A stretch of DNA of 64,000 nt, taken from positions 111,233 to 175,232 of the forward strand of contig NZ_QTXL01000006.1 in the NCBI RefSeq assembly GCF_003461625.1, read 5' to 3'. The notes below the pieces were generated by a model. That model ran no database searches. It was not told the origin of the DNA and was given only the letters and a program-made list of their open reading frames with translations. Every line of letters starts with the position of its first letter. Position 1 is the stretch's first letter. The stretch is from Clostridium sp. AF15-31 (GTDB taxonomy: Bacteria; Bacillota; Clostridia; Lachnospirales; Lachnospiraceae). Below, in pieces: positions 1 through 64,000 of this stretch. A program made the translations under genes and the position numbers.

Positions 1-40
1 TCCACTCATTTAGAGTAATAGTGCAAATAGATAAAAGTAC

Positions 41-69
41 TTGCATATTTATCTGCATTTATATATAAT
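41..69 (+). promoter_or_regulatory. Sigma-A-type promoter upstream of the first gene
   Basis: The box TTGCAT (41-46) is followed after 17 nt by a perfect TATAAT (64-69), giving a predicted start near 76. The transcript would run through the hairpin at 99-150 before reaching the gene at 177. Seen in sequence only; no transcript data. Confidence 0.6.
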
Positions 70-98
70 AAAAAAACATCGAAAATAATTGAAAAGAC

Positions 99-150
99 AA
101 GGTATATATTAGGACGAGGCTAAAAGTCTGTCCAGATATATACCTTTTTT
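99..150 (+). terminator. Terminator-like hairpin in the leader (possible attenuator)
   Basis: The left arm AAGGTATATAT pairs with ATATATACCTT, with an inner GGAC/GTCC stem, and a run of T follows (145-150). It lies between the promoter at 41-69 and the ribosome site of the gene at 177. It could therefore be an attenuator for that gene, or the terminator of a gene upstream of the window. No anti-terminator partner is obvious. Confidence 0.55.
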
Positions 151-176
151 ATATTATTTTCAATGGAGGTGCTGAT

Positions 177-536
177 ATGGCATACAAATTTACAGAAAAA
201 AGAAACAACATTCAGGAACAGACCACATATGTGATCTACATGATCGTCAGCAGTTATTTTCACAAAAGCAGTTGTAATTCCCGAACATTGGAGACATCGT
301 TGTATCTTCATTATCTGGAGATGCCGAAGAACCGGCAGGAAAATCTGGAGAAGCAGGTGATCCGAAGATCGGAACAGGATCTTGGGGAGGTCATGTCTGT
401 GCTTTCCCAGATGAATTGTGAGGTCGTATTCACCCACAGGGATGATCGATACTATCTCGATTTCGAGACCGGGTTCGAGACGGTGTCTGTGGTGGTGAAT
501 CAGATGGGATACTACGTCATAGATGTGTCGATGTAA
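177..536 (+). CDS. Hypothetical protein, 119 aa
   Basis: I do not recognise this protein. The start is well supported: GGAGGTG sits 6 nt before the ATG. It is soluble, with no signal peptide or membrane segment. The C-terminal third (about residues 80-119) reads like a small beta-rich domain, ending in alternating hydrophobic residues around VSVVVNQMGYYVIDVSM. It is preceded by its own promoter and a terminator-like leader, and followed by a hairpin at 556-589, so it looks monocistronic. No function is proposed. Confidence 0.6.
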   Translation: MAYKFTEKRNNIQEQTTYVIYMIVSSYFHKSSCNSRTLETSLYLHYLEMPKNRQENLEKQVIRRSEQDLGEVMSVLSQMNCEVVFTHRDDRYYLDFETGFETVSVVVNQMGYYVIDVSM

Positions 537-555
537 GTGACACCGGAAAGGCAGT

Positions 556-589
556 CGCCAGATGCCTGCAGAAATGCAGGGGTCTGGCG
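556..589 (+). terminator. Hairpin after the 119-aa gene
   Basis: CGCCAGA pairs with TCTGGCG and CCTGCA with TGCAGG around a GAAA loop. The stem is GC-rich, but only a weak TTTA follows, so termination efficiency is uncertain. Confidence 0.45.
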
Positions 590-737
590 ATTTACAGTAT
601 TAAATAATATATAGTGGATGAAAAATTTTACAGATGTCCAATTATTTGGACATTGCAATTGCTATTATGTTGCCATGAAGGCAAGGACGTTTATAAAAAA
701 TAGGATTTGCTATATGATCAGAAAGGAGACGGTAGGT

Positions 738-1040
738 ATGAAAAATATGTATTTTACAATTACAGGATGTGAGCATTATCTAGGAAATGAGTTTATGGAG
801 AAGGGGATGAAGGTGAAGCTAAAAAAGGAACCGGACAATGAGTTTGATTCAGAAGCGATTATGGTAAAAATCAAAGGCATTGGCAAATGTGGTTATGTTG
901 CAAATAGTCCATTTACAGTTAAAGGTGAGTCTTTAAGTGCCGGTCGGTTGTATGACAGAATCGGTAAAACGGCAAAGGGAAAGATTATCGCGGTTATTGA
1001 TGGAGGTGCGATTTGCAAGGTTTTGGAGGCTGGGATATAA
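738..1040 (+). CDS. HIRAN-domain protein, 100 aa
   Basis: The N-terminus FTITGCEHYLG, the DSEAIMV segment (around residues 36-42) and the GYVANS strand match the HIRAN fold, which is otherwise found fused to SNF2 helicases and repair enzymes and is thought to bind damaged or 3'-end DNA. Here it stands alone, as is common in Clostridia. The ATG at 738 is preferred over an in-frame start at 618 because AAAGGAGAC lies just upstream and the domain begins there. It sits in an accessory cluster with an HNH nuclease. A DNA-related role is inferred from the domain only. Confidence 0.65.
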   Translation: MKNMYFTITGCEHYLGNEFMEKGMKVKLKKEPDNEFDSEAIMVKIKGIGKCGYVANSPFTVKGESLSAGRLYDRIGKTAKGKIIAVIDGGAICKVLEAGI

Positions 1041-1069
1041 TAATTAGTAAAAGAGAGAAATAAGAATAT

Positions 1070-1752
1070 ATGAAAAATAAAATTAATATTGTATTAGTTG
1101 TGTTATTAACTGTTATGACAAGTGTAACAATAATTTTAGCTTTATATGCATATGTACAGAAGAGCAATATAGATGATTTGAAGCAAGATCTGAACAATAT
1201 CAAACGAAACAGACTGCAGTAAATAAAATAAATACAAAAAATAATGATGAGACAGAGCTACAAAGAGAAAATAACAAAATAAAAGAAGAGTATAGCAGCC
1301 TTAAGAAGAATTATATGGATTTGAAAGAGGATTATGAACAAGAATTAGTGAATCGTGACGAATGGCATAAATTATACATTTCTTCACTTGATCCTTTGCA
1401 GGGACAACAAATGTATACATCTTATAGAACAGATGTTACTTTTGACATGCTGCAGAATAGTTCAGAGATTCAGTATATGGAGAAGATTAAGCTTCGAGGA
1501 ACATTTGGAGGGACTGTCACATTACAGGATAATACACCAGCATATTTAGTTTATATTGATGGTGATGAGAAACAGCCAATGGTTGTAAGTTATTTTGATT
1601 CAGCGGATACAAGTGTTGTTTTAGATACCATGTTTCCATTGCAGGATGAAGTGAAGTTTAATGGTTTCTTTTATGGAACAACAGAATATATACAAGATGG
1701 CGAATATCGTACGGCACTATATTGTGGTTTTACAGAATTTGACCAAAATTGA
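1070..1752 (+). pseudogene. Membrane-anchored coiled-coil protein, broken by a -1 frameshift
   Basis: The reading frame from the ATG at 1070 gives a basic start, a hydrophobic segment (about residues 6-28, ending ALYAYVQ) and the beginning of a coiled coil, then stops at 1220-1222. A second frame, open from 1177, continues the coiled coil without interruption (ETELQRENNKIKEEYSSLKK) into a C-terminal domain ending at 1752. That domain holds RGTFGG and a beta-rich core. Joining the frames between 1177 and 1219 restores one protein of about 226 residues with a single N-terminal anchor. A one-base deletion explains it; no canonical slippery heptamer is seen. The family is not recognised. A sequencing error is possible. 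Confidence 0.55.
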
Positions 1753-1871
1753 TTTTAAGTAAATAAATATTTCGTTTATCCATGGAATGAATACAAATGT
1801 ACATTTAATTTTTAGGAATATTGTTGTGGAAATAAGGTATATTGCATGTATAAAACAGAGGCAATCAATTT

Positions 1872-2201
1872 ATGAGCAAAAGAGAACCAATCAAAACTAC
1901 AAAAGAAGCAATTATTTCATATTGGGCAAAGCATCAGGACGAATGCGGATTAAGTGTAGACTGGGCTGAAGCGGGTGAAAGATGTTGGAGATGCGGGTGT
2001 GAGCGTTCATTGGATCGATGCCACATTATACCGGATTCATTAGGTGGAAAAGATGAACCGGAGAATTTGGTGCTTTTGTGCAAGAGATGCCATGCAGATG
2101 GTCCGAACGTTGCAGATCAGGAGATTATGTGGGACTGGATAAGGGCCTATGGGGTTTCGTTTTATGATACATTTTGGGGATGTGAGGGAATGCGCGAATA
2201 A
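1872..2201 (+). CDS. HNH endonuclease, 109 aa
   Basis: The protein has a zinc pair C38-x2-C41, the catalytic segment DRCHIIPDSLGG (residues 49-60, His51), the Asn of ENLVLLC (Asn65) and a second zinc pair C70-x2-C73 followed by His74. This is the full HNH layout. Such small stand-alone enzymes cut DNA and are found in mobile elements, defence islands and intron remnants. The ribosome site is weak. Directly downstream lies a reading frame without a start codon, so the gene may sit at a rearrangement point. Confidence 0.75.
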   Translation: MSKREPIKTTKEAIISYWAKHQDECGLSVDWAEAGERCWRCGCERSLDRCHIIPDSLGGKDEPENLVLLCKRCHADGPNVADQEIMWDWIRAYGVSFYDTFWGCEGMRE

Positions 2202-2492
2202 AAATTTATATATAAACATGGTTTTGCAAGTGCATTAAGATATATTCTGGATCATTCTGAAGGCGAGTTGAATGAGAAGGAGATACAAGAATATATAAGA
2301 AAAGAAATCAAGCACGTTACGGAGAAATCGAGTGTGCATTTTGGACAAAACTATTGGAATATAGCCACTTATGCAGGAAATCTCAGAATGCTTATAAAGT
2401 CCTTAGCAGAACAGCAGGGTATTAATATTGAGAAAATGGATAAAGAACTGAAGGATGATAAAATAGTATGGTGGATAGGAGATTCTTTTTAA
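2202..2492 (+). pseudogene. Start-less ORF, probably a truncated gene
   Basis: The frame is open directly after the HNH stop codon, in the same frame. It has coding character from about 2214 (KHGFASALRYILDHSEG), but no ATG until none at all in frame and no ribosome site. The first usable codon is TTG at 2265 or an initiation near 2268. The C-terminus (HFGQNYWNIATYAGNLRML and the final WWIGDSF) looks like a genuine protein. I read it as the 3' part of a gene whose start was lost when the neighbouring sequence arrived. The family is not recognised. Confidence 0.4.
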
Positions 2493-2540
2493 AGGGTAAC
2501 GTTTCAAGGAGCCACTCTTTCAAGTTTTGTGTAAATATAC

Positions 2541-2569
2541 CCTTGTTCCCCACTCGTGAGGGAACAAGG
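2541..2569. terminator. Perfect 10-bp hairpin between convergent genes
   Basis: CCTTGTTCCC and GGGAACAAGG enclose a 9-nt loop. It lies between the end of the plus-strand accessory patch and the stop codon of the minus-strand dGTPase gene. Neither side has a long T-run, so it is at best a modest bidirectional terminator. Confidence 0.5.
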
Positions 2570-2580
2570 TATGAAATCTA

Positions 2581-3813
2581 TCAGGAAATAGTATCAAAAT
2601 ATCCTATATAATTTACATTATATTTCCCATTTGGAAACAGATAGTGATATAGATCAACAAAATAATCATCTGTCATACTGGCAATAAAATCAACTACGAT
2701 GTCATTCGGATCACTATTCCAGTATTCATCTATGAAAGTATTTACATTAAAATAGCGGGAAGCCTTATTGGCTGTTCGCAGATATTCAATATGGTGTTTG
2801 TACAGAATAGAGTTTTTATCATGGTTTTTTGCTTGTTTTAATAGTTCTGTATAAAGTTCATAAAACATTGGTCTGACATTATTTGTGTACATAGTCTCAA
2901 TTTTAGGATCACCATATATCCATTCATAGTTTTCTTTTTTGGCGAGGGAAAAAGCTTCATAGATTTCTTCGTCCATGCTGATGTATGATTTTCCATAACT
3001 TTTTTCTATAATACTGACAGTCATGTTATTAATAATTTCTGCATTTGTAGTGCCAATAGCTCCGGAGGAGAATGGAGGCTGTTCTGGAACAAGTCCAATC
3101 TTGGCTGCATCCTGCCGATCCTTTCCGATATATGCAATAATATCACTGATACGCATAATACACCCTTCTAAAGTTGATGGGATTTGTTTTTTATTTGCAG
3201 TGATGTCGGTATAGCAGCTTTCAACATTTCTATCAAATTCAGCAAAAGTATTCAGTTTTTTAGGGGTATATTCCTGTTGTTCCATTTCACCATTATGACA
3301 AAGAATTCCGTCCAGGACCTGTAAGCTGACATTTCGGCAGACCAGTTTATCCAGAACCCGGACACTTTGGACATTATGATTAAATAAGCGGCTTGTATTT
3401 TCTGAATATAATTCATTCAGGAAACGTTCTCCTGCATGGCCGAAAGGGGTATGTCCGATATCATGACCAAGTGAAATCGCTTCGATAAGATCTAGATTAA
3501 GATTGAGACTTGCGCCGATTGTGCGTGCAATTCTTGAAACTAACTGTACATGAAGTGCACGGCGGGAGACATCATCGTTTTTATAGCAGGATAGAACCTG
3601 CGTTTTATCTGAATATCGATTGTAATAATTATTATGTAGGATTTTTTCGACGTCCATTACAAAAGCAGGACGCCAGAGTTTTGGATTGTCATGATTCGCA
3701 TATCGCCTGATGATCTGTGTATCTTTACATGCGTATGGATTTTCTGTATGTTTTATGCGGTCTTCTTTGATCCGTTTAGAAATTTCATTGGATAGTGAAT
3801 GATATTGACTCAT
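2581..3813 (-). CDS. dgt: HD-domain deoxynucleoside triphosphate triphosphohydrolase
   Basis: The protein has 410 residues. The segment LGHDIGHTPFGHAGE (residues 115-129) carries the HD metal pair (His117-Asp118) and the extra histidines of the dGTPase family. Upstream, YSDKTQV (67-73) matches the family's substrate-loop motif. These enzymes hydrolyse dNTPs to the deoxynucleoside plus triphosphate, controlling dNTP pools and, in some species, limiting phage replication. The ribosome site AAAGGGAGGG is well placed. It is monocistronic, with the MATE gene upstream on the same strand 81 bp away. The family is clear; which dNTP is preferred cannot be told. Confidence 0.85.
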   Translation of the reverse strand: MSQYHSLSNEISKRIKEDRIKHTENPYACKDTQIIRRYANHDNPKLWRPAFVMDVEKILHNNYYNRYSDKTQVLSCYKNDDVSRRALHVQLVSRIARTIGASLNLNLDLIEAISLGHDIGHTPFGHAGERFLNELYSENTSRLFNHNVQSVRVLDKLVCRNVSLQVLDGILCHNGEMEQQEYTPKKLNTFAEFDRNVESCYTDITANKKQIPSTLEGCIMRISDIIAYIGKDRQDAAKIGLVPEQPPFSSGAIGTTNAEIINNMTVSIIEKSYGKSYISMDEEIYEAFSLAKKENYEWIYGDPKIETMYTNNVRPMFYELYTELLKQAKNHDKNSILYKHHIEYLRTANKASRYFNVNTFIDEYWNSDPNDIVVDFIASMTDDYFVDLYHYLFPNGKYNVNYIGYFDTIS

Positions 3814-3894
3814 ATGTTACCCTCCCTTTAATAATATATGTATACAATATACCAGAAATTTGACAGACAAAAAAGTATTTAATTTAATAATTTA

Positions 3895-5268
3895 TTACAG
3901 ATTTTGATGGGTGGAAGCAAAATTCCCCTCCACCTTCTTCATATGTCTTACATACACGATAAACAGTGCGCATCCGGTAAATATCCATGAAGCCGCATAT
4001 ACATTCAGCAGCCAGTCAAATGTTGAACGCAGGCGGAAGACTGTTCCAAGCCAGATCAAGCGGAAAACAACCGTTCCTAAGATGGTGAAGATTGCAGGTT
4101 CCACTGATTTTCCCATACCACGGAGAGCGGCACTTTCAACCTCGTAAGTAGTGGTTAGACCTTCCAATGAGCAGACATGATACATACGGATCAAAGCATA
4201 GGCAGCGACTGCTGTACTTTTTGTGTAGATTCCGACGAAAAAGTCACTCCATACGATAAAGATAACTGCGAGAATCTCTGTGAAGACAATGCCAAACAGC
4301 ATGTTTAACCAGAACACTTTCTTGCAGCGTTTGATGTTCCCTGCGCCATAGTTCTGGCTGGTGAAGGTGACCGTTGCCTGTGCAAATGCATTTGCAATGT
4401 CATAGGTAAAATATTCAAAATTAAGCGCAAGAGAAGAACCTGCAATCGCAAATTTGCCAAATGAATTAATACCACTCTGGATAAAAACATTCGAGATCGA
4501 GAAAATGGTTCCCTGGATACCGGATGGAATACCGATTTGAAGGATCTTGCGCAGATACGGGCGTACAATCTTCATCCGGTTGAACCGGAATGCAAATTCA
4601 TCATCTCTGCGGTAAAGGTATACCATGACCATAACAGCACTGATAACATTAGAGATTACAGTGGAAATGGCAACACCGGCAACACCCAGATGAAAGCAGA
4701 TGACGAGGATCAGATTCAGGATGACATTTACGATACCGGAGATGATAAGATAGAACATTGGTCGTCTGGTATCACCGAAGCTTCGCAGAATGGCAGCTCC
4801 AAAATTATAAACGGTCATAAACGGAATGCTTAAGAAATAGATGCGGATATATAACAGTGCTTCGGCAAGAACACCGGACGGAGTACCGGATAATTCCAGA
4901 ATGATCCGGGCAGAGGCAAAGCCGAGGATCATAAGCCCAAGTCCGAGGATTGTGCCAAATGTCAGGATCGTATGTACCATATCGTTGATCTTGTCACGCT
5001 GTTTCTGACCGATCAGATTAGCGAGGACGGCATTTGGTCCCACAGCCAGACCGACGATCAGGTTGACAAAGATGCCGACCAGAGCCACACAGCTTCCGAC
5101 TGCAGCGAGCGCATTATCTCCGGCAAATCTGCCGACAACAGCGACATCTGCGGAGTTGAATAATTGCTGTAAAATGCTGCTGAATGCAAGCGGCAGTGAA
5201 AAAAGGATCAGCTTGCCAACCAATCCCCCGTTTAACATATCCATTTCTTTTGACTGTATCGTTTTCAT
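3895..5268 (-). CDS. MATE-family multidrug exporter
   Basis: This 457-residue membrane protein has about 12 predicted helices in two similar halves. The start (MLNGGLVGKLILFSLPLAFSS) and the conserved PNAVLANLIGQK loop are typical of the bacterial MatE branch near NorM and DinF. Such proteins export drugs or metabolites by Na+ or H+ antiport. Substrate is unknown. It shares direction with the dGTPase gene. A second, unrelated-looking MATE gene lies at 60825. Confidence 0.88.
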   Translation of the reverse strand: MKTIQSKEMDMLNGGLVGKLILFSLPLAFSSILQQLFNSADVAVVGRFAGDNALAAVGSCVALVGIFVNLIVGLAVGPNAVLANLIGQKQRDKINDMVHTILTFGTILGLGLMILGFASARIILELSGTPSGVLAEALLYIRIYFLSIPFMTVYNFGAAILRSFGDTRRPMFYLIISGIVNVILNLILVICFHLGVAGVAISTVISNVISAVMVMVYLYRRDDEFAFRFNRMKIVRPYLRKILQIGIPSGIQGTIFSISNVFIQSGINSFGKFAIAGSSLALNFEYFTYDIANAFAQATVTFTSQNYGAGNIKRCKKVFWLNMLFGIVFTEILAVIFIVWSDFFVGIYTKSTAVAAYALIRMYHVCSLEGLTTTYEVESAALRGMGKSVEPAIFTILGTVVFRLIWLGTVFRLRSTFDWLLNVYAASWIFTGCALFIVYVRHMKKVEGNFASTHQNL

Positions 5269-5606
5269 ATCTATAATCCCAAAGTAGTATTTTAAAATGT
5301 TTTTTCACACATTAGAAGCAGAATCTATTTAAACACTATCGACAAATGTCGTCAAGATGGGATTATAAAAAATACGCTTTTCTGTAATGTTTTTTCAGTT
5401 GTGTTGTCATATAAGCGATGGAAGGTGAATAAGGAATTAAAAACACTTTGCAATACAACATTAAATATTATTAATGTGATATTAATGTCGAATTTAACAT
5501 TTTTTTCAAACGTTGTGATATACTGAAACAGATATTGGCAAAGACATGGTAAAGAAACAGTAAAAATGCTTCATGCATAAGGCAGTGAAATTGGAAATGA
5601 GGACGT
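5269..5606. other. Divergent intergenic region with candidate promoter
   Basis: There is no gene in these 338 bases. A good extended -10 box (TGATATACT, TATACT at 5519-5524) lies about 80 nt upstream of the phospholipid operon and is its likely promoter; the -35 is poor. The rest is AT-rich. No repeat of the palindromic family is present. Confidence 0.4.
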
Positions 5607-6650
5607 ATGGAGAGTAAGAAAAAATGGATATTTAATATAATTTTTTTGCTTCTGATCTTTGCGGCAACTTTTTATGGTGTGTTTCATGGCAAGGATATGG
5701 GGCGGATCATCGAAATAATTAAAACTGTGAACCCGTTTTGGTTGATTCCCGGCGTTATCTGTGTAATAATCTTCATATGGGGAGAATCTATCATTATTCA
5801 TTATCTGATGCATTCACTAGGTATAAAGGTAAAGAAATGGATCTGCTTTTTATTTTCATCCGTTGGCTTTTTCTTTAGCTGCATTACTCCGTCTGCATCG
5901 GGCGGTCAGCCGGCACAGGTTTACTATATGAAGAAAGAAGATATACCGATTCCGATCTCAACGATGGTATTGTTGATCATAACCATTATCTACAAGATGG
6001 TACTGGTACTGCTTGGTGTTGCATTGGTGATCTTCGGGCAGGGATTTATACATCGGTATTTATCGGATGCAATCTTCTGGTTTTATCTCGGAATGGGATT
6101 AAATGTGGTGTGTGTAGCGATTATGGTTGTATTTGCATTTCATCCGAATTTTGCGAAGTCAATTATGATCAAAGGGCATATTTTGTTAGAACGAATCCAT
6201 ATATTAAAACATAGAAAGTCAAGAGCAAAGAAGCTGGTTCAGTCGATGGATCAGTATCGGGGGGCTGCTGTTTATTTGCAGGAAAATAAAAAGGTGCTGA
6301 TCGTTGTATTCCTCATTACGATGGTGCAGCGGTTTGCGTTGTTTGCAGCAACCTGGTTCGTATATCTTGCATTTGGATTAAAAGGAACATCAGCGTTTAC
6401 CGTGATACTTCTTCAGGGCTCGATCGCGGTTGCAGTTGATATGCTGCCGCTTCCGGGCGGAATGGGAATCAGTGAGAAGATATTCCTTGATATCTTCCTT
6501 CCGGTATTTGGAAGCATGCTTCTTCTGCCGGGTATGGTATTGTCCCGTGGCCTGGGGTATTATACAGAACTGATCCTCAGTGCGATATTTACGATTGTTG
6601 CAAATTTTACTATTGGAAGAAAAAAGAAAAGTGTGGTAGAGAAATGTTAG
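5607..6650 (+). CDS. LPG-synthase-type membrane protein (flippase-like)
   Basis: The protein has 347 residues and about 8 predicted membrane helices. It matches the membrane half of lysylphosphatidylglycerol synthase (MprF; also AglD/UPF0104): the segment SCITPSASGGQPAQVYYM (about residues 91-108) and the later LLPLPGGMGISE loop are hallmarks. It lacks the soluble aminoacyl-transferase domain of MprF. By family it may flip a lipid. Its last bases overlap pssA (ATGTTAG), implying translational coupling and a job connected with the phosphatidylserine/ethanolamine made by the next two genes. The lipid substrate is inference. Confidence 0.8.
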   Translation: MESKKKWIFNIIFLLLIFAATFYGVFHGKDMGRIIEIIKTVNPFWLIPGVICVIIFIWGESIIIHYLMHSLGIKVKKWICFLFSSVGFFFSCITPSASGGQPAQVYYMKKEDIPIPISTMVLLIITIIYKMVLVLLGVALVIFGQGFIHRYLSDAIFWFYLGMGLNVVCVAIMVVFAFHPNFAKSIMIKGHILLERIHILKHRKSRAKKLVQSMDQYRGAAVYLQENKKVLIVVFLITMVQRFALFAATWFVYLAFGLKGTSAFTVILLQGSIAVAVDMLPLPGGMGISEKIFLDIFLPVFGSMLLLPGMVLSRGLGYYTELILSAIFTIVANFTIGRKKKSVVEKC

Positions 6651-7264
6651 GTGTTTATGATTATACAGTAATTCTTACATATATCAGTCTGATGGTGTCC
6701 ATCGGTGGTATGTTATTTTCGTTAAATGGCGACTGCCGGATGGCGCTTGTATGTCTGGCAATTTCCGGTTTGTGCGATATGTTTGACGGCAAGGTTGCAC
6801 GGACAAAGAAAGATCGTACAGAGGTTGAAAAACGATTTGGAATCCAGATTGATTCTCTGGCGGATATTGTCTGTTTTGGAGTTTCACCGGCAATCCTTTG
6901 CTACCGCATGGGAATGCGTGGATTGACTGGTGTTGCGATCCTGTTATTCTATGTGCTGGCGGGCTTGATCCGTCTGGCATGGTTCAATGTTTCTGAGGAA
7001 GTCAGACAGGATGAGACAGAGGAAAAACGTAAATATTATCAGGGACTTCCGATCACATCTATGGCTGTGCTTTTGCCACTTCTGGCAGTATTTAAGCCGA
7101 TGCTTGGCAAGCGGGAATTCATGCTCAGCCTTCATGCGTTGGTACTGTTGGTCGGTTTGCTGTTTATTACAAATTTCAAATTTCGTAAACCAAAGAACCG
7201 CACACTGGCGATCATCGTTGGCGTTGTAACGCTGGCGGTGCTTCGCATGCTCCATATATGGTAG
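6644..7264 (+). CDS. pssA: CDP-diacylglycerol--serine O-phosphatidyltransferase
   Basis: The CDP-alcohol phosphotransferase signature is complete: D45-x2-D48-G49-x2-A52-R53, then G66-x3-D70-x3-D74. The spacing between AR and G is 12 residues instead of the usual 8. The segment IDSLADIVCFGVSPA identifies the PssA branch. The 206-residue membrane protein makes phosphatidylserine from CDP-diacylglycerol and serine. It overlaps the upstream membrane gene by 7 bases and is followed after 21 bp by psd, which uses its product. Confidence 0.9.
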   Translation: MLGVYDYTVILTYISLMVSIGGMLFSLNGDCRMALVCLAISGLCDMFDGKVARTKKDRTEVEKRFGIQIDSLADIVCFGVSPAILCYRMGMRGLTGVAILLFYVLAGLIRLAWFNVSEEVRQDETEEKRKYYQGLPITSMAVLLPLLAVFKPMLGKREFMLSLHALVLLVGLLFITNFKFRKPKNRTLAIIVGVVTLAVLRMLHIW

Positions 7265-7285
7265 GAGAAGATTGGAGAAAAGAAA

Positions 7286-8173
7286 ATGAGTATCATATAT
7301 ATAGATCGAAAAGGACATAAAAGACAGGGCGAGACCGGTCAGGATCGCCTGCTTGCATTTATCTATGGACATGCAGTGACGAGGTGTCTGATCCGTCCCT
7401 TTCTGTCACCAGTAGTGTCCCGCATAGGCGGGGCATTTTTGGATACCCGGATTTCAGGACTGGCAGTTCCGGGGTTTGTAAAGAAGAATGGCATTGATCT
7501 GTCCTTATATGAGAAACAGATATTTGATTCATATAATGATTTTTTCACTCGAAAGATCAGAGCAGAAGAACGACCGGTTAATCCGGATGCAAATGCGCTG
7601 GTCAGCCCAAGTGATGGAAAGGTCAGTGTGTATAAGATCCATGAAAACGGACATTTTCTTATTAAACACACCGAGTATACATTGGAACAGTTGTTGCAGG
7701 ACAAGAAGCTGGCTAAGAGGTATCTGGACGGACATATTTATGTAATCCGATTGACGGTAGATGATTATCACAGGTATTGTTATGCGGCAGATGGAAGAAA
7801 ATCCGAACAGCGTAAGATAGCAGGAATTCTGCATACGGTGAACCCGGTTGCAAATGATGTCTGTCCGATCTACAAGATGAATTCCAGAGAGTATTGTCTG
7901 ATAAAGACGGAGCAGTTTGGAACGCTTCTTCAGATGGAAGTCGGGGCATTGATGGTTGGTAAGATCAGTAACAATCAGCAAGGCTTGGGATTTGTTCATA
8001 AGGGTGTTGAAAAAGGACGATTTGAATTCGGCGGTTCAACGATCATTCTGCTGACACAGAAGAATGTCGTGATACCGGATCGGGATTTATTGGAACATAC
8101 CGGATCAGGAATGGAAACACTGGTGAAAATGGGAGAGCAGATTGGACGATCAGCGAACCGTTTGGATGCATAA
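7286..8173 (+). CDS. psd: Phosphatidylserine decarboxylase
   Basis: The 295-residue protein ends with the self-cleavage site FGGST (Gly249-Gly250-Ser251-Thr252); Ser251 becomes the pyruvoyl group of the small alpha chain. The N-terminal segments YNDFFTRKIR and LVSPSDGKVSVY, and the histidine in VDDYHRYCY, are typical of the PSD family. GGST instead of LGST marks the clostridial subgroup. The enzyme converts phosphatidylserine to phosphatidylethanolamine at the membrane, completing the pathway begun by the adjacent pssA. Confidence 0.92.
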   Translation: MSIIYIDRKGHKRQGETGQDRLLAFIYGHAVTRCLIRPFLSPVVSRIGGAFLDTRISGLAVPGFVKKNGIDLSLYEKQIFDSYNDFFTRKIRAEERPVNPDANALVSPSDGKVSVYKIHENGHFLIKHTEYTLEQLLQDKKLAKRYLDGHIYVIRLTVDDYHRYCYAADGRKSEQRKIAGILHTVNPVANDVCPIYKMNSREYCLIKTEQFGTLLQMEVGALMVGKISNNQQGLGFVHKGVEKGRFEFGGSTIILLTQKNVVIPDRDLLEHTGSGMETLVKMGEQIGRSANRLDA

Positions 8174-8218
8174 TTGGATATGCAGATATATATCGAAAGA
8201 ATAGTCAGGTGATCATAA

Positions 8219-8509
8219 ATGAAACCAAGATCAGAAGCAAGTAAAAACCTATATCAGATGATGCTTGACCGGGGCTATCCGGCGGAATTCTGCGAGGTTA
8301 TAACACAGAATCTGAATACAGATTTTACAGCCGGTCGTATGATCGGCTATTTGTCACATTATCAGACCCTTCCTATGGAGGAGGTCGTAGATGAGATGCT
8401 CGCGATCCTCACAGACCGCAACCGCATCATACAGAAAAAAGAACTGGAGCGTAACAACGCCAAGTGGAATGAATACCTGGCAAATGGCATTCCTAATGAC
8501 GGGGAGTAA
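8219..8509 (+). CDS. Conserved small protein, 96 aa
   Basis: A soluble, mostly helical protein with the segment MLDRGYPAEFCEVITQNL and a charged C-terminus. It resembles small uncharacterised proteins common in Lachnospiraceae; I know no function. It lies 45 bp after psd and is probably the last gene of the operon. Its stop codon falls inside the base of the long palindrome that follows, so the palindrome ends its mRNA. Confidence 0.65.
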   Translation: MKPRSEASKNLYQMMLDRGYPAEFCEVITQNLNTDFTAGRMIGYLSHYQTLPMEEVVDEMLAILTDRNRIIQKKELERNNAKWNEYLANGIPNDGE

Positions 8510-8739
8510 TGCCGAGATTCAGATATTTTATATTTATAATAATACCCCTATTGATATAACATGAACGAGATTTCGTTGTGAGAATGCACATTGCCAGTAA
8601 ATGCGGGTGCATGTTTGAGCCCAAAGGGCGAGTTTGCACAGGAGCATTTACGAATCAGGCATGTGCATCGAACAGAAATCGTAGTGTGTTATTCAATAGG
8701 GGTATTGTTATAAATAGAAGTATCTGAATCTCGCATTAT
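8508..8739. repeat. Long nested palindrome, copy A
   Basis: A near-continuous inverted repeat of about 230 nt between two convergent genes. The outer arm runs from the stop codon through CGAGATTCAGATA and AATACCCCTATTGA to the core, and its complement appears in order on the right side. The inner core contains GTAAATGC/GCATTTAC and an apical GAGCCC-AAA-GGGC hairpin. The same core, with different outer arms, occurs at 12125, 19103 and 30391; a diverged core occurs at 21175. It holds no gene. RNA from either strand would fold into one long rod. Confidence 0.8.
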
Positions 8740-8746
8740 CCCTGTT

Positions 8747-10069
8747 TTAGCCGATTCCGCCTAATGCGATTCCAAGTATTAAAACCAGAATGCAGATAGG
8801 GCAATAGACATATTTACAGATTGGCAGGAATTTGTCTGTGAACTTCTTTTCACGTCCAAGGTTTACCTGCTCCTCTACATATTTCTTACCGCATACCCAG
8901 AAAAACATGATTCCGGCAAGTCCTGCACCAAGCGGGCAGATATAGATGGACAGAACATCCATCCAGCCGGATACGATTCCCTGAATACAGATGGATACGA
9001 TCACGCCGATTCCTGCGATCACACCACAGGATAACTTGCGATTTAATCCGAGCTTTTCCTGAATCGTTGCGATCGGAGCTTCGTACAGATTGATCAATGA
9101 GGACAAGCCCGCAAAGAATACTGCAACGAAGAAGATCATGGCGATGATATGTCCGCCCGGCATAGATTTGAACAGGGCAGGCAGATAGATGAACATAAGT
9201 CCCGGACCGCCCTGGTCTAACTGCGCACCGGTCGTTGCCATAACCGGAATGATAACGAGGGCGGCAAGTAACGCAGCGATCGTATCAAATAAAGCAACCT
9301 GTCCGGCAGCTTCCGGTATATTTTCTTCATCCGGCAGATAAGAGCCATAGATCAGTGTCCCATTTCCTGCAACAGACAGGGAGAAAAATGCCTGACCAAG
9401 TGCGTAGATCCATGTCTTTGGATCGGAGAGAACCTTTGGCTCGATCCGGAAGATATATTTATATCCTTCGGCAGCACCTGGCTGGCAGGCGGTATAGATC
9501 GCAAGAATGATAAACAGGATAAAGAACAGAGGCATCAGGATCTTATTTGCCTTTTCGATTCCGTTTCCGATACCAAACATCAGAATGATAATGCCGACAG
9601 CGAGTGCAATGATCTGCCACAGGTTATTACCGAATGCAGAAGCGGTTGAGCCAAATGCGGCACCAAAGGATTCCACATTTTCCGGTGCAAGTGTTGAACC
9701 GGTAAATGCACCGATCATATATTTTAAGATCCAGCCCATTACGACAGTATAGCCGATCGCCATGGCAAGCGCGCCGAGTACCGGTATAAATCCAAGAATT
9801 TCGCCAAGCTTTCGTTTGCCCTTTGTTCCACAGGCATAGCCGAAAGCGTCGACCGGACCGGATTTGGTAGCACGTCCGAAACTCATTTCGCCGATCACAC
9901 CGGTGAATCCGATCAGGATAACGAATATGAAGTAAGGGATCAGATAAGAGCCTCCGCCATAGAGGGATACTCTGGTTGGGAACATCCAGATATTACCCAT
10001 GCCGACCGCTGAGCCGATACAGGCGAGGACAAATCCCCATTTGTTGTTAAATGATTCACGTTTTTTCAT
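8747..10069 (-). CDS. Neurotransmitter:sodium symporter family transporter
   Basis: The 440-residue protein has about 11 helices. TM1 carries GSAVGMGNIWMFP, the Na+/substrate-binding unwound segment of the LeuT/SNF family, and TM6 carries GQAFFSLSVAGNG. Members take up amino acids or related compounds with Na+. The specific substrate cannot be told. The gene converges on the phospholipid operon across palindrome A and is divergent from the NERD gene. Confidence 0.9.
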   Translation of the reverse strand: MKKRESFNNKWGFVLACIGSAVGMGNIWMFPTRVSLYGGGSYLIPYFIFVILIGFTGVIGEMSFGRATKSGPVDAFGYACGTKGKRKLGEILGFIPVLGALAMAIGYTVVMGWILKYMIGAFTGSTLAPENVESFGAAFGSTASAFGNNLWQIIALAVGIIILMFGIGNGIEKANKILMPLFFILFIILAIYTACQPGAAEGYKYIFRIEPKVLSDPKTWIYALGQAFFSLSVAGNGTLIYGSYLPDEENIPEAAGQVALFDTIAALLAALVIIPVMATTGAQLDQGGPGLMFIYLPALFKSMPGGHIIAMIFFVAVFFAGLSSLINLYEAPIATIQEKLGLNRKLSCGVIAGIGVIVSICIQGIVSGWMDVLSIYICPLGAGLAGIMFFWVCGKKYVEEQVNLGREKKFTDKFLPICKYVYCPICILVLILGIALGGIG

Positions 10070-10249
10070 CTTTTGATAACTCCTCCAAACAAATTACATA
10101 CCCATATACTATACAGGAAAATGTGGGATTACGCCAGCAAACTTTTCGAAAGTTTTCATGGTGTGGCAGAAAAGAATGTTGTTATTGTCATATTACCGTA
10201 GAATTTATATAATAGGGGCATCCGAGAAAAGTATAAGGGGAGGTATGTT

Positions 10250-10996
10250 ATGAGCTGGCCAATTTGGGTTATAATAGGTTTTGCTGTAGCGGGTATATTA
10301 GTTGGATGGCTGCAGGCAAAGGTTAAAGGAATAATCGGGGAAAAGAAAGTATCGGTGGTTTTAGCGACATTACCAGATAGTGATTATATTATTTTAAATG
10401 ATGTGATGCTGCCGACAGAAAAGGGAAGTACTCAGATTGATCATATTGTTGTTTCTTTATATGGAATTTTTGTAATTGAGACGAAGAATTATAAAGGATG
10501 GATTACAGGAAGTCCATATGCTGAGCAATGGACAAAAAATATGTATGGTAAAAAATATAAATTTTATAATCCAATACGACAGAATTATGGTCATATAAAA
10601 AATTTGAGCACAATATTGGGATTGTCGGAAGAAAAATTTATATCCATTGTTGCTTTTTCAGCAAATTCAACAATAAAAGTAAAAAGTAGAGATTATGTGG
10701 TTCATATTTTACAGGTGAAAAAGGTTATAAAATCATATAAAGAACCTGTTTTTACACAAGATGAAATCAAACAGTTGGCGGATCGAATAAAGACAATTAA
10801 TGAAGCATCTAGCGACCTGAGAGTTGGACATGTTAAGAGAATTAAGGAAGCGCAGAATATCAGAAAAAATAATAAGGAAGTTCAGCGAATCTGTCCTAAA
10901 TGTGGCGGAAAAATAGTATATAAAAGAGGAAAATATGGTAAATTTCTGGGATGCACGAATTATCCCAACTGCAGATATACAAAAGAGATGAAATGA
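10250..10996 (+). CDS. NERD-domain protein with C4 zinc finger
   Basis: The order is an N-terminal membrane helix (residues 3-20), a NERD nuclease-related domain (about 25-135, with [18 protein letters not shown] holding the D...E-x-K catalytic triad of the PD-(D/E)XK fold), a linker, and a C-terminal topoisomerase-type C4 zinc finger (CPKCGGK... to CTNYPNC). Length 248. Members probably process DNA at the membrane; none of the family's roles is firmly known. AGGGGAGG precedes the ATG. The gene ends 13 bp before metF but is functionally unrelated. Confidence 0.85.
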
Positions 10997-11009
10997 CAGG
11001 AGGAAATAC

Positions 11010-11879
11010 ATGAAGATAAGAGATATTATAGGGCAGGAGAAAGCAACATTGTCATTTGAGGTTTTTCCACCGAAGAAGGATACAGATTTTGCAAGTGTGG
11101 AAGCTGCGGCACTTGGAATTGCGGCATTACGGCCGAGTTATATGAGTGTTACATATGGGGCGGGTGGCAGCACAAAAGGACATACGATCAAGCTTGCAAA
11201 TGAGATTCAAGAAAAATACGGAGTTCCGACGATTGCGCATCTGACCTGTGTATGCGCAAATAAAGACAGCATCCGGACAGCACTTTCTGAAATGAAAAAT
11301 GCAGGGATTGAAAATATCCTGGCACTTCGTGGGGATATTCCAAAGAATTATGATGGACAGGTATTTACTGATTTTACTCACGCATCGGAGCTGGTAAAAT
11401 TAATAAAAGAGAGCGGAGACTTCTGTGTGGGCGGAGCTTGTTATCCGGAGGTTCATCCGGATTCTGCAAACAAGCAGGATGATATTGCAAACCTGAAAAA
11501 GAAAGTGGAAGCGGGATGTGAATATCTGACTACACAGATGTTTTTTGATAACAATATTTTCTTTAATTTCATGTATCGTATCAGAGAAGCAGGGATTGCT
11601 GTGCCGGTGATTCCGGGAATCATGCCGATCACGAAGCGGGTTCAGGTGAAAAATGCCGTCAAATTATCCGGCTGCAATGTGCCGGAACGTTTCAAGAATA
11701 TTGTTGACCGGTTTGGAGATACCGAAGCTGCAATGAAGCAGGCAGGTATCGCTTATGCGACTGATCAGATCATAGATCTTCTGGCAAATGGCGTAAAGCA
11801 CATTCATGTATATTCCATGAACAAGCCGGAGGTGGCAGCAGGAATTCAGGCAAATCTGTCTGATATTTTGCTGGTTTAA
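11010..11879 (+). CDS. metF: 5,10-methylenetetrahydrofolate reductase
   Basis: A 289-residue TIM barrel of the MetF family. The start LSFEVFPPKKD carries the catalytic glutamate, and YGAGGST, the flavin-contact ALRGD, and CYPEVHP followed by QMFFDN are all in the expected order. It reduces methylene-THF to methyl-THF for methionine synthesis or, in acetogens, for the Wood-Ljungdahl methyl branch. The ribosome site CAGGAGG is strong. No partner genes adjoin it. Confidence 0.95.
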   Translation: MKIRDIIGQEKATLSFEVFPPKKDTDFASVEAAALGIAALRPSYMSVTYGAGGSTKGHTIKLANEIQEKYGVPTIAHLTCVCANKDSIRTALSEMKNAGIENILALRGDIPKNYDGQVFTDFTHASELVKLIKESGDFCVGGACYPEVHPDSANKQDDIANLKKKVEAGCEYLTTQMFFDNNIFFNFMYRIREAGIAVPVIPGIMPITKRVQVKNAVKLSGCNVPERFKNIVDRFGDTEAAMKQAGIAYATDQIIDLLANGVKHIHVYSMNKPEVAAGIQANLSDILLV

Positions 11880-12012
11880 GAGATGTACGATTTTTTGTGC
11901 ATATAAAACTGTAATATAAAGCCATAAACGGGTTGACTGTATAAAAAATACAGGAAATTCAAAGAAAATCGGAACTTTATAGGACAGAACGAATGTACAG
12001 GAGATCGGAATT

Positions 12013-12117
12013 ATGATAAAAGGATATTTTGTAACGGAAGGTTATATGGGATATGTAGATGGAAGATACCAGCTTTTTGCGGATGAAACAGATTATATTG
12101 AATACATGGAAGAATAG
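12013..12117 (+). CDS. Small conserved protein, 34 aa
   Basis: A short ORF with AGGAG 10 nt upstream of its ATG. The peptide contains EGYMGYVDGRYQLFA and ends DYIEYMEE. Short proteins of this pattern (GYMG-DG-Y-LFA-E-DY-EYM) are, as far as I recall, frequent in Lachnospiraceae, with no known function. It ends 7 bp before palindrome B, mirroring how the other palindromes follow stop codons, which supports its being a real gene. Confidence 0.6.
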   Translation: MIKGYFVTEGYMGYVDGRYQLFADETDYIEYMEE

Positions 12118-12124
12118 AATCTGG

Positions 12125-12362
12125 AAGCGTCATTCTTGCAGAGACATTTCTGTATAATCAGCTACTCACTATATATAACTCGCTGTGGTTTCTATTCCAT
12201 GCACACGCCTGATTCGTAAATGCTCCTGTGCAACTCGCCTTCGGCTCATACAAGCACTCGCATTTACTTGCAATGTGCATGTCATAACGAAATCCTCGCT
12301 GATGTTATATTATAGTGAATAGCTGGTTATACGGAAATGCTTTTGCAAGAATGCCGCTTTTT
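12125..12362. repeat. Long nested palindrome, copy B, with terminal T-run
   Basis: The outer arms begin AAGCGTCATTCTTGCA on the left and end in its near complement TGCAAGAATGCCGCTT on the right, which runs straight into TTTTT. The inner core matches copy A in reverse orientation (GTAAATGCTCCTGTG, loop ACTCGCC-TTC-GGC). The middle arms (CACTATATATAAC and partner) are unlike copy A but still pair. The GC-rich base with T-run has the form of a giant intrinsic terminator for the small gene before it. Confidence 0.8.
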
Positions 12363-12506
12363 ATAATTCTTTCATAATTGAACTGTTGTTTTATGCGAAT
12401 GCTAATAGTAACATGTGTAGTATATGAAAATAATAAGAATATAATTTTGAACCTGGTGAGTGCAAGATTGTAAAATTGAGAAAACAGGAAAGGATGATGG
12501 TTATAG

Positions 12507-13481
12507 ATGTGTACAGCAGCGACGTATAAAACGAAGGATTTTTATTTTGGCAGAACATTAGATTATGAATTTTCTTATGGGGATGAGATTACGGTGACAC
12601 CGAGAAAGTTCCCGTTTGAGTTTCGTCATATGGGAAAGAGGGATTCTCATTATGCGATCATTGGCATGGCGCATGTGGCAGGTGGATATCCGCTTTATTA
12701 TGATGCGATCAATGAAAAGGGTGTCGGTATGGCGGGACTTAATTTTGTTGGAAATGCAGTTTATCAGGCAGTAGAAGCTGGTAGGGATAATGTTGCACAG
12801 TTTGAATTTATCCCGTGGATACTTGGACAGTGTGCGGATCTGGACGAGGTACGGGCATTGCTTGACCGGATGAATCTGGTCGGAACACCTTTCAGCGAAC
12901 AGCTTCCATCGGCACAGTTACACTGGATCATAGCAGATCGGAATGCTGCGATCACAGTTGAGTGTATGGCGGATGGAATGCATATACATGAAAATCCGGT
13001 CGGAGTTCTCACGAACAATCCACCATTTGAGACACAGATGTTTTTATTGAATAATTATCAGGGCTTATCTCCGAAACAGCCGGAAAATACTTTCGCAGAG
13101 CAGCTGCAGTTACAGTCTTACAGCAGGGGCATGGGTGCACTTGGTTTGCCGGGAGATCTGTCGTCAGCGTCACGATTTGCAAAGGTCGCATTTACAAAAA
13201 TGAATTCGAAATCCGGTGACAGCGAGGCGGAGAGTATCAGCCAGTTCTTCCATATTCTTGGATCGGTTGATCAGCAGCGTGGATGCTGTGAAGTGACAGA
13301 TGGCAAGTATGAGATTACACTCTACACCTCCTGCTGTAATGCAGATAAAGGAATCTATTATTATACAACATACGAAAACCACCAGATCACAGGTGTGGAT
13401 ATGCACCATTGTGATCTGGACGGTTCCGAGCTTTTTAGGTATCCACTGGTTCAGGGAGAACAGATCCACTGGATGAATTGA
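12507..13481 (+). CDS. Choloylglycine hydrolase family protein (bile salt hydrolase or penicillin V acylase)
   Basis: The second residue is the nucleophile Cys2, freed when Met is removed (Ntn hydrolase). The key family residues follow: Arg16 and Asp19 in GRTLDYE, the Asn of AGLNFVGN, the paired Asn in LTNNPPF and the Arg of SSASRFAKVAF. Length 324 is normal. It should hydrolyse an amide bond of conjugated bile acids or of penicillin V and N-acyl-homoserine lactones. Bile salt hydrolase is more likely for a gut species, but sequence alone does not settle it. There is no signal peptide, so it is cytosolic. Confidence 0.88.
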   Translation: MCTAATYKTKDFYFGRTLDYEFSYGDEITVTPRKFPFEFRHMGKRDSHYAIIGMAHVAGGYPLYYDAINEKGVGMAGLNFVGNAVYQAVEAGRDNVAQFEFIPWILGQCADLDEVRALLDRMNLVGTPFSEQLPSAQLHWIIADRNAAITVECMADGMHIHENPVGVLTNNPPFETQMFLLNNYQGLSPKQPENTFAEQLQLQSYSRGMGALGLPGDLSSASRFAKVAFTKMNSKSGDSEAESISQFFHILGSVDQQRGCCEVTDGKYEITLYTSCCNADKGIYYYTTYENHQITGVDMHHCDLDGSELFRYPLVQGEQIHWMN

Positions 13482-13554
13482 CACACCTATTTGGCAGAAT
13501 GTAAAATGGTGGGAGAAAAAATGTTATAGAGGCATTGCGAGGTGAAAACACAAA

Positions 13555-14181
13555 ATGAATTATTATATCAGTGATCTGCATTTCTGCTGTGCCAGCCAGC
13601 TCGCAGGCAGCGGAAGCGGATATGACGAAAGAGAATATAAGACACTGGAAGAAATGCATGCCGATATGCTTGCCAGATGGAACCGGAAGGTGACAAACGG
13701 AGATACGGTCTATATCCTCGGCGACATCAGTAAGCGGGGAAAAAGTGAAGAATTGATTGCACTCGTTGCGCAGTTAAAAGGACATAAGATTCTTGTGCAT
13801 GGGAACCATGATGATCTGTCAGATTACAGGCTCCGGCAGTTATTTGAGGAGGTTTGTAATTACAAAGAGATTACAGACAACATTCGAGGAAATGCATATA
13901 AGCTGGTGCTTTGTCATTATCCAATTCTGTTCTGGAATGGTCAGCATAGAGGAAATATCCTGTTGTATGGGCATACACACCGATCCCCAGAGGATGTGTT
14001 TTTTCAGGACTGCATAAAGCGGTTGAATGAACGCAAGGATCTTCATGAGGAAGACCAGGATTTCTTGGCGATCAATGTCGGTTGTATGCAGCCTTATATG
14101 AATTATGAGCCACAGTCATTGAAGGAACTGTTAGAAGCAAGAGGAATTGAGATTCCGGAAAAAAAGAAAAAAGGAAGGTAA
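13555..14181 (+). CDS. Calcineurin-like metallophosphoesterase
   Basis: All metal-binding motifs are present in order: SDLHF (Asp7, His9), LGDIS, GNHDD, a lone histidine in LCHYPI and GHTH. Length 208. It resembles the small stand-alone phosphoesterases found beside phage- and repair-related genes in Firmicutes. The substrate is unknown. It is followed after 6 bp by the 79-aa gene, and the two are likely one transcript. Confidence 0.85.
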   Translation: MNYYISDLHFCCASQLAGSGSGYDEREYKTLEEMHADMLARWNRKVTNGDTVYILGDISKRGKSEELIALVAQLKGHKILVHGNHDDLSDYRLRQLFEEVCNYKEITDNIRGNAYKLVLCHYPILFWNGQHRGNILLYGHTHRSPEDVFFQDCIKRLNERKDLHEEDQDFLAINVGCMQPYMNYEPQSLKELLEARGIEIPEKKKKGR

Positions 14182-14187
14182 TTTCAG

Positions 14188-14427
14188 ATGAAAAGTACAT
14201 TAATTAAAGATACAACAAAATCAGAACGAATTGCACTTGTAAAACAATGGGAGGAAGAAGAAGGCTGTGAGAATTCCGGTATGAATTTGATGGAATATTT
14301 CAGAGATTACATTGATGGCAAGAAAGAAATTGCAGAAGTAAATGCTGCATTTCGCACAAATTATGTAGTAGAAACACCGGAGACAGAAGAAAAGCCTATG
14401 TGTGGCATGGGCGGAAGAAGATTTTAA
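14188..14427 (+). CDS. Hypothetical protein, 79 aa
   Basis: An acidic, helical small protein with a Gly/Cys/Arg-rich tail (CGMGGRRF). It lies 6 bp after the phosphoesterase gene, with GGAAGG close upstream of its ATG. No recognisable family. Confidence 0.55.
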   Translation: MKSTLIKDTTKSERIALVKQWEEEEGCENSGMNLMEYFRDYIDGKKEIAEVNAAFRTNYVVETPETEEKPMCGMGGRRF

Positions 14428-14451
14428 GTGTATAATTATTATTCTTATCAA

Positions 14452-14497
14452 AATGACCGGAACGGCAAAAAAATAAAAAATTGCCGCTCTGGTCATT
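14452..14497. promoter_or_regulatory. Inverted repeat 1 in the AbiE promoter (candidate operator)
   Basis: CGGCAA and TTGCCG flank an A-rich 12-nt spacer (14463-14486), extended outward by AATGACC/GGTCATT. The same core occurs again at 14539-14562. AbiEi antitoxins are known to repress their own promoter by binding inverted repeats. This copy overlaps the predicted -35 box. It might also work as a weak terminator of the gene before it. Confidence 0.5.
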
Positions 14498-14524
14498 GCC
14501 TTTTATTATAAAAGATGTTATCCT
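14496..14524 (+). promoter_or_regulatory. Candidate promoter of the AbiE pair
   Basis: TTGCCT (14496-14501), a 17-nt spacer and TATCCT (14519-14524). It lies between the two inverted repeats, so both would control it. Confidence 0.45.
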
Positions 14525-14527
14525 ATT

Positions 14528-14562
14528 AATGACCATATCGGCAAAAAAATAAAAATTTGCCG
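14528..14562. promoter_or_regulatory. Inverted repeat 2 in the AbiE promoter (candidate operator)
   Basis: AATGACC, four bases, then CGGCAA, an A-rich spacer and TTTGCCG. This is a near copy of the repeat at 14452-14497 and covers the predicted transcription start. Confidence 0.5.
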
Positions 14563-14620
14563 AACGAGACAATGAAACGGTTAGAAAAAGAGGAAAGGAG
14601 GATTCCAATTACAGATTGGA

Positions 14621-15364
14621 TTGTATGGAAGAATGAAAAATATGGATTTATTGATAAGAATACCTGATGGAATAATATCAAGAAAAGAATTGATGCAGCT
14701 TGTGATTGAGGTACAACCGGAGTTTCGTGAAGGACAGATGAAGCGATTAATAGAATATTGGATTCGAATGTCAGAGATAGAAAGAGTTGGTCGTGATAAA
14801 TACAAGAAGTGTACATCAGGAGAACATCTGAAAAAATATACAAATATCTATACAGACAGATCAAAAAAAATAATAGATGAGATGGAGCAGAAATTTCCAT
14901 TGGTGGATTATAGAATATGGGAACTTCGATGGTTGAATGAATTTTTTAATCATCAGGTAGGATATAATTATATTTTTTTAGAAGTTGAACATACAGGATG
15001 TGAATTTGTGTTTGATCAGTTAATAGTTGAAAATAAAAAGGTTCTTTTTAAGCCAAGTGTAGAAGATGTATTGCGTTATGCAACATATGAAACAATATTG
15101 CTAGATCGTCTTGTCAGTGAGTCTCCGAAAGGGGAAAGTTCGGCGTATGGTCTTTCACTGGAAAAGCTGGTAGTTGATTTGTTTGCCAATAAAAAATTGA
15201 AGCAGATGCTTTCATTTTCTGATTATCCACAGGCCTTGGAAAATATGTTTTCCATGTACAAAATTGATGAAACAAAGTTATTTCGATATGCACGGAGGCG
15301 TAATAAAGAAATTGAAATTCGGGATTTTATAAAAGATAACACGAACATACAACTGATTGTATAG
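14621..15364 (+). CDS. AbiEi-like antitoxin/regulator (DUF6577-like) of a type IV toxin-antitoxin pair
   Basis: The protein has 247 residues counted from a TTG at 14621; an ATG at 14633 is an alternative, and neither has an ideal ribosome site (AAAGGAGG is about 20 nt upstream). The N-terminal 70 residues (ISRKELMQLV... to ERVGRDKYK) look like a winged helix, followed by the AbiEi-type domain with FPLVDYRIWELRWLNEF and FKPSVEDV. It ends 8 bp before the AbiEii toxin gene. In AbiE systems this protein both neutralises the toxin and represses the operon. The family is assigned by pattern and by its partner. Confidence 0.7.
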   Translation: MYGRMKNMDLLIRIPDGIISRKELMQLVIEVQPEFREGQMKRLIEYWIRMSEIERVGRDKYKKCTSGEHLKKYTNIYTDRSKKIIDEMEQKFPLVDYRIWELRWLNEFFNHQVGYNYIFLEVEHTGCEFVFDQLIVENKKVLFKPSVEDVLRYATYETILLDRLVSESPKGESSAYGLSLEKLVVDLFANKKLKQMLSFSDYPQALENMFSMYKIDETKLFRYARRRNKEIEIRDFIKDNTNIQLIV

Positions 15365-15372
15365 GAGATTGG

Positions 15373-16413
15373 ATGCTTACAAAGGATAATTATACATTAG
15401 AACATATAAATGAATTGAGAAAAAATAAAAATACGGATACTTTTATTTTAGAGAGAAGCATCTATGCGTTTGGTTTGCTGGAGGCTCTTTGCAAGGTAAA
15501 GATGCCGTTTATATTTAAGGGTGGAACCAGTTTAATGTTGTTACTTGAACATCCAAGAAGATTATCGACAGATGTTGATATAATCGTTCCACAAGGAACG
15601 GATGTGGAAAGTTATTTGAAGAAAGTAAAAGATGTCTTTCCTTTTGAGAAAGTCGTGCAACAGGAGAGAATTGGAAAAAATGGTATCGCAAAGAAACACT
15701 ATAAATTTTATTATAAATCTCCGGTGAAAAATGATACTTTGTTTTATATACTTTTAGATATCCTCTTTGAAGAGAATCATTATGCAAGGATTGTAAGTAA
15801 ACCTATTAAAAATGATCTTTTAAATACACAGGGGGAAGATTTAGAAGTTGTATTGCCATCGGTAGATTGTATTCTGGGTGATAAATTAACAGCATTTGCG
15901 CCACATACGACGGGTATACCATTGGGAATAGGAAAAGAACTTGAGATAATCAAACAAATGTATGATGTAGCTGCGTTGATCGATGTATTTGATGATTTTG
16001 AAGATGTTTATAATTCTTATATGGCTATCGTTGAAACGGAGATAAATTATAGAGGGTTAGATATATCGGCAAATGAGGTATTAATGGATACAATAGATAC
16101 TGCTGCCTGTATTGCTGGCAGAGGACAGATCGGTAATGAATATCCAATGTATCTGGCAGGAATAAAAAGTATTTCCACACATATATATGATGAAAGATAT
16201 TCTGCTGAGAAGGCGGTGCAATCTGCCTGTAAAACAATGTATCTTGCTGCTTGTATTTTGCGAAAATCAAATTTTGAAAAAGTTATAGACTGTAATTTAT
16301 ATCTGGATTGTAATATAGGTAAATCAAACTATTCGAAGCTCTCAAAATTACGAAAGTTTAATGCAGAAGCATTTGCATATGTGGTAAAAACGGTAGAATT
16401 GTTGGAAAAATAA
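15373..16413 (+). CDS. AbiEii-type nucleotidyltransferase toxin
   Basis: The motif FKGGTSLMLL (residues 49-57) and the metal-binding STDVDI (Asp67, Asp69) are the signature of the AbiEii/AbiGii nucleotidyltransferase family (PF08843). Length 346. Members are toxins of type IV toxin-antitoxin systems that block phage by abortive infection; some, such as MenT, transfer nucleotides to tRNA. The gene follows the antitoxin by 8 bp. The catalytic residues are intact, so the toxin should be active. Confidence 0.85.
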   Translation: MLTKDNYTLEHINELRKNKNTDTFILERSIYAFGLLEALCKVKMPFIFKGGTSLMLLLEHPRRLSTDVDIIVPQGTDVESYLKKVKDVFPFEKVVQQERIGKNGIAKKHYKFYYKSPVKNDTLFYILLDILFEENHYARIVSKPIKNDLLNTQGEDLEVVLPSVDCILGDKLTAFAPHTTGIPLGIGKELEIIKQMYDVAALIDVFDDFEDVYNSYMAIVETEINYRGLDISANEVLMDTIDTAACIAGRGQIGNEYPMYLAGIKSISTHIYDERYSAEKAVQSACKTMYLAACILRKSNFEKVIDCNLYLDCNIGKSNYSKLSKLRKFNAEAFAYVVKTVELLEK

Positions 16414-16502
16414 AAACATCGAGAGGAGCAATATCCGATGGCAGCAAATAAATGAAAACGGGAAGAAAATGGTAATGCTGTTTTGCAGGATATTGTGATA
16501 GA

Positions 16503-17600
16503 ATGATAGAAATAAAATACAAAAACGCAACAGGATGGAATGAGTTTATGCAGAATGTATATAAGCAGATCGCGGACAATTTGATCGCATGGTATCCGGA
16601 GCATGCCAGAGATCTTCCATGGAGAAAAGATAAAGAACCGTATCATGTATGGTTGTCGGAGATCATGCTGCAGCAGACGAGAGTGGAAGCAGTAAAAGAA
16701 TATTACAGAACGTTTTTGCAGGAGCTTCCGACGATCGAGGCGCTGGCAGAGGTAGATGATGACCGCCTGATGAAACTTTGGGAAGGACTTGGATATTATA
16801 ACCGTGCAAGAAATCTGAAAAAGGCAGCAGGAGAAGTGGTGATAGAATGGCAGGGAAACTTCCCTGCAGAATACGATGAGATCCTGAGCCTGCCGGGAAT
16901 CGGAGAATATACGGCGGGAGCAATCGGCTCGATCTGCTTTGATCTGCCAACTCCTGCGGTGGATGGAAATGTTCTCCGGGTATATACCAGAGTGATGGAA
17001 GATTCGTCAAATATCGACAAGCAGGCAGTAAAGAAGAAAATCCGGGAGGAGCTTCTGCAGGTGTATCGGTATGGACATTGCGATATGCTGACACAGAGTC
17101 TGATGGAGGTTGGAGCAACAATCTGTCTGCCAAATGGTGCGCCAAAATGTGAGGTGTGTCCACTACAGGAATTGTGTAAAGCTCATAAGCATGATTCCTG
17201 GCAGCAGTATCCGGTTCGTGAAGCAAAGAAGAAACGGAAGGTGGAAGAAAAAGCGGTGCTGATGCTTCGGTATGAAGATAAGGTTGCGATACGGAAGCGG
17301 ACAGAGAAAGGGTTGTTACATGGATTGTGGGAATTCCCGAATCTTCCCGGAAGCTACAGCACACAGGAGATCCTTTCGTATGTAACGTCAAAAAATCTCC
17401 ACCCAAAAGAAATCTGGATGGAGACAACATATACACATATTTTTTCCCATGTAGAATGGCATATGAAAGCCTTTTATATGGAATGTATGGAACAGCAGGC
17501 GAAAGATCTTCGTTGGGTTACATTAGAAGAGCTGAAGCAGGAGATTGCGATTCCGTCAGCATTTGCACCGTTTAAAGATCTTTTAAATTCCGGTGTCTGA
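16503..17600 (+). CDS. mutY: A/G-specific adenine DNA glycosylase
   Basis: The segment LPWRKDKEPYHVWLSEIML holds the catalytic Glu53. The helix-hairpin-helix LPGIGEYTAGAIGS, the catalytic Asp of PAVDGNV and the 4Fe-4S cluster (C-x6-C-x2-C-x5-C) follow, then a C-terminal NUDIX-like domain for 8-oxoG recognition. It removes adenine opposite 8-oxoguanine. The ATG at 16548 may be the true start, since homology begins there and the first ATG lacks a ribosome site. CAATATCC (16429) and GGATATTG (16488) form an inverted repeat upstream. The 3' end overlaps the convergent LytTR gene by 18 bases. Confidence 0.93.
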   Translation: MIEIKYKNATGWNEFMQNVYKQIADNLIAWYPEHARDLPWRKDKEPYHVWLSEIMLQQTRVEAVKEYYRTFLQELPTIEALAEVDDDRLMKLWEGLGYYNRARNLKKAAGEVVIEWQGNFPAEYDEILSLPGIGEYTAGAIGSICFDLPTPAVDGNVLRVYTRVMEDSSNIDKQAVKKKIREELLQVYRYGHCDMLTQSLMEVGATICLPNGAPKCEVCPLQELCKAHKHDSWQQYPVREAKKKRKVEEKAVLMLRYEDKVAIRKRTEKGLLHGLWEFPNLPGSYSTQEILSYVTSKNLHPKEIWMETTYTHIFSHVEWHMKAFYMECMEQQAKDLRWVTLEELKQEIAIPSAFAPFKDLLNSGV

Positions 17601-18389
17601 TGACCGGGCGTTAATAAAATCCAGAAGCAGACGTTTTACCTGAGTATATTTCTTTTCCGGGATTGGGATTACAAAGCCATCGGACATTGTAAGTTTAAAA
17701 CGTTCAATTGATGATGCGAAATCAGGATTGATCAAATAACTCTGGTGGCAACGCAGGAAATAATCCGGGAAGCGTTTTTCCAGAGAAAGCAGACTTTCTG
17801 TAATCTCGTAGGAATTGGAGGTTGTATGGATATTGGAGTGTCTGCCATGGGATTCTATGTACAGGATCTGATTCCGATTCAGAAAAAGCAGAGATTTATC
17901 TGTACCCTTAAACGACAAACGTTCCGAGCGGGATACGCCGGCAAGCGGCATTCCGCGGAATTTGGAATCGTAATGCACCGGATAGATTGTATCTCGTTCA
18001 TCGTAAGAGATAGCATTTGAGATATGGCAGAGCCGAATCTGAGGAACTCCGTTGTTCATGATCCAGGACAGATGAATCCTCTGATTAACCCGATTCATGC
18101 TGTTATCAGGCCATATCGTATCAACCATAAAGAACATAATGATCTCAACTACCCGGTTGCTGGTCGTAGCAAGAGGGGTAATAACCAGATCATGAAGAAC
18201 AAATTTTAATTCGTGCTGTTCAGACAGAAATGTGTTGATCAACGCTTTTTTTGTGCGGATCACCTGTTTTTCGGCAGGACCGATCCACAGAACATCTTCA
18301 TGGCATGCATCGAGAAATGGTGTAATGTTGTTGTCATAATATTGTGTCAATACCTCACCGGAAAGAGAAACAAAATCCTGAATTGTCAT
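17583..18389 (-). CDS. LytTR-family transcriptional regulator with N-terminal SnoaL/NTF2-like domain
   Basis: The C-terminal 100 residues (about 160-262) are a LytTR DNA-binding domain: LYIESHGRHSNIHTT, FLRCHQSYLINPDF and IPIPEKKYTQVK. The N-terminal 130 residues look like a SnoaL/NTF2-like sensory fold, not a receiver domain, so it is not a classic response regulator. Length 268. A ligand-sensing role is inferred. It overlaps the end of mutY and is divergent from the candidate small RNA at 18577. Confidence 0.8.
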   Translation of the reverse strand: MTIQDFVSLSGEVLTQYYDNNITPFLDACHEDVLWIGPAEKQVIRTKKALINTFLSEQHELKFVLHDLVITPLATTSNRVVEIIMFFMVDTIWPDNSMNRVNQRIHLSWIMNNGVPQIRLCHISNAISYDERDTIYPVHYDSKFRGMPLAGVSRSERLSFKGTDKSLLFLNRNQILYIESHGRHSNIHTTSNSYEITESLLSLEKRFPDYFLRCHQSYLINPDFASSIERFKLTMSDGFVIPIPEKKYTQVKRLLLDFINARSSDTGI

Positions 18390-18540
18390 GGGAAGCTCCT
18401 TTCTTTTTTTATATTTTAATCAGAACTATATAAAAATACAACCCGCAAATTGGACAGTGCGTGTATATACGATTGGATAAGAAAAGGTAAAAAAGATAAA
18501 AATAATTGAAATAAATACCAAATACTATCCGTTTGGTTAG

Positions 18541-18570
18541 TGTACAAAAAGTGGTGCAGGGTGATATAAT
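18541..18570 (+). promoter_or_regulatory. Promoter of the candidate small RNA
   Basis: A perfect TATAAT (18565-18570) with an upstream TG (extended -10); TGTACA (18541-18546) stands 18 nt upstream as a partial -35. It points at the structured stretch ending in a strong terminator at 18691. No ORF lies between. Confidence 0.55.
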
Positions 18571-18576
18571 TTGACT

Positions 18577-18691
18577 ATGATCGATAATAGATCAGTGCAT
18601 TTGGGAATTTAGTATAAAGAAAAGAGCGTGAGACCGATGTGGGGATATCGGTGATGACCGGCAGATTAGGGACTGCCGGTTTTTCCTTTTT
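18577..18691 (+). ncRNA. Candidate small RNA of about 115 nt
   Basis: Between a good extended -10 promoter and a strong intrinsic terminator there is no reading frame of note. There is a hairpin ACCGAT/ATCGGT (18633-18652), then the terminator hairpin ACCGGCAG/CTGCCGGT (18657-18680) with a T-rich tail. It could also be a leader with a premature terminator, but the next gene has its own promoter at 18775. No known RNA family was recognised. Confidence 0.45.
18657..18691 (+). terminator. Intrinsic terminator of the candidate small RNA
   Basis: ACCGGCAG, an 8-nt loop, CTGCCGGT, then TTTTCCTTTTT. This is a textbook plus-strand terminator. Confidence 0.8.
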
Positions 18692-18774
18692 ATACAGTAT
18701 GATTTTTCAAAAAGTGATTTGTGAAGTAATATCCGATTAAGCGATAATTAATTCTCAATATAATAGAAACAGAA

Positions 18775-18803
18775 TTGACATATACCCATGTGGGGTATAT
18801 ATT
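18775..18803 (+). promoter_or_regulatory. Promoter with CsoR-like copper operator
   Basis: TTGACA (18775-18780), a 17-nt spacer and TATATT (18798-18803) form a near-consensus promoter. The spacer is filled by an 8-bp perfect palindrome, ATATACCC-5 nt-GGGTATAT (18780-18800). This closely resembles the CsoR operator known upstream of copZA in Bacillus. Placement between -35 and -10 fits repression released by Cu(I). No csoR gene is in this window. Confidence 0.7.
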
Positions 18804-18839
18804 AAATGCGACATAATGAATACGAAAGAAGGAATTGAG

Positions 18840-19094
18840 ATGATAAAGACAACTTTAAAAATTGATGGCATGATGTGTGGTATGTGTGAAGCCCACATGA
18901 ATGATTTGATCCGTAAGAATTTCAAGGTAAAAAAGGTAACTTCTTCTGCCAAGAGCGGAGAAACGGTGATCATCAGCGAGGACAATATCGATACTGAGGC
19001 TGCAAAGAAGGCAATCAAGGATATCGGTTATGAGATGCTTTCCGCAACCAGTGAGCCATATGAGAAAAAGGGCTTATTCCATTTTGGAAAGTAG
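18840..19094 (+). CDS. Heavy-metal-associated domain protein (CopZ-like copper chaperone)
   Basis: An 84-residue HMA domain with the metal site Cys13-x2-Cys16 in GMMCGMCEAHM, followed by the usual beta-alpha-beta-beta-alpha-beta pattern and a short tail (KKGLFHFGK). The ATG at 18840 is chosen over 18816 because AAGGA is correctly spaced and the domain begins there. It likely binds Cu(I) and hands it to an exporter. The CsoR-like operator in its promoter supports copper. It is the only copper gene nearby. Confidence 0.82.
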   Translation: MIKTTLKIDGMMCGMCEAHMNDLIRKNFKVKKVTSSAKSGETVIISEDNIDTEAAKKAIKDIGYEMLSATSEPYEKKGLFHFGK

Positions 19095-19102
19095 CAAAAA
19101 TA

Positions 19103-19373
19103 TCGCAATCAAAATAAACTGTTTATAAGCAGTATAACATTAGACAGATATATCCACTCGGAAAATATCAATGCATTTTCTATTCGATACACATGTCTGA
19201 TTCACAAATGCTCCTGTGTGAACTCGCCCTTTGGGCTCAGACATACACCCGCATTTGTTGACAATGTGTATCTTATAACGAAAAATGCATTGAATTCTTT
19301 TCCGGGTGGATATATTTGTCTAATGATTAAATGCATGCGTACAGGCAGTTTATTTTGATTGCGAAGTTTTTTT
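19103..19373. repeat. Long nested palindrome, copy C, with terminal T-run
   Basis: The base TCGCAATCAAAATAAACTG (19103-19121) pairs with its complement ending at 19364, followed by AAG and seven T. The middle arms (TTAGACAGATATATCCAC and partner) also pair. The core matches copies A, B and E (AAATGCTCCTGTG, ACTCGCCC-TTT-GGGC). It begins 9 bp after the copZ-like stop codon and looks like an oversized intrinsic terminator for it. Confidence 0.8.
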
Positions 19374-19458
19374 GTAAATTTCAAATTGCATATAAAGATA
19401 GAATTTTGTCGAAAGAGATAGTATAATCAGGCTAACGCTTTTGATAGGAGATATGGAA

Positions 19459-19629
19459 ATGTTAGTATGTGATTATATTGTAAAACAGATTGATGGAGAA
19501 TATGCGCATCTGCAGAATCTGGATGGTTCCGAAGAAGATAAGCTGGTTGCAAGAGCCTTGCTGCCGAATGGAATCGCAGAGGGAACGAAGCTGCACTACG
19601 AGCTGTTACAGTATGAGATTATACAGTAA
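19459..19629 (+). CDS. Small conserved protein, 56 aa
   Basis: The peptide has the strands YIVKQIDGEYAHLQNLDG and LVARALLP, and ends YELLQYEII. It looks like a compact beta-barrel-type domain. Similar short proteins are, I believe, widespread in Lachnospiraceae; the function is unknown. The ATG at 19459 is 9 nt after AGGAG; the ATG at 19453 and a TTG at 19441 are alternatives. It precedes the DUF975 gene by 26 bp and probably shares its transcript. Confidence 0.6.
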   Translation: MLVCDYIVKQIDGEYAHLQNLDGSEEDKLVARALLPNGIAEGTKLHYELLQYEIIQ

Positions 19630-19655
19630 GCAGAGCTGGAGGAGAGCATAAGAAT

Positions 19656-21167
19656 ATGAACTGGAATCGAAAAGAACTGAGAAAAGGCGCGTGGAACACG
19701 GTGTTTAAGCGTGGAACGATGGCGTGGCTTGCACTGGTTGCAGTCTGCTTCATCTTTGCATTTTTAGGTGTCGATGAATTTGCACAGTCGACATTTGTAA
19801 ATGGGATTGATAAGGCAATCGGACTGGATACTTCGCATGTAGCAAGTAACGTGGAAATCTTAAAAGACTATGCTGTAAATACACCGATTGTAAAGGATGT
19901 TCCGTTTATACATTCAGATTTTGTGATCGGACTGATCGATGTTGCTTCCAAGAGTCAGACATGGATCATTAAGCTGTTAGGCGCAAATGCCGCCTATCTG
20001 GAACGTAATACCGGAGAAGTGATCATTGCACTTCTGTTATCCGCATTTATTATGATGATCGTGCATTTCTTCATTCAGAGTGCAGCCATCGTTGGAAAGA
20101 ATCGGTATGCGATGGAGTGTCGGTACAGTGATAAAGTATCGATCAACCGTATGTTTGCACCATTTCATTTTAAACATTTATTGAGATTGATCTGGACAAT
20201 GTTCGTATATAAGGTGGTTCTGTTTTTATGGAATCTTACGATCGTCGGTGGTATATACAAATTCTATCAGTATCGGATGATCCCGTATCTTGTTGCGGAG
20301 AATCAGACACTTAGCTGGAAAGAGGCAAAAGCTTTATCCAAAGAAATGACAAATGGATACAAATGGAAGATGTTCGTAACAGATCTGTCCTGTATTCCTG
20401 TTATGCTGTTAAAGCTTGTTCCGATTGCCGGTCTGTTAGTAGCAGTACCGTTTGATGTAGAGATCGACGTGGAGATGTATTTTCATCTTAGAAAGAGAAT
20501 TGACAGTGAAGCATTTGTTGAGCGTGCATTTGACGGAGCACCATACTGTAAAGGTATAGAAACTGCTGTGCCGGTATATCTCTTGCAGGATGCAGCAGTA
20601 GAAGTACCAAAGGGAATCAAGATCAAGAGTGAATACCGGTTGACGGATTTCATCTTTTTCTTCTTCTCATTCTGTTTTGTCGGCTGGGTGTGGGAGGTTA
20701 TGCTCCATATCGTCAGAGATCATGAGCTTGTAAATCGTGGAACAATGTATGGACCGTGGCTTCCAATCTATGGTGTCGGAGGTGTCGTTATCATCTTCCT
20801 GTTAGACCGATTTAAGGCAGATAAATTGAAATTATTCTTGATGTCTATGGGTATCTGTGGCGTGCTCGAATATATCGCAAGCTGGATCCTGGATTTCTTC
20901 TTTAATTCCCACTACTGGAATTATAAGAAATTCTTCCTGAATTTAAATGGAAGGATCTGTCTGGTCGGCTTACTTGCATTTGGCATCGGAAGTCTGTTCG
21001 GTGTCTATATCGCGGCGCCGAAGCTCAGCCGCTTTATGCATAAGAAGAGCCGGAAAACACAGATCCTGATCTGCGCTGTCTTAAGCACAGCCTTTATCAT
21101 CGACCTGATCTGTTGTGCGTTATTTGGCTTCAATGCCGGATCCGGCGTAGGTGGAACTTATAACTAA
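19656..21167 (+). CDS. DUF975 / CmpB-type membrane protein
   Basis: The protein has 503 residues. The N-terminal half (about 1-290) matches DUF975: several helices and the cytosolic segment SWKEAKALSKEMTNGYKWKMF. The C-terminal half (about 325-500) matches the putative ABC-transporter type IV family CmpB (GWVWEVMLHIVRDHELVNRG, GPWLPIYGVGG). Both are uncharacterised membrane families of Firmicutes, and the fusion is known from Lachnospiraceae. No ATPase gene adjoins, so transport is unproven. The ribosome site GGAGGAGAG is good. Confidence 0.78.
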   Translation: MNWNRKELRKGAWNTVFKRGTMAWLALVAVCFIFAFLGVDEFAQSTFVNGIDKAIGLDTSHVASNVEILKDYAVNTPIVKDVPFIHSDFVIGLIDVASKSQTWIIKLLGANAAYLERNTGEVIIALLLSAFIMMIVHFFIQSAAIVGKNRYAMECRYSDKVSINRMFAPFHFKHLLRLIWTMFVYKVVLFLWNLTIVGGIYKFYQYRMIPYLVAENQTLSWKEAKALSKEMTNGYKWKMFVTDLSCIPVMLLKLVPIAGLLVAVPFDVEIDVEMYFHLRKRIDSEAFVERAFDGAPYCKGIETAVPVYLLQDAAVEVPKGIKIKSEYRLTDFIFFFFSFCFVGWVWEVMLHIVRDHELVNRGTMYGPWLPIYGVGGVVIIFLLDRFKADKLKLFLMSMGICGVLEYIASWILDFFFNSHYWNYKKFFLNLNGRICLVGLLAFGIGSLFGVYIAAPKLSRFMHKKSRKTQILICAVLSTAFIIDLICCALFGFNAGSGVGGTYN

Positions 21168-21174
21168 GGAAACG

Positions 21175-21461
21175 AATCCCCTCCGACAGATGATTATATA
21201 TGTAACATTTCACCTGTATTTCTTATATGGCAGTCAGGTGTTTTCTAACTATGACATTAGCATATTTTCGTTATGAGGTTTGCACTGGCTATCAGCATCA
21301 AGCCCATGTCCGAGTCCGTAAGGACGAGTTTGGGCGACTGCTGATAAACAAGCGTGCGAACCGAATAGAAAATAAAGCGAGTCATAGTAGAAAAATGACT
21401 AACTGCCATATAAGAAACACAGATAAAACCACATACATATAATCATCTGCCGGAGGGGTTT
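21175..21461. repeat. Long nested palindrome, copy D
   Basis: Outer arms AATCCCCTCCGACAGATG (left) and CATCTGCCGGAGGGGTTT (right), then paired middle segments (TTATATGGCAGT with ACTGCCATATAA). The core is diverged but keeps GAGTCC-GTAA-GGACGAGTTT. The outer arms are shared with copy E at 30391, showing a true repeat family. It fills the space between two convergent stop codons, starting 8 bp after one and ending 6 bp before the other. Confidence 0.8.
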
Positions 21462-21466
21462 CTATG

Positions 21467-22324
21467 TTAGTGATTCTGGTCCCGCCAGTTTTTGGGGGAG
21501 ACACCATATATATTTTTAAAAGCTCTTGAGAAATGCAGTTGGTTTGGATAGCCGACTGCATTTCCTATATCTGCAATTGATAATTTAGTCATTTTCAGCA
21601 ACTCTGTTGCTTTGGACATCCGATAATTTATCAGGAATTCCTGTGGCGTTTTGCCAATGGAATCATGAAATATCTTTCCCAGATAGCTGCGGTTGATGCC
21701 GCAACAGGCAGCTATATCTTCGATAGAGATGTCATAAGGAAAATTCTGCTCTACGAAGTTGATTGCTTCTTTTATATAGTAATCGCTCATTTTACCGGTT
21801 TTTATCATCTGGGTAGAGGCGGTGGAACGGGTGAGTGCATCCAGAAAAAGGTAGGAATGACCGATCAGGTGAAATGGCGGTTCGTTTGGGTGATTGGCAA
21901 TATAGAGCATTTCGTTCATCATGATTTCCCGGTATTCCTTTGAGGTAGCATGATAGATGGGCTGGTCTTTTGAAAAACCGGCAATGTCCAGTGCTTCTTT
22001 TACCCGTAATCCATCAAATTCCAGCCAGGTATATTCCCATGGGTTTGTCTCATCTGCGATATAGGTGCTGATCTGTCCCGGATACAGAAGAAAGCCCTGT
22101 CCGCTTTTGATCGAATAATTTCTAGTCTCTCCTTTTTTGTCCTGTGCCATTAAAAGTCCGGTTCCGGAGATGACATAATGAAACAGATAGTGGGTTCTGG
22201 CAGCCGGACCGAACTGATGGGCCGGTGCACAGCGTTCCCATCCGTACTGGTATAGTCCAAGATCTATAAATTTCTCATTTGGAAATATAGAAAAAAGGTA
22301 TTCATGCATAAAAAAACCTCCCAA
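21467..22324 (-). CDS. AraC-family regulator of the raffinose-family locus
   Basis: The N-terminal cupin sensor (about 20-150, with HYVISGTGLL and QGFLLYPGQ) is followed by the double helix-turn-helix AraC domain (about 185-283: IAACCGINRSYLGKIF and GYPNQLHFSRAF). This is the layout of sugar regulators such as RafR and MsmR. It is divergent from the binding-protein gene at 22522, and a perfect 13-bp inverted repeat lies between them at 22368-22424. It is therefore the likely activator of the operon, responding to melibiose or a related galactoside. Confidence 0.85.
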   Translation of the reverse strand: MGGFFMHEYLFSIFPNEKFIDLGLYQYGWERCAPAHQFGPAARTHYLFHYVISGTGLLMAQDKKGETRNYSIKSGQGFLLYPGQISTYIADETNPWEYTWLEFDGLRVKEALDIAGFSKDQPIYHATSKEYREIMMNEMLYIANHPNEPPFHLIGHSYLFLDALTRSTASTQMIKTGKMSDYYIKEAINFVEQNFPYDISIEDIAACCGINRSYLGKIFHDSIGKTPQEFLINYRMSKATELLKMTKLSIADIGNAVGYPNQLHFSRAFKNIYGVSPKNWRDQNH

Positions 22325-22367
22325 AATTAGAACAAATACACAATATAAACTCTACTGTTTTTTACTA

Positions 22368-22424
22368 TATACCAAAATGCTAGATAAATGCAATAGTGAG
22401 ACAAAAATAATGCATTTTGGTATA
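22368..22424. promoter_or_regulatory. Perfect 13-bp inverted repeat (candidate AraC operator)
   Basis: TATACCAAAATGC (22368-22380) and GCATTTTGGTATA (22412-22424) are exact inverted copies with a 31-nt spacer; centre-to-centre distance is 44 bp, about four helical turns. It lies between the AraC gene and the transport operon and could allow looping or dimer binding. Confidence 0.55.
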
Positions 22425-22521
22425 AAAATGGAATTATTACGATATTTTAACAAGCATTATGATATGTTAGAATGAAAATAACTTAAAAAAGCATATTATA
22501 AAAGAAGGGAGAAATGTATTT

Positions 22522-23805
22522 ATGCTAAAAGGGAAAAAACTATTATTTGTACTTACAATGATGACTGGTTTCTGCTTACTGGCGGGGTGTGGCAAGAATA
22601 ATAAAGACGGAAAAACAGTGATCGAACTGGTACAGTACAAGCCGGAAGCAACCTCTTATTTTGAAGAAGTTGAGGAACGGTTTAATGCCAGTCATGATGA
22701 TATTGAATTGAAGATCAGTTCTCCGAACGATGCAATGACGGTGTTGAAGACCAGATTTGTTCGTGAAGATAATCCGGATATCATTGGTATTGGCGGTGAC
22801 ATCAATTATTCGAATTTTATTGATGCCGATATGTTGATGGATATTTCTGATTTTGATGGACTGGCAGATATAAAGGAAAATTATCTGACGATCTGTGAGA
22901 ATCTGAAATTTATTCCAACAGAAGGAACATACAGTGTTCCATATGTGGCAAATGCTGCCGGTATCCTGTACAACCGGGATATGTTTGAGGAGCATGGATG
23001 GACGATCCCGGAAACATGGGATGAGCTTCTTGCATTATGTGATGAGATTAAAGCAGAAGGAATTCTTCCGTTTTATATGGGCTACAAGGATACATGGACC
23101 TGTCTTTCTCCATGGAACAGTGCAGTAGCTTCATTGACATCTTCGACCGTATGTAAGGATGTTAATAAGGGAGAAACGACATTTTCCGATCAGTATGTTC
23201 AGGTTGCGGAAGAAATGAAAACCCTGCTTCAGTATGGAGAAGCCAATCCGGTTGCATATTCTTATAATGATGCTTGTACAGCATTTGCAAAAGGTGAGTC
23301 AGCAATGTATATGATCGGAAGCTATGCTGTACCACAGATCCAGTCAGTAAATCCGGATATCAATATTGATTCATTTGTATTCCCGGCTTCTAACAATAAG
23401 GATGACATGGTTCTGACATCCGGTGTAGATCTTCAGTTCTGCGTGATGGAAGACTGTCCGAATAAGGAAGCAGCCTATGAAGTCCTCCGTTTCCTGTTAG
23501 AGGATGAAAATGTACAGGACTATATAGACAATCAGAACGCAGTACCTTGTAAGAAAGGTGATTTTAAGCTTGCATCTATGTTAGACGGTATGCGGGAATA
23601 TCTGGACAACGGAATCGTGACTGATTATCAGGATCATTTTTATCCATCTGAGATGGCAGTAGATGCATTGATTCAGACTTATCTGTTAGATGGAGATACA
23701 GAAGCGTTTTTGAAGAAATTTGATACGGAATGGAAACGGTACAATCGTGACCTGATCACAAAGGTTCGCAAATATGAGCAGGAGCATTCCGGAGAGGAGG
23801 AATAG
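22522..23805 (+). CDS. ABC sugar-binding lipoprotein (raffinose-family oligosaccharides)
   Basis: The signal peptide ends in a lipobox LLAGCG with Cys24 as the lipidated residue. The rest is a family 1 extracellular solute-binding protein (427 residues): ELVQYKPEA start, SVPYVANAAGILYNRDMFEEHG and PETWDELL. It captures the oligosaccharide outside the cell for the two permeases that follow. No ATPase is encoded here, so a shared MsmK-type ATPase elsewhere is expected. The GH36 enzyme downstream suggests raffinose, stachyose or melibiose. Confidence 0.88.
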   Translation: MLKGKKLLFVLTMMTGFCLLAGCGKNNKDGKTVIELVQYKPEATSYFEEVEERFNASHDDIELKISSPNDAMTVLKTRFVREDNPDIIGIGGDINYSNFIDADMLMDISDFDGLADIKENYLTICENLKFIPTEGTYSVPYVANAAGILYNRDMFEEHGWTIPETWDELLALCDEIKAEGILPFYMGYKDTWTCLSPWNSAVASLTSSTVCKDVNKGETTFSDQYVQVAEEMKTLLQYGEANPVAYSYNDACTAFAKGESAMYMIGSYAVPQIQSVNPDINIDSFVFPASNNKDDMVLTSGVDLQFCVMEDCPNKEAAYEVLRFLLEDENVQDYIDNQNAVPCKKGDFKLASMLDGMREYLDNGIVTDYQDHFYPSEMAVDALIQTYLLDGDTEAFLKKFDTEWKRYNRDLITKVRKYEQEHSGEEE

Positions 23806-23807
23806 AA

Positions 23808-24716
23808 ATGGATACAAAAAAGACAGAAGATATGAAGTTTGCTAAAAAGAAAAAGAAAATGTCCGGGAAATCCAGAACATTTATGTTGATCACAATTCCT
23901 ATCGTAGCATTATTCTTTACATTCAACACATTGCCGTTGATTCAGGGTGCGATTTACAGCTTTACCAATTTCCGTGGGTATGGCAGCTATGAGTGGGTTG
24001 GTTTTCGAAACTATATTGACCTTTTTCATGATGCCAGAGTTGGTTCATCCTATCTGTTTACATTTAAGCTGGCTATAGTAACAACGATCATCGTAAATGT
24101 TGTCAGCCTGATCCTTGCGATGGCATTAAACAGCAAGATTCGTTTTAAGAGCGGTCTTCGTGGACTGTATTTCCTGCCCAATATCTTAGGCGGTCTGGTT
24201 GTTGGTTATATTTTTAACTATTTCTTTACTTATATTCTGCCACAGATTGCAATCATGCTTGGTTTTGAGGGAAACAGTATGCTGGCAAGTTCTAAAACGG
24301 CCTGGCTTGCAATCGCAGTAGTATGTGCATGGCAGTCGATCGCAATGAATACGATCATTTATATATCCGGTCTTCAGACAGTTCCGGAAGATGTATACGA
24401 AGCAGGATCTTTAGATGGGGCAACCGGATTTGCAAAATTCCGTTATCTGACATTCCCACTGATCCTTCCGTTTTTTACAATTAATGTAGTCCTTTGTATG
24501 AAGAACTTCCTGATGGTATTTGACCAGATCATGTCGTTGACAAAGGGTGGTCCTGCGCAGAGCACAGAATCCATTTCCTACCTGATCTACAACAATGGTA
24601 TGAGTGGCGGACAGTTTGGATTCCAGAGTGCAAATGCAGTCGTATTCTTTATAGTAATCGTAGTGATATCTGTATTACAGATGCGTTTCCTGGGTAAGAA
24701 GGAGGAACAGTTATGA
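23808..24716 (+). CDS. ABC sugar permease (MsmF/RafF type)
   Basis: A 302-residue membrane protein with six helices and the binding-protein-dependent permease motif EAGSLDGATGFAKFRYLTFP (EAA loop) that contacts the ATPase. Its ribosome site GGAGGAATAG overlaps the stop codon of the binding-protein gene. It ends in ATGA overlap with the second permease. Confidence 0.9.
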   Translation: MDTKKTEDMKFAKKKKKMSGKSRTFMLITIPIVALFFTFNTLPLIQGAIYSFTNFRGYGSYEWVGFRNYIDLFHDARVGSSYLFTFKLAIVTTIIVNVVSLILAMALNSKIRFKSGLRGLYFLPNILGGLVVGYIFNYFFTYILPQIAIMLGFEGNSMLASSKTAWLAIAVVCAWQSIAMNTIIYISGLQTVPEDVYEAGSLDGATGFAKFRYLTFPLILPFFTINVVLCMKNFLMVFDQIMSLTKGGPAQSTESISYLIYNNGMSGGQFGFQSANAVVFFIVIVVISVLQMRFLGKKEEQL

Positions 24717-25597
24717 AAAAATCGCAGAGACAGATCAGAAAAGAATATAAAGAAAAGGGGATTAAGACAGGAAAAGAACGATATAATATCGGGGTTACGA
24801 TTCTGTTGATCCTTGGTCTTGTAACCATCCTGTTCCCATTATATATGACGGTTATGATCGCATTTAAGCAGCCGTCTGAGATGACAAATGATATCCATGG
24901 AATCTTATCTCTTCCACAGCACTGGAGTCTGAGTAATTTTAAGGAAGCTATGGAGGTAACAGATTTCTGGCATTCTCTCGGTAACAGTTTATTTATCACA
25001 CTGGCAACTATCGCATTATCGATCGTAATACATTCCCTGATCGGTTATGTACTTGGACGAAGCAAGAAAAAGAATCGGATCTATAATGGAATTTATCTTT
25101 ATCTTGTCAGTGGTATGTTCGTGCCATTTGCTATTTTGATGATGCCGCTCGTAAAACAGACAGCAAAAATAGGATTGGCAAATATGATTGGTGTGGTATT
25201 ACTTTATACAGTATTTTATCTTCCAATGAACACAATGTTATATGCAGGATATCTGAATAATCTTCCGCTTGAACTGGAAGAGGCAGCCTGTGTTGACGGA
25301 GCCACTACATGGACGACTTACTGGAAGATCATCTTCCCGAATATGAAACCAATGCATGCAACGGTTGCGATCCTTACAGCCCTTGGCACATGGAATGACG
25401 TTATGACACCGCTTGTAATTATGTCCGGTGATCAGAATACACTTCCGCTTGCGCAGCTGAATTTCCAGACTCAGTTTGGAACAAATTACAATCTGGCTTT
25501 TGCATCTTATCTGTTAGCGTTACTTCCGATTCTGATCTTCTACATTATTTGTCAGAAACAGATCATATCAGGTGTGGCAAACGGAGCAGTAAAATAA
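24713..25597 (+). CDS. ABC sugar permease (MsmG/RafG type)
   Basis: The second permease of the pair, 294 residues, six helices, EAA loop LEEAACVDGATTWTTYWKII. It starts inside the stop codon of the first permease (ATGA), which suggests translational coupling and equal amounts of the two subunits. Confidence 0.9.
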   Translation: MKKSQRQIRKEYKEKGIKTGKERYNIGVTILLILGLVTILFPLYMTVMIAFKQPSEMTNDIHGILSLPQHWSLSNFKEAMEVTDFWHSLGNSLFITLATIALSIVIHSLIGYVLGRSKKKNRIYNGIYLYLVSGMFVPFAILMMPLVKQTAKIGLANMIGVVLLYTVFYLPMNTMLYAGYLNNLPLELEEAACVDGATTWTTYWKIIFPNMKPMHATVAILTALGTWNDVMTPLVIMSGDQNTLPLAQLNFQTQFGTNYNLAFASYLLALLPILIFYIICQKQIISGVANGAVK

Positions 25598-25612
25598 AAG
25601 GAGACTTAATTT

Positions 25613-27790
25613 ATGGCTATTATATATAACAAAGAGAAAAGAATATTTTCTCTCCATACGGAACATACCACTTATCAGATGATGGCCGATACACATGATT
25701 ATTTGCTTCATCTGTATTACGGAAAACGCTTGGATTCGGAAATGGATTATATACTGACTTACTATGATCGAGGTTTTTCAGGAAATCCATATGATCTTGG
25801 AAACGATCGTACTTATTCCCTGGATGCACTTCCTCAGGAATTCCCTGTTCTTGGAACCGGTGATTACAGAACAACGGCAGGAAAGATCCGTGAAGCAAAT
25901 GGCTGTATGGCACTTGATCTTCGCTATACAGGATATCAGATTCAGGATGGTAAGTATGATCTCCCGGGACTTCCGGCAGCACATTCTGAAGCTGCACAGA
26001 CTCTGTGCATATATCTGAAGGACGAAAGAGTCGGTGTAGAGGTAACATTATTATATGGCGTATTACCTGACTGCGATGTAATAACCAGAAGTGTAAAAGT
26101 TACAAATGTCGGAAAGAATGAAATCTATCTGGAGAAGCTTTCCAGCGCATGTCTTGATCTTTTGTATGGAGATTATGATGTACTGACATTTTATGGACGG
26201 CATGCAATGGAACGGAATATGCAGCGAACACCGGTAACACATGGCAGACAGGTGATCGGAAGTAATCGTGGTACGTCCGGACATCAGTATAATCCATATA
26301 TGATCCTTGCGGAACACGGCACAACAGAGACCGCCGGAGCCTGTTATGGTATATCACTGGTGTACAGTGGAAGTTTTGAAGGAAGCGTAGAATTAGATCA
26401 GTTTGATCAGATCCGTCTGGTTATGGGTCTTCAGGAGGATTTCTTTTCCTATCAATTAAAGCCGGAGCAGACATTTTATGCCCCGGAAGCAGTTTTGTCA
26501 TATTCAGCGTATGGAATGGAACAGCTATCCAATCAGATGCATCATTTGGTGAGAGAGCATATCTGTCGCGGGAAATATAAAAATCAGATCCGTCCGGTTC
26601 TTGTAAATAGCTGGGAAGCCTGTTATTTTGATTTTAATGGTGAAGCGATCGTTAATCTTGCGGAGCAGGCTGCAGCACTTGGTGTGGAGCTTCTGGTCAT
26701 GGATGATGGCTGGTTTGGCACAAGAGATGATGATAATTCATCCCTTGGTGACTGGATTGTAAATGAAGATAAACTGGGCTGTTCTCTTACGGAGCTGACA
26801 AAACGGGTTCATGACAAAGGTGTTCAGTTTGGTATCTGGATAGAGCCGGAGATGGTTTCAGAAAACAGTGATCTTTACAGAAAACATCCGGAGTGGGCAA
26901 TTCAGGTTCCCGGTAAACATCCGGTACACGGCAGAAATCAGCTTGTACTTGATTTTGCAAATCCGGAGGTGGTGGATCATATCTATGAACAGATTGCAGC
27001 TGTCCTCAGGCAGGGCGATATCAATTATGTGAAATGGGATATGAATCGAAGCTTATGTGATATATATTCCGACAGTATGGTATGGCAGGGAAATGTAATG
27101 TATGACTATATGCTTGGTGTATATGACCTGCTGGAACGCCTGACGCAGGCATTTCCGGATATGTTATGGGAAGGCTGCTCCGGCGGTGGCGGAAGGTTTG
27201 ATATGGGTATGCTGTATTATACACCACAGATATGGTGCAGTGATAATACAGATGCAGTTGATCGTATCCGTATCCAGTATGGTACATCGTTTGCTTATCC
27301 TTTATCAACGATGGGAGCCCACGTATCTGCGGTGCCGAATCATCAGACCGGCAGAGTGACGGACATGAAGACCAGAGGTGTGGTTGCCATGACAGGTGCA
27401 TTCGGATATGAACTGGATCTTGGAAAGTTATCTGAGGAAGATAAGACGGCAGTCCGTGAACAGATCAAAACCTATCATGAAGCAGCACCGGTTATTTTAA
27501 AAGGGGATTATTACAGATTAAGTAATCCGTTTGAGGCGGAATATGGAGCATGGATGTCTGTCGATGAAGAAAAAAAACATGCAGTTGTAGGTGCTGTTTT
27601 ATTAAATACACATGGTAATCATCCTGTATTTTATATTCGATTGAGAGGGCTTGCGCCGGAACGTTCCTATCGGGATAAGAAAACAGGTACTGTTTATTCA
27701 GGAGCTGCTTTGATGGAGCTCGGTATGCCGTTTACGGTAGTATCCGGTAATTATCCAAGCTATCAGATCCTGCTTGATGCAGTAGAATAA
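25613..27790 (+). CDS. Alpha-galactosidase, GH36
   Basis: The protein has 725 residues, the GH36 subgroup I length. The nucleophile is Asp476 in VKWDMNRSL and the acid/base is in WCSDNTDA (Asp544 region); LVMDDGWFGTRDDD is the substrate pocket and CSGGGGRFD the conserved loop. There is no signal peptide, so it acts in the cytosol on imported raffinose, stachyose or melibiose, releasing galactose. In Ruminococcus gnavus the same domain is fused to a sucrose kinase (AgaSK); here the kinase-like part is the next, separate gene. Confidence 0.95.
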   Translation: MAIIYNKEKRIFSLHTEHTTYQMMADTHDYLLHLYYGKRLDSEMDYILTYYDRGFSGNPYDLGNDRTYSLDALPQEFPVLGTGDYRTTAGKIREANGCMALDLRYTGYQIQDGKYDLPGLPAAHSEAAQTLCIYLKDERVGVEVTLLYGVLPDCDVITRSVKVTNVGKNEIYLEKLSSACLDLLYGDYDVLTFYGRHAMERNMQRTPVTHGRQVIGSNRGTSGHQYNPYMILAEHGTTETAGACYGISLVYSGSFEGSVELDQFDQIRLVMGLQEDFFSYQLKPEQTFYAPEAVLSYSAYGMEQLSNQMHHLVREHICRGKYKNQIRPVLVNSWEACYFDFNGEAIVNLAEQAAALGVELLVMDDGWFGTRDDDNSSLGDWIVNEDKLGCSLTELTKRVHDKGVQFGIWIEPEMVSENSDLYRKHPEWAIQVPGKHPVHGRNQLVLDFANPEVVDHIYEQIAAVLRQGDINYVKWDMNRSLCDIYSDSMVWQGNVMYDYMLGVYDLLERLTQAFPDMLWEGCSGGGGRFDMGMLYYTPQIWCSDNTDAVDRIRIQYGTSFAYPLSTMGAHVSAVPNHQTGRVTDMKTRGVVAMTGAFGYELDLGKLSEEDKTAVREQIKTYHEAAPVILKGDYYRLSNPFEAEYGAWMSVDEEKKHAVVGAVLLNTHGNHPVFYIRLRGLAPERSYRDKKTGTVYSGAALMELGMPFTVVSGNYPSYQILLDAVE

Positions 27791-27801
27791 GAATAAATAG
27801 G

Positions 27802-27835
27802 ACTCCCCGGTTTCTGTTTGCAGAGATCGGGGAGT
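27802..27835 (+). other. Hairpin between alpha-galactosidase and kinase-like genes
   Basis: ACTCCCCG and CGGGGAGT enclose a second stem TTTCTG/CAGAGA. No T-run follows, so it is more likely an mRNA processing or stabilising hairpin than a full terminator. It may lower expression of the two downstream genes relative to the transporter. Confidence 0.5.
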
Positions 27836-27894
27836 TTGGCAAGAACAATAGAGTAAAAGATATATAAGATGATCAGAAATGAGGTGACGGACAG

Positions 27895-28722
27895 ATGGAT
27901 ACGAAAGAAATTACAGTATCGGATCTGGCGCAGGAACAGATCAAAAACGCAGAACGATTATTTCCGTTGATCCGGAAAAAAACAGAAGAAAGAAAAGAGA
28001 AAAAAACAGTCATATCGGTATCCGGAGGTTCTGGTGTTGGTAAGACCGGAATGGCTTTCTTACTTCAAAATATGTTTGAAAAACAGGGAAAGAAATCACT
28101 TATTATAAGCGGGGACAATTATCCGCATCGGATTCCCATGTATAATGATGCAGAACGAATTGCGAGATTTCGTATGTCCGGGTTAAATGGACTTATAACT
28201 GAAAGGCTATATACAGATAAAGTAAAAGAAAAACTATTAGAGCTTCAAAAAGCCGGAAGGGATGCAGAAGAACAGGAGGACATGCAGTGGTTATCCATAT
28301 ATCAGAAGTATGGAGACAAGGCTCTTACAGACTATCTGGGTACGGATCAGGAACTGGATTATGAAGCTATATCGAATCTTCTCATGCAGTTTCATGGAGG
28401 AACCTCACAACTGCTGCTACGTCATATGGGAAGAACCCCGGATGATATCTGGTATGATCGCAGGGATGTATCAGATACAGATATTCTGATCCTTGAATGG
28501 ACACATGGAAACAGTGCATACCTGCAGGGGGTGGATGTATCTGTTGTATTGATCAGTACGCCGGAAGAAACACTTGAAAACCGAAAGAAGAGGAATCGTG
28601 ACACTGCCATTGACAGTCCCTTTGTAGCCAGAGTATTAAGAATTGAGCAGAAGAAGATTAATGATGGACTGGATCGGGCAGATATCATTCAGGATATGCA
28701 TGGCAGGATTTATACGGAATAG
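27895..28722 (+). CDS. P-loop kinase, sucrose-kinase-like (AgaSK C-terminal-type)
   Basis: A Walker A motif GGSGVGKT (residues 44-51) near the N-terminus and a Walker B-like DILILEWTHGN further on define a P-loop kinase of the adenylylsulfate/uridine kinase type, 275 residues. In Ruminococcus gnavus AgaSK, a domain of this kind follows the GH36 part and phosphorylates sucrose to sucrose-6-phosphate. Its place between a GH36 enzyme and a GH13_18 phosphorylase supports the same role. I infer the substrate from context; assay data are absent. Confidence 0.72.
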   Translation: MDTKEITVSDLAQEQIKNAERLFPLIRKKTEERKEKKTVISVSGGSGVGKTGMAFLLQNMFEKQGKKSLIISGDNYPHRIPMYNDAERIARFRMSGLNGLITERLYTDKVKEKLLELQKAGRDAEEQEDMQWLSIYQKYGDKALTDYLGTDQELDYEAISNLLMQFHGGTSQLLLRHMGRTPDDIWYDRRDVSDTDILILEWTHGNSAYLQGVDVSVVLISTPEETLENRKKRNRDTAIDSPFVARVLRIEQKKINDGLDRADIIQDMHGRIYTE

Positions 28723-28746
28723 TAAGTGAACAGGAGGTTATAGAAT

Positions 28747-30384
28747 ATGAGGAAAACAGAGATAGAAGAAACAACTATGACAGATATAAATAAAATTGAA
28801 AATGGTCCAATGCTGAATCTGTATCCGGACAGTCTTGGCGGAGATCTGGAAGCTGTTGCGGATTTATTTGAAAGAGATGGATTTGCAGATGCATTTTCCT
28901 CAATGTATATACTACCGAGTATTTACCATTCTGATCTGGATCGTGGTTTTTCTGTAATCGACTATGATCTTGAGGAGACATTTCATTCTGAAAAGGCACT
29001 ATTACGGTTGGGCAGACAGAATATAGATCTGAAGCTGGATTTTGTGTTAAACCATGCGTCTGTACAGTCGCCACAGTTTCAGGATCTGTTGGAGAATGGC
29101 AGTCGATCGGAATATCGTGACTTTTTTATTAACTGGAATACATTCTGGGAAAACTGTGGAGAAATGACAGAAGACGGCTATATACAACCGGAACAGAAGT
29201 ATTTGGATCCAATGTTCTTCCGCAAACCGGGATTACCTCTGTTGATGGTGGAAATGGCAGATGGCAGTCGGATTCCATACTGGAATACGTTTTATCAGGA
29301 GATTCGGGATACTGAGGATTATCATACCAGATATTTGGGACAAATGGATCTCAATATTAAATCAGAAAAGGTCTGGGACTTTTACCGTGAAACCATAAAA
29401 AAACTGGCAGGTTACGGAGCAAAGATAATCCGTCTGGATGCATTTGCATATGCCCCAAAAGCACCGGGACGCGCCAATTTCTTAAATGAACCGGAGACAT
29501 GGGAATTCCTTGAACAGATCCATAAGCTTGCAAAACCATATGGAATCCGCCTTCTTCCGGAGATTCATGCCGGATATAAAGAGAAAAAGTATAAGCTGAT
29601 AGCAGAGAAGGGATATCTGACATATGACTTTTTCCTTCCGGGATTGATCCTGGATGCTCTTTACAGAGGCGATGGCTCTTACCTGGAGCAGTGGGCAAAG
29701 GAACAGATAAAAGAGAATATTCATACTGTGAATATGCTTGGATGCCATGATGGAATACCGGTACTGGATCTTGCCGGATTGTTGCCGGACAACAGGATTG
29801 AAGATCTGATCCGGCTGCTTGTGGATCGTGGTGGTTTTGTAAAGGATCTTCACGGTAATAAAAAGATGTATTATCAGGTAAATACGACATATTATAATGC
29901 ACTTGGCGAAAATGAACAGGCATTGTTATTAGCCAGAGCATTGCAGATATTTATGCCCGGAAAACCTCAGGTCTGGTATTTGGATCTGTTTGCCGGATCT
30001 AATGATTATGAGGCAGTGAAGCGTGCGGGTGCAGGTGGACATAAAGAGATCAACCGGACGAATCTTTCACAAAAAGATATAGAGTCAGGCCTTGAAAAGG
30101 AGGTCGTAAAAAAGCAGCTTGAAATGTTGAAATTCCGGAAAGAATTTCCGGCATTTGGATTTGATGCGGAAATGACAATCCGGACAAAGCCTGCAGCGCA
30201 GATCTCCGCTCAGGCAGAAAATGCTTTGCATTTTGCAGAACTACCGGCGGACCAGATGTATAACCGTATTTATATCACCTGGAAAAAGGATGGTTATCTT
30301 GCCCGCCTGTCCGCAGACCTTAAAGCCCATACCTATCGGATTCAGGCTCTTGATCCATCCGGTAACCTGGTCTGGCAGTCGTAA
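28747..30384 (+). CDS. GH13_18 sucrose or sucrose-6-phosphate phosphorylase
   Basis: The catalytic set of sucrose phosphorylase is present: nucleophile Asp231 in RLDAFAYAPK, acid/base Glu272 in LLPEIHAGY and Asp335 in LGCHDGIPVLD. The start LYPDSLGGDL is typical. Length 545. The pairing with a sucrose-kinase-like gene suggests the substrate is sucrose-6-phosphate, giving glucose-1-phosphate and fructose-6-phosphate, as reported for R. gnavus. Plain sucrose remains possible. AGGAGG is 9 nt before the ATG. It is the last gene of the operon, which ends at palindrome E. Confidence 0.88.
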   Translation: MRKTEIEETTMTDINKIENGPMLNLYPDSLGGDLEAVADLFERDGFADAFSSMYILPSIYHSDLDRGFSVIDYDLEETFHSEKALLRLGRQNIDLKLDFVLNHASVQSPQFQDLLENGSRSEYRDFFINWNTFWENCGEMTEDGYIQPEQKYLDPMFFRKPGLPLLMVEMADGSRIPYWNTFYQEIRDTEDYHTRYLGQMDLNIKSEKVWDFYRETIKKLAGYGAKIIRLDAFAYAPKAPGRANFLNEPETWEFLEQIHKLAKPYGIRLLPEIHAGYKEKKYKLIAEKGYLTYDFFLPGLILDALYRGDGSYLEQWAKEQIKENIHTVNMLGCHDGIPVLDLAGLLPDNRIEDLIRLLVDRGGFVKDLHGNKKMYYQVNTTYYNALGENEQALLLARALQIFMPGKPQVWYLDLFAGSNDYEAVKRAGAGGHKEINRTNLSQKDIESGLEKEVVKKQLEMLKFRKEFPAFGFDAEMTIRTKPAAQISAQAENALHFAELPADQMYNRIYITWKKDGYLARLSADLKAHTYRIQALDPSGNLVWQS

Positions 30385-30390
30385 TGTGTA

Positions 30391-30678
30391 AATCCCCTCC
30401 GACAGATGGTTATACATATGGGGCTTTATCTGTATTTCCTATCTGGCAGTCAGCCGTTTTTTACTATGACTTGCTATGATTTCTGTTTGCTGCATATGCC
30501 TGATTCGTAAATACTCCTGTGCCAACTCGCTCTTTGAGCTCGAACAGGCACCCGTATTTACTGGCAATATGCAGCTCACAACGAAATCTTCGCAAATGTC
30601 ATAGTTAGAAAACGTCTGATGACCATATAAGAAATACAGGTAAAACGCTACGCATATAACCATCTGTCGGAGGGGATT
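30391..30678. repeat. Long nested palindrome, copy E
   Basis: Outer arms AATCCCCTCCGACAGATGG and CCATCTGTCGGAGGGGATT, shared with copy D. The middle arms pair (CTGTATTTCCTAT with the complement ATAAGAAATACAG; CTATGAC with GTCATAG). The core matches A to C (GTAAATACTCCTGTG, ACTCGC-TCTTT-GAG). It starts 7 bp after the phosphorylase stop codon. Bases 30679-30753 hold ATTCGAGTG/CACTCGAAT, a second hairpin that may terminate the minus-strand gene. Confidence 0.8.
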
Positions 30679-30753
30679 CTCTAATTTCATAATATAAATA
30701 ATGGATTCGAGTGCCAGCCTGCCGGATCACTCGAATCCATTGTTTATGCAGAC

Positions 30754-31212
30754 TTATTTCTCTGGAAAAAGCTTGCGGAAGATCAGACGGATAAATGGAC
30801 CGCAATAAAAAAGCTGCCAGAAGAAAGCTACCGGGAAGTTTAAGAAGGTGGTCTGGAGCCACACGGCTGCAAACTGACGACCGGCATGCTTGAATAAAAT
30901 AGTGGCAACAAGGCTCATGCAAGGACACATAATACAGATGATCATGGTAGAAATTGCAAGCGTGATGATGATCGGGCGGTCATCCGGCTTCACGAAGCGG
31001 AATGCAAGAGCATGTGCAGCCTTATCTACAAACAGGAATTCAAGTAAAAAGGCAACCGGCCACATGATGATAAGCTCATGAAAGGCGGCTAAGAAAACGG
31101 AGTTTGACATTCCACCCGTGTTTAGGGAAATGTTGTAGCAGATCATGGCATAGACCATAAGAAAAGACATCATTAATGTGAAAACAATGTTTTGAAATAA
31201 AGTTTTTGGCAT
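30754..31212 (-). CDS. DUF2798-type membrane protein
   Basis: A 152-residue protein with four helices in two similar pairs, each beginning with a TLMMSFLMVY or TLAISTMIICI pattern, as in DUF2798. The ATG at 31212 is chosen because AAAAAGGAG is close upstream and family members start at MPKTLFQN. The function of the family is unknown. It is monocistronic. Confidence 0.75.
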   Translation of the reverse strand: MPKTLFQNIVFTLMMSFLMVYAMICYNISLNTGGMSNSVFLAAFHELIIMWPVAFLLEFLFVDKAAHALAFRFVKPDDRPIIITLAISTMIICIMCPCMSLVATILFKHAGRQFAAVWLQTTFLNFPVAFFWQLFYCGPFIRLIFRKLFPEK

Positions 31213-31616
31213 AAAATAAATCTCCTTTTTGATAAATAATCTGAATAAATGCAGAACCAAAACTGCAAATATCTTAAAAATAAGCACAAAAAAGACACAT
31301 GTGTTGTTCGTTATCAAGTGATATGCTCATCCGTCGGCAAACGAGGTGAAATATCAGGAGCACACTTGTGTCGTTTCCAATTTTATACCAAAGCTTTTTC
31401 TTCAATTTTTACAACGTCGGTCATTATACTAAGCTTTTAGTAAAAATGCAAGTGAAAATTTCATATTCAAACTTATAAAATTTCATATGCAGGTATAAAG
31501 AATATCATAGGTGAAAACAGATAATTGTATACGCAATAATACATGGATTTGTTTGACTTATAAATGGGTAGATGCTAGTATCATAGTTATGATCATTATG
31601 TGGGAGGCAGATGGAT
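31213..31616. other. Intergenic region, 400 bases, divergent genes
   Basis: No gene is supported. The only structure is an inverted repeat with one mismatch, GACACATGTGT (31293-31303) and ACACTTGTGTC (31362-31372), with a 58-nt spacer; this could be a regulator site or part of a folded leader of the minus-strand gene. Otherwise AT-rich. Confidence 0.35.
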
Positions 31617-32216
31617 ATGAACAGTGCACAGAAGATATGTATGATTGTCGGAGTGGGTTTTGCAGGAATAGGGCTTTTTATGACATTGATCTTTTTATTT
31701 GCATTTGGTAAGCCCGGGGCATTTATATTAATTCCATTAATGTTTGTGGTACTTGGATTATGTTTTATCGTGACGATCCTTGTTATGCTCCATAACAAGA
31801 AAATGATCCGTGTACATGGTGAAAAGTATACAGCGAAGATTTATGGTTATGTAAAAAATACATCTTATATGGTAAATGGCAGATTTCCTTTAAATGTAAA
31901 GGTGCATTATTTTGATAATTATGGTATCGAGCGGGAAGTAATCCTGCCGACTTCGATCAGTGGAGGAGCGGATTCCATGTTCCCGATCGGAATGACGATC
32001 GATATCTATGAATACAATGGTAAGTACAGTTATGATCCTGCTTCTGTCCGTGGAGAACGGCTCAGAAGAGAAGAAGAGCTGATGGACAACAAGCCGATCG
32101 ATCCGGAACAGCTTCACCTGATCGCAGTCCGATGTTCGAACTGCGGTGCTTCTTATAAGGCAGCAACCGGATATGCCAGCCGCTGCCCTTATTGTGGTGG
32201 TTACCAGAATGTGTGA
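31617..32216 (+). CDS. Membrane protein with C-terminal zinc ribbon
   Basis: Two helices (about 7-32 and 37-58) are followed by a beta-rich DUF3592-like domain (YTAKIYGYVKNTSYMVNG to DIYEYNGKYSYDP) and a zinc ribbon C-x2-C...C-x2-C (CSNCGASY, CPYCGG). Length about 199. GGGAGG is 9 nt before the ATG at 31617; an ATG at 31611 is too close. The function is unknown. It converges on hcp, with 69 bp between the stop codons. Confidence 0.65.
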   Translation: MNSAQKICMIVGVGFAGIGLFMTLIFLFAFGKPGAFILIPLMFVVLGLCFIVTILVMLHNKKMIRVHGEKYTAKIYGYVKNTSYMVNGRFPLNVKVHYFDNYGIEREVILPTSISGGADSMFPIGMTIDIYEYNGKYSYDPASVRGERLRREEELMDNKPIDPEQLHLIAVRCSNCGASYKAATGYASRCPYCGGYQNV

Positions 32217-32285
32217 TAAAGCACTGATGTTTGCCGGAACGTGTGATGAAGCTGTTGCCGGAATGGGATGATGCCGGCTGACTAT

Positions 32286-34049
32286 TTAGCCGCGCCCGAG
32301 GATCGCATCCATATCCTGCTCAGGAGCCGTGATCGGCTGCAGGTTGTAGGTGTCAACCAGAAAACGGACAACGGTCTCTGTCATGAATGCCGGAAGGGTT
32401 GGGCCGAGATAGATGTTTTTGACACCGAGGGCAAGCAGGGTTAAAAGGATGCAGACAGCCTTCTGTTCATACCATGAAAGAACGAGAGTCAGAGGAAGCT
32501 CGTTGATATCACAGTTAAAAGCTTCTGCCAGTGCAAGGGCAACTTTGATCGCGCTGTAAGAATCATTACACTGCCCCATATCTAAGATCCTTGGAATTCC
32601 ATCGATCTCACCCAGGTCGAGATCATTGAACCGGTATTTGCCACAGGCAAGTGTCAGAACGAGAGAATCCATAGGAGTCTGTTTTACAAATTCCGTATAA
32701 TAATTTCTGCCCGGATGGGCACCGTCACAGCCGCCAACTAAGAAGATGTGTTTGATATCACCATTCTTGATGGCGGCTGTAAGTTTATCTGCATGGGAGA
32801 GGACTGCGCCATGTGCAAATCCTGTTGTCAGGATATGTCCGCCATTGATACCGCTCATGCTGTGATCGTGTTCATAGCCGCCCAGCTTTAGGGCATGCTT
32901 GATGATCGGAGTAAAATCCTTCTTGCCATCCTTTGTTCCCTCGATATGCACCATTCCTTCATAGCCGACAACAGAGGTAGTGTAGATGCGATCCTCATAG
33001 CTTGGGCGTGGGGGCATCAGGCAGTTGGTTGTAAAGAGGACGGGTGCAGGGATATTTTCAAATTCCGTCTGTTGGCTCTGCCAAGCAGTTCCGAAGTTAC
33101 CGGCAAGATGCTTATAGGCAGCTAATTTTGGATAGCCGTGAGCCGGAAGCATTTCGCAATGTGTATAGACATTGACCCCGGTTCCTTCGGTCTGTTTTAA
33201 GAGCAGATCCAGATCACGGAGATCATGACCGGATACAACGATGAAAGGCCCCTTGCGGATATCGGTGTGAACCTTAGTCGGCGTTGGTGTGCCGAAGGAT
33301 TCGGTATTTGCCTTATCGAGCAGTTCCATGCACTGATAGTTCACTTTTCCGAATTCCATAATAAGCTCGATCCATTCTTCTACCGAGTGTTCGCGGTTCA
33401 CTTCACACAAGCCCTTATAGAACCAGGTTGTTACATTATCATTTTGATAGCCGAGATTCATTGCATGATGCGCATACGCAGCCATTCCCTTTAAGCCGAA
33501 CAATAACGTGGAGCGGAGTGACACGATATCGTCCGTACCATCCCACAGGCTGATTACCGGGATATCATGTGGATCTTTCAATCCACAGGTCGGAGGATTG
33601 ATATTTGCTGTTGATGAATTCATATTTGTATCTGAGAAGTTCATATTTGTAGTCGGGAAGTTCTTATATGCGATATCTGATATGCTACATATGTCTGTAG
33701 GCATACAGCGCATGATATCCTTCTGGTTTTTCTGCACTTCTTTGATGTAATCTTTGATTGCTTTATCATCAAAATTTACATTTGTAAGTGTCGTAAATAA
33801 GCCGTCGATCAGCAGGCGGTCAGCGGATTTTCGGGTGTTCAGGTATCGGGACAGAAGTTTGGGATCTGTCTCTTTTTTCTGTTGCAAGGATTTCTTTGTA
33901 AGCTCGGCTGCTTCGGCAAGTCGTATCAGTTCACAGATCAATTCGTCCTGCAGATTGGATGTCGAGGGCTGCTTACCGCAGACTCCGGTATTTACACAGG
34001 CTTTATTGCCAGCCGTCTGCTGGCACTGAAAACAAAACATATTTGACAT
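32286..34049 (-). CDS. hcp: Hybrid cluster protein (hydroxylamine reductase)
   Basis: The N-terminal cysteine set C-x2-C-x8-C-x5-C (FCFQCQQTAG to TGVCG) binds the first cluster, and later segments (VSGHDLRDL, VYTHCEMLPAHGYP, GGCDGAHPGRNYY, DMGQCNDSYSA) supply the ligands of the hybrid Fe-S-O cluster. Hcp acts in NO detoxification and protein S-nitrosylation. The ATG at 34049 has GGAGG upstream. At 587 residues it is about 40 longer than usual because of an Asn/Thr/Ser-rich insert near residues 130-150 with short repeats (NMNFSDTNMNSSTANIN). Confidence 0.93.
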   Translation of the reverse strand: MSNMFCFQCQQTAGNKACVNTGVCGKQPSTSNLQDELICELIRLAEAAELTKKSLQQKKETDPKLLSRYLNTRKSADRLLIDGLFTTLTNVNFDDKAIKDYIKEVQKNQKDIMRCMPTDICSISDIAYKNFPTTNMNFSDTNMNSSTANINPPTCGLKDPHDIPVISLWDGTDDIVSLRSTLLFGLKGMAAYAHHAMNLGYQNDNVTTWFYKGLCEVNREHSVEEWIELIMEFGKVNYQCMELLDKANTESFGTPTPTKVHTDIRKGPFIVVSGHDLRDLDLLLKQTEGTGVNVYTHCEMLPAHGYPKLAAYKHLAGNFGTAWQSQQTEFENIPAPVLFTTNCLMPPRPSYEDRIYTTSVVGYEGMVHIEGTKDGKKDFTPIIKHALKLGGYEHDHSMSGINGGHILTTGFAHGAVLSHADKLTAAIKNGDIKHIFLVGGCDGAHPGRNYYTEFVKQTPMDSLVLTLACGKYRFNDLDLGEIDGIPRILDMGQCNDSYSAIKVALALAEAFNCDINELPLTLVLSWYEQKAVCILLTLLALGVKNIYLGPTLPAFMTETVVRFLVDTYNLQPITAPEQDMDAILGRG

Positions 34050-34411
34050 GGGATAACCTCCTGATGGAATTTTACTGATGAGTGCGGAATCGCATATATA
34101 CTGTGTTGGTAAGTCATGCTGTTCATGTATGAGCAATATATATAATAATTCTGCAATTATCTTTTTAAACATATTTAGTATCGTCGGATGTTTCCGGAAT
34201 TATACAGGCAAAACCTTTCATTCAGTGTAAGTGTTATTTGAGGAAGATATCTGATAGTATAAATATTGTCAGATATGGTGGGTATGAAATTAAGAAATAA
34301 ATTATGATACCCCCAGGAGCCGGGCAGCAGTGGGTATGAGAGAGCGAAGGAAACCATGATACCCCAAGAAGTCAGACAACAGCAATTAAGAAAGTACAAG
34401 GAGGCGGCAGC
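34050..34411. other. Divergent region between hcp and the Bce-type operon
   Basis: No gene is supported in these 362 bases. An inverted repeat ATATCTGA (34247-34254) and TCAGATAT (34269-34276) with a 14-nt spacer lies 140 bp upstream of the ABC gene and could be an operator. ATGATACCCC occurs twice (near 34303 and 34358) as a direct repeat. Neither is assigned with confidence. Confidence 0.35.
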
Positions 34412-35185
34412 ATGGATGCATTATTAGAGATAGAAGATCTGAAAAAATATTATGGAAAGGAACCGAACCAGACAAAGGCATTGAACGGAATCACATTTCA
34501 GGTGATGCCGGGCGAGTTTTTAGGAATTATGGGAAGCAGCGGTTCCGGTAAGTCAACGTTATTAAACTGTATCGCAACAGTGATCCAGCCGGACAGCGGC
34601 AAGATCCGGATGAAGGGTACAGAGATCCAGAGGTTGAAGGGCAAGAAGCTGGCAGGATACCGTGGCAAGGAGATCGGATACCTGTTCCAGAATTTTGAAC
34701 TGCTGGATAATCTGACCGGACGTGAGAACATCATGGTTCCATTGTCGATTCATAACATATCGGAGGCAGAGGGCGGAAAACGTCTGGAGCAGTTAGCGAA
34801 ATATCTGGAGATCACCGAGGTACTAGATAAGTTCCCATCGCAGATGTCAGGCGGACAGAAGCAGAGACTGGCAGCAGCCAGAGCGCTGATCCTGAATCCG
34901 GGTATCATTCTGGCAGATGAACCAACCGGAGCACTTGATTCCAGAAATGCCAAAGCCTTAATGGAGAAATTAGCCGGTCTGAACCGGGATGAGAAGGCAA
35001 CTGTTTTGATGGTAACGCATGATTCCAATGCAGCAAGCTATTGCAAGCGTATCCTGTTCATTCAGGATGGCGTGATCTTCCATGAATTAAGACGGGATCT
35101 GCTCGCAGAGACACAGCAACAGTTCTATGAAAGAATCCTGCAGGTCATGGCACAGTTGGGAGGGGGCAGCGCAAATGTTCTTTAA
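34412..35185 (+). CDS. BceA-type ABC transporter ATPase
   Basis: Walker A GSSGSGKST, Q-loop YLFQNFELLD, signature MSGGQKQR, Walker B ILADEPTGALD and the switch His (VTHDSN) are all intact in 257 residues. It belongs to the MacB/LolD/BceA group. AAGGAGG precedes the ATG. The permease starts 11 bp before its stop codon. With the permease and two-component system that follow, it forms a Bce-type module that senses and removes cell-wall-active peptides. Confidence 0.9.
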   Translation: MDALLEIEDLKKYYGKEPNQTKALNGITFQVMPGEFLGIMGSSGSGKSTLLNCIATVIQPDSGKIRMKGTEIQRLKGKKLAGYRGKEIGYLFQNFELLDNLTGRENIMVPLSIHNISEAEGGKRLEQLAKYLEITEVLDKFPSQMSGGQKQRLAAARALILNPGIILADEPTGALDSRNAKALMEKLAGLNRDEKATVLMVTHDSNAASYCKRILFIQDGVIFHELRRDLLAETQQQFYERILQVMAQLGGGSANVL

Positions 35186-37262
35186 ACTGATCCGAAAAAA
35201 CAGTAAACGAAACAGAAAAGAAAACGGTTTATTTTTCTCCTCGTTAGTAATATCCATCGTGGCATTCTATATTATCCTGTCACTTTCTTCACAGGATGTT
35301 ATGGTATTCCTTAAGAAAATGGAGAGTGATGCGGTAGATCGTCTGTTCCAGATCATACCTGCATTTTTTGTAATGACACTGGTGATCTTATTCTTCCTGA
35401 TCTACTATGCAAGCAAATTCCAACTGGAACGAAGAAGACACGAATTTGGCGTCTACCTGATGATGGGAATGAGGAGAAGCAAGCTATTCGGGATGCTTCT
35501 TGCAGAAGATATAGGAAGCAGTCTGGCAGCACTTGTAACAGGACTTCCGATCGCCATTTTATTATCCGAACTGATCAGTCTGATCACAGCCAAATGTGTA
35601 GGACTTGGGATCGTCGGTCATCAGGTAACATTCTCCATTCAGGCAATCATAATAACGGCTGTTGGATTTCTGGTGATCAAGCTGGTTGCATTCCTGATCT
35701 TAAGCGGGAAGATCGCAGGACAGGAGATCGGTGCATTATTAGTTGATACACCGGAGGGAACCAAGAAGCAGTTCCCGGCTGGCGTCTATGCGGTAAGTTT
35801 CGTTCTCGGTATTATCTGTCTGGCTGTGGCATACAGCATGGCGATTGGAGGAAGATCATGGACGACACTTCGTAAGATGTCTGAGACAATATTGATCGGT
35901 TTTGTTGGTATGCTGCTCTTATTCTATGGCATGCGGTTTTTTATCGACCGTCTGGCAAAACACAGCCATGGGGGAGCTGCCCTTCGGGTATTTAACTTCC
36001 GTCAGGTGCAGGAAAATGTCATAAGAAAATCCAGTACCTTATCGATCAGTTCTATTCTGATCCTTGCAGCTCTCTGCTGTTTTGGAGCAGGAATCGTGAT
36101 CGCATTTTCCTATGGAAATGAAAAGGGAAATATCCATATCATGGATTATACATTTGAAAATTACGAAGAAGATCAGAAACAGGGTGTGGAAAATGTAAAA
36201 AAGCTTCTGACAGACAACGGACTGGAACAGGATTTTTCCGATCTGTTTGAGGTGCGGGTCGGTCATCTTATTCCGGGTGCAAATGATGATTATGATGTAT
36301 TTGATCTGTCATCCGTTATGAGCCGGGTAGAACAACTGCCGGATTCAGAGGATAAAGATATTCTGCTTAACAATCTGGAATATGTGTCATATCCATATCT
36401 GATCTCTTTGAGCGGATATAATCATGTACTCGAACTTGCAGGGAAAGAACCTCTTGCATTGTCAGACGATGAGGCGGCAGTATTTAAAAGTCTGGAATTT
36501 ACATCGGATAGTATGAATCAGAATATAAATGATATTCTGGCAGACCGCCCGGAGGTGGCATATCTGGATCATAAGATGTATCTGACCGGTAAGATACAGA
36601 CCACACCGATTGTCACAGATCGGGCAATTACGTTATCCTTTGCCCTGATCGTGCCGGATGAAGTATTTGACAAATATACATGGGACAGCACGATCTATCT
36701 GAACGGTGTGCTGGATCAGTCAAAGGTCAAGGGAGATAACCTGCTTCAGTCGGTCATGCAGATGAATGATAAACTTGCGCAGATCGATTTTGCAGCAAAA
36801 AATATTGAATATGAAAGTTATCTGAAAAATATGGGACGCCGGATGTTCTATATCGTAGCAGCAAGTTATATCACGATCTATCTGGCGATCATTTTCCTGA
36901 TCATTGCAAATACCGTGATCGGGGTACAGTTCCTGATGGGACAGCAGAAATCCGGCCGAAGATATAAGACACTGATCCGGCTTGGAGCAACCTATGAACT
37001 GCTCTGCCGTTCCGCAAGAAAGCAGATCAACTGGTACTTTGGTATGCCGGTTGTCGTTGCAGGCATCAGCAGTATCTTCGGTGTGCGCGCCGTCCTTACA
37101 CTGGTTTCCGGTATGATCTCAAATAGTATCCGAGATGCCATGCTGCTTGCTGCAGCTATGATTTTGCTGCTCTGTGTGGTAGAATGCATCTATATGGCAT
37201 TTGTAAAACGATCAAGCAACCGGTATCTTCTGACACTGATGGTACCGGAGCGAGAGGAGTAG
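35175..37262 (+). CDS. BceB-type FtsX-like permease
   Basis: The protein has 695 residues and about 10 helices. An N-terminal helix is followed by an FtsX block (about 60-330), a large extracellular domain (about 335-570, the presumed peptide sensor) and a last pair of helices plus a second FtsX block. The ATG at 35175 has GGAGGGGG upstream and overlaps the end of the ATPase gene. In Bce systems the permease both senses the antimicrobial peptide and activates the histidine kinase. Bce-like role inferred from architecture and gene order. Confidence 0.87.
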   Translation: MFFKLIRKNSKRNRKENGLFFSSLVISIVAFYIILSLSSQDVMVFLKKMESDAVDRLFQIIPAFFVMTLVILFFLIYYASKFQLERRRHEFGVYLMMGMRRSKLFGMLLAEDIGSSLAALVTGLPIAILLSELISLITAKCVGLGIVGHQVTFSIQAIIITAVGFLVIKLVAFLILSGKIAGQEIGALLVDTPEGTKKQFPAGVYAVSFVLGIICLAVAYSMAIGGRSWTTLRKMSETILIGFVGMLLLFYGMRFFIDRLAKHSHGGAALRVFNFRQVQENVIRKSSTLSISSILILAALCCFGAGIVIAFSYGNEKGNIHIMDYTFENYEEDQKQGVENVKKLLTDNGLEQDFSDLFEVRVGHLIPGANDDYDVFDLSSVMSRVEQLPDSEDKDILLNNLEYVSYPYLISLSGYNHVLELAGKEPLALSDDEAAVFKSLEFTSDSMNQNINDILADRPEVAYLDHKMYLTGKIQTTPIVTDRAITLSFALIVPDEVFDKYTWDSTIYLNGVLDQSKVKGDNLLQSVMQMNDKLAQIDFAAKNIEYESYLKNMGRRMFYIVAASYITIYLAIIFLIIANTVIGVQFLMGQQKSGRRYKTLIRLGATYELLCRSARKQINWYFGMPVVVAGISSIFGVRAVLTLVSGMISNSIRDAMLLAAAMILLLCVVECIYMAFVKRSSNRYLLTLMVPEREE

Positions 37263-37326
37263 ATTCAGAGCAGATGAAGATCAATGGCGATAGCGTGAAA
37301 TCTTGACTGATAGATGAGGAGTAGAT

Positions 37327-38007
37327 ATGAAGCATATAGCAGTGGTAGAAGATGAAGATATGATGCGGGAAGAACTGGAAGCCATATTGCAGAAGGCGGG
37401 GTATCGGACCAGCGGCATCACGGATTTTGAGAATGCGGCAGCAGCCATCCTTGCGGCATCCCCGGATCTGGTGCTGCTCGATCTGAATCTGCCGGGCATG
37501 GGTGGATTCCAGATCTGCCGGGAACTGAAGCAGAAAAGCTCCATACCGATTCTGGTTCTGACATCGAGAGATCAGCTTCAGGATGAACTGCATGCGCTGG
37601 ATCTGGGTGCAGATGAATTCCTGACGAAGCCGTGCAGAAAAGAACGCCTGCTTGCCAGAGTATCCAATGTGTTGAAACGGTATGAGGGAAGAAATAACCT
37701 ATTGGAAGGAAATGGATTTCTCCTTGACCGCCAGACCTATACTTTATACATTCATAACCAGTCTGTTATCCTGCCGCAGAATCAGGGAAAGATCCTTGAG
37801 ATATTCTTAGAGCACGGATCGGATATCGTGACGAAAGAGGAACTCTGTATCGCCTTATGGGGGACAGCAGAATTCATCGATGAAAATGCCTTACAGGTGA
37901 ATCTTACAAGACTGAAAAAGACAATGGCAAATCTTGATATGCCACAGCAGATCCTTCCTGTGCGTGGCGTCGGATATCGTTTTGTCGGACAGACAGCGGA
38001 GAGGTAA
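37327..38007 (+). CDS. Response regulator, OmpR type (BceR-like)
   Basis: Receiver domain with phospho-acceptor Asp52 in VLLDLNLPGM and the conserved Lys in FLTKPCR, then an OmpR winged helix (about 130-224, GVGYRFVG end). Length 226. It ends 2 bp before the sensor kinase. It probably activates the upstream ABC operon when peptide is sensed. Confidence 0.92.
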   Translation: MKHIAVVEDEDMMREELEAILQKAGYRTSGITDFENAAAAILAASPDLVLLDLNLPGMGGFQICRELKQKSSIPILVLTSRDQLQDELHALDLGADEFLTKPCRKERLLARVSNVLKRYEGRNNLLEGNGFLLDRQTYTLYIHNQSVILPQNQGKILEIFLEHGSDIVTKEELCIALWGTAEFIDENALQVNLTRLKKTMANLDMPQQILPVRGVGYRFVGQTAER

Positions 38008-38009
38008 AA

Positions 38010-39041
38010 ATGGAACATATATCCGTAAAGGAGATCGGACAGATCATAAAACAGAATAGATTTTGGCTGGGGATCATCGGACTGCTTGATCTGCTCAGTA
38101 TCCTGCTGTTATGGCTGATCGATGCACAGGCGTTTCAGGTGATCGTAATATCGGTAATTCTGTTCAGTCTGCTGGTATTTGTAACGGCTGTTCTTTATCT
38201 GGCAAAGAAAGAGAGAAAACGAAAGAAAGCATTTGATGAATTCCTTGCAATGCCGGATTCCTACCATGAGGAACAACTGCTTCATGATGCGGAGAATCTG
38301 CAGGCAGAGATCAGAAGCTTCAGTCAGATATTACATGAGCAGATGGATCAATGCGCACAGACGAAGTTACAGCTAAATGATTATGAGGAATATGTGGAAG
38401 CATGGGCGCATGAGGTAAAGACGCCGCTTGCCCTGTTGACATTTATGCTGGACAATCACAGAGACGAGCTGTCAGAAGATGTGGTATGCAAGCTTGATCG
38501 GATCAACTGTCAGATGCAGAGATATATCGACCAGATGTTATATTATGCCCGCTTAAAGGGGGCGAGAAAAGATTACAGATTCGAGTCGGTCGATACGGAA
38601 ACCTGTGTGAAGGAAGTTTTGGAAGATTTCACACCACTGTTAGAAGAACAGAAGATACAGGTTCAGCTTGATATAAAGGAGAACACATTATTTACCGATA
38701 AACGTGGCTTCGCATTTATGCTTGGACAGTTTATCAGCAATTCGATCAAATACAACAAAGGAGAGGGTAAAAAGCTCTGGATCTCCTGTATCAGAGAGCA
38801 AGAGAAGATCATTTTGTCTGTCCGGGATAATGGCGTGGGTATCAAAGCCTGCGATCTTCCGTATGTATTTGAGAAAGGCTTTACCGGAGATTCCGGGGAC
38901 AGGCGGAAGAAAGCAACCGGGATGGGACTTTATCTTGCAAAAGAAATGGCACATGACCTGAATGTGGAACTGGATGTTTCCTCTGATGAAGCCACAGGCG
39001 GCTGTGAGATAAAAGTATATTTTCCGGTGGTAGAAGAATAA
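38010..39041 (+). CDS. Intramembrane-sensing histidine kinase (BceS-like)
   Basis: Two helices (about 18-37 and 43-65) are joined by only about five outside residues, so the kinase cannot bind a ligand itself. The DHp helix has the phospho-acceptor His134 in AWAHEVKTPLALL, and the catalytic domain shows N, G1 and G2 boxes (NSIKYN, DNGVGI, TGMGLYLAK). Length 343. It depends on the BceAB transporter for sensing, as in Bacillus subtilis. Confidence 0.92.
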   Translation: MEHISVKEIGQIIKQNRFWLGIIGLLDLLSILLLWLIDAQAFQVIVISVILFSLLVFVTAVLYLAKKERKRKKAFDEFLAMPDSYHEEQLLHDAENLQAEIRSFSQILHEQMDQCAQTKLQLNDYEEYVEAWAHEVKTPLALLTFMLDNHRDELSEDVVCKLDRINCQMQRYIDQMLYYARLKGARKDYRFESVDTETCVKEVLEDFTPLLEEQKIQVQLDIKENTLFTDKRGFAFMLGQFISNSIKYNKGEGKKLWISCIREQEKIILSVRDNGVGIKACDLPYVFEKGFTGDSGDRRKKATGMGLYLAKEMAHDLNVELDVSSDEATGGCEIKVYFPVVEE

Positions 39042-39048
39042 AAGTAAA

Positions 39049-39093
39049 GAAACCAAATGGGAATCCTGTAAGTTAGGATTCCCATTTGGTTTC
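39049..39093. terminator. Bidirectional intrinsic terminator
   Basis: A perfect 19-bp stem (GAAACCAAATGGGAATCCT and its complement) with a 7-nt loop, followed by TTTGCTTTTG on the plus side. It separates the Bce-type operon from the convergent secreted-protein operon. Confidence 0.85.
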
Positions 39094-39110
39094 TTTGCTT
39101 TTGCATTTAT

Positions 39111-39572
39111 TTAAGATAATGTTCCGGTTTTGGAACATGACAGAGTAACAGATTTTGTAATGGAGTTCGTTACAGTCCCATTAAAATATCGTTTACCTGT
39201 TGCCGAAGCAGTAGCTTGATTCACTTTTTTAGTGCAGGAACGATTTGAAATCTTCCAGTCGTTATTATTTGAAGCAGCAGTAACAGAGACAGATGTACAA
39301 GTGGCTGATGAGCCATTATAAGAAAATGTTCCTGTAACTTTAACATACCAAAGAACTTTTCCAGTTGGATCTTTACAGTAAGTTGTTTTAGAACCAGTTT
39401 TTGTTTTAGTAACAGCAAATGGCTGGCAGGCAGAAGATGACTGTTCTGATATTTCAGTTTCAAAATAAAAGTTTTCATATTCAAATTTCAGATCAGTCGC
39501 TGAGGTTTTTATTGGGTTCATTATAAGTATAATTATAAAGATACTAAAAATAATTTTTACAAATTTATCCAT
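39111..39572 (-). CDS. Secreted protein with N-terminal signal peptide, 153 aa
   Basis: A signal peptide (MDKFVKIIFSIFIIILIMN, cut near residue 24) leads a Thr/Ser/Lys-rich beta-type domain with five cysteines (SSAC, TTYC, TCTSVSV, NRSC, LSCSKTG). The start at 39572 is 1 nt from the stop codon of the HAAS gene, so it is translated together with it. The family is not recognised; similar short secreted proteins accompany PadR and HAAS genes. A matrix, bacteriocin-like or immunity role is possible, but none is shown. Confidence 0.6.
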   Translation of the reverse strand: MDKFVKIIFSIFIIILIMNPIKTSATDLKFEYENFYFETEISEQSSSACQPFAVTKTKTGSKTTYCKDPTGKVLWYVKVTGTFSYNGSSATCTSVSVTAASNNNDWKISNRSCTKKVNQATASATGKRYFNGTVTNSITKSVTLSCSKTGTLS

Positions 39573-39573
39573 G

Positions 39574-40041
39574 CTAATAGTCCCTTTCATTAGCTGTTGT
39601 ATCATCATATATATCAGATGGTTCTAGTGCTTCTTCTGCTGAGGATGTTTCCAATTCTTCTATTACTGTGGTGTCATATGCAATTTGGCTTTCCTGAGCA
39701 TGCAGATAGTCCAGATGAGCAAGAAACATCTTGAATCCGGTTACCAGTAAAATCGCAAGAATGCCTGTGATAACAAGTGATTTAATATAATGTGAAATAT
39801 GTAATTCTTTTCGAATTGTATCAATGTCTTTTTCAGAAATATAATTGTTTACAAGTTCATGTGGGTCACCAAATTCAGTTACTAACGCCTCATAGGATAT
39901 AGAAGATCTGGTCTGAGCCATTTCTTCTATATCCTGGCGTAAGTTGGTGATAAATTTACGTTCTGCTTTGTGCATGGTAGGCAACAGATGGCGCACTTTG
40001 CGCATATACCTGTTAATTTCCCCTTTTTTCTTCGTGTTCAT
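39574..40041 (-). CDS. HAAS-domain membrane protein (DUF6120-like)
   Basis: The N-terminal 85 residues form the HAAS fold (RYMRKVRHLLPTMHKAERKF and ALVTEFGDPHELVNNYI), followed by one helix (about 105-125) and an acidic tail outside. Such proteins stand beside PadR regulators and are thought to be signalling partners at the membrane. The start is uncertain: ATG at 40041 is preferred, 40059 and 40005 are possible. The 5' end overlaps padR and the 3' end nearly touches the secreted-protein gene. Confidence 0.72.
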   Translation of the reverse strand: MNTKKKGEINRYMRKVRHLLPTMHKAERKFITNLRQDIEEMAQTRSSISYEALVTEFGDPHELVNNYISEKDIDTIRKELHISHYIKSLVITGILAILLVTGFKMFLAHLDYLHAQESQIAYDTTVIEELETSSAEEALEPSDIYDDTTANERDY

Positions 40042-40384
40042 CTGTTTGTTCATCTCCATTAAATCTTAAAATGTCCTGAATTGCCTGATTGGTCTGGTAG
40101 TAATCATGTAACAAAAGATCTAATCGTGTTTTCCCGCTATCCTCTAAGTGATAGTATATACGAATCATTCTTTTTCCCACTTGTTCCTTATGATCAGAGA
40201 TATATCCGGCATCAATTAATTTGTATAATGCCGGGTATAATGAACCAATCGGAATATCAATGACGCCATTCGTTTCCTGTCTTATGATCTGTGTCAGCTC
40301 ATATCCATAGTAATCCCGTAAGCTTAACAGATGTAAGACCATTAGTTCGACGGATCCACGTCGAAAGTTGCTTTTTCGATCCAT
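40013..40384 (-). CDS. PadR-family transcriptional regulator
   Basis: A 123-residue winged-helix protein with the PadR signature FRRGSVELMVLHLLSLRDYYGYEL and IGSLYPALYKLIDAGYI. It is probably a repressor acting on its own operon and perhaps the divergent secreted-protein gene at 40675. Its last 29 bases overlap the start of the HAAS gene. PadR proteins usually sense drugs or cell-envelope stress; the ligand is unknown. Confidence 0.9.
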   Translation of the reverse strand: MDRKSNFRRGSVELMVLHLLSLRDYYGYELTQIIRQETNGVIDIPIGSLYPALYKLIDAGYISDHKEQVGKRMIRIYYHLEDSGKTRLDLLLHDYYQTNQAIQDILRFNGDEQTDEHEEKRGN

Positions 40385-40461
40385 TAGAACACCTCAATTT
40401 CAAGGTTTTAATATAACATATATCATTTATTTTGTAAATATACAGAAAAACTAAAATACTA

Positions 40462-40490
40462 TTGACATATACACTTTGTGTTATTAATAT
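40462..40490 (+). promoter_or_regulatory. Strong promoter of the divergent secreted-protein gene
   Basis: TTGACA (40462-40467), 17 nt, TAATAT (40485-40490). The spacer contains the palindrome ACAC-TTT-GTGT, a possible PadR-type site. A 180-nt leader follows with no clear ORF. Confidence 0.65.
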
Positions 40491-40674
40491 ATAGATAAAG
40501 CAAAACTGTATAGGGTATGAGGGGGAGATGACGATTAACCTTCTCGCTTCTTAATGTTACACGAATTATAAGTTGAAGTTTATGCTTGTATGTGGCTTTG
40601 ACTGGTATCGTGGCAGCGTGGAAAACATGTAAAAAGTTTTTCATAGTTTATACAATCAGGAGGAGAATAAAATA

Positions 40675-41157
40675 ATGATCAAAAAAAGAATTGGTAACAA
40701 AATAATTCTTGCTACAATTGCTGGTATGCTTGTTTTAACTGGTATGGGAATATCGGAGTCAGTATCAAGTGCAGCTAATACATCGGATACAAAATGGGAG
40801 GCCGTGCTAGATGAAAATTCTACGCAGGTAAAATATACCAATAAAAGGAGAAAGGATACTAATTCAAAAATTTATATCTACTGGAGTCTAACATATGGGT
40901 CTGGTCTTAGTGCAATTTCAGTAGGGGTTTATGGATGCACTGGCGATAGTGCAAAGAAATATCCTGCGGGTAGATTGGATGGAGACAGGAAACGTTTTTA
41001 TGGTATAAATGGAATGGGAAAGTATGCAATGACTAACTATGTAAATGAATTAAAGTATTCTTATGCCAAGCTAGGTTTTAAGTCACTTTCGGGGTCAGGT
41101 GTAGCAAAAGGTGTATGGAGTCCAGATTGTGCTGGATCATATACAGTATTGAAATAG
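40675..41157 (+). CDS. Secreted protein with N-terminal signal peptide, 160 aa
   Basis: The signal peptide (MIKKRIGNKIILATIAGML...) ends near Ala34 (SSAANTS). The mature part of about 125 residues is basic and Gly/Tyr-rich with two cysteines (YGCTGD and PDCAG), and shows YIYWSLTYGSG followed by VYGCTGD. AGGAGGAG precedes the ATG, and a consensus promoter drives it, so it should be made in quantity. The family is not recognised; its location beside a PadR/HAAS operon and an ABC-2 exporter suggests a secreted effector or stress protein. Confidence 0.65.
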   Translation: MIKKRIGNKIILATIAGMLVLTGMGISESVSSAANTSDTKWEAVLDENSTQVKYTNKRRKDTNSKIYIYWSLTYGSGLSAISVGVYGCTGDSAKKYPAGRLDGDRKRFYGINGMGKYAMTNYVNELKYSYAKLGFKSLSGSGVAKGVWSPDCAGSYTVLK

Positions 41158-41514
41158 AAGAAAAATATTCTAAAATATATTTTCAACGAGAATTAAAAGG
41201 TGAAAAAGTTATGGACAGTTTGTAAAAGGATGTTAACTAGATTCCTATTTCAACTGGAAAAATTGTTGCTCATGAAGCTAATAATTTAATTATTCAGTTA
41301 AATCTATCTACCTATTGTCATGAATTTATGGAGAATATATAACGACTGAGCAGCATTTAATGTGAACAAGAATACAAAGCATATCTTTACCAGGATTGAC
41401 TCATAGCATTATGAAAGAGATGGTTTTCTGCGGGGGACAGGAGACCATCTTTATTCATTTATTTATGCAGGTAATAAATCAGATATCTGCCAGGATGAAA
41501 GGAAAAAGGACGAA
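41158..41514 (+). other. Gene-free region with terminator
   Basis: A terminator lies at 41418-41460: AGATGGTTTTCTG pairs with CAGGAGACCATCT, then TTTATTCATTTATTT. A start-less frame at 41241-41342 (34 codons, IPISTGKIVAHEANN onwards) may be the remnant of a lost gene; evidence is thin. No promoter of note. Confidence 0.45.
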
Positions 41515-42090
41515 GTGAATAAAAAGAAGAAAATAGCAGGTATTGTATTGGCAATTGCTGTGTTTTTAATAATTGGAGCCCGGATCTGTTATGTAACTGC
41601 ACATGCCAGACTGCCGGAACAGAATGTGATCGCACAGGGAGAAAATCTGACATACAGAGGATTAACTTATCAGATCAAAGACGCTGTTTTATGGAATTAT
41701 GAGGATTATTTCAAAGAACATCCAGAATATCAGAGTTATCAGGAATCGCAGCTTACAGGAGAAAATACGAAGTTATTGATGGTCGCATATACAGTGGAGA
41801 AGATTCAGGACCAGAATGTGCTGGAAACGATGCCTTCAATTCAGTATTTCCATGTATTTAATCAATTTGATCCATTCTTTTTCAGTGATCTGAATCCGTC
41901 ATTATCGGATGGAACATTTGTATCGGGGGATACCCTTTATATTCCTTATGAAATATATAAGGCGAACCTGACAAAGGAACAATGGGAACAGGTGGAGAAT
42001 AATCAGGTGATATATGAGATGGTTCTCGGAACATATCCGGTGAAAAACAGATTACAGATCACAGATATTGAAATGGAGGGAGAACAGTGA
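41515..42090 (+). CDS. DUF5028-like membrane-anchored protein
   Basis: This 191-residue protein starts with GTG at 41515 (AAAGGA upstream). One N-terminal helix (about 6-28) anchors a beta-rich outer domain (LTYRGLTYQIKDAV, KLLMVAYTVEKI, then FVSGDTLYIPYEIYKANL). Similar proteins precede ABC-2 exporter genes in Clostridia. It overlaps the permease gene by 4 bases (ATG inside its stop region) and is presumably an exporter accessory or immunity subunit. The function is unknown. Confidence 0.65.
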   Translation: MNKKKKIAGIVLAIAVFLIIGARICYVTAHARLPEQNVIAQGENLTYRGLTYQIKDAVLWNYEDYFKEHPEYQSYQESQLTGENTKLLMVAYTVEKIQDQNVLETMPSIQYFHVFNQFDPFFFSDLNPSLSDGTFVSGDTLYIPYEIYKANLTKEQWEQVENNQVIYEMVLGTYPVKNRLQITDIEMEGEQ

Positions 42091-42968
42091 GACAGGTTGT
42101 AAGCTTGGAATTAAAGAAAGCGTTCCGGACAAAGGGGTTTTATATTGCACTGATGGTTGGATTGTTGATCAGTCTGTACCATACAGTGTGGATTTACAGA
42201 AATGTGTACGCTCCGAATAATGTTGAATACGAAAAGGTTACGGAATTGGGGGAAATGGATAAGGAATATGGATACTGGTATGAGATCGGTGTTCTGGATG
42301 GATGGTTAGGAACAGAGCTGCTGTCGCCCTGCAATCAGCTATTCTATCTGTTGCTGCCATTTCTGGCAGTACTTCCATATGGAAGCCAGTTGTTTTCTGA
42401 ATGGAACAATGGGTATGCCGGGCAGATGATCATACGATGTGGACGACGCAGGTATCTGACAGCCAGAGGAATTGCAGCATTTGTAAGTGGAGGATGTGTG
42501 ATAGCAATACCATTGCTTGTTAATTTTCTGTCGATTGCCTGTTTTATGCCGATTATTGGAACAGACCCAATGGCATTACAGTCGGTTGTGCCGGGACGGG
42601 CACTTCTGGGTGACATTGTGTATGAAGCACCGGCGTTGTATGCAGCATGGTATATTTTTATAGATTTTATCTATGGCGGTTTATTTGCACTGATGGCGCT
42701 GGCAATCACACAATTCTGTTACAACCGGTTTGTATTGATGATCCTGCCACTGATGTTTAACTGCTGTATGTATTATGGAATCCACAATCTGATCCCGGAT
42801 ATAAATGCATATAATATCAGTCTGATCCCAAATCCTGCACAACAAGGCATGAAGCTTACCTGGCATTCTCTGTTCTTATCAATGTCAGGAATGTTTCTGA
42901 TCCTTATAGTGCTGTTTGCTGCAAGTAACTATAAAAAAGATGTATTAAGAACTGGAGCAATGGAATGA
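42087..42968 (+). CDS. ABC-2-type permease
   Basis: A 293-residue protein with six helices and a large first outer loop (residues 40-85). The start MRQVVSLELKKAFRTKGFY is typical of lantibiotic-immunity or bacteriocin-type ABC-2 permeases. It overlaps both neighbours by 4 bases (ATGA), so it is co-translated with the ATPase. Confidence 0.78.
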   Translation: MRQVVSLELKKAFRTKGFYIALMVGLLISLYHTVWIYRNVYAPNNVEYEKVTELGEMDKEYGYWYEIGVLDGWLGTELLSPCNQLFYLLLPFLAVLPYGSQLFSEWNNGYAGQMIIRCGRRRYLTARGIAAFVSGGCVIAIPLLVNFLSIACFMPIIGTDPMALQSVVPGRALLGDIVYEAPALYAAWYIFIDFIYGGLFALMALAITQFCYNRFVLMILPLMFNCCMYYGIHNLIPDINAYNISLIPNPAQQGMKLTWHSLFLSMSGMFLILIVLFAASNYKKDVLRTGAME

Positions 42969-43612
42969 AAATAGAAATTACTAATTTGAAAAAAGTGATA
43001 AAGGGAACTATCGTACTGGATGATATTAATTATACATTTTCTGGTGGCAGGATCTACGGCTTATGCGGGAAGAATGGATGTGGCAAGACTATGCTGATGC
43101 GTTTAATAGCAGGCCTGATCTATCCAAGTTCCGGAACTATACGGATCAAGGATAAAGTGCTTGGTAAAGATATTTCATTTCCGGAAAGTGTTGGTATGTT
43201 GATTGAGAATCCATCATTTCTAAATGATTATACAGGGAAACAGAATCTGGAGATGTTGGCTGGTCTTCAGAAAAATGTCGATAAGGCAGAAGTACGCCGG
43301 GTGCTGGAACAGGTGGGACTGGATCCGGATGATAAGAGAAAATTTTACAAGTATTCACTTGGTATGCGGCAGCGTCTTGGAATCGCAGCAGCGATCATGG
43401 GAAGTCCGGAACTGATCTTGTTAGATGAACCGATCAATGCGATCGATACAGATGGAGTGCAGGAGATCCGTGCAATTATTCGTGGGCTTTCGGCTGAAAA
43501 CCGTATCATTATCGTTGCCAGTCATGATAAATCTGAAATGGATTATCTAGCAGATGAGAAAATTTATATGTCAGAGGGAAGGCTTATAAAGGAGACGGAG
43601 AATGATCGTTAA
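42965..43612 (+). CDS. ABC transporter ATPase
   Basis: Walker A CGKNGCGKT, Q-loop SVGMLIENPSF, signature YSLGMRQRLG, Walker B LILLDEPINAID and switch His in ASHDK are complete in 215 residues. LSLGMRQ-type signatures belong to bacteriocin-resistance and lantibiotic exporters. It overlaps both permease genes and powers the exporter they form. Confidence 0.88.
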   Translation: MKIEITNLKKVIKGTIVLDDINYTFSGGRIYGLCGKNGCGKTMLMRLIAGLIYPSSGTIRIKDKVLGKDISFPESVGMLIENPSFLNDYTGKQNLEMLAGLQKNVDKAEVRRVLEQVGLDPDDKRKFYKYSLGMRQRLGIAAAIMGSPELILLDEPINAIDTDGVQEIRAIIRGLSAENRIIIVASHDKSEMDYLADEKIYMSEGRLIKETENDR

Positions 43613-44441
43613 GTTTTTTCAACATGATATCCGGCAGGGGCTGGTAAAATATATTGGACGATATATTCTGGCTGTGCTGATTGGTGCGATCGCCTGTGGG
43701 ATGGTCGATCAAGCTGGCGAGTACTTCCAGCAGTGGTATGGACAGAACCTGTCAATATGGGAATATGGTTTGAATCTGTTTCAGGGACAGAGTCCTTTTG
43801 TGTTTACAAAAGGAAGCAATAATTCATTTGAGGTTCCAATGACGTGGTTTATGCTGTATCTGTGTCTGATGTTCTGTGTTGGAGATTATATCCGGCAGGA
43901 TATGCATGGATTTGGTATGTATATGATGGTTAAGAGCAGGAAGCGTTCTATCTGGTGGTCTTCGAAATGTACCTGGTGTATTTGTGTGAATCTGCTGTAT
44001 TTTGCATGTGCATGGATTGGAACACTTGCGTATGCATGGGCGCGGTACGGAGAGATATCGTTCAGGGATCATTTGACTTTGACCAACATGATATACGGAA
44101 CCAATTTTATAGGGCTAGGGGCATCGGATATGCTTGTGAATCTGCTTGTTTTGCCATTAATGGTCGGAATCATACAGTCTCTTCTACAGATGATACTTAC
44201 AGTACAGTACAGCAGTTCGGCAGGTATGGTTGTTGTATTTATGATGTTGGTCGTAAGCAGTTATTATGGCAGCAGTTATCTTCCGCATGGATATGCTATG
44301 ATCACCCGTTTTTTCAGTAATGATGGAGCGGATGCGCTGTCTGTCCGGTTTGGATTATTATATCTGACCATTTGGATCATTGCTTTGTGGGTGGTCGGCT
44401 ATATCATTGTCCGGAAAAAAGATGTATTTGGCAGGGAATAA
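43602..44441 (+). CDS. ABC-2-type permease, second subunit
   Basis: A 279-residue protein with about six helices. It overlaps the ATPase gene by 11 bases and ends 13 bp before the convergent AraC gene. With the gene at 42087 it completes a heterodimeric exporter. Substrate unknown; the secreted proteins at 39111 and 40675 are neighbours but are exported by their own signal peptides, so immunity or sensing is more likely than export of these. Confidence 0.75.
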   Translation: MIVKFFQHDIRQGLVKYIGRYILAVLIGAIACGMVDQAGEYFQQWYGQNLSIWEYGLNLFQGQSPFVFTKGSNNSFEVPMTWFMLYLCLMFCVGDYIRQDMHGFGMYMMVKSRKRSIWWSSKCTWCICVNLLYFACAWIGTLAYAWARYGEISFRDHLTLTNMIYGTNFIGLGASDMLVNLLVLPLMVGIIQSLLQMILTVQYSSSAGMVVVFMMLVVSSYYGSSYLPHGYAMITRFFSNDGADALSVRFGLLYLTIWIIALWVVGYIIVRKKDVFGRE

Positions 44442-44454
44442 AGAAAGCGGGTTA

Positions 44455-45336
44455 CTACCGTTTCCGATACTCTCCGGGTGTGACACCATATTTCTTCTTG
44501 AAGGTTCGATTGAAATAGGACAGGTTAAAGAATCCGCAGCTTTCTGCGATGGACAGGATGCTGTCATCGGTTGTGACAAGAAGTCTGGCTGCGATATTTA
44601 ACCGGAAATCACACAGATAGGTGGTAAAGGATACACCCATTGTATTCTTAAAAAATCGCATAAAATGGGATTCAGAGAATCCACAGTAAGAAGCAATGTC
44701 CGCAATGGATATTGCTTCTTTGTAGTTTCCGTCGATATAAGATAAGATCGCTTTGGTACGATCCAGATTCTTTGCATGATTTTTCCGGTCTGAGGTCTCT
44801 GCCTTTTGCTCTGCATGTGTATACAGGGTATAGAAGAATTCAAAATAACAGCTTTTCAGAGCAAGCCGATATCCCTTTGGAGTCGATGCACAGAGGGTAT
44901 CTACCCGGTTTAGGCAGGAGGACAGGGAATTATATAACGGATCGTCACGGTCATAGATACTCTTTATATCTAATTCACCGGAGAGCAGAGGCAGGAAGAA
45001 TTCACTGTCTAAGGTATCATGATTTTTGGATCGGAACAGATCAACAGAGAAAATGATATTTTCATATTCCATCGAATAGGAGGCATACTGAGAGATGCCG
45101 TGGATCCTGCCCGGCAGGATCAGAATGATATCTCCTTCTTCTACATAGTGCGTCGTGAAATCCAGCGTTACATTTCCTTTTCCTTTCTTAATATAGATGA
45201 TCTCCATATATGGATGCCAGTGGAGCGGAACGGCATTGAAGTCGAGCGGAATCGAGCACAGATAGGTGTTGTAAGGGAAGAGCGGATCGGCGTGCGCCTT
45301 CGTTTCCATGTAATTTTCATATTCTAAACTGTTCAT
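44455..45336 (-). CDS. AraC-family regulator
   Basis: An N-terminal cupin (about 25-130, PLHWHPYMEIIYIKKG and DIILILPGRIHG) is followed by the AraC double helix-turn-helix (about 195-290: IASYCGFSESHFMRFF and CGFFNLSYFNRTF). Length 293. It is divergent from the malQ-glgP fusion, 239 bp away, so it may control alpha-glucan breakdown. The inducer cannot be told. Confidence 0.86.
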   Translation of the reverse strand: MNSLEYENYMETKAHADPLFPYNTYLCSIPLDFNAVPLHWHPYMEIIYIKKGKGNVTLDFTTHYVEEGDIILILPGRIHGISQYASYSMEYENIIFSVDLFRSKNHDTLDSEFFLPLLSGELDIKSIYDRDDPLYNSLSSCLNRVDTLCASTPKGYRLALKSCYFEFFYTLYTHAEQKAETSDRKNHAKNLDRTKAILSYIDGNYKEAISIADIASYCGFSESHFMRFFKNTMGVSFTTYLCDFRLNIAARLLVTTDDSILSIAESCGFFNLSYFNRTFKKKYGVTPGEYRKR

Positions 45337-45493
45337 ATATATACTCCTTTCCTCGCGTCCACCTGTTTGATAAGATATAGTAGCTGAATGTTTTTGAGAT
45401 GATAGAATAGTACCATAAAATGCTTTTATTATGCAAGAAATAGCATGAAAAAGATATTAGAATACAAACCAGAACAGACATTCCGAATATACG

Positions 45494-45515
45494 ACCTTTA
45501 CCTTACCTTTACCTT
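45494..45515 (-). promoter_or_regulatory. Tandem 11-mer upstream of malQ-glgP
   Basis: Two exact head-to-tail copies of ACCTTTACCTT (45494-45504 and 45505-45515), reading AAGGTAAAGGT on the minus strand. A further exact copy of AAGGTAAAGGT is at 52715, upstream of the maltose-type ABC operon. This suggests one regulator for both operons, perhaps the YesN-type protein encoded between them. Confidence 0.45.
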
Positions 45516-45575
45516 TATTAAATGCAGGCGAATGGATAGCTGTTCAATAGAAAATTTAATAAAGAGGTATCAGAC

Positions 45576-48500
45576 ATGAAGAAAGCGTTAGAGCGTGGCG
45601 CAGGAATCCTCCTGCCGATCAGCAGCCTTCCATCCCCTTATGGAATCGGATCTCTGGGGAAAGAGGCATATGAATTTGTTGACAGGTTGAAGGAGGCAGG
45701 CCAGCGTTACTGGCAGGTGCTTCCGATCGGACCAACCAGCTTTGGTGACAGTCCGTATCAGTCATTTTCAGCATTTGCGGGCAATCCTTATTTTATCGAT
45801 TTCGACATTCTGATTCATGAAGGTTTACTGACACAGGAGGAGGTAGATGCATATAGCTGGTACGATCAGCTGGATGACATCGATTACGCCCGCCTGTACA
45901 GACAAAGGTTTGAGGTATTGAGAAAAGCATATGGCAGATCGAAGCATGAGACATCAAAGCAGTATGCAGAATTTCTCACGGAAAATGAAAACTGGCTTCC
46001 GGATTACGCCCTTTATATGGCGGTCAAGGCAGACCATGAGAACAAAGAATGGTTAAGCTGGGAAGAACCGGTTTTAAAGAGAGAAGAAACAGCACTTCGT
46101 AAGTGTAGGGAACAGTTACACGATGAGATCGGATTCTATATGTTCCTTCAGTTCAAATTCGATGAGCAGTGGAAGACACTCAAATCTTACGCCAACCGTC
46201 ATGGTATCAGTCTGATCGGCGACATTCCAATCTATGTAGCACTGGACAGTGCAGATGTATGGGCAAATACAGAACAATTTCAGTTAGATCATGATCTACA
46301 GCCTGTGTGTGTAGCCGGTTGTCCACCGGATGCATTCTCCGATTACGGTCAGAAATGGGGCAATCCTTTATATGACTGGTATCGAATGGAGCAGGATGGG
46401 TTCTCCTGGTGGAAGAACCGAATCCGTAAATCAGCCAGTCTCTATGATGTGATCCGTATCGATCATTTCATCGGCGTTGTGCGGTATTACAATATTCCGG
46501 CAGACGGAGAGCCAAAGAACGGATTCTATCTGGAAGGCCCGGGAAAGAAGCTTGTAGATGCGATCGACAGTGCCAGAGGAAATGCGAAGGTGATCGCAGA
46601 AAATCTGGGAGTCGTTGTGCCGGAGGTACAGAAGCTGGTGAAAGAATCCGGCTATCCGGGAATGAAGATCTTACAGTTTGGATTTGACGGAAATGCGGAG
46701 AATGAACATGCACCGCATAATTACGAAAAGAATTACGTTGTCTATATCGGAACACACGATAATGACACATTAAAAGGATATATCGAGAATGCATCAAAGG
46801 ACAATCTTACATTTATGATGAAATATCTGGGAGCGGCAAATGAGCAGGAGATCCCGGAGAAGATGATGCAGGTATTATATATGAGCCCTGCCGATACCGT
46901 TATCGTTCAGATGCAGGATCTGCTTGGAAAGGATAACGGAGCACGGATGAATCTTCCATCTACGATCGGTACAAACTGGCGCTGGCGGATGAAGAAGGGT
47001 GAATTTACAGACGAGATCAGAGACCGATTAAGGGAATTAACAAGAGTATATGGAAGAAATGCTGTGAAGCAGTATTTTTGTAAGGAGGATATAATGTTAA
47101 CAGAGATTTGTAAGAAGAAATATAATAAAACGATCAAGGAATGCAGCAATGAGGAGATCTATTTTGCGCTGCTTGATATGACAAAGGAATTAGCAGAAGA
47201 CAAGGTTACAGAAGATGGTAAGAAAAAGGTTTACTATATATCAGCAGAGTTCCTGATCGGTAAGCTGTTATCCAATAACCTGATCAATCTTGGAATCTTT
47301 GATGAAGTAAAACAGGTGCTGGCAGAAAACGGCAAGAGCATCTATGATATCGAAGAAGTAGAGCCGGAACCATCCCTTGGAAATGGCGGACTTGGACGAC
47401 TGGCAGCCTGCTTCCTTGATTCGATGGCAACACTCGGACTTCCGGGAGATGGTATCGGGTTAAATTACCATATGGGTCTGTTCAAGCAGGTATTTGAGAA
47501 TAACTACCAGAAGGAGACTGCAAATCCATGGATCGAGGCAGACAGTTGGCTGACAAAGACCGATGTAAGCAACACGATCCGGTTTGGAAACTGTACCGTA
47601 CAGTCCAGAATGTATGACATCGATGTGACAGGTTATGAGAACCGCACAAATAAGCTGCATTTATTTGATATTGAGAGCGTGGATGAGAGCATCATGGAGC
47701 CGGATGGCATTAGCTTTGATAAGACAGATATCAAGAAGAACCTGACACTCTGTCTCTACCCGGATGACAGTGACGAAGCCGGCAACTTACTTCGTATCTA
47801 TCAGCAGTATTTCATGGTTGCAAATGGTGCAAAGCTGATCCTTGCAGAGGCAAAGGAGAAAGGTTCAAATCTTCATGATCTTGCAGATTATGCAGCCATT
47901 CAGATTAATGATACACATCCGTCTATGGTGATCCCTGAGTTGATCCGTCTGTTGATGGAAGAGGGTATCTCCTTTGATGAAGCAACAGAGATCGTAACCG
48001 ATGTATGTGCTTACACCAATCATACGATCCTTGCAGAAGCATTGGAGAAATGGCCGGTCGCTTATCTGGAGAAGGTCGTTCCACAGCTTATGCCTGTGAT
48101 CCGTATGCTGGATAAAAAGGTCAGAAACCGTTATAAGGATGAGCGTGTTTATATCATAGATGGTGATTCCCGTGTGCATATGGCACATATCGATATGCAT
48201 TACAGCCACAGTGTAAATGGTGTTGCTTATCTTCATACCGAGATCCTGAAGAATTCAGAATTGCATCCATTTTATGAGATCTATCCTGAGAAATTCAACA
48301 ATAAGACAAACGGTATCACATTCAGAAGATGGTTGTTACACTGCAATGAAAAGCTGGCAGCTTACATCACAGAGCTGATCGGACCGGATTACAAGAAGGA
48401 TGCCGATAAGTTACAGGAGCTGGCTTCTTACTACAAGGATAAGAATGTATTAGAAGAGATCCTTGCGATCAAGCAGAGCAATAAGGCAGTCTTAAAGGAC

Positions 48501-49343
48501 TACCTGAAAGAGACACAGGGAATCGAGATCAACGAGAATTCAATCTTTGATATCCAGGTCAAGAGACTGCATGAATACAAGCGTCAGCAGATGAATGCCC
48601 TCTGGGTGATCTACAAATATTTTGAGATTAAGAAAGGACATCTGCCTGAGACTCCGATCACAGTTATATTTGGAGCAAAGGCTGCACCTGCTTATACGAT
48701 CGCAAAGGACATCATTCATCTGATCCTCTGTCTGCAGGAGCTGATCGACAATGATCCTGAGGTAAGTCCGTACTTGAAAGTTGTCATGATCGAGAATTAT
48801 AATGTATCAAAAGCAGCAAAGATCATTCCGGCATGCGATATCTCAGAGCAGATCTCACTGGCATCCAAGGAAGCATCCGGAACAGGAAATATGAAGTTCA
48901 TGCTAAACGGTGCGGTTACTCTTGGAACCCGTGACGGTGCAAATGTAGAGATTGGAGAACTGGTGGACGAGGATAATATTTATTTCTTTGGTGAATCCAG
49001 TGAAGAAGTGATCGAGCACTATGCAAAGGCAGACTATGTGGCAAGAGAGTATTATGAGAAGCCGGAGATTAAGAAGCTGGTAGACTTTATCGTGAGTGAT
49101 GAGCTGCTTGCGATCGGTCAGAAGGAATCACTTGCCAGACTTCATAACGAGCTGATCGTAAAAGACTGGTTTATGACACTTCTTGATGTCTGTGATTACA
49201 TTCAGACAAAGGAACAGGTGCTTGCCGATTATGAAGATCGTATGGGCTGGGCTGAGAAGACTCTGGTAAATATCAGCAAGGCAGGCTTCTTCTCCTCCGA
49301 TCGTACGATCGCAGAATATAATAAAGATATCTGGAAGCTGTAA
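45576..49343 (+). CDS. malQ-glgP: 4-alpha-glucanotransferase / glycogen phosphorylase fusion
   Basis: One 1255-residue frame joins two enzymes. Residues 1-500 are GH77 amylomaltase: nucleophile Asp296 in IRIDHF, acid/base Glu342 in AENLG, Asp395 in GTHDND. Residues 507-1255 are glycogen/maltodextrin phosphorylase, PLP-lysine Lys1107 in GTGNMKFML, with the [14 protein letters not shown] motif. MalQ lengthens short maltodextrins; the phosphorylase then yields glucose-1-phosphate. At the junction a complete AAGGAGG lies 5 nt before an in-frame ATG (47094), so the phosphorylase may also be made alone. Upstream is a divergent AraC gene and downstream a two-component system and sugar ABC genes. Confidence 0.93.
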
Positions 49344-49394
49344 AATGTGTTAAAATAAGATATATATTTCCACCATAGAAAGGCGTTGATAGAT

Positions 49395-50912
49395 ATGTAC
49401 AAGATATTGATCGTAGATGATGAGAAGATAGAAAGAAACGGTATTCGGTTTCTTTTAAAAAAACTGAATCTGGAATTTGAGATTGCAGAGGCGGTAAATG
49501 GTGTGGATGCACTGGAGAAGCTGGAGAAAGAAGATTTTGATATCCTGCTTACAGATGTAAAGATGCCTTTCATGGATGGAATCCAACTGATCGACCATGT
49601 TGTGAAGGAAAAGAAAAAGCTGCGCACAGTCATATTCAGCGGATGTAATGAATTCGACTATGCAAAGAAAGCGATCCGGTTGGGTGTTGTTGATTATATC
49701 TTAAAGCCGGTTGATCCAAATGAATTCAAGAATACCCTGAATAAGGTCGTAAATGAATTGGAAGAGGCAAAGGCTTCGGACGAGCTGAAGAATAAGAGCA
49801 TGGAATTCTTATATGAGCATGCGCTCTATATGCTGTTGAACGGAACGGATGTTACGAAGCTCAGACAGGAATACAGCGGATTATCGCTTGATCTGGGTAA
49901 ATTCAAGAATATGCTTTTGATGGAATTCAATCATGATTTCTTCGGCAGACGTGGGGTGGATTTCAAAGAAAATGAGAACTTAAAGTCAATTGGAATCCTG
50001 CAATATCTGAACCTGAACCAGCAGCAGGAGATCTTATTCTTAGGGGATGAGATGAATATTCTCCGTAAGGCAAATGAGATCGTAAAGATCATCAAAGCCG
50101 ATTATGATGCTGACTGTTACATAGCGATATCCTCTGATATCGGTGATCTGTCCGAAGTGGCAGATAAGATGGAAGAACTCGAAGTGCTGATGGAGAACAA
50201 ATTCTACCATCCGGAAATCCATGTATTTTATCCGAACATGGAGGGCGAGACTCCGGGTATTATCCAGTTCGATGATGATACCTTTATGAAGCAGATGAAA
50301 CAGGATATCAAGATGAAGGATGTGGAAGCACTCCGGGAGCATTTCCAGAGATTCTGTGAGAAGTATAGACATAAGACAGAGTACTCCCAAATCTATATCA
50401 AGTTCCTGTTCTCGAATCTGATGAAGGATATCTACGGAAGCATCGATGAGACTGACGAAGCAGAGTTAAATAAAGACATTGAGAAATTATATATGGCGAC
50501 AGATTTTCAGGTGTTGACGGAGCTTGTCGAAGAAGCGATCCGGAGACTGGAAACCTGTTTTGCAGGAAAGACACAGATGGCGCATCGGGAAGTAGAACTG
50601 GTGAAGCAGTATATTTACCGGAACTATGGAAGCGAGCTTGGAATCGATATGCTGGCGGATATGGTACATCTCGCACCGAGCTATCTAAGTACGGTATTTA
50701 AGAAGGAAACCGGACAGAATCTAAGCAAATTCATCAAGGCATACCGGATGGAACAGGCAAAGGATATGTTAGAGAACAGCATGACGAAGATCGTAGATAT
50801 CAGTGTGGCGTGCGGATATCCGAATGTGTCTTACTTCTGTTCCAGCTTCCGTGAGTTCTTTGGCGTGAGTCCGCAGAAATTCAGAGAGAGCGGAGGACAG
50901 GCGGATGCATAA
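49395..50912 (+). CDS. YesN-type response regulator with AraC output
   Basis: Receiver domain with Asp54 in LLTDVKMPFMDG, a middle helical region (about 130-390) and a C-terminal AraC domain (about 400-500: MVHLAPSYLSTVFKKETG and CGYPNVSYFCSSF). Length 505 from the ATG at 49395; a TTG at 49386 is not needed. It is coupled to the sensor kinase by overlap and probably activates the maltose-type operon and the malQ-glgP gene. Confidence 0.9.
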   Translation: MYKILIVDDEKIERNGIRFLLKKLNLEFEIAEAVNGVDALEKLEKEDFDILLTDVKMPFMDGIQLIDHVVKEKKKLRTVIFSGCNEFDYAKKAIRLGVVDYILKPVDPNEFKNTLNKVVNELEEAKASDELKNKSMEFLYEHALYMLLNGTDVTKLRQEYSGLSLDLGKFKNMLLMEFNHDFFGRRGVDFKENENLKSIGILQYLNLNQQQEILFLGDEMNILRKANEIVKIIKADYDADCYIAISSDIGDLSEVADKMEELEVLMENKFYHPEIHVFYPNMEGETPGIIQFDDDTFMKQMKQDIKMKDVEALREHFQRFCEKYRHKTEYSQIYIKFLFSNLMKDIYGSIDETDEAELNKDIEKLYMATDFQVLTELVEEAIRRLETCFAGKTQMAHREVELVKQYIYRNYGSELGIDMLADMVHLAPSYLSTVFKKETGQNLSKFIKAYRMEQAKDMLENSMTKIVDISVACGYPNVSYFCSSFREFFGVSPQKFRESGGQADA

Positions 50913-52647
50913 AGAACGAATAGATAAAAGGATAAAAAGAGGGTTCCAGAATCTGCGATTATCCGGCAAGCTGTTGGTCATTTATATACTTGCCGGGTTT
51001 CTTCCGATCATGATCACGCTGACGATCACCTACCATGAGATGAAGAAGATCCTGTGGGATCGTGAGACAATGATCCTGGAATCGTATCTGACACAGACGA
51101 CAGATGCGCTTGATAATGAGTTAGAGATTTATAATAATCTTTCTAATTATATTTCCTATAATCAGTCGATCGCGAAGATCTTAAGCTCAGATCAGAGTAC
51201 ATATCAGAATTATGAGCAGGTGGCAAGTGTTATAGATCCCCTGCTTTCTTCTATTATGTATTTTCATGATGATGTAAAGCAGGTAACGATCTACACGGAT
51301 GCCTGTCAGGTGAAGCACGGCAGTACGATCGCCCCCATTACCACGATTGAAAATGAAGAGACGAACTATGGAATAGTTGACGATAACCAGATCCACTGGA
51401 TCGTGAATGCGAAGGATAAGACTGCGTATTCGTTAAACCGCATGGCCATGCTGGAGCAGAAAAAGGCGAAAGGTCTGCTCTATGTAGGGGTAGATTATGA
51501 CAGCGTATTCCAGCCGTTTAATAACGAAACGGTATTTGATAATTATGGCGTTGTGATAGAGGATGCAGAAGGTAACTGCATCTTTAAAAAGAGTGTATTT
51601 ACAGAAGAAAAACAGCCGTATGAATTATCAGAGGAACAGTTCTTTGCAACAGTAGGGCAGAAGGATTCCGGTTATCAGTTTATTAAGCGGGAGTCGAAGG
51701 CATCCGGCTGGAAGATCTGGATCTATAAGCCGGATCGACTGATCATTTCTTCGATTCAGCCAATCTTAATAATTGCTGCAGCAGCAATCCTGGTCAGTCT
51801 GATCGCAGCAGTCGCATGTATCCGTATAATTTCCGAGTTCATAACGAAACGTATCAGTAAGCTTCAGAAGAAAATGCGTAATCTGGAAACCGGGAATCTT
51901 GGTATGGAGATTGAGAATGACAGTACGGATGAGATCGGTGATCTGATCAATGGTTATAACAGTATGACGAAGCGTCTGGATGCAACGATCAATGAAGTAT
52001 ACCGAAGCAAGATCAAAGAAAAGGAATATGAGATGCGGGCGTTGCAGGCGCAGATCAATCCGCATTTCCTGTATAATTCCCTGTCTATCATTAACTGGAA
52101 AGCATTAGAGGCAGACCAGGAGGATATCAGTCGTATCACGTTGTCGTTGTCCACCTTTTACCGGACAGCGTTAAATAAGGGAAAGAATATCCTGCTTGTC
52201 CGGGATGAGATCGCGAACATCAAAGCATATCTGGATATCCAGCTTACGATGCACGATGACAGTTTCAATGTTATCTATGATATCGATGATTCCATTTTAA
52301 AATATGAAACACTGAACCTGATCTTACAGCCGATCCTCGAGAATGCGATCCATCATGGCATAGATCTGAAACAGGATGGCAGAGGAGAGATCCGCATCAG
52401 TGGAAAAGAGGACGATAAAGATATCCGGTTTGCGGTATCTGATAATGGTGTCGGTATGACCCAAGAACAGGCGGAGCTGATACTGACTGCCGATTCGAAG
52501 GGCTATGGTGTGCGAAATGTCAATGAACGTATCAAACTGTATTATGGCGCGGAATATGCGGTTTGTATCGACAGCGAAGTTGGCAGGGGAACGACTGTCA
52601 CGATCCATTTTCCAAAAGAACTGCATGCAGAAATCAAACATTCATAA
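50905..52647 (+). CDS. YesM-type sensor histidine kinase
   Basis: The layout is TM1 (about 25-45), an extracellular sensor (about 45-290), TM2 (about 285-305), HAMP, then a His-kinase domain with His387 in INPHFLYNSLS and an ATPase domain ending DNGVGM / GYGVRNVNERIKL. Length 580. YesM kinases sense extracellular sugars, often through a binding protein. It is translationally coupled to the regulator gene (8-base overlap). The natural stimulus is probably a maltodextrin. Confidence 0.9.
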   Translation: MHKERIDKRIKRGFQNLRLSGKLLVIYILAGFLPIMITLTITYHEMKKILWDRETMILESYLTQTTDALDNELEIYNNLSNYISYNQSIAKILSSDQSTYQNYEQVASVIDPLLSSIMYFHDDVKQVTIYTDACQVKHGSTIAPITTIENEETNYGIVDDNQIHWIVNAKDKTAYSLNRMAMLEQKKAKGLLYVGVDYDSVFQPFNNETVFDNYGVVIEDAEGNCIFKKSVFTEEKQPYELSEEQFFATVGQKDSGYQFIKRESKASGWKIWIYKPDRLIISSIQPILIIAAAAILVSLIAAVACIRIISEFITKRISKLQKKMRNLETGNLGMEIENDSTDEIGDLINGYNSMTKRLDATINEVYRSKIKEKEYEMRALQAQINPHFLYNSLSIINWKALEADQEDISRITLSLSTFYRTALNKGKNILLVRDEIANIKAYLDIQLTMHDDSFNVIYDIDDSILKYETLNLILQPILENAIHHGIDLKQDGRGEIRISGKEDDKDIRFAVSDNGVGMTQEQAELILTADSKGYGVRNVNERIKLYYGAEYAVCIDSEVGRGTTVTIHFPKELHAEIKHS

Positions 52648-52714
52648 AAAACCAACATGTTTCTGAAATTATTGATATATACGGTGAAACGGTTCCTTTT
52701 TATAATAATGTCAT

Positions 52715-52725
52715 AAGGTAAAGGT
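52715..52725 (+). promoter_or_regulatory. 11-mer AAGGTAAAGGT upstream of the maltose-type operon
   Basis: Identical to the tandem 11-mer at 45494-45515. It lies 66 bp before the binding-protein gene, near a TATAAT (52701-52706). A shared regulator of both glucan operons is inferred. Confidence 0.4.
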
Positions 52726-52780
52726 ACTGCAAAAGTATTAAAAAACAAAAAAACATGACTTATTTAAAGGAGGAACGGTT

Positions 52781-54088
52781 ATGAAGTTTAGAAAGTATGC
52801 AGCGATTGCACTGGCAGGAGCTATGTGCATGTCATTACTCGCAGGATGTGGAGATAAGAAGGATGATACATCTAAGGATTCCACAACAGCATCAAATGCA
52901 GAGGCAACATCAGGAGAGAGTACTGATGCATCTGCAGAAGAAGAAAACATTAAAGCAACAATTACAGTATGGGGACCTGCCGAGGATCAGTCACCGGATT
53001 ATGGTGAATGGCTTCAGGGAAGATGTGAAGCATTTAATAAGGAACATCCAAATTGGGATCTTTCATTTGAATATGGTACATGCAGCGAGGCAGATGCAGG
53101 AAAGACCGTAACACAGGATGTATCCGCATCAGCAGATGTATATATGTTCGCAAACGACCAGTTACAGACACTGATCGATGCAAATGCAATCTCGGAGTTA
53201 GGCGGAAGCACAGCAGACTATGTAAAGTCAACAAACTCACAGGCAGTTGTGGATTCTATCACAGTAGATGGCGGAATCTATGGTGTTCCGTTTACAACAA
53301 ATACATGGTTTTTATACTATAACAAGAAAGTATATTCAGACAGCGATGTAAAGAGCCTTGATACAATGCTTGAAAAAGGAAAAGTTGCTTTTCCTCTTAC
53401 AAACAGCTGGTATGATGCAGCATTCTATCTTGCAAACGGATGTACATTATTCGGTGATGGTACAGATAACGACGCAGGAATCAACTTTGGCGGAGACAAT
53501 GGAAAGGCTGTTACAGATTACCTTGTAGATCTTGTAGCGAATAAGAATTTTGTAAATGATGAATCCGGTGTCGGTATTTCCGGTATGACAGATGGATCTA
53601 TCGCAGCTATGTTCTCCGGTTCATGGGATTATAAGGCATTACATGATGCACTTGGTGACGATCTTGGAATCACAGCTATGCCTACAGCCAAGATTGGCGG
53701 ATCTGACAAGCAGTTACTTTCATTCGCTGGTTCAAAGGCAATCGGTGTAAATCCAAACTGTGAATATCCACAGGTAGCAGTAGCACTTGCCCTGTACCTT
53801 GGTAACGAAGAATCACAGCAGTCACATTATGAAGCAAGAAGCATTGTTCCTTGTAACACAAATCTTTTAGAGAGTGATACGGTAAAGAATGATGCATTAG
53901 TAACAGCTCAGAACGATACCTTCAACAATACATCTATGATCCAGCCATTTGTACCTAAGATGAGTAACTTCTGGACACCGGCAGAGAATTTTGGTAAGGC
54001 ACTCTTAAACGGTGAAGTTACACATGATAATGCTGCTGAGCAGACAGAAGCATTCAATACATCATTGAACACAGATGTAGCAGAGTAA
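52781..54088 (+). CDS. malE: Maltose/maltodextrin-type ABC binding lipoprotein
   Basis: The lipobox SLLAGCG (Cys23) is followed by a Ser/Thr/Ala-rich linker (residues 28-50) and a family 1 binding protein: TITVWGPAEDQSPDYG, YGVPFTTNTWFLYYNKK, SGSWDYKAL. Length 435. It resembles MalE or cyclodextrin-binding proteins. GGAGGAACGG is well placed. A terminator-like hairpin follows, so it is probably expressed above the permeases. The exact sugar (maltose, maltodextrin, cyclodextrin) is inferred from the context. Confidence 0.85.
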   Translation: MKFRKYAAIALAGAMCMSLLAGCGDKKDDTSKDSTTASNAEATSGESTDASAEEENIKATITVWGPAEDQSPDYGEWLQGRCEAFNKEHPNWDLSFEYGTCSEADAGKTVTQDVSASADVYMFANDQLQTLIDANAISELGGSTADYVKSTNSQAVVDSITVDGGIYGVPFTTNTWFLYYNKKVYSDSDVKSLDTMLEKGKVAFPLTNSWYDAAFYLANGCTLFGDGTDNDAGINFGGDNGKAVTDYLVDLVANKNFVNDESGVGISGMTDGSIAAMFSGSWDYKALHDALGDDLGITAMPTAKIGGSDKQLLSFAGSKAIGVNPNCEYPQVAVALALYLGNEESQQSHYEARSIVPCNTNLLESDTVKNDALVTAQNDTFNNTSMIQPFVPKMSNFWTPAENFGKALLNGEVTHDNAAEQTEAFNTSLNTDVAE

Positions 54089-54111
54089 AAATAAACAGAT
54101 CATAAGATAGA

Positions 54112-54150
54112 GTGTTCCATTTCCACAGGGGTGGTGGAACACTTTATTTT
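54112..54150 (+). terminator. Partial terminator between binding protein and permease genes
   Basis: GTGTTCCA pairs with TGGAACAC and CCAC with GTGG, then TTTATTTT. Such intra-operon terminators raise binding-protein levels relative to the permeases. Confidence 0.7.
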
Positions 54151-54200
54151 ATGAAAGAGACGTAAAAACGCAACATTTACTTTGAGACGGAGGTGTCAGG

Positions 54201-55586
54201 ATGGCTGAAGCGACAGTAAGCAAAAAGAAAAAAATAAGACGAAGTGATTATCAATATACTGTTTTCAAGGCCATGAGAAATGGTGATTGGATCACCAGAT
54301 TATCGTTCCTGATCATGGGATTCGGAAACATTGTCAGAAAACAGTTTGTAAAAGGTTTATCATTTCTGGTACTTGAAAGCATATTTATTTATTTCATGAT
54401 AAAAAACGGTGCATCCCTTCTGACCGATTTCTTCCATCTGGGAGGAGCAGAACAGGAGAAGGTGTGGAATGATGCAAAAGGCATATTTGAATATACACAG
54501 GGTGATAATTCCCTTTTGATGTTATTATATGGAGTAGCCACGGTATTTATCATATTTGCATTTGTATGCCTCTGGGTAGTCAGTGTCGAGAGCGCATATC
54601 GTGCACAGTGCCTGCATGATGCAGGGAAGAAAGTTCCGGGATTTACAGATGATATTAAGAGTTTATTTGATAAAAACCTTCATATGTTTCTGCTTCCACT
54701 TCCGGTACTCGGGATTGTTGTCTTTACGATCCTTCCGCTCGTATTCATGATCTGTATGGCATTTACAAATTACAGTAAGCTGGATTCTCATACAGTATTG
54801 TTTAACTGGGTAGGACTGAAAAACTTTGCCAAGATTTTGAATTTTAATGACGCAGTCGGAAGTACATTCTGGTCCGTTCTCGGATGGACGCTGGTATGGG
54901 CGGTTGCTGCGACATTTACCAACTATATCTTCGGTATGATCCTTGCAATGGTCATCAATCGAAAGGGAACAAGATGTAAGAGTGTGTGGAGGTCGATCTT
55001 CATGTTATCCGCAGCCGTTCCACAGTTTGTATCCCTGCTTTTGATGCGTACGATCTTCAGTCAGAATGGTATCGTAAATACCTTATTACTGAATCATCAT
55101 ATCATTGACAATGCAATTCCGTTCTGGAGCAATGCAACCATTGCCCGTATCATGGTTATCGTGATCAATATCTGGATCGGTATTCCGTTTACCATTATGC
55201 AGGTGACCGGTATCTTACAAAGTATACCGGAAGATATCTATGAGGCCGCAAAAGTGGATGGAGCCGGACCGGTGAAGATCTTCTTTAAGATCACACTTCC
55301 ATATATGTTATTTGTAACAGCTCCGTATCTGATCACGACCTTTGCAGGTAATATTAATAACTTTAATGTAATCTATCTTCTGTCAAACGGAGCACCGATT
55401 CCGGTTGGAAAGACAGCAGGAAAGACCGATCTTCTGGTTACCTGGCTCTACAAGCTGACAGTTGATAATCAGTATTATAATCTGGGTGCGGTTATCGGTA
55501 TCATGACATTTATCGTTCTTGCGATCGTATCTCTGATCACCTATCATAATACAACATCTTATAAAGACGAGGAGGGATTCCAGTAA
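54201..55586 (+). CDS. malF: Maltose-type ABC permease MalF
   Basis: The protein has 461 residues and about eight helices, longer than many permeases because of an extra N-terminal region (about residues 1-150), as in clostridial MalF. The ATPase-contact loop is PEDIYEAAKVDGAGPVKIFF. The ribosome site GGAGGTG is 9 nt before the ATG. The gene overlaps malG by one base. Its ATPase is probably a shared MsmX-type protein encoded elsewhere. Confidence 0.88.
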   Translation: MAEATVSKKKKIRRSDYQYTVFKAMRNGDWITRLSFLIMGFGNIVRKQFVKGLSFLVLESIFIYFMIKNGASLLTDFFHLGGAEQEKVWNDAKGIFEYTQGDNSLLMLLYGVATVFIIFAFVCLWVVSVESAYRAQCLHDAGKKVPGFTDDIKSLFDKNLHMFLLPLPVLGIVVFTILPLVFMICMAFTNYSKLDSHTVLFNWVGLKNFAKILNFNDAVGSTFWSVLGWTLVWAVAATFTNYIFGMILAMVINRKGTRCKSVWRSIFMLSAAVPQFVSLLLMRTIFSQNGIVNTLLLNHHIIDNAIPFWSNATIARIMVIVINIWIGIPFTIMQVTGILQSIPEDIYEAAKVDGAGPVKIFFKITLPYMLFVTAPYLITTFAGNINNFNVIYLLSNGAPIPVGKTAGKTDLLVTWLYKLTVDNQYYNLGAVIGIMTFIVLAIVSLITYHNTTSYKDEEGFQ

Positions 55587-56461
55587 TGACTAAAACAGGT
55601 AAGAAAATAAATGGAAAACAGAAGCTTACACCATCGGATATCGTTGTTCATATTATACTGGTAATTCTTTCTGTGATCTGGGTGATCCCGATTCTGTGGA
55701 TCGTTCTGATCAGCTTCCGTGGAGAAAAAGGACAGTATGTTTCTACATTGCTGCCAAAGGCGTATACTCTTGGCAATTACACAAAGTTATTTACAGATAC
55801 CGGTATCCTGAATTTTCCGAAGATGTTCATGAATACTTTGATTATTGCGATTTTCTCCTGTATAATATCTACAGTATTTGTATTGGCGATGTCATACTGT
55901 ATGTCGAGAATGCGTTTCCGACTGAGACGCCCATTTATGAATGTAGCATTGATCCTTGGTATGTTCCCGGGATTCATGGCTATGATCGCAGTTTATTATA
56001 TCTTAAAGGCGATCGGACTGTCAGAAGGATCCTTGATCCGTGTTGCACTTATCCTGGTTTATTCCGGTGGTGCAGGCTTACAGTTCTATATTGCAAAAGG
56101 CTTCTTTGATACGATTCCGAAGTCGATCGAGGAAGCAGCTTATCTGGACGGAGCAACCAGATGGCAGTCGTTTACTAAGATCATTATTCCGTTAAGCCGT
56201 CCGATCATTGTATATACGGTTCTGAATTCCTTCCTTGCTCCTTGGATTGATTTCGTATTTGCAAAGGTTATCTGCCGTGCAAATAAGAATTACTATACCG
56301 TATCTATCGGACTTTGGAATATGTTAGAGAAAGAATATGTGTATCCGTGGTTCAATTCCTTTGCAGCCGGTGCGGTGCTGATCTCAGTTCCGATCATCAT
56401 TCTGTTCATGTTTATGCAGAAGTGTTATCGTGAGAGCTTCTCCGGTGGTGTAAAAGGTTAA
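55586..56461 (+). CDS. malG: Maltose-type ABC permease MalG
   Basis: A 291-residue protein with six helices and the EAA loop KSIEEAAYLDGATRWQSFTK. The last residues (YRESFSGGVKG) match MalG tails. It starts on the final base of malF, and the next gene begins 44 bp later. Confidence 0.9.
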   Translation: MTKTGKKINGKQKLTPSDIVVHIILVILSVIWVIPILWIVLISFRGEKGQYVSTLLPKAYTLGNYTKLFTDTGILNFPKMFMNTLIIAIFSCIISTVFVLAMSYCMSRMRFRLRRPFMNVALILGMFPGFMAMIAVYYILKAIGLSEGSLIRVALILVYSGGAGLQFYIAKGFFDTIPKSIEEAAYLDGATRWQSFTKIIIPLSRPIIVYTVLNSFLAPWIDFVFAKVICRANKNYYTVSIGLWNMLEKEYVYPWFNSFAAGAVLISVPIIILFMFMQKCYRESFSGGVKG

Positions 56462-56505
56462 GGGATCATATGATTATTTGCTTATAGTTTGGTTGAAACA
56501 GAGGA

Positions 56506-58212
56506 ATGTATATGATTACAGGTTCGTATTTAAAAAAGATTATTTCATGTGTGCTGATTATAAATTTATTGATCTTATGTGGATGCGGTGATTCCGGGGC
56601 TACCCCCTCCACCCGGGAGAATGCAGAGACAAAAGAAGAATATGAAGCTGCGTTATATACAGCCCGCACGACACCTTACGGAAAATATCCGGAACAGCTT
56701 ACCTACACACTGGGTAAGCTGTCCGGAGCAAATAATTCCAATCTCCCGGATGGCGAGACGTATGAAAATAATGCTTATACAAGGCTGTTGAATGAAAGGC
56801 TAAATGTTCAAAACCAGGATGTGTTTGAGGCTATGGATGAGCAATATACCGATAGTGTGACCATGGTGATCGCACAGAATGATCTTCCGGATGTGATGAT
56901 CGTGGAGGATCTGGATGAGCTTCAGTATCTGGTGGATAATGATATGATCGCAGATCTGACAGACAGCTATAATAACTGTATGAGCGATACGATCAAGAAT
57001 ATATATGGAAGCTATGGTCGGGATATCCTTGATGTTGTAACCTTTGGCGGGAAGATCATGGCGATACCGGAAACGAATATCTCAGACGGACCGAATCTGA
57101 TCTGGCTTCGTAAGGATTGGATGGATGCACTTGGGCTGTCCGCACCGAGAACACTCTCGGATGTAGAAGAGATCATAAGACAATTTAAAGAAAAAGATCC
57201 CGGACATAATGGGGCAGGAAATACCGTAGGGCTTGTATGTGATACCAGTCTCTGCGGCGGTTGTGGTTATAGCAGCGAATACACATTAGATATTATATTT
57301 GCTGCATATGGTGCATTTCCGAAACAGTGGATTTATGATGAGGACGGCAATGTTGTCTATGGTTCGGTTCAGCCGGAGGCGAAAGAGGCACTTGCCCATA
57401 TCCATGAGTTGTATAAAGAGGGAATTCTGGATCAGGATTTTCTGATGCGGACGAGCAGTAACCTGATCGAGCTGATCGTGGATGGTCAATGCGGTTCTTT
57501 CTTTGGTCCCTGGTGGGCACCGAATAACCCGCTGATGCAGGCAGTGGAACAGAATAAAGATGCCGAGTGGCAGCCTTATTTGATCGCAACAGAGAAATCC
57601 GGACTTACCAGTTATCATACACAGAATCCTTCCGGTAAGTATATTGTAGTGCGTAAGGGTTATGAATATCCGGAGATTGCATGTAAGATTGTTAGTGTAT
57701 TATTTGACTATTTGCGGTATAATGACAGAGACAATCAGGAGATTGTCGATTATTATAAAGAAAATGTAGACCCTACCGCCAGACCGTTTGCGATCAATGT
57801 AGATTACAACAATGCTTTGCAGATCTGCTATGGAGAACTGAATCATGTATTTGCGGGGGACAAATCCGCAGATGAACTGAACGTACTGGAATATTCCTAT
57901 TATGAGGCATGCGAATCCTATCTGAAGGATGCGGAGAATGCCAGTGCGGAAGATTGGGCGGCGTATACTTCCCGTATCACAGCCTGTAAGATCTTAAACG
58001 ATGGAAGGACGAACAAAGTAGAGTCGTTATATTTTGGAGAAACGGAAACGATGGTTACAGACTGGTGGAGCCTTGAGAATCTGGAAAGTGACACTTATCT
58101 GAAGATTGTAACCGGTGAGAGTTCACTCGATGAATTTGATCGTTTTGTCGAGAACTGGTATCAGAATGGCGGTGAAACGATCACAAAAGAGGTACGGGCT
58201 GAGATAGAATAA
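56506..58212 (+). CDS. Large extracellular binding lipoprotein, 568 aa
   Basis: Signal peptide with lipobox LLILCGCG (lipidated Cys26 or 28). The rest resembles the LplA-type large binding proteins that pair with YesM-controlled systems: DLPDVMIVEDLDELQYLVDN, IPETNISDGPNLIWLRKDW and SSFFGPWW-like FFGPWWAPN. It has no permease pair of its own, so it may deliver another sugar to MalFG or act as a sensor for the YesM kinase. The two Cys at the lipobox make the exact lipidation site uncertain. Confidence 0.8.
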   Translation: MYMITGSYLKKIISCVLIINLLILCGCGDSGATPSTRENAETKEEYEAALYTARTTPYGKYPEQLTYTLGKLSGANNSNLPDGETYENNAYTRLLNERLNVQNQDVFEAMDEQYTDSVTMVIAQNDLPDVMIVEDLDELQYLVDNDMIADLTDSYNNCMSDTIKNIYGSYGRDILDVVTFGGKIMAIPETNISDGPNLIWLRKDWMDALGLSAPRTLSDVEEIIRQFKEKDPGHNGAGNTVGLVCDTSLCGGCGYSSEYTLDIIFAAYGAFPKQWIYDEDGNVVYGSVQPEAKEALAHIHELYKEGILDQDFLMRTSSNLIELIVDGQCGSFFGPWWAPNNPLMQAVEQNKDAEWQPYLIATEKSGLTSYHTQNPSGKYIVVRKGYEYPEIACKIVSVLFDYLRYNDRDNQEIVDYYKENVDPTARPFAINVDYNNALQICYGELNHVFAGDKSADELNVLEYSYYEACESYLKDAENASAEDWAAYTSRITACKILNDGRTNKVESLYFGETETMVTDWWSLENLESDTYLKIVTGESSLDEFDRFVENWYQNGGETITKEVRAEIE

Positions 58213-58248
58213 GAAGTTTCCAATGTTTTTATACGGAGGCATATTAAG

Positions 58249-58845
58249 ATGACAGAAAGAGAAAAAATGATAGCAGGATCCGTTTATGATCCATCTGATG
58301 ATGAATTAATACGATTAAGACAGAATGCGCATCGGTTGAGTAAAGAGTATAATGACTGCTTTGAGACGGATGAGAAACGCGAGAAGATTCTGGCAGAGTT
58401 GATTTCAAATAAGGGTAAGAATGTATATCTTCAGGGGCCGGTTCAGTTCGATTACGGCTGCTTTACCGAGATAGGCGAGAACAGTTATGCGAACTTTAAT
58501 TTTACCTGTCTGGACTGTGCACCTGTTAAGATCGGCTGCAATGTATTTATGGGACCGAATGTTTCTCTGCTGACACCGATGCATCCGTTTCGTTTTCAGG
58601 AGCGTAACATTTATAAGAGGGAAGACGGCGTGTATACAGACCGGGAATATGCGAAGCCGATCACGATCGGAGATAACTGTTGGCTGGCAGGAAATGTAAC
58701 AGTATGTGGCGGTGTAACGATCGGCAGCGGTTCTGTGATCGGAGCCGGAAGCGTGGTTACGAGAGATATCCCATCGGGAGTACTGGCTGCTGGAAATCCA
58801 TGCAGAGTCATTCGCGAGATCACGGAGGAAGACCGTTTAAAGTAG
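58249..58845 (+). CDS. Maltose/galactoside O-acetyltransferase-type enzyme
   Basis: A left-handed beta-helix acetyltransferase of 198 residues. The N-terminal MTEREKMIAGSVYDPSDDEL is typical of Maa/LacA, and repeats such as IGDNCWLAGNVTVCGGVTIG and the catalytic His in TPMHPF are present. It acetylates maltose, glucose or galactosides from acetyl-CoA, perhaps to discard excess sugar. It is the last gene of the glucan operon and ends at the terminator at 58873. Confidence 0.88.
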   Translation: MTEREKMIAGSVYDPSDDELIRLRQNAHRLSKEYNDCFETDEKREKILAELISNKGKNVYLQGPVQFDYGCFTEIGENSYANFNFTCLDCAPVKIGCNVFMGPNVSLLTPMHPFRFQERNIYKREDGVYTDREYAKPITIGDNCWLAGNVTVCGGVTIGSGSVIGAGSVVTRDIPSGVLAAGNPCRVIREITEEDRLK

Positions 58846-58872
58846 AATTATATTGTTGAGAAAATGAAATGG

Positions 58873-58907
58873 GAGTCTGTCAATGAAAAAGTTGACAGGC
58901 TCTTTTT
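58873..58907 (+). terminator. Intrinsic terminator of the maltose-type operon
   Basis: GAGTCTGTCAA and TTGACAGGCTC enclose an 8-nt loop and are followed by TTTTT. Confidence 0.85.
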
Positions 58908-58954
58908 GAATCATTAAACTGAAAGAAAAGTAATTTTGCAAAGGAGTATGAAAC

Positions 58955-59935
58955 ATGAAAATAGGTATTTTAGGATATGGAAATCTTGGACGGGGTGTTG
59001 AGTGTGCGATCAAGCAGAATCCGGATATGGAGCTAGCAGCGGTATTTACCAGACGTGCACCGGAGACAGTATCGATATTAACAGAGGGAGCCGCTGTTTG
59101 TTCTGTAAATGATGTGGAGCAGTGGAAGGATAAGATCGATGTCATGATCCTCTGCGGCGGCAGTGCTACCGATCTGCCGGAGCAGACACCAAAGTATGCA
59201 GAGATGTTCAATGTTATAGACAGCTTCGATACACATGCAAGAATTCCGGAGCATTTTGCAAATGTAGATGCTGCCGCAAAGAAGAATGGTCATGTCGGCA
59301 TCATCTCAGTAGGCTGGGATCCGGGTATGTTCTCTTTAAACCGTATGTATGCAAATGCGATCTTACCGGAAGGCCGTGATTATACATTCTGGGGAAAAGG
59401 TGTCAGCCAGGGACATTCCGATGCGATCCGTCGTGTAGAGGGTGTTAAGGATGGCAAGCAGTACACGATCCCTGTAGAAGCAGCACTGGAAGCAGTCAGA
59501 AATGGTGAGAATCCAGAACTTACAACCAGACAAAAGCACACAAGAGAGTGCTTTGTTGTATTAGAGGATGGTGCCGATCCTGTAAAGGTTGAAGAAACGA
59601 TCAAGAACATGCCAAACTATTTTGCCGATTATGATACGACGGTTCACTTTATCAGTGAAGAAGAATTAAAGGCAAACCACAGTGGAATTCCTCATGGTGG
59701 ATTTGTGATCCGTTCCGGTAAGACCGGCTGGAATCTGGAAAATAATCATGTGATCGAATACAGCCTGAAGCTGGATTCCAACCCGGAATTCACATCCTGT
59801 GTCATCGTGGCTTATGCAAGAGCAGCATACCGTCTGTACAAAGAAGGACAGAGCGGATGTAAGACTGTATTCGATATAGCACCGGCGTACTTAAGCGCAA
59901 AAGACGGAGCAGAACTCCGCAAGAGCTTGTTGTAA
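58955..59935 (+). CDS. ddh: Meso-diaminopimelate D-dehydrogenase
   Basis: The N-terminal NADP-binding GYGNLGRG, the substrate loop ILCGGSATDLP and the DSFDTHARIPEHF and SVGWDPGMFSLNRM segments identify Ddh (326 residues). It makes meso-DAP in one step from tetrahydrodipicolinate for peptidoglycan and lysine, the shortcut used by many Lachnospiraceae. AAGGAG precedes the ATG. It is monocistronic and ends at palindrome F. Confidence 0.95.
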   Translation: MKIGILGYGNLGRGVECAIKQNPDMELAAVFTRRAPETVSILTEGAAVCSVNDVEQWKDKIDVMILCGGSATDLPEQTPKYAEMFNVIDSFDTHARIPEHFANVDAAAKKNGHVGIISVGWDPGMFSLNRMYANAILPEGRDYTFWGKGVSQGHSDAIRRVEGVKDGKQYTIPVEAALEAVRNGENPELTTRQKHTRECFVVLEDGADPVKVEETIKNMPNYFADYDTTVHFISEEELKANHSGIPHGGFVIRSGKTGWNLENNHVIEYSLKLDSNPEFTSCVIVAYARAAYRLYKEGQSGCKTVFDIAPAYLSAKDGAELRKSLL

Positions 59936-59941
59936 TTGCAT

Positions 59942-60108
59942 AATTCATTAGATGGTGTATAAGCATGTTGATTTACCAATACAGGGACATTTGAGTCCGC
60001 CGGTACTTGATGGCGCAAAGGCGGCATCTTAGTACCGTTGCAGGACGAAACGAGCGGAAGCGTTCCCTGATTGGTAAAGTCAACATGCTTGACACCATCT
60101 TATGAATT
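59942..60108. repeat. Long palindrome F, different core
   Basis: Outer arms AATTCATTAGATGGTGT and ACACCATCTTATGAATT, then AAGCATGTTGA, TTTACCAAT and CAGGGA with their complements in order. The core (GAGTCCGCC, CGGTACT/AGTACCG, GGACGAAACGAGCGG) is unlike copies A to E. It starts right after the ddh stop codon and ends 33 bp before the nitroreductase start. Confidence 0.75.
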
Positions 60109-60140
60109 GTGCCAGTACTTGTAATAAGGAGGATTTTAAG

Positions 60141-60668
60141 ATGAGCGTTGTTTTGGATGAGATGAAGACAAGAAGAAGTATCCGGAAGTTCAAACCGGAT
60201 ATGGTTCCGGCGGATGTTCTGGATCAGATCATTGAAGCAGGAACATTTGCTGCAAATGGCAGAGGCTTGCAGTCTCCGATCATTATTGCGGTAACAAATA
60301 AAGAGATGCGGGATAAGATCATGGAGATGAACCGTAAGATCGGCGGCTGGGAGGAAGGCTTTGATCCGTTTTACGGAGCACCTGTTATATTGATCGTACT
60401 GGCAGATGCATCCTGTCCGACTGCTGTCTATGACGGAAGCCTGACGATGGGAAATCTGATGCTTGCCGCACATGATCTTGGAATCGGAAGCTGCTGGATC
60501 CATCGTGCAAAAGAAGAATTCGAAAGCGAAGAAGGAAAGCAGATCCTTGAAGGTCTTGGAATCACCGGAGACTATATCGGTGTCGGACATTGCGCACTTG
60601 GATTTACGGATGGAGCGTATCCTGATGTTATTCCAAGAAAGGATAACAGAGTATACTATATTCGCTAA
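60141..60668 (+). CDS. Nitroreductase-family flavoprotein
   Basis: The FMN-contact start VLDEMKTRRSIRKFK, the AGTFAANGRGLQSP loop and the GIGSCWIHRA strand define the nitroreductase fold. Length 175, the small form. GGAGG lies 7 nt before the ATG at 60141; a start at 60102 would lie inside palindrome F. It reduces nitro compounds, quinones or flavins with NAD(P)H. The natural substrate is unknown. Confidence 0.88.
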   Translation: MSVVLDEMKTRRSIRKFKPDMVPADVLDQIIEAGTFAANGRGLQSPIIIAVTNKEMRDKIMEMNRKIGGWEEGFDPFYGAPVILIVLADASCPTAVYDGSLTMGNLMLAAHDLGIGSCWIHRAKEEFESEEGKQILEGLGITGDYIGVGHCALGFTDGAYPDVIPRKDNRVYYIR

Positions 60669-60675
60669 GCAGTTA

Positions 60676-60703
60676 TTGACATTCTGAAAAAATATGGTAG
60701 AAT
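60676..60703 (+). promoter_or_regulatory. Promoter upstream of the second MATE gene
   Basis: TTGACA (60676-60681), 16 nt, TAGAAT (60698-60703). Between it and the MATE start codon lies a strong terminator hairpin (60758-60804), so the leader may be an attenuator. Confidence 0.55.
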
Positions 60704-60757
60704 ACCCACGAAAACGAATGGAGTGGATTTTTCCGGATAATAAATAAGTCATCTTTT

Positions 60758-60804
60758 CGCCACACAGCTATAAGTGAAACCATTTATAACTGTGTGGCGT
60801 TTTT
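60758..60804 (+). terminator. Intrinsic terminator before the second MATE gene
   Basis: CGCCACACAG and CTGTGTGGCG form the base, TATAA/TTATA continues the stem, and TTTTT follows. It may end the nitroreductase transcript or attenuate the MATE transcript, whose start codon is only 20 nt further on. Confidence 0.8.
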
Positions 60805-60824
60805 ATGTAGAGAGGGAGAAATGT

Positions 60825-62159
60825 ATGAACGAAGAATTTATGAAAGAACGACCGGTGCTGCCGCTGCTTTTGTCAATGGCACTTCCGATGATATTATCGA
60901 TGTTGGTCAATTCTCTGTATAACATTGTGGACAGCTTTTTTGTAGCGAAGATCAGCGAGGATGCAATGACAGCTCTGTCGCTTGTCTTTCCGATCCAGAA
61001 TTTTGTAAATGCGGTAGCCATCGGTTTTGGAGTAGGAATCAATGCGGTGATCGCGTTCTATCTCGGCGCAAAGGAGCCGGACAAGGCAAATGCAGCAGCG
61101 TCAAAGGGTACGCTTTTTTCTGTTGTTCATGGTGTGATCATGATGGTAGTCTGTATTCGGATCATGCCGGGATTTCTGCGGATGTTCACATCGAATGAGA
61201 CAGTTGTTCAGATGGGAATTCAGTATTCGATGATCGTATTTGCATTTTCTGTTATTATTTCCATTGACCTGTCATTTGAGAAGATCTATCAGGCAGTTGG
61301 AAGAATGGTTGTTACGATGGTCGGACTTGGCGGTGGATGCCTGATGAACATTGTATTAGATCCCCTATTGATCTTCGGTATCGGACCATTTCCGAAAATG
61401 GGAATCCGGGGCGCGGCACTTGCAACCGGACTTGGACAGGTGTTTACCCTGTTGATCTATCTGTTTGTCTATGTGTTCCGTCCGATATCCGTAAAGATCG
61501 GCAGACGGTATCTGCATACGGAGGATCGTCTGACAGGGAAGCTGTATGCGATCGGTATTCCGGCTATTCTTAATATGGCACTTCCGTCCCTGCTTACAAC
61601 TGCGCTGAATGCGATATTGAGCACCTATTCACAGATCTATGTCGTGATCCTTGGAATCTATTACAAATTGCAGACATTTTTATATCTTCCTGCAAATGGC
61701 ATGATCCAGGGTATGCGTCCGGTAATTGGCTATAATTACGGTGCTGGAGAACATAAGCGTGTCCGCAGTATTTATAATATTACACTTACGATCATTGGTC
61801 TGATCATGGTATTTGGAACAGTGATCTGCCTGATCTTCCCGGATAAACTGATCGGAATGTTCTCGGATAATCAGATAACGATCACGGAAGGCACGACGGC
61901 ACTTCGGATCATCTGTGCCGGATTTATAGTTTCTTCGGTATCTGTGACTTCATCCGGTGCATTAGAGGGACTTGGCAAGGGTACGCCATCATTGATGATC
62001 TCCCTGCTTCGCTATGTGGTTGTCATCATTCCGGCTGCATTTGTACTCAGTCGTATCTTTGGTGTTGTCGGCGTTTGGAATGCGTTCTGGGTAGCAGAAC
62101 TGATAACAGCAGTTGCCGCACTTTTCATTTACCGACAGGCAGTTAAGAGAAAAAGTTAA
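60825..62159 (+). CDS. MATE-family multidrug exporter
   Basis: A 444-residue membrane protein with 12 helices in two halves. The start MKERPVLPLLLSMALPMILSM and the GFGVGINAVIAFYLGA and GNYGAGEHKR-like YNYGAGEHKRVRS loops are typical of MATE. GGGAG precedes the ATG at 60825. It probably exports a toxic compound; the promoter-terminator leader suggests control by an effector. Confidence 0.88.
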   Translation: MNEEFMKERPVLPLLLSMALPMILSMLVNSLYNIVDSFFVAKISEDAMTALSLVFPIQNFVNAVAIGFGVGINAVIAFYLGAKEPDKANAAASKGTLFSVVHGVIMMVVCIRIMPGFLRMFTSNETVVQMGIQYSMIVFAFSVIISIDLSFEKIYQAVGRMVVTMVGLGGGCLMNIVLDPLLIFGIGPFPKMGIRGAALATGLGQVFTLLIYLFVYVFRPISVKIGRRYLHTEDRLTGKLYAIGIPAILNMALPSLLTTALNAILSTYSQIYVVILGIYYKLQTFLYLPANGMIQGMRPVIGYNYGAGEHKRVRSIYNITLTIIGLIMVFGTVICLIFPDKLIGMFSDNQITITEGTTALRIICAGFIVSSVSVTSSGALEGLGKGTPSLMISLLRYVVVIIPAAFVLSRIFGVVGVWNAFWVAELITAVAALFIYRQAVKRKS

Positions 62160-62221
62160 GATTTCATAGATTGCACAGTTGCATGAAAAAGAAGATAATA
62201 AAAGAAGAAAGAAGGATTTAT

Positions 62222-62635
62222 ATGTGGTTTGTATTTGCATTGTTGTCGTCTGTATTTGCGGCATTGACATCAATTCTTGCAAAGGTAGGTATTGACGGAG
62301 TAAATTCGAATCTTGCAACAGCGATCCGAACAGCAGTTGTGCTTGTGATGTCATGGGGTATGGTGTTTCTGACACATACACAGTCCGGAATCGGCGCGAT
62401 CGGGAAGAAAAGCTGGTTGTTTCTGATCCTATCAGGACTTGCAACCGGAGCATCGTGGTTGTGTTATTATAAAGCACTTCAGATGGGAAATGCATCCAAG
62501 GTAGTACCAATCGATAAATTAAGTGTCGTTATTACATTGATTCTTGCATTTGTATTCCTGCACGAAGAATTCACGATGAAGTCGATCATTGGCTGTGTGC
62601 TGATCGGACTGGGAACTTTGTTGATGGTGTTATAA
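62222..62635 (+). CDS. Half-size EamA/DMT transporter
   Basis: A 137-residue protein with four or five helices, a single EamA domain: ALLSSVFAALTSILAKVGIDGVN, LATGASWLCYYKALQMG and VVPIDKLSVVITLILAF. Ten-helix members carry two such halves; this one must dimerise. AAGAAGGA precedes the ATG at 62222. The substrate is unknown. It follows the MATE gene by 62 bp and could share its transcript. Confidence 0.83.
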   Translation: MWFVFALLSSVFAALTSILAKVGIDGVNSNLATAIRTAVVLVMSWGMVFLTHTQSGIGAIGKKSWLFLILSGLATGASWLCYYKALQMGNASKVVPIDKLSVVITLILAFVFLHEEFTMKSIIGCVLIGLGTLLMVL

Positions 62636-62672
62636 ATAGATTAAGATAAGAGCACAGGCGGCACAGATAAGG

Positions 62673-62720
62673 TGTATATTTTAGTAGAAGTCCGGATATG
62701 GCAGAAATGCTGTATCCGGA
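62673..62720 (+). repeat. 48-bp direct repeat, copy 1, with terminator
   Basis: Identical over 48 bases to 63531-63578. It contains a hairpin TCCGGATA/TATCCGGA followed here by TTTTTTT (to 62727), an intrinsic terminator. The bases upstream also resemble those upstream of copy 2, so this may be the tail of an older copy of the Rpn-type gene. Confidence 0.8.
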
Positions 62721-62844
62721 TTTTTTTATGGATAAACTTGTTTTCCGTTCGGATATCCATTACAATCAAACTTGGAGAGACGGAGGCAATATACAAAGCT
62801 AAAATATGCATGTTATTCTGTTCTATCGGGAAAGGAGATGGGAC

Positions 62845-63507
62845 ATGGATAACGAAATTGTATATTCCTCCAAGGCTACTGATCAGAAAGCACAGTATGA
62901 TGCCAGCGCCAAGCGCCTGCTTGGACAGAAGATCATACTGGCGCATATACTGATCAGGGTAGTCGATGAATTTAAAGGTATGGATGCAGATACGGTCGCT
63001 TCTTTGATTGAAGGTGAACCATATATCAGCCAGGTTCCGGTTGAACCGGGACTAACGAACAAAGAAACGGTGGATTCCAGAACCGGTGAACGGATTGTCG
63101 GACTGAATACAGAAAGTTCCGAAATTGATGAGGGAAAGATATATTTTGATATTATCTTCTATGTACGGATGCGGGATGGACTGGCGAAAATGATCATCAA
63201 TCTGGAAGCGTCGCAGACAATGACGGCAGAACAGAAATTGAAGCTGATGAAACAGGAGTATGACATACCGGTAGATAGACACAGTATAAGGGAAGAGGTG
63301 AAGATCATGTGCAATCTGAGTGAAGGCGTAGAAGAGATGGGATATGTAAAGGGCGAAGCCGCGGGCATAGCCAAAGGTGAAATAATAGGCGAAGCACGAG
63401 GAAAATCGGAGATTATCCTGAAAATGCATAAGAAAGGCTATTCCTTAGAGCAGATCATGGATGTAACCGATATGAGCAAAGCGGAAATTAAGGCAATTAT
63501 AGGATAA
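62845..63507 (+). CDS. Rpn/PD-(D/E)XK family protein, internally deleted
   Basis: The N-terminus (ATDQKAQYDASAKRLLGQK, FDIIFYVRMRDG) matches the Lachnospiraceae PD-(D/E)XK family of recombination-promoting nucleases. The catalytic strand stops at MIINLEA, and the next residues (MTAEQKLKLMKQEYDIPVD) belong far downstream in full-length relatives of about 300 residues. About 80-110 residues are missing, yet the frame is kept. The C-terminus has a repetitive KGEAAGIAKGEIIGEARG stretch. AAAGGAG precedes the ATG. It is probably inactive. Flanked by 48-bp direct repeats. Confidence 0.75.
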   Translation: MDNEIVYSSKATDQKAQYDASAKRLLGQKIILAHILIRVVDEFKGMDADTVASLIEGEPYISQVPVEPGLTNKETVDSRTGERIVGLNTESSEIDEGKIYFDIIFYVRMRDGLAKMIINLEASQTMTAEQKLKLMKQEYDIPVDRHSIREEVKIMCNLSEGVEEMGYVKGEAAGIAKGEIIGEARGKSEIILKMHKKGYSLEQIMDVTDMSKAEIKAIIG

Positions 63508-63530
63508 AGACATAAGCAGAACAGATAACA

Positions 63531-63578
63531 TGTATATTTTAGTAGAAGTCCGGATATGGCAGAAATGCTGTATCCGGA
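63531..63578 (+). repeat. 48-bp direct repeat, copy 2, with terminator
   Basis: An exact copy of 62673-62720, located 23 bp after the stop codon of the Rpn-type gene. The hairpin GTCCGGATA/TATCCGGAC with TTTT would terminate that gene. Confidence 0.8.
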
Positions 63579-63637
63579 CTTTTAAATTTGTAAAATGGTG
63601 CAAAATATCTAAAAAATGAAAAATGTTTTGTGGACTA

Positions 63638-63665
63638 TTGACAGCCGTTTTTTTTTTTTTATAAT
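63638..63665 (+). promoter_or_regulatory. Promoter with T13 tract between -35 and -10
   Basis: TTGACA (63638-63643), a 16-nt spacer mostly made of T, and TATAAT (63660-63665). Thirteen T in a row (63648-63660) fill the spacer. Slippage in this tract would change spacer length and so promoter strength, a classic on/off switch for surface proteins. Confidence 0.65.
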
Positions 63666-63764
63666 GTTTATGCTTTTTTACAGGCATCGGGGAATTATGC
63701 ATACAAATGAAGAAAAAGCAACGTAACTTATGGAAATTATAGTGTAAGAGAAAAGGAGAGATGA

Positions 63765-64000
63765 ATGAAAATGATGCAAAAGAAGATAAGAAGCCTGATC
63801 TATGCGGGCTTGGGATTGATTTTATGTGTGTTGCTGTGTGGCGGGGGCGGTATGACAGCACAGGCGGAAGAGTCAAAGACATATGGTGATTTTACATATG
63901 AAGAAGCTAAGGATGGAATTACTATTACCAAGTATAAAGGTGATAAGAAAAAGGTTGTAATCCCGGATAAGATTAATGGGACAGAGGTAATAAGTATAGG
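63765..64000 (+). CDS. LRR surface protein (BspA-like), N-terminal part
   Basis: The gene runs off the window edge. AAAAGGAGAG precedes the ATG at 63765. A signal peptide (hydrophobic core LIYAGLGLILCVLLCG, cut near TAQA) is followed by YGDFTYEEAKDGITITKYKG and KKVVIPDKINGTEVISIG, which is the start of a LRR_5/BspA-type leucine-rich repeat series. Such proteins are large, secreted or wall-bound, and mediate adhesion. The homopolymer in its promoter suggests phase variation. Confidence 0.78.
   Translation, partial: MKMMQKKIRSLIYAGLGLILCVLLCGGGGMTAQAEESKTYGDFTYEEAKDGITITKYKGDKKKVVIPDKINGTEVISI

Follow-up and report, generated by a model that had tools for sequence, protein, structure and literature searches.

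A patchily distributed hairpin repeat of Lachnospiraceae within locus-specific palindromic arms, possibly produced by template switching

Five very large inverted repeats with almost no spacer lie in the window (the whole 64-kb stretch of Clostridium sp. AF15-31 DNA that was analysed), and they raise the question of how outer arms can differ from locus to locus and yet remain complementary to each other at each one. A palindrome scan of the window recovered all five (A-E) where they had been reported in the initial annotation, and with both strands folded their predicted folding energies are -104.9 to -148.9 kcal/mol. The features are as follows, with G001 denoting the nearest genome compared.

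8508..8739, + strand: palindrome A; core 8557-8693 (+), flanked by arms of about 49 and 46 bp
12125..12362, - strand: palindrome B; core 12174-12307 (-)
19096..19373, - strand: palindrome C; core 19162-19298 (-)
21174..21462, + strand: palindrome D; core 21252-21386 (+), subtype I
30391..30678, - strand: palindrome E; core 30465-30601 (-), subtype II
30694..30747, no strand: plain 20-bp hairpin, whose G001 equivalent is a complete further copy (G001 228358)
59932..60118, + strand: palindrome F, of a second repeat family; core of 82 nt, at about 59984-60065

All five palindromes have in common a covarying hairpin core, about 140 nt long and with conserved ends TGACAT..GAGTCA (length and ends taken from alignments). 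D had been described as keeping only the apex, which is wrong; it carries the full core structure in a different sequence subtype. A covariance model was trained on 34 cores, and its matches in the window are exactly A-E (99.6 to 146.4 bits), a result that is not independent, as A-E are among the 34 training rows. Across 95 cores, 94.4% of cells are paired, compared with 74.4% when shuffled, and two-sided changes are seen at 32 of 33 core pairs. The unpaired stretches of the core are also conserved, suggesting selection on the core. Rfam 15 gave no matches in the window, and a search of four loci at E <= 10 gave nine matches, all under the gathering score. The literature searched, whose scope excluded preprints and most subscription journals, yielded no description of the hairpin family, which is apparently undescribed, in line with the earlier view that it belongs to no named family.

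A covariance-model search of the kind proposed in the initial annotation found 93 copies in G001 and matches in at least 29 of the 397 Lachnospiraceae genomes searched; further copies and paired changes, the absence of which had been expected to count against a structured family, are thus both present. The distribution is patchy, and the same search found no copies in four congeners of G001. There were no matches at E <= 0.1 in the named neighbourhoods of one window protein (80 loci, 1.34 Mb), and a single query against phages and another against plasmids found no match.

Most G001 copies are intergenic and 3' of genes, with only 4/83 between divergent genes. The orientation of the core relative to genes is mixed, and a strict antisense orientation was dropped as a candidate rule, co-directional copies being split 22 vs 21. 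By hand count, stops within 50 nt are found on the right side of the core in 45/57 cases and on the left in 27/58, and among close pairs of copies 13/18 are arranged '-+' and none '+-'. Palindrome ends cluster at stop codons, with a stop within 20 nt in 52/83 G001 copies, compared with 10% at shifted positions. In the window, the ORF list places the end of a stop codon no more than about 8 nt from the palindrome end at A, C, D and E. In A, the start of the left arm falls inside the stop codon of ORF 8219-8509, and D takes up the whole gap separating two convergent ORFs, whose stops are at 21167 and 21467. The claim that all five lie within about 10 bp of a stop therefore holds for these four, while at B it is only a short open frame, as read by eye, that ends about 7 nt from the palindrome.

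Outside the core, a self-pairing palindrome is found in 83 of the 87 G001 copies examined, with arms that have a median of 65 bp at 82% (83 copies) and reach about 130 bp in the longest. As a random-pair control, left arms were compared with the right arm of another copy and did not align (87 trials, best 17 positions, score 2.5). Arm sequence is related to that of another copy in only 8 of 80 long-armed G001 copies, leaving 72/80 with no arm relative above the null, so that arms do vary while remaining complementary, as had been noted from the window. Unrelated arms surround near-identical cores in the G001 pairs 218869/228358 (98%), 2639781/969394 (96%) and 2051210/494044 (95%). Four G001 pairs of copies do have arms in common, and where arms are common to paralogues, 33 two-sided Watson-Crick changes were counted in eight comparisons, some of which reuse a copy. 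D and E also have arms in common (75-80 bp, 81-90% in four comparisons). An origin of the D/E relationship by spacer inversion was unsupported, D and E resembling opposite copies of one element. A spacer-like origin of arms from copies elsewhere in the genome was likewise rejected: when D and the A+B stretch were searched by blast against G001, the matches listed were core-centred, with arm matches only at the D/E loci themselves.

Bacterial MITEs and ERIC-like repeats are short, non-coding, multi-copy, patchy and hairpin-forming, and the hairpin repeat resembles them in each of these respects. It may be a conventional palindromic MITE with old subfamilies, whose arms would be long terminal inverted repeats that move with the core and stay paired through selection for transposition or through arm conversion. 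The recent copies in G302, G373 and G247, which have whole arms in common and sharp outer ends, speak for this, so in these genomes the arms travel with the element; the arms common to D and E and the patchy distribution fit as well. In G001, however, the arms are not constant terminal repeats, as most lack a relative despite similar cores and arms around near-identical cores are unrelated; native gene ends copied inverted within arms (below) are also at odds with it. On balance, a conventional MITE is considered unlikely. No autonomous relative with a transposase was found in G302, in a partial search of that one genome that covered the DNA between several of its 26-bp palindromic junctions.

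The arms contain coding sequence at some loci. At G001 429951, the native 3' end of a gene lies in one arm and an inverted copy of it in the opposite arm (19/20 nt). That the gene end is native is indicated by agreement with the tails of homologues (40 of 159 read, one of the 40 a fragment) and with congener G004, which lacks the element. At G001 2910786, a MetQ-like gene has its end copied inverted across the core (19/19 nt, the copy carrying an indel), and comparison with PDB chain 4ib2 (ending GAVIPFE) identifies the gene end as native. A native end in one arm and its inverted copy in the other are thus seen for the outer 19-20 nt at both loci. A native methionine aminopeptidase end at G001 1279640 matches an inverted copy at 13/15 positions; the tail of an HtpG-like gene also lies at this locus. 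Homologues of the Fur-like gene at 2051210, at 71-76% identity, carry different tails. The DNA downstream was unalignable between the 429951 gene and its congeners, and also between G302 locus L101 and two sibling genomes; because sister loci cannot be aligned, the inner arm, which runs from the gene end to the core and makes up most of the arm, is not traceable to a source.

These observations are best accommodated, at about even probability, by an undescribed non-autonomous REP/MITE-like repeat, presumably mobilised in trans, whose hairpin provokes template switching and so gives rise to palindromes that are unique to their locus and end close to coding sequence. The non-coding core sits in intergenic 3' regions, often immediately behind a stop. 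At a replication fork that runs into the hairpin, the nascent strand would sometimes change template and copy the newly synthesised flank, leaving an inverted copy of that flank (the 3' UTR and sometimes the last codons) on the other side of the core. Each copy would in this way acquire its own palindrome, extending outward up to coding sequence, and the arms would later drift, be re-homogenised by renewed switching or vanish by deletion, while cores may be swapped between copies through recombination. Template switching is described as creating and homogenising inverted repeats (PMC8794818, PMC8604942), and the quasipalindromes treated in these sources resemble the present arms in inverted flank copying, homogenised arms and multi-base paired changes; those here differ in being linked to defined repeat families with scores of copies and in having arms of up to about 130 bp. 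Counting against template switching, arms overlap gene ends by at least 12 nt at only 9/70 gene ends, one of them in a probably spurious ORF. The arms that recent copies in G302, G373 and G247 carry with them, the arms common to four G001 pairs and the inner arms not traceable to a source weigh against it too.

Copies show presence/absence polymorphism between the window and G001. A is missing from G001: nothing but the outermost part of its arms is present in the G001 allele, a state that either an insertion or a deletion could explain. At the B locus, G001 has a related core with different but self-pairing arms, core and flanks being kept; a change of both arms between strains is poorly explained by single-step switching. 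C retains its arms in G001 and has lost 98 bp at the apex, and because part of the core remains, this bare form is read from the alignment as a deletion. The window hairpin at 30694-30747 is either an asymmetric remnant or an empty site. Of the filled/empty comparisons at A, C and 30694, C is a deletion and the other two may be, and no target-site duplication was seen in G001; the TATA at G302 junctions is no more than a hint of one.

The same loci bear on the possibility that existing long hairpins such as terminators receive the core in their loops, the arms being already-palindromic host DNA. In several cases the arm terminates in a C-rich stem with a T-tract behind it, and the window has a plain hairpin at 30694 where the G001 site is filled. 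However, the longest core-less palindrome found in the window scan is 28 bp (39040-39102), the bare form of C leaves part of the core behind, and the 30694 hairpin is asymmetric, as expected after deletion, which makes loop insertion very unlikely.

T-tracts (6 or more T in 8) are found at 64/166 palindrome ends in G001, compared with a background of 9%, and judging from sequence many palindrome ends look like bidirectional terminators, which under the template-switching reading is probably what a completed palindrome becomes. As in intrinsic terminators, the hairpin follows a stop codon and T-tracts lie beyond many ends; these hairpins differ in being 230-290 nt long with a conserved inner core common to many loci. 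A structured 3'-UTR RNA or giant terminator, with arm pairing maintained by selection on the transcript, would fit the 3' location, the T-tracts and the conserved unpaired core stretches. There is also an excess of G-U on the transcribed strand, at 95 to 61 in arms (p = 0.008, 43 co-directional copies) and 25 to 15 in cores; the weak excess in arms fits some selection on RNA. However, G-U is barely above A-C overall (53 to 44 of 3122 cells in the core, 159 to 128 in the outer arms), core orientation to genes is mixed, and selection leaves a coding end copied across the core unexplained, so this explanation appears quite improbable. With no need of selection, stems can arise and be repaired through template switching during replication (PMC8794818); if it writes the arms, their covariation cannot be taken to prove that RNA is under selection. 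The proposal that the folded form is selected is retained for the core; for the arms there is a simpler reading, given the gene-end copies at two loci, and the wobble-pair excess that RNA selection would predict is slight. Both a mobile palindromic element and a terminator, as first suggested, are possible.

REP/BIME sequences with RAYT (PMC3733652) are similar in being high-copy extragenic palindromes, mainly 3' of genes, between convergent or co-directional ORFs and often in inverted pairs. REPs are described there as palindromes of 20-40 bp, one end of which bears a GTAG or CGTC tag, and the present repeats have neither this size nor this tag, and differ further in their long core and locus-unique arms. 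Y1 transposase (PF01797) scored over cut-off in 6/12 genomes and in none of the element-bearing G302, G373, G317 and G695; G001 has only a 30-position match, and the element-free congeners G002 and G005 have the domain. A RAYT-driven REP is rejected, as Y1-type transposase genes do not track the element.

If the template-switching reading is true, one genome holds scores of template-switch products that formed naturally at a defined hairpin, in which the creation of palindromes by hairpins, the maintained complementarity of arms and the halting of growth by coding sequence would be measurable. Paired changes are ordinarily taken to prove that an RNA stem is functional, yet could then arise through mutation, and the repeat family would be a new intergenic component in gut Lachnospiraceae. 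A broader and more tentative proposal, with the balance of probability against it, is that small hairpin elements palindromise host DNA, two unrelated core families in a single genome each converting their flanks and even gene ends into long inverted repeats specific to the locus, perhaps during insertion, and so building host sequence into the stem that surrounds the element. Palindrome F is unrelated in sequence to the A-E family yet identical in build, with a core within self-pairing arms, which hints at a general process.

All five inverted repeats of 230-290 nt that the initial annotation had placed in the window are present:

8508-8739, palindrome A
12125-12362, palindrome B
19103-19373, palindrome C
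21175-21461, palindrome D
30391-30678, palindrome E

The covariance model that the annotation proposed (R1) was built from 34 aligned cores, taken from the window and from the closest relative genome compared, G001, and in the window it matches exactly these five, all of which were part of the training alignment. The core, some 140 nt long, folds into a hairpin, occurs in two sequence subtypes and contains stretches that are conserved and in part unpaired (TTTCGTTATGAG / CGAATAGAAA and TGTYTGA / GAGTT). D, described earlier as retaining only the apex, in fact carries a core of subtype I. Standard pairs make up 94.4% of cells in 95 cores (74.4% shuffled) and two-sided changes are found in 32 of 33 core pairs (705 cells, versus 216 shuffled), in an alignment that was fitted to R1 and is therefore biased toward structure. 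In a control with partners slid by 1-3 columns, pairing was seen in 23-44%. The core of one G001 copy (471426; locus L018, around 1597-1715) is interrupted by a foreign hairpin-forming sequence.

The wider search that had been suggested, of the genome and other Lachnospiraceae, yielded many further copies, in G001 and in relatives within the family. At E <= 0.01, R1 has 93 matches in G001 and none in four congeners (the genome of one is only 79% complete). At E <= 0.001, with eight candidates scored per genome, R1 matches at least 29 of 397 genomes of the taxonomic family, G001 counted; judging from named protein relatives, this family is probably Lachnospiraceae. At E <= 1e-4 it matches 14 of 392 genomes of the order, all 14 inside the same family. 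One query each of phages and plasmids gave no match, and Rfam nothing at gathering score. The element falls outside the definition of REP sequences and may be a MITE. This is a real repeat family, and no description of it was found. Among 18 close pairs in G001 (<600 bp), the orientations are '-+' in 13, '++' in three, '--' in two and '+-' in none.

Mobility of the element is favoured by this patchy distribution together with near-identical copies in three other genomes (G302, G373 and G247). In G302, groups of copies have arms in common, and copies terminate in a 26-bp palindromic junction of the GTTTCATAAAG-TATAG-TTTATGAAAC type (L302, L301, L311, L312). The same junction bounds two more non-coding cassettes, one palindromic and the other an array of short repeats, and the cassettes are partly in tandem with junctions in common. 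The junction looks like a recombination site, and here the element seems to move as a whole unit, perhaps mobilised by a site-specific recombinase; no mobilising enzyme was found between the palindromic junctions examined. In G373 (L105-L109), four copies of the element have another repeat, about 100 bp long, as a neighbour, and this repeat is also present within an arm of L108.

The arms, the flanks on either side of the core, were analysed in 87 of the 93 G001 matches (the three weakest and three others were left out), with pairing measured from the inner core outward. The earlier claim that arms vary among copies yet self-pair is borne out: a copy's own two arms pair over at least 40 positions in 83 of the 87 (median 65 bp, 82%), no such pairing is seen between arms taken from different copies (best 17 positions in 87 trials), and only 8 of 80 copies with arms of at least 45 have an arm resembling that of another copy (four pairs). 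The other four of the 87, including 471426, have short or absent arms. Conservation reaches background level about 20 nt beyond the inner core. Unrelated arms can surround near-identical cores (pairs at 98%, 96% and 95%), with other pairs having common arms, and D and E have arms in common around different core subtypes. Core and arms are thus separable. At two G302 loci, L274 and L275, arms are near-identical and the inner core stems, though different on both strands, remain paired, which looks like a blockwise exchange of the centre.

A sixth palindrome, F (59932-60118), belongs to a repeat family without sequence relation to R1, with 29 blast matches in G001, several partial. Arms were studied in 11 copies, F and ten from G001 (L256-L265), one of these ten being the orthologue of F. 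An 82-nt core lies between arms that self-pair over 30-72 aligned positions, and only the orthologous pair has arm sequence in common. Between copies, the alignable arm length has a median of 12 positions and, orthologues excepted, a maximum of 37, so the three shortest arm pairings (30-33) are within the control.

Aligned stretches of the window and G001 have 97-99% identity, and D and E are present in both strains with their arms. B and its counterpart L033 have the same flanks and a related core, but both arms differ, each self-pairing; the best G001 match of the B core is the core at the same locus (identity 0.898; next 0.859). In C, 98 bp are gone from G001 and part of the core is left, which indicates a deletion. 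A is absent from G001 (216 bp), and where G001 carries a full copy, the window shows a plain, asymmetric hairpin (30694-30747); these two may be deletions or empty sites, and we lean toward deletion.

Seventy gene ends fall inside an arm or no more than 60 nt outside it; 20 overlap an arm, nine of the 70 by at least 12 nt, with one of the nine (2315641) probably a spurious ORF. At 429951, one arm includes the final codons of an ORF of 547 residues, and the opposite arm, across the core, holds an inverted copy of the gene end (19/20 nt). This coding end is native, as homologues and a congener show: the two closest homologues end FIIEKLELS and the next four ERLELV or similar, 39 of 40 tails read stop near the corresponding residue (the other is a fragment), and in the congener G004, without an R1 match, the gene ends FIIARIELV with no such palindrome after it. 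At 2910786, a MetQ-like gene has its end copied 19/19, the copy with an indel; PDB chain 4ib2, which itself ends GAVIPFE, aligns up to the second-last residue of the gene product. For the methionine aminopeptidase gene at 1279640, whose end is native judging from homologues, the copy matches 13/15, and the end of the opposite HtpG-like gene may be the acquired one. On these alignments, the outer arm is a copy of host DNA at two loci at minimum.

In 52 of 83 copies at least one end of the palindrome has a stop codon no more than 20 nt away, and in 12 copies both ends do (10% at shifted positions). The flanking ORFs converge in 36 of the 83, run co-directionally in 43 and diverge in four. Arms may grow via inverted copying of one flank, with growth stopped by selection on genes; gene-end copies, stop-codon clustering and ORF orientations would all be expected if a flank is copied inverted and copying is halted at genes. 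Template switching at hairpins is the known mutation giving inverted copies (PMC8794818, PMC8604942), and we infer it, rather than observe it, as the source of the outer arms and as a candidate source of the inner ones. Arms common to paralogues have 33 two-sided Watson-Crick changes (eight comparisons, some with the same copy); they fit template switching, and selection would be expected to give such changes too.

Wobble pairs, which selection on RNA should favour, are only slightly in excess overall. Curated RNA families usually have far more G-U than the R1 cores, where 3122 cells include 53 G-U and 44 A-C; arm mismatches past 25 positions comprise 159 G-T and 128 A-C. When split by the gene reading into the element, wobble is in excess on the transcribed strand in arms (95 to 61, p = 0.008; 43 co-directional of 83 copies) and cores (25 to 15), which suggests a small influence of transcription. 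T-tracts (at least 6 T in 8) flank 64 of the 166 ends, compared with a background of 9%, and are about as frequent upstream (16/43) as downstream (14/43) by the gene's reading direction. Bidirectional terminators likewise have T-tracts on both sides, as around the R1 palindromes.
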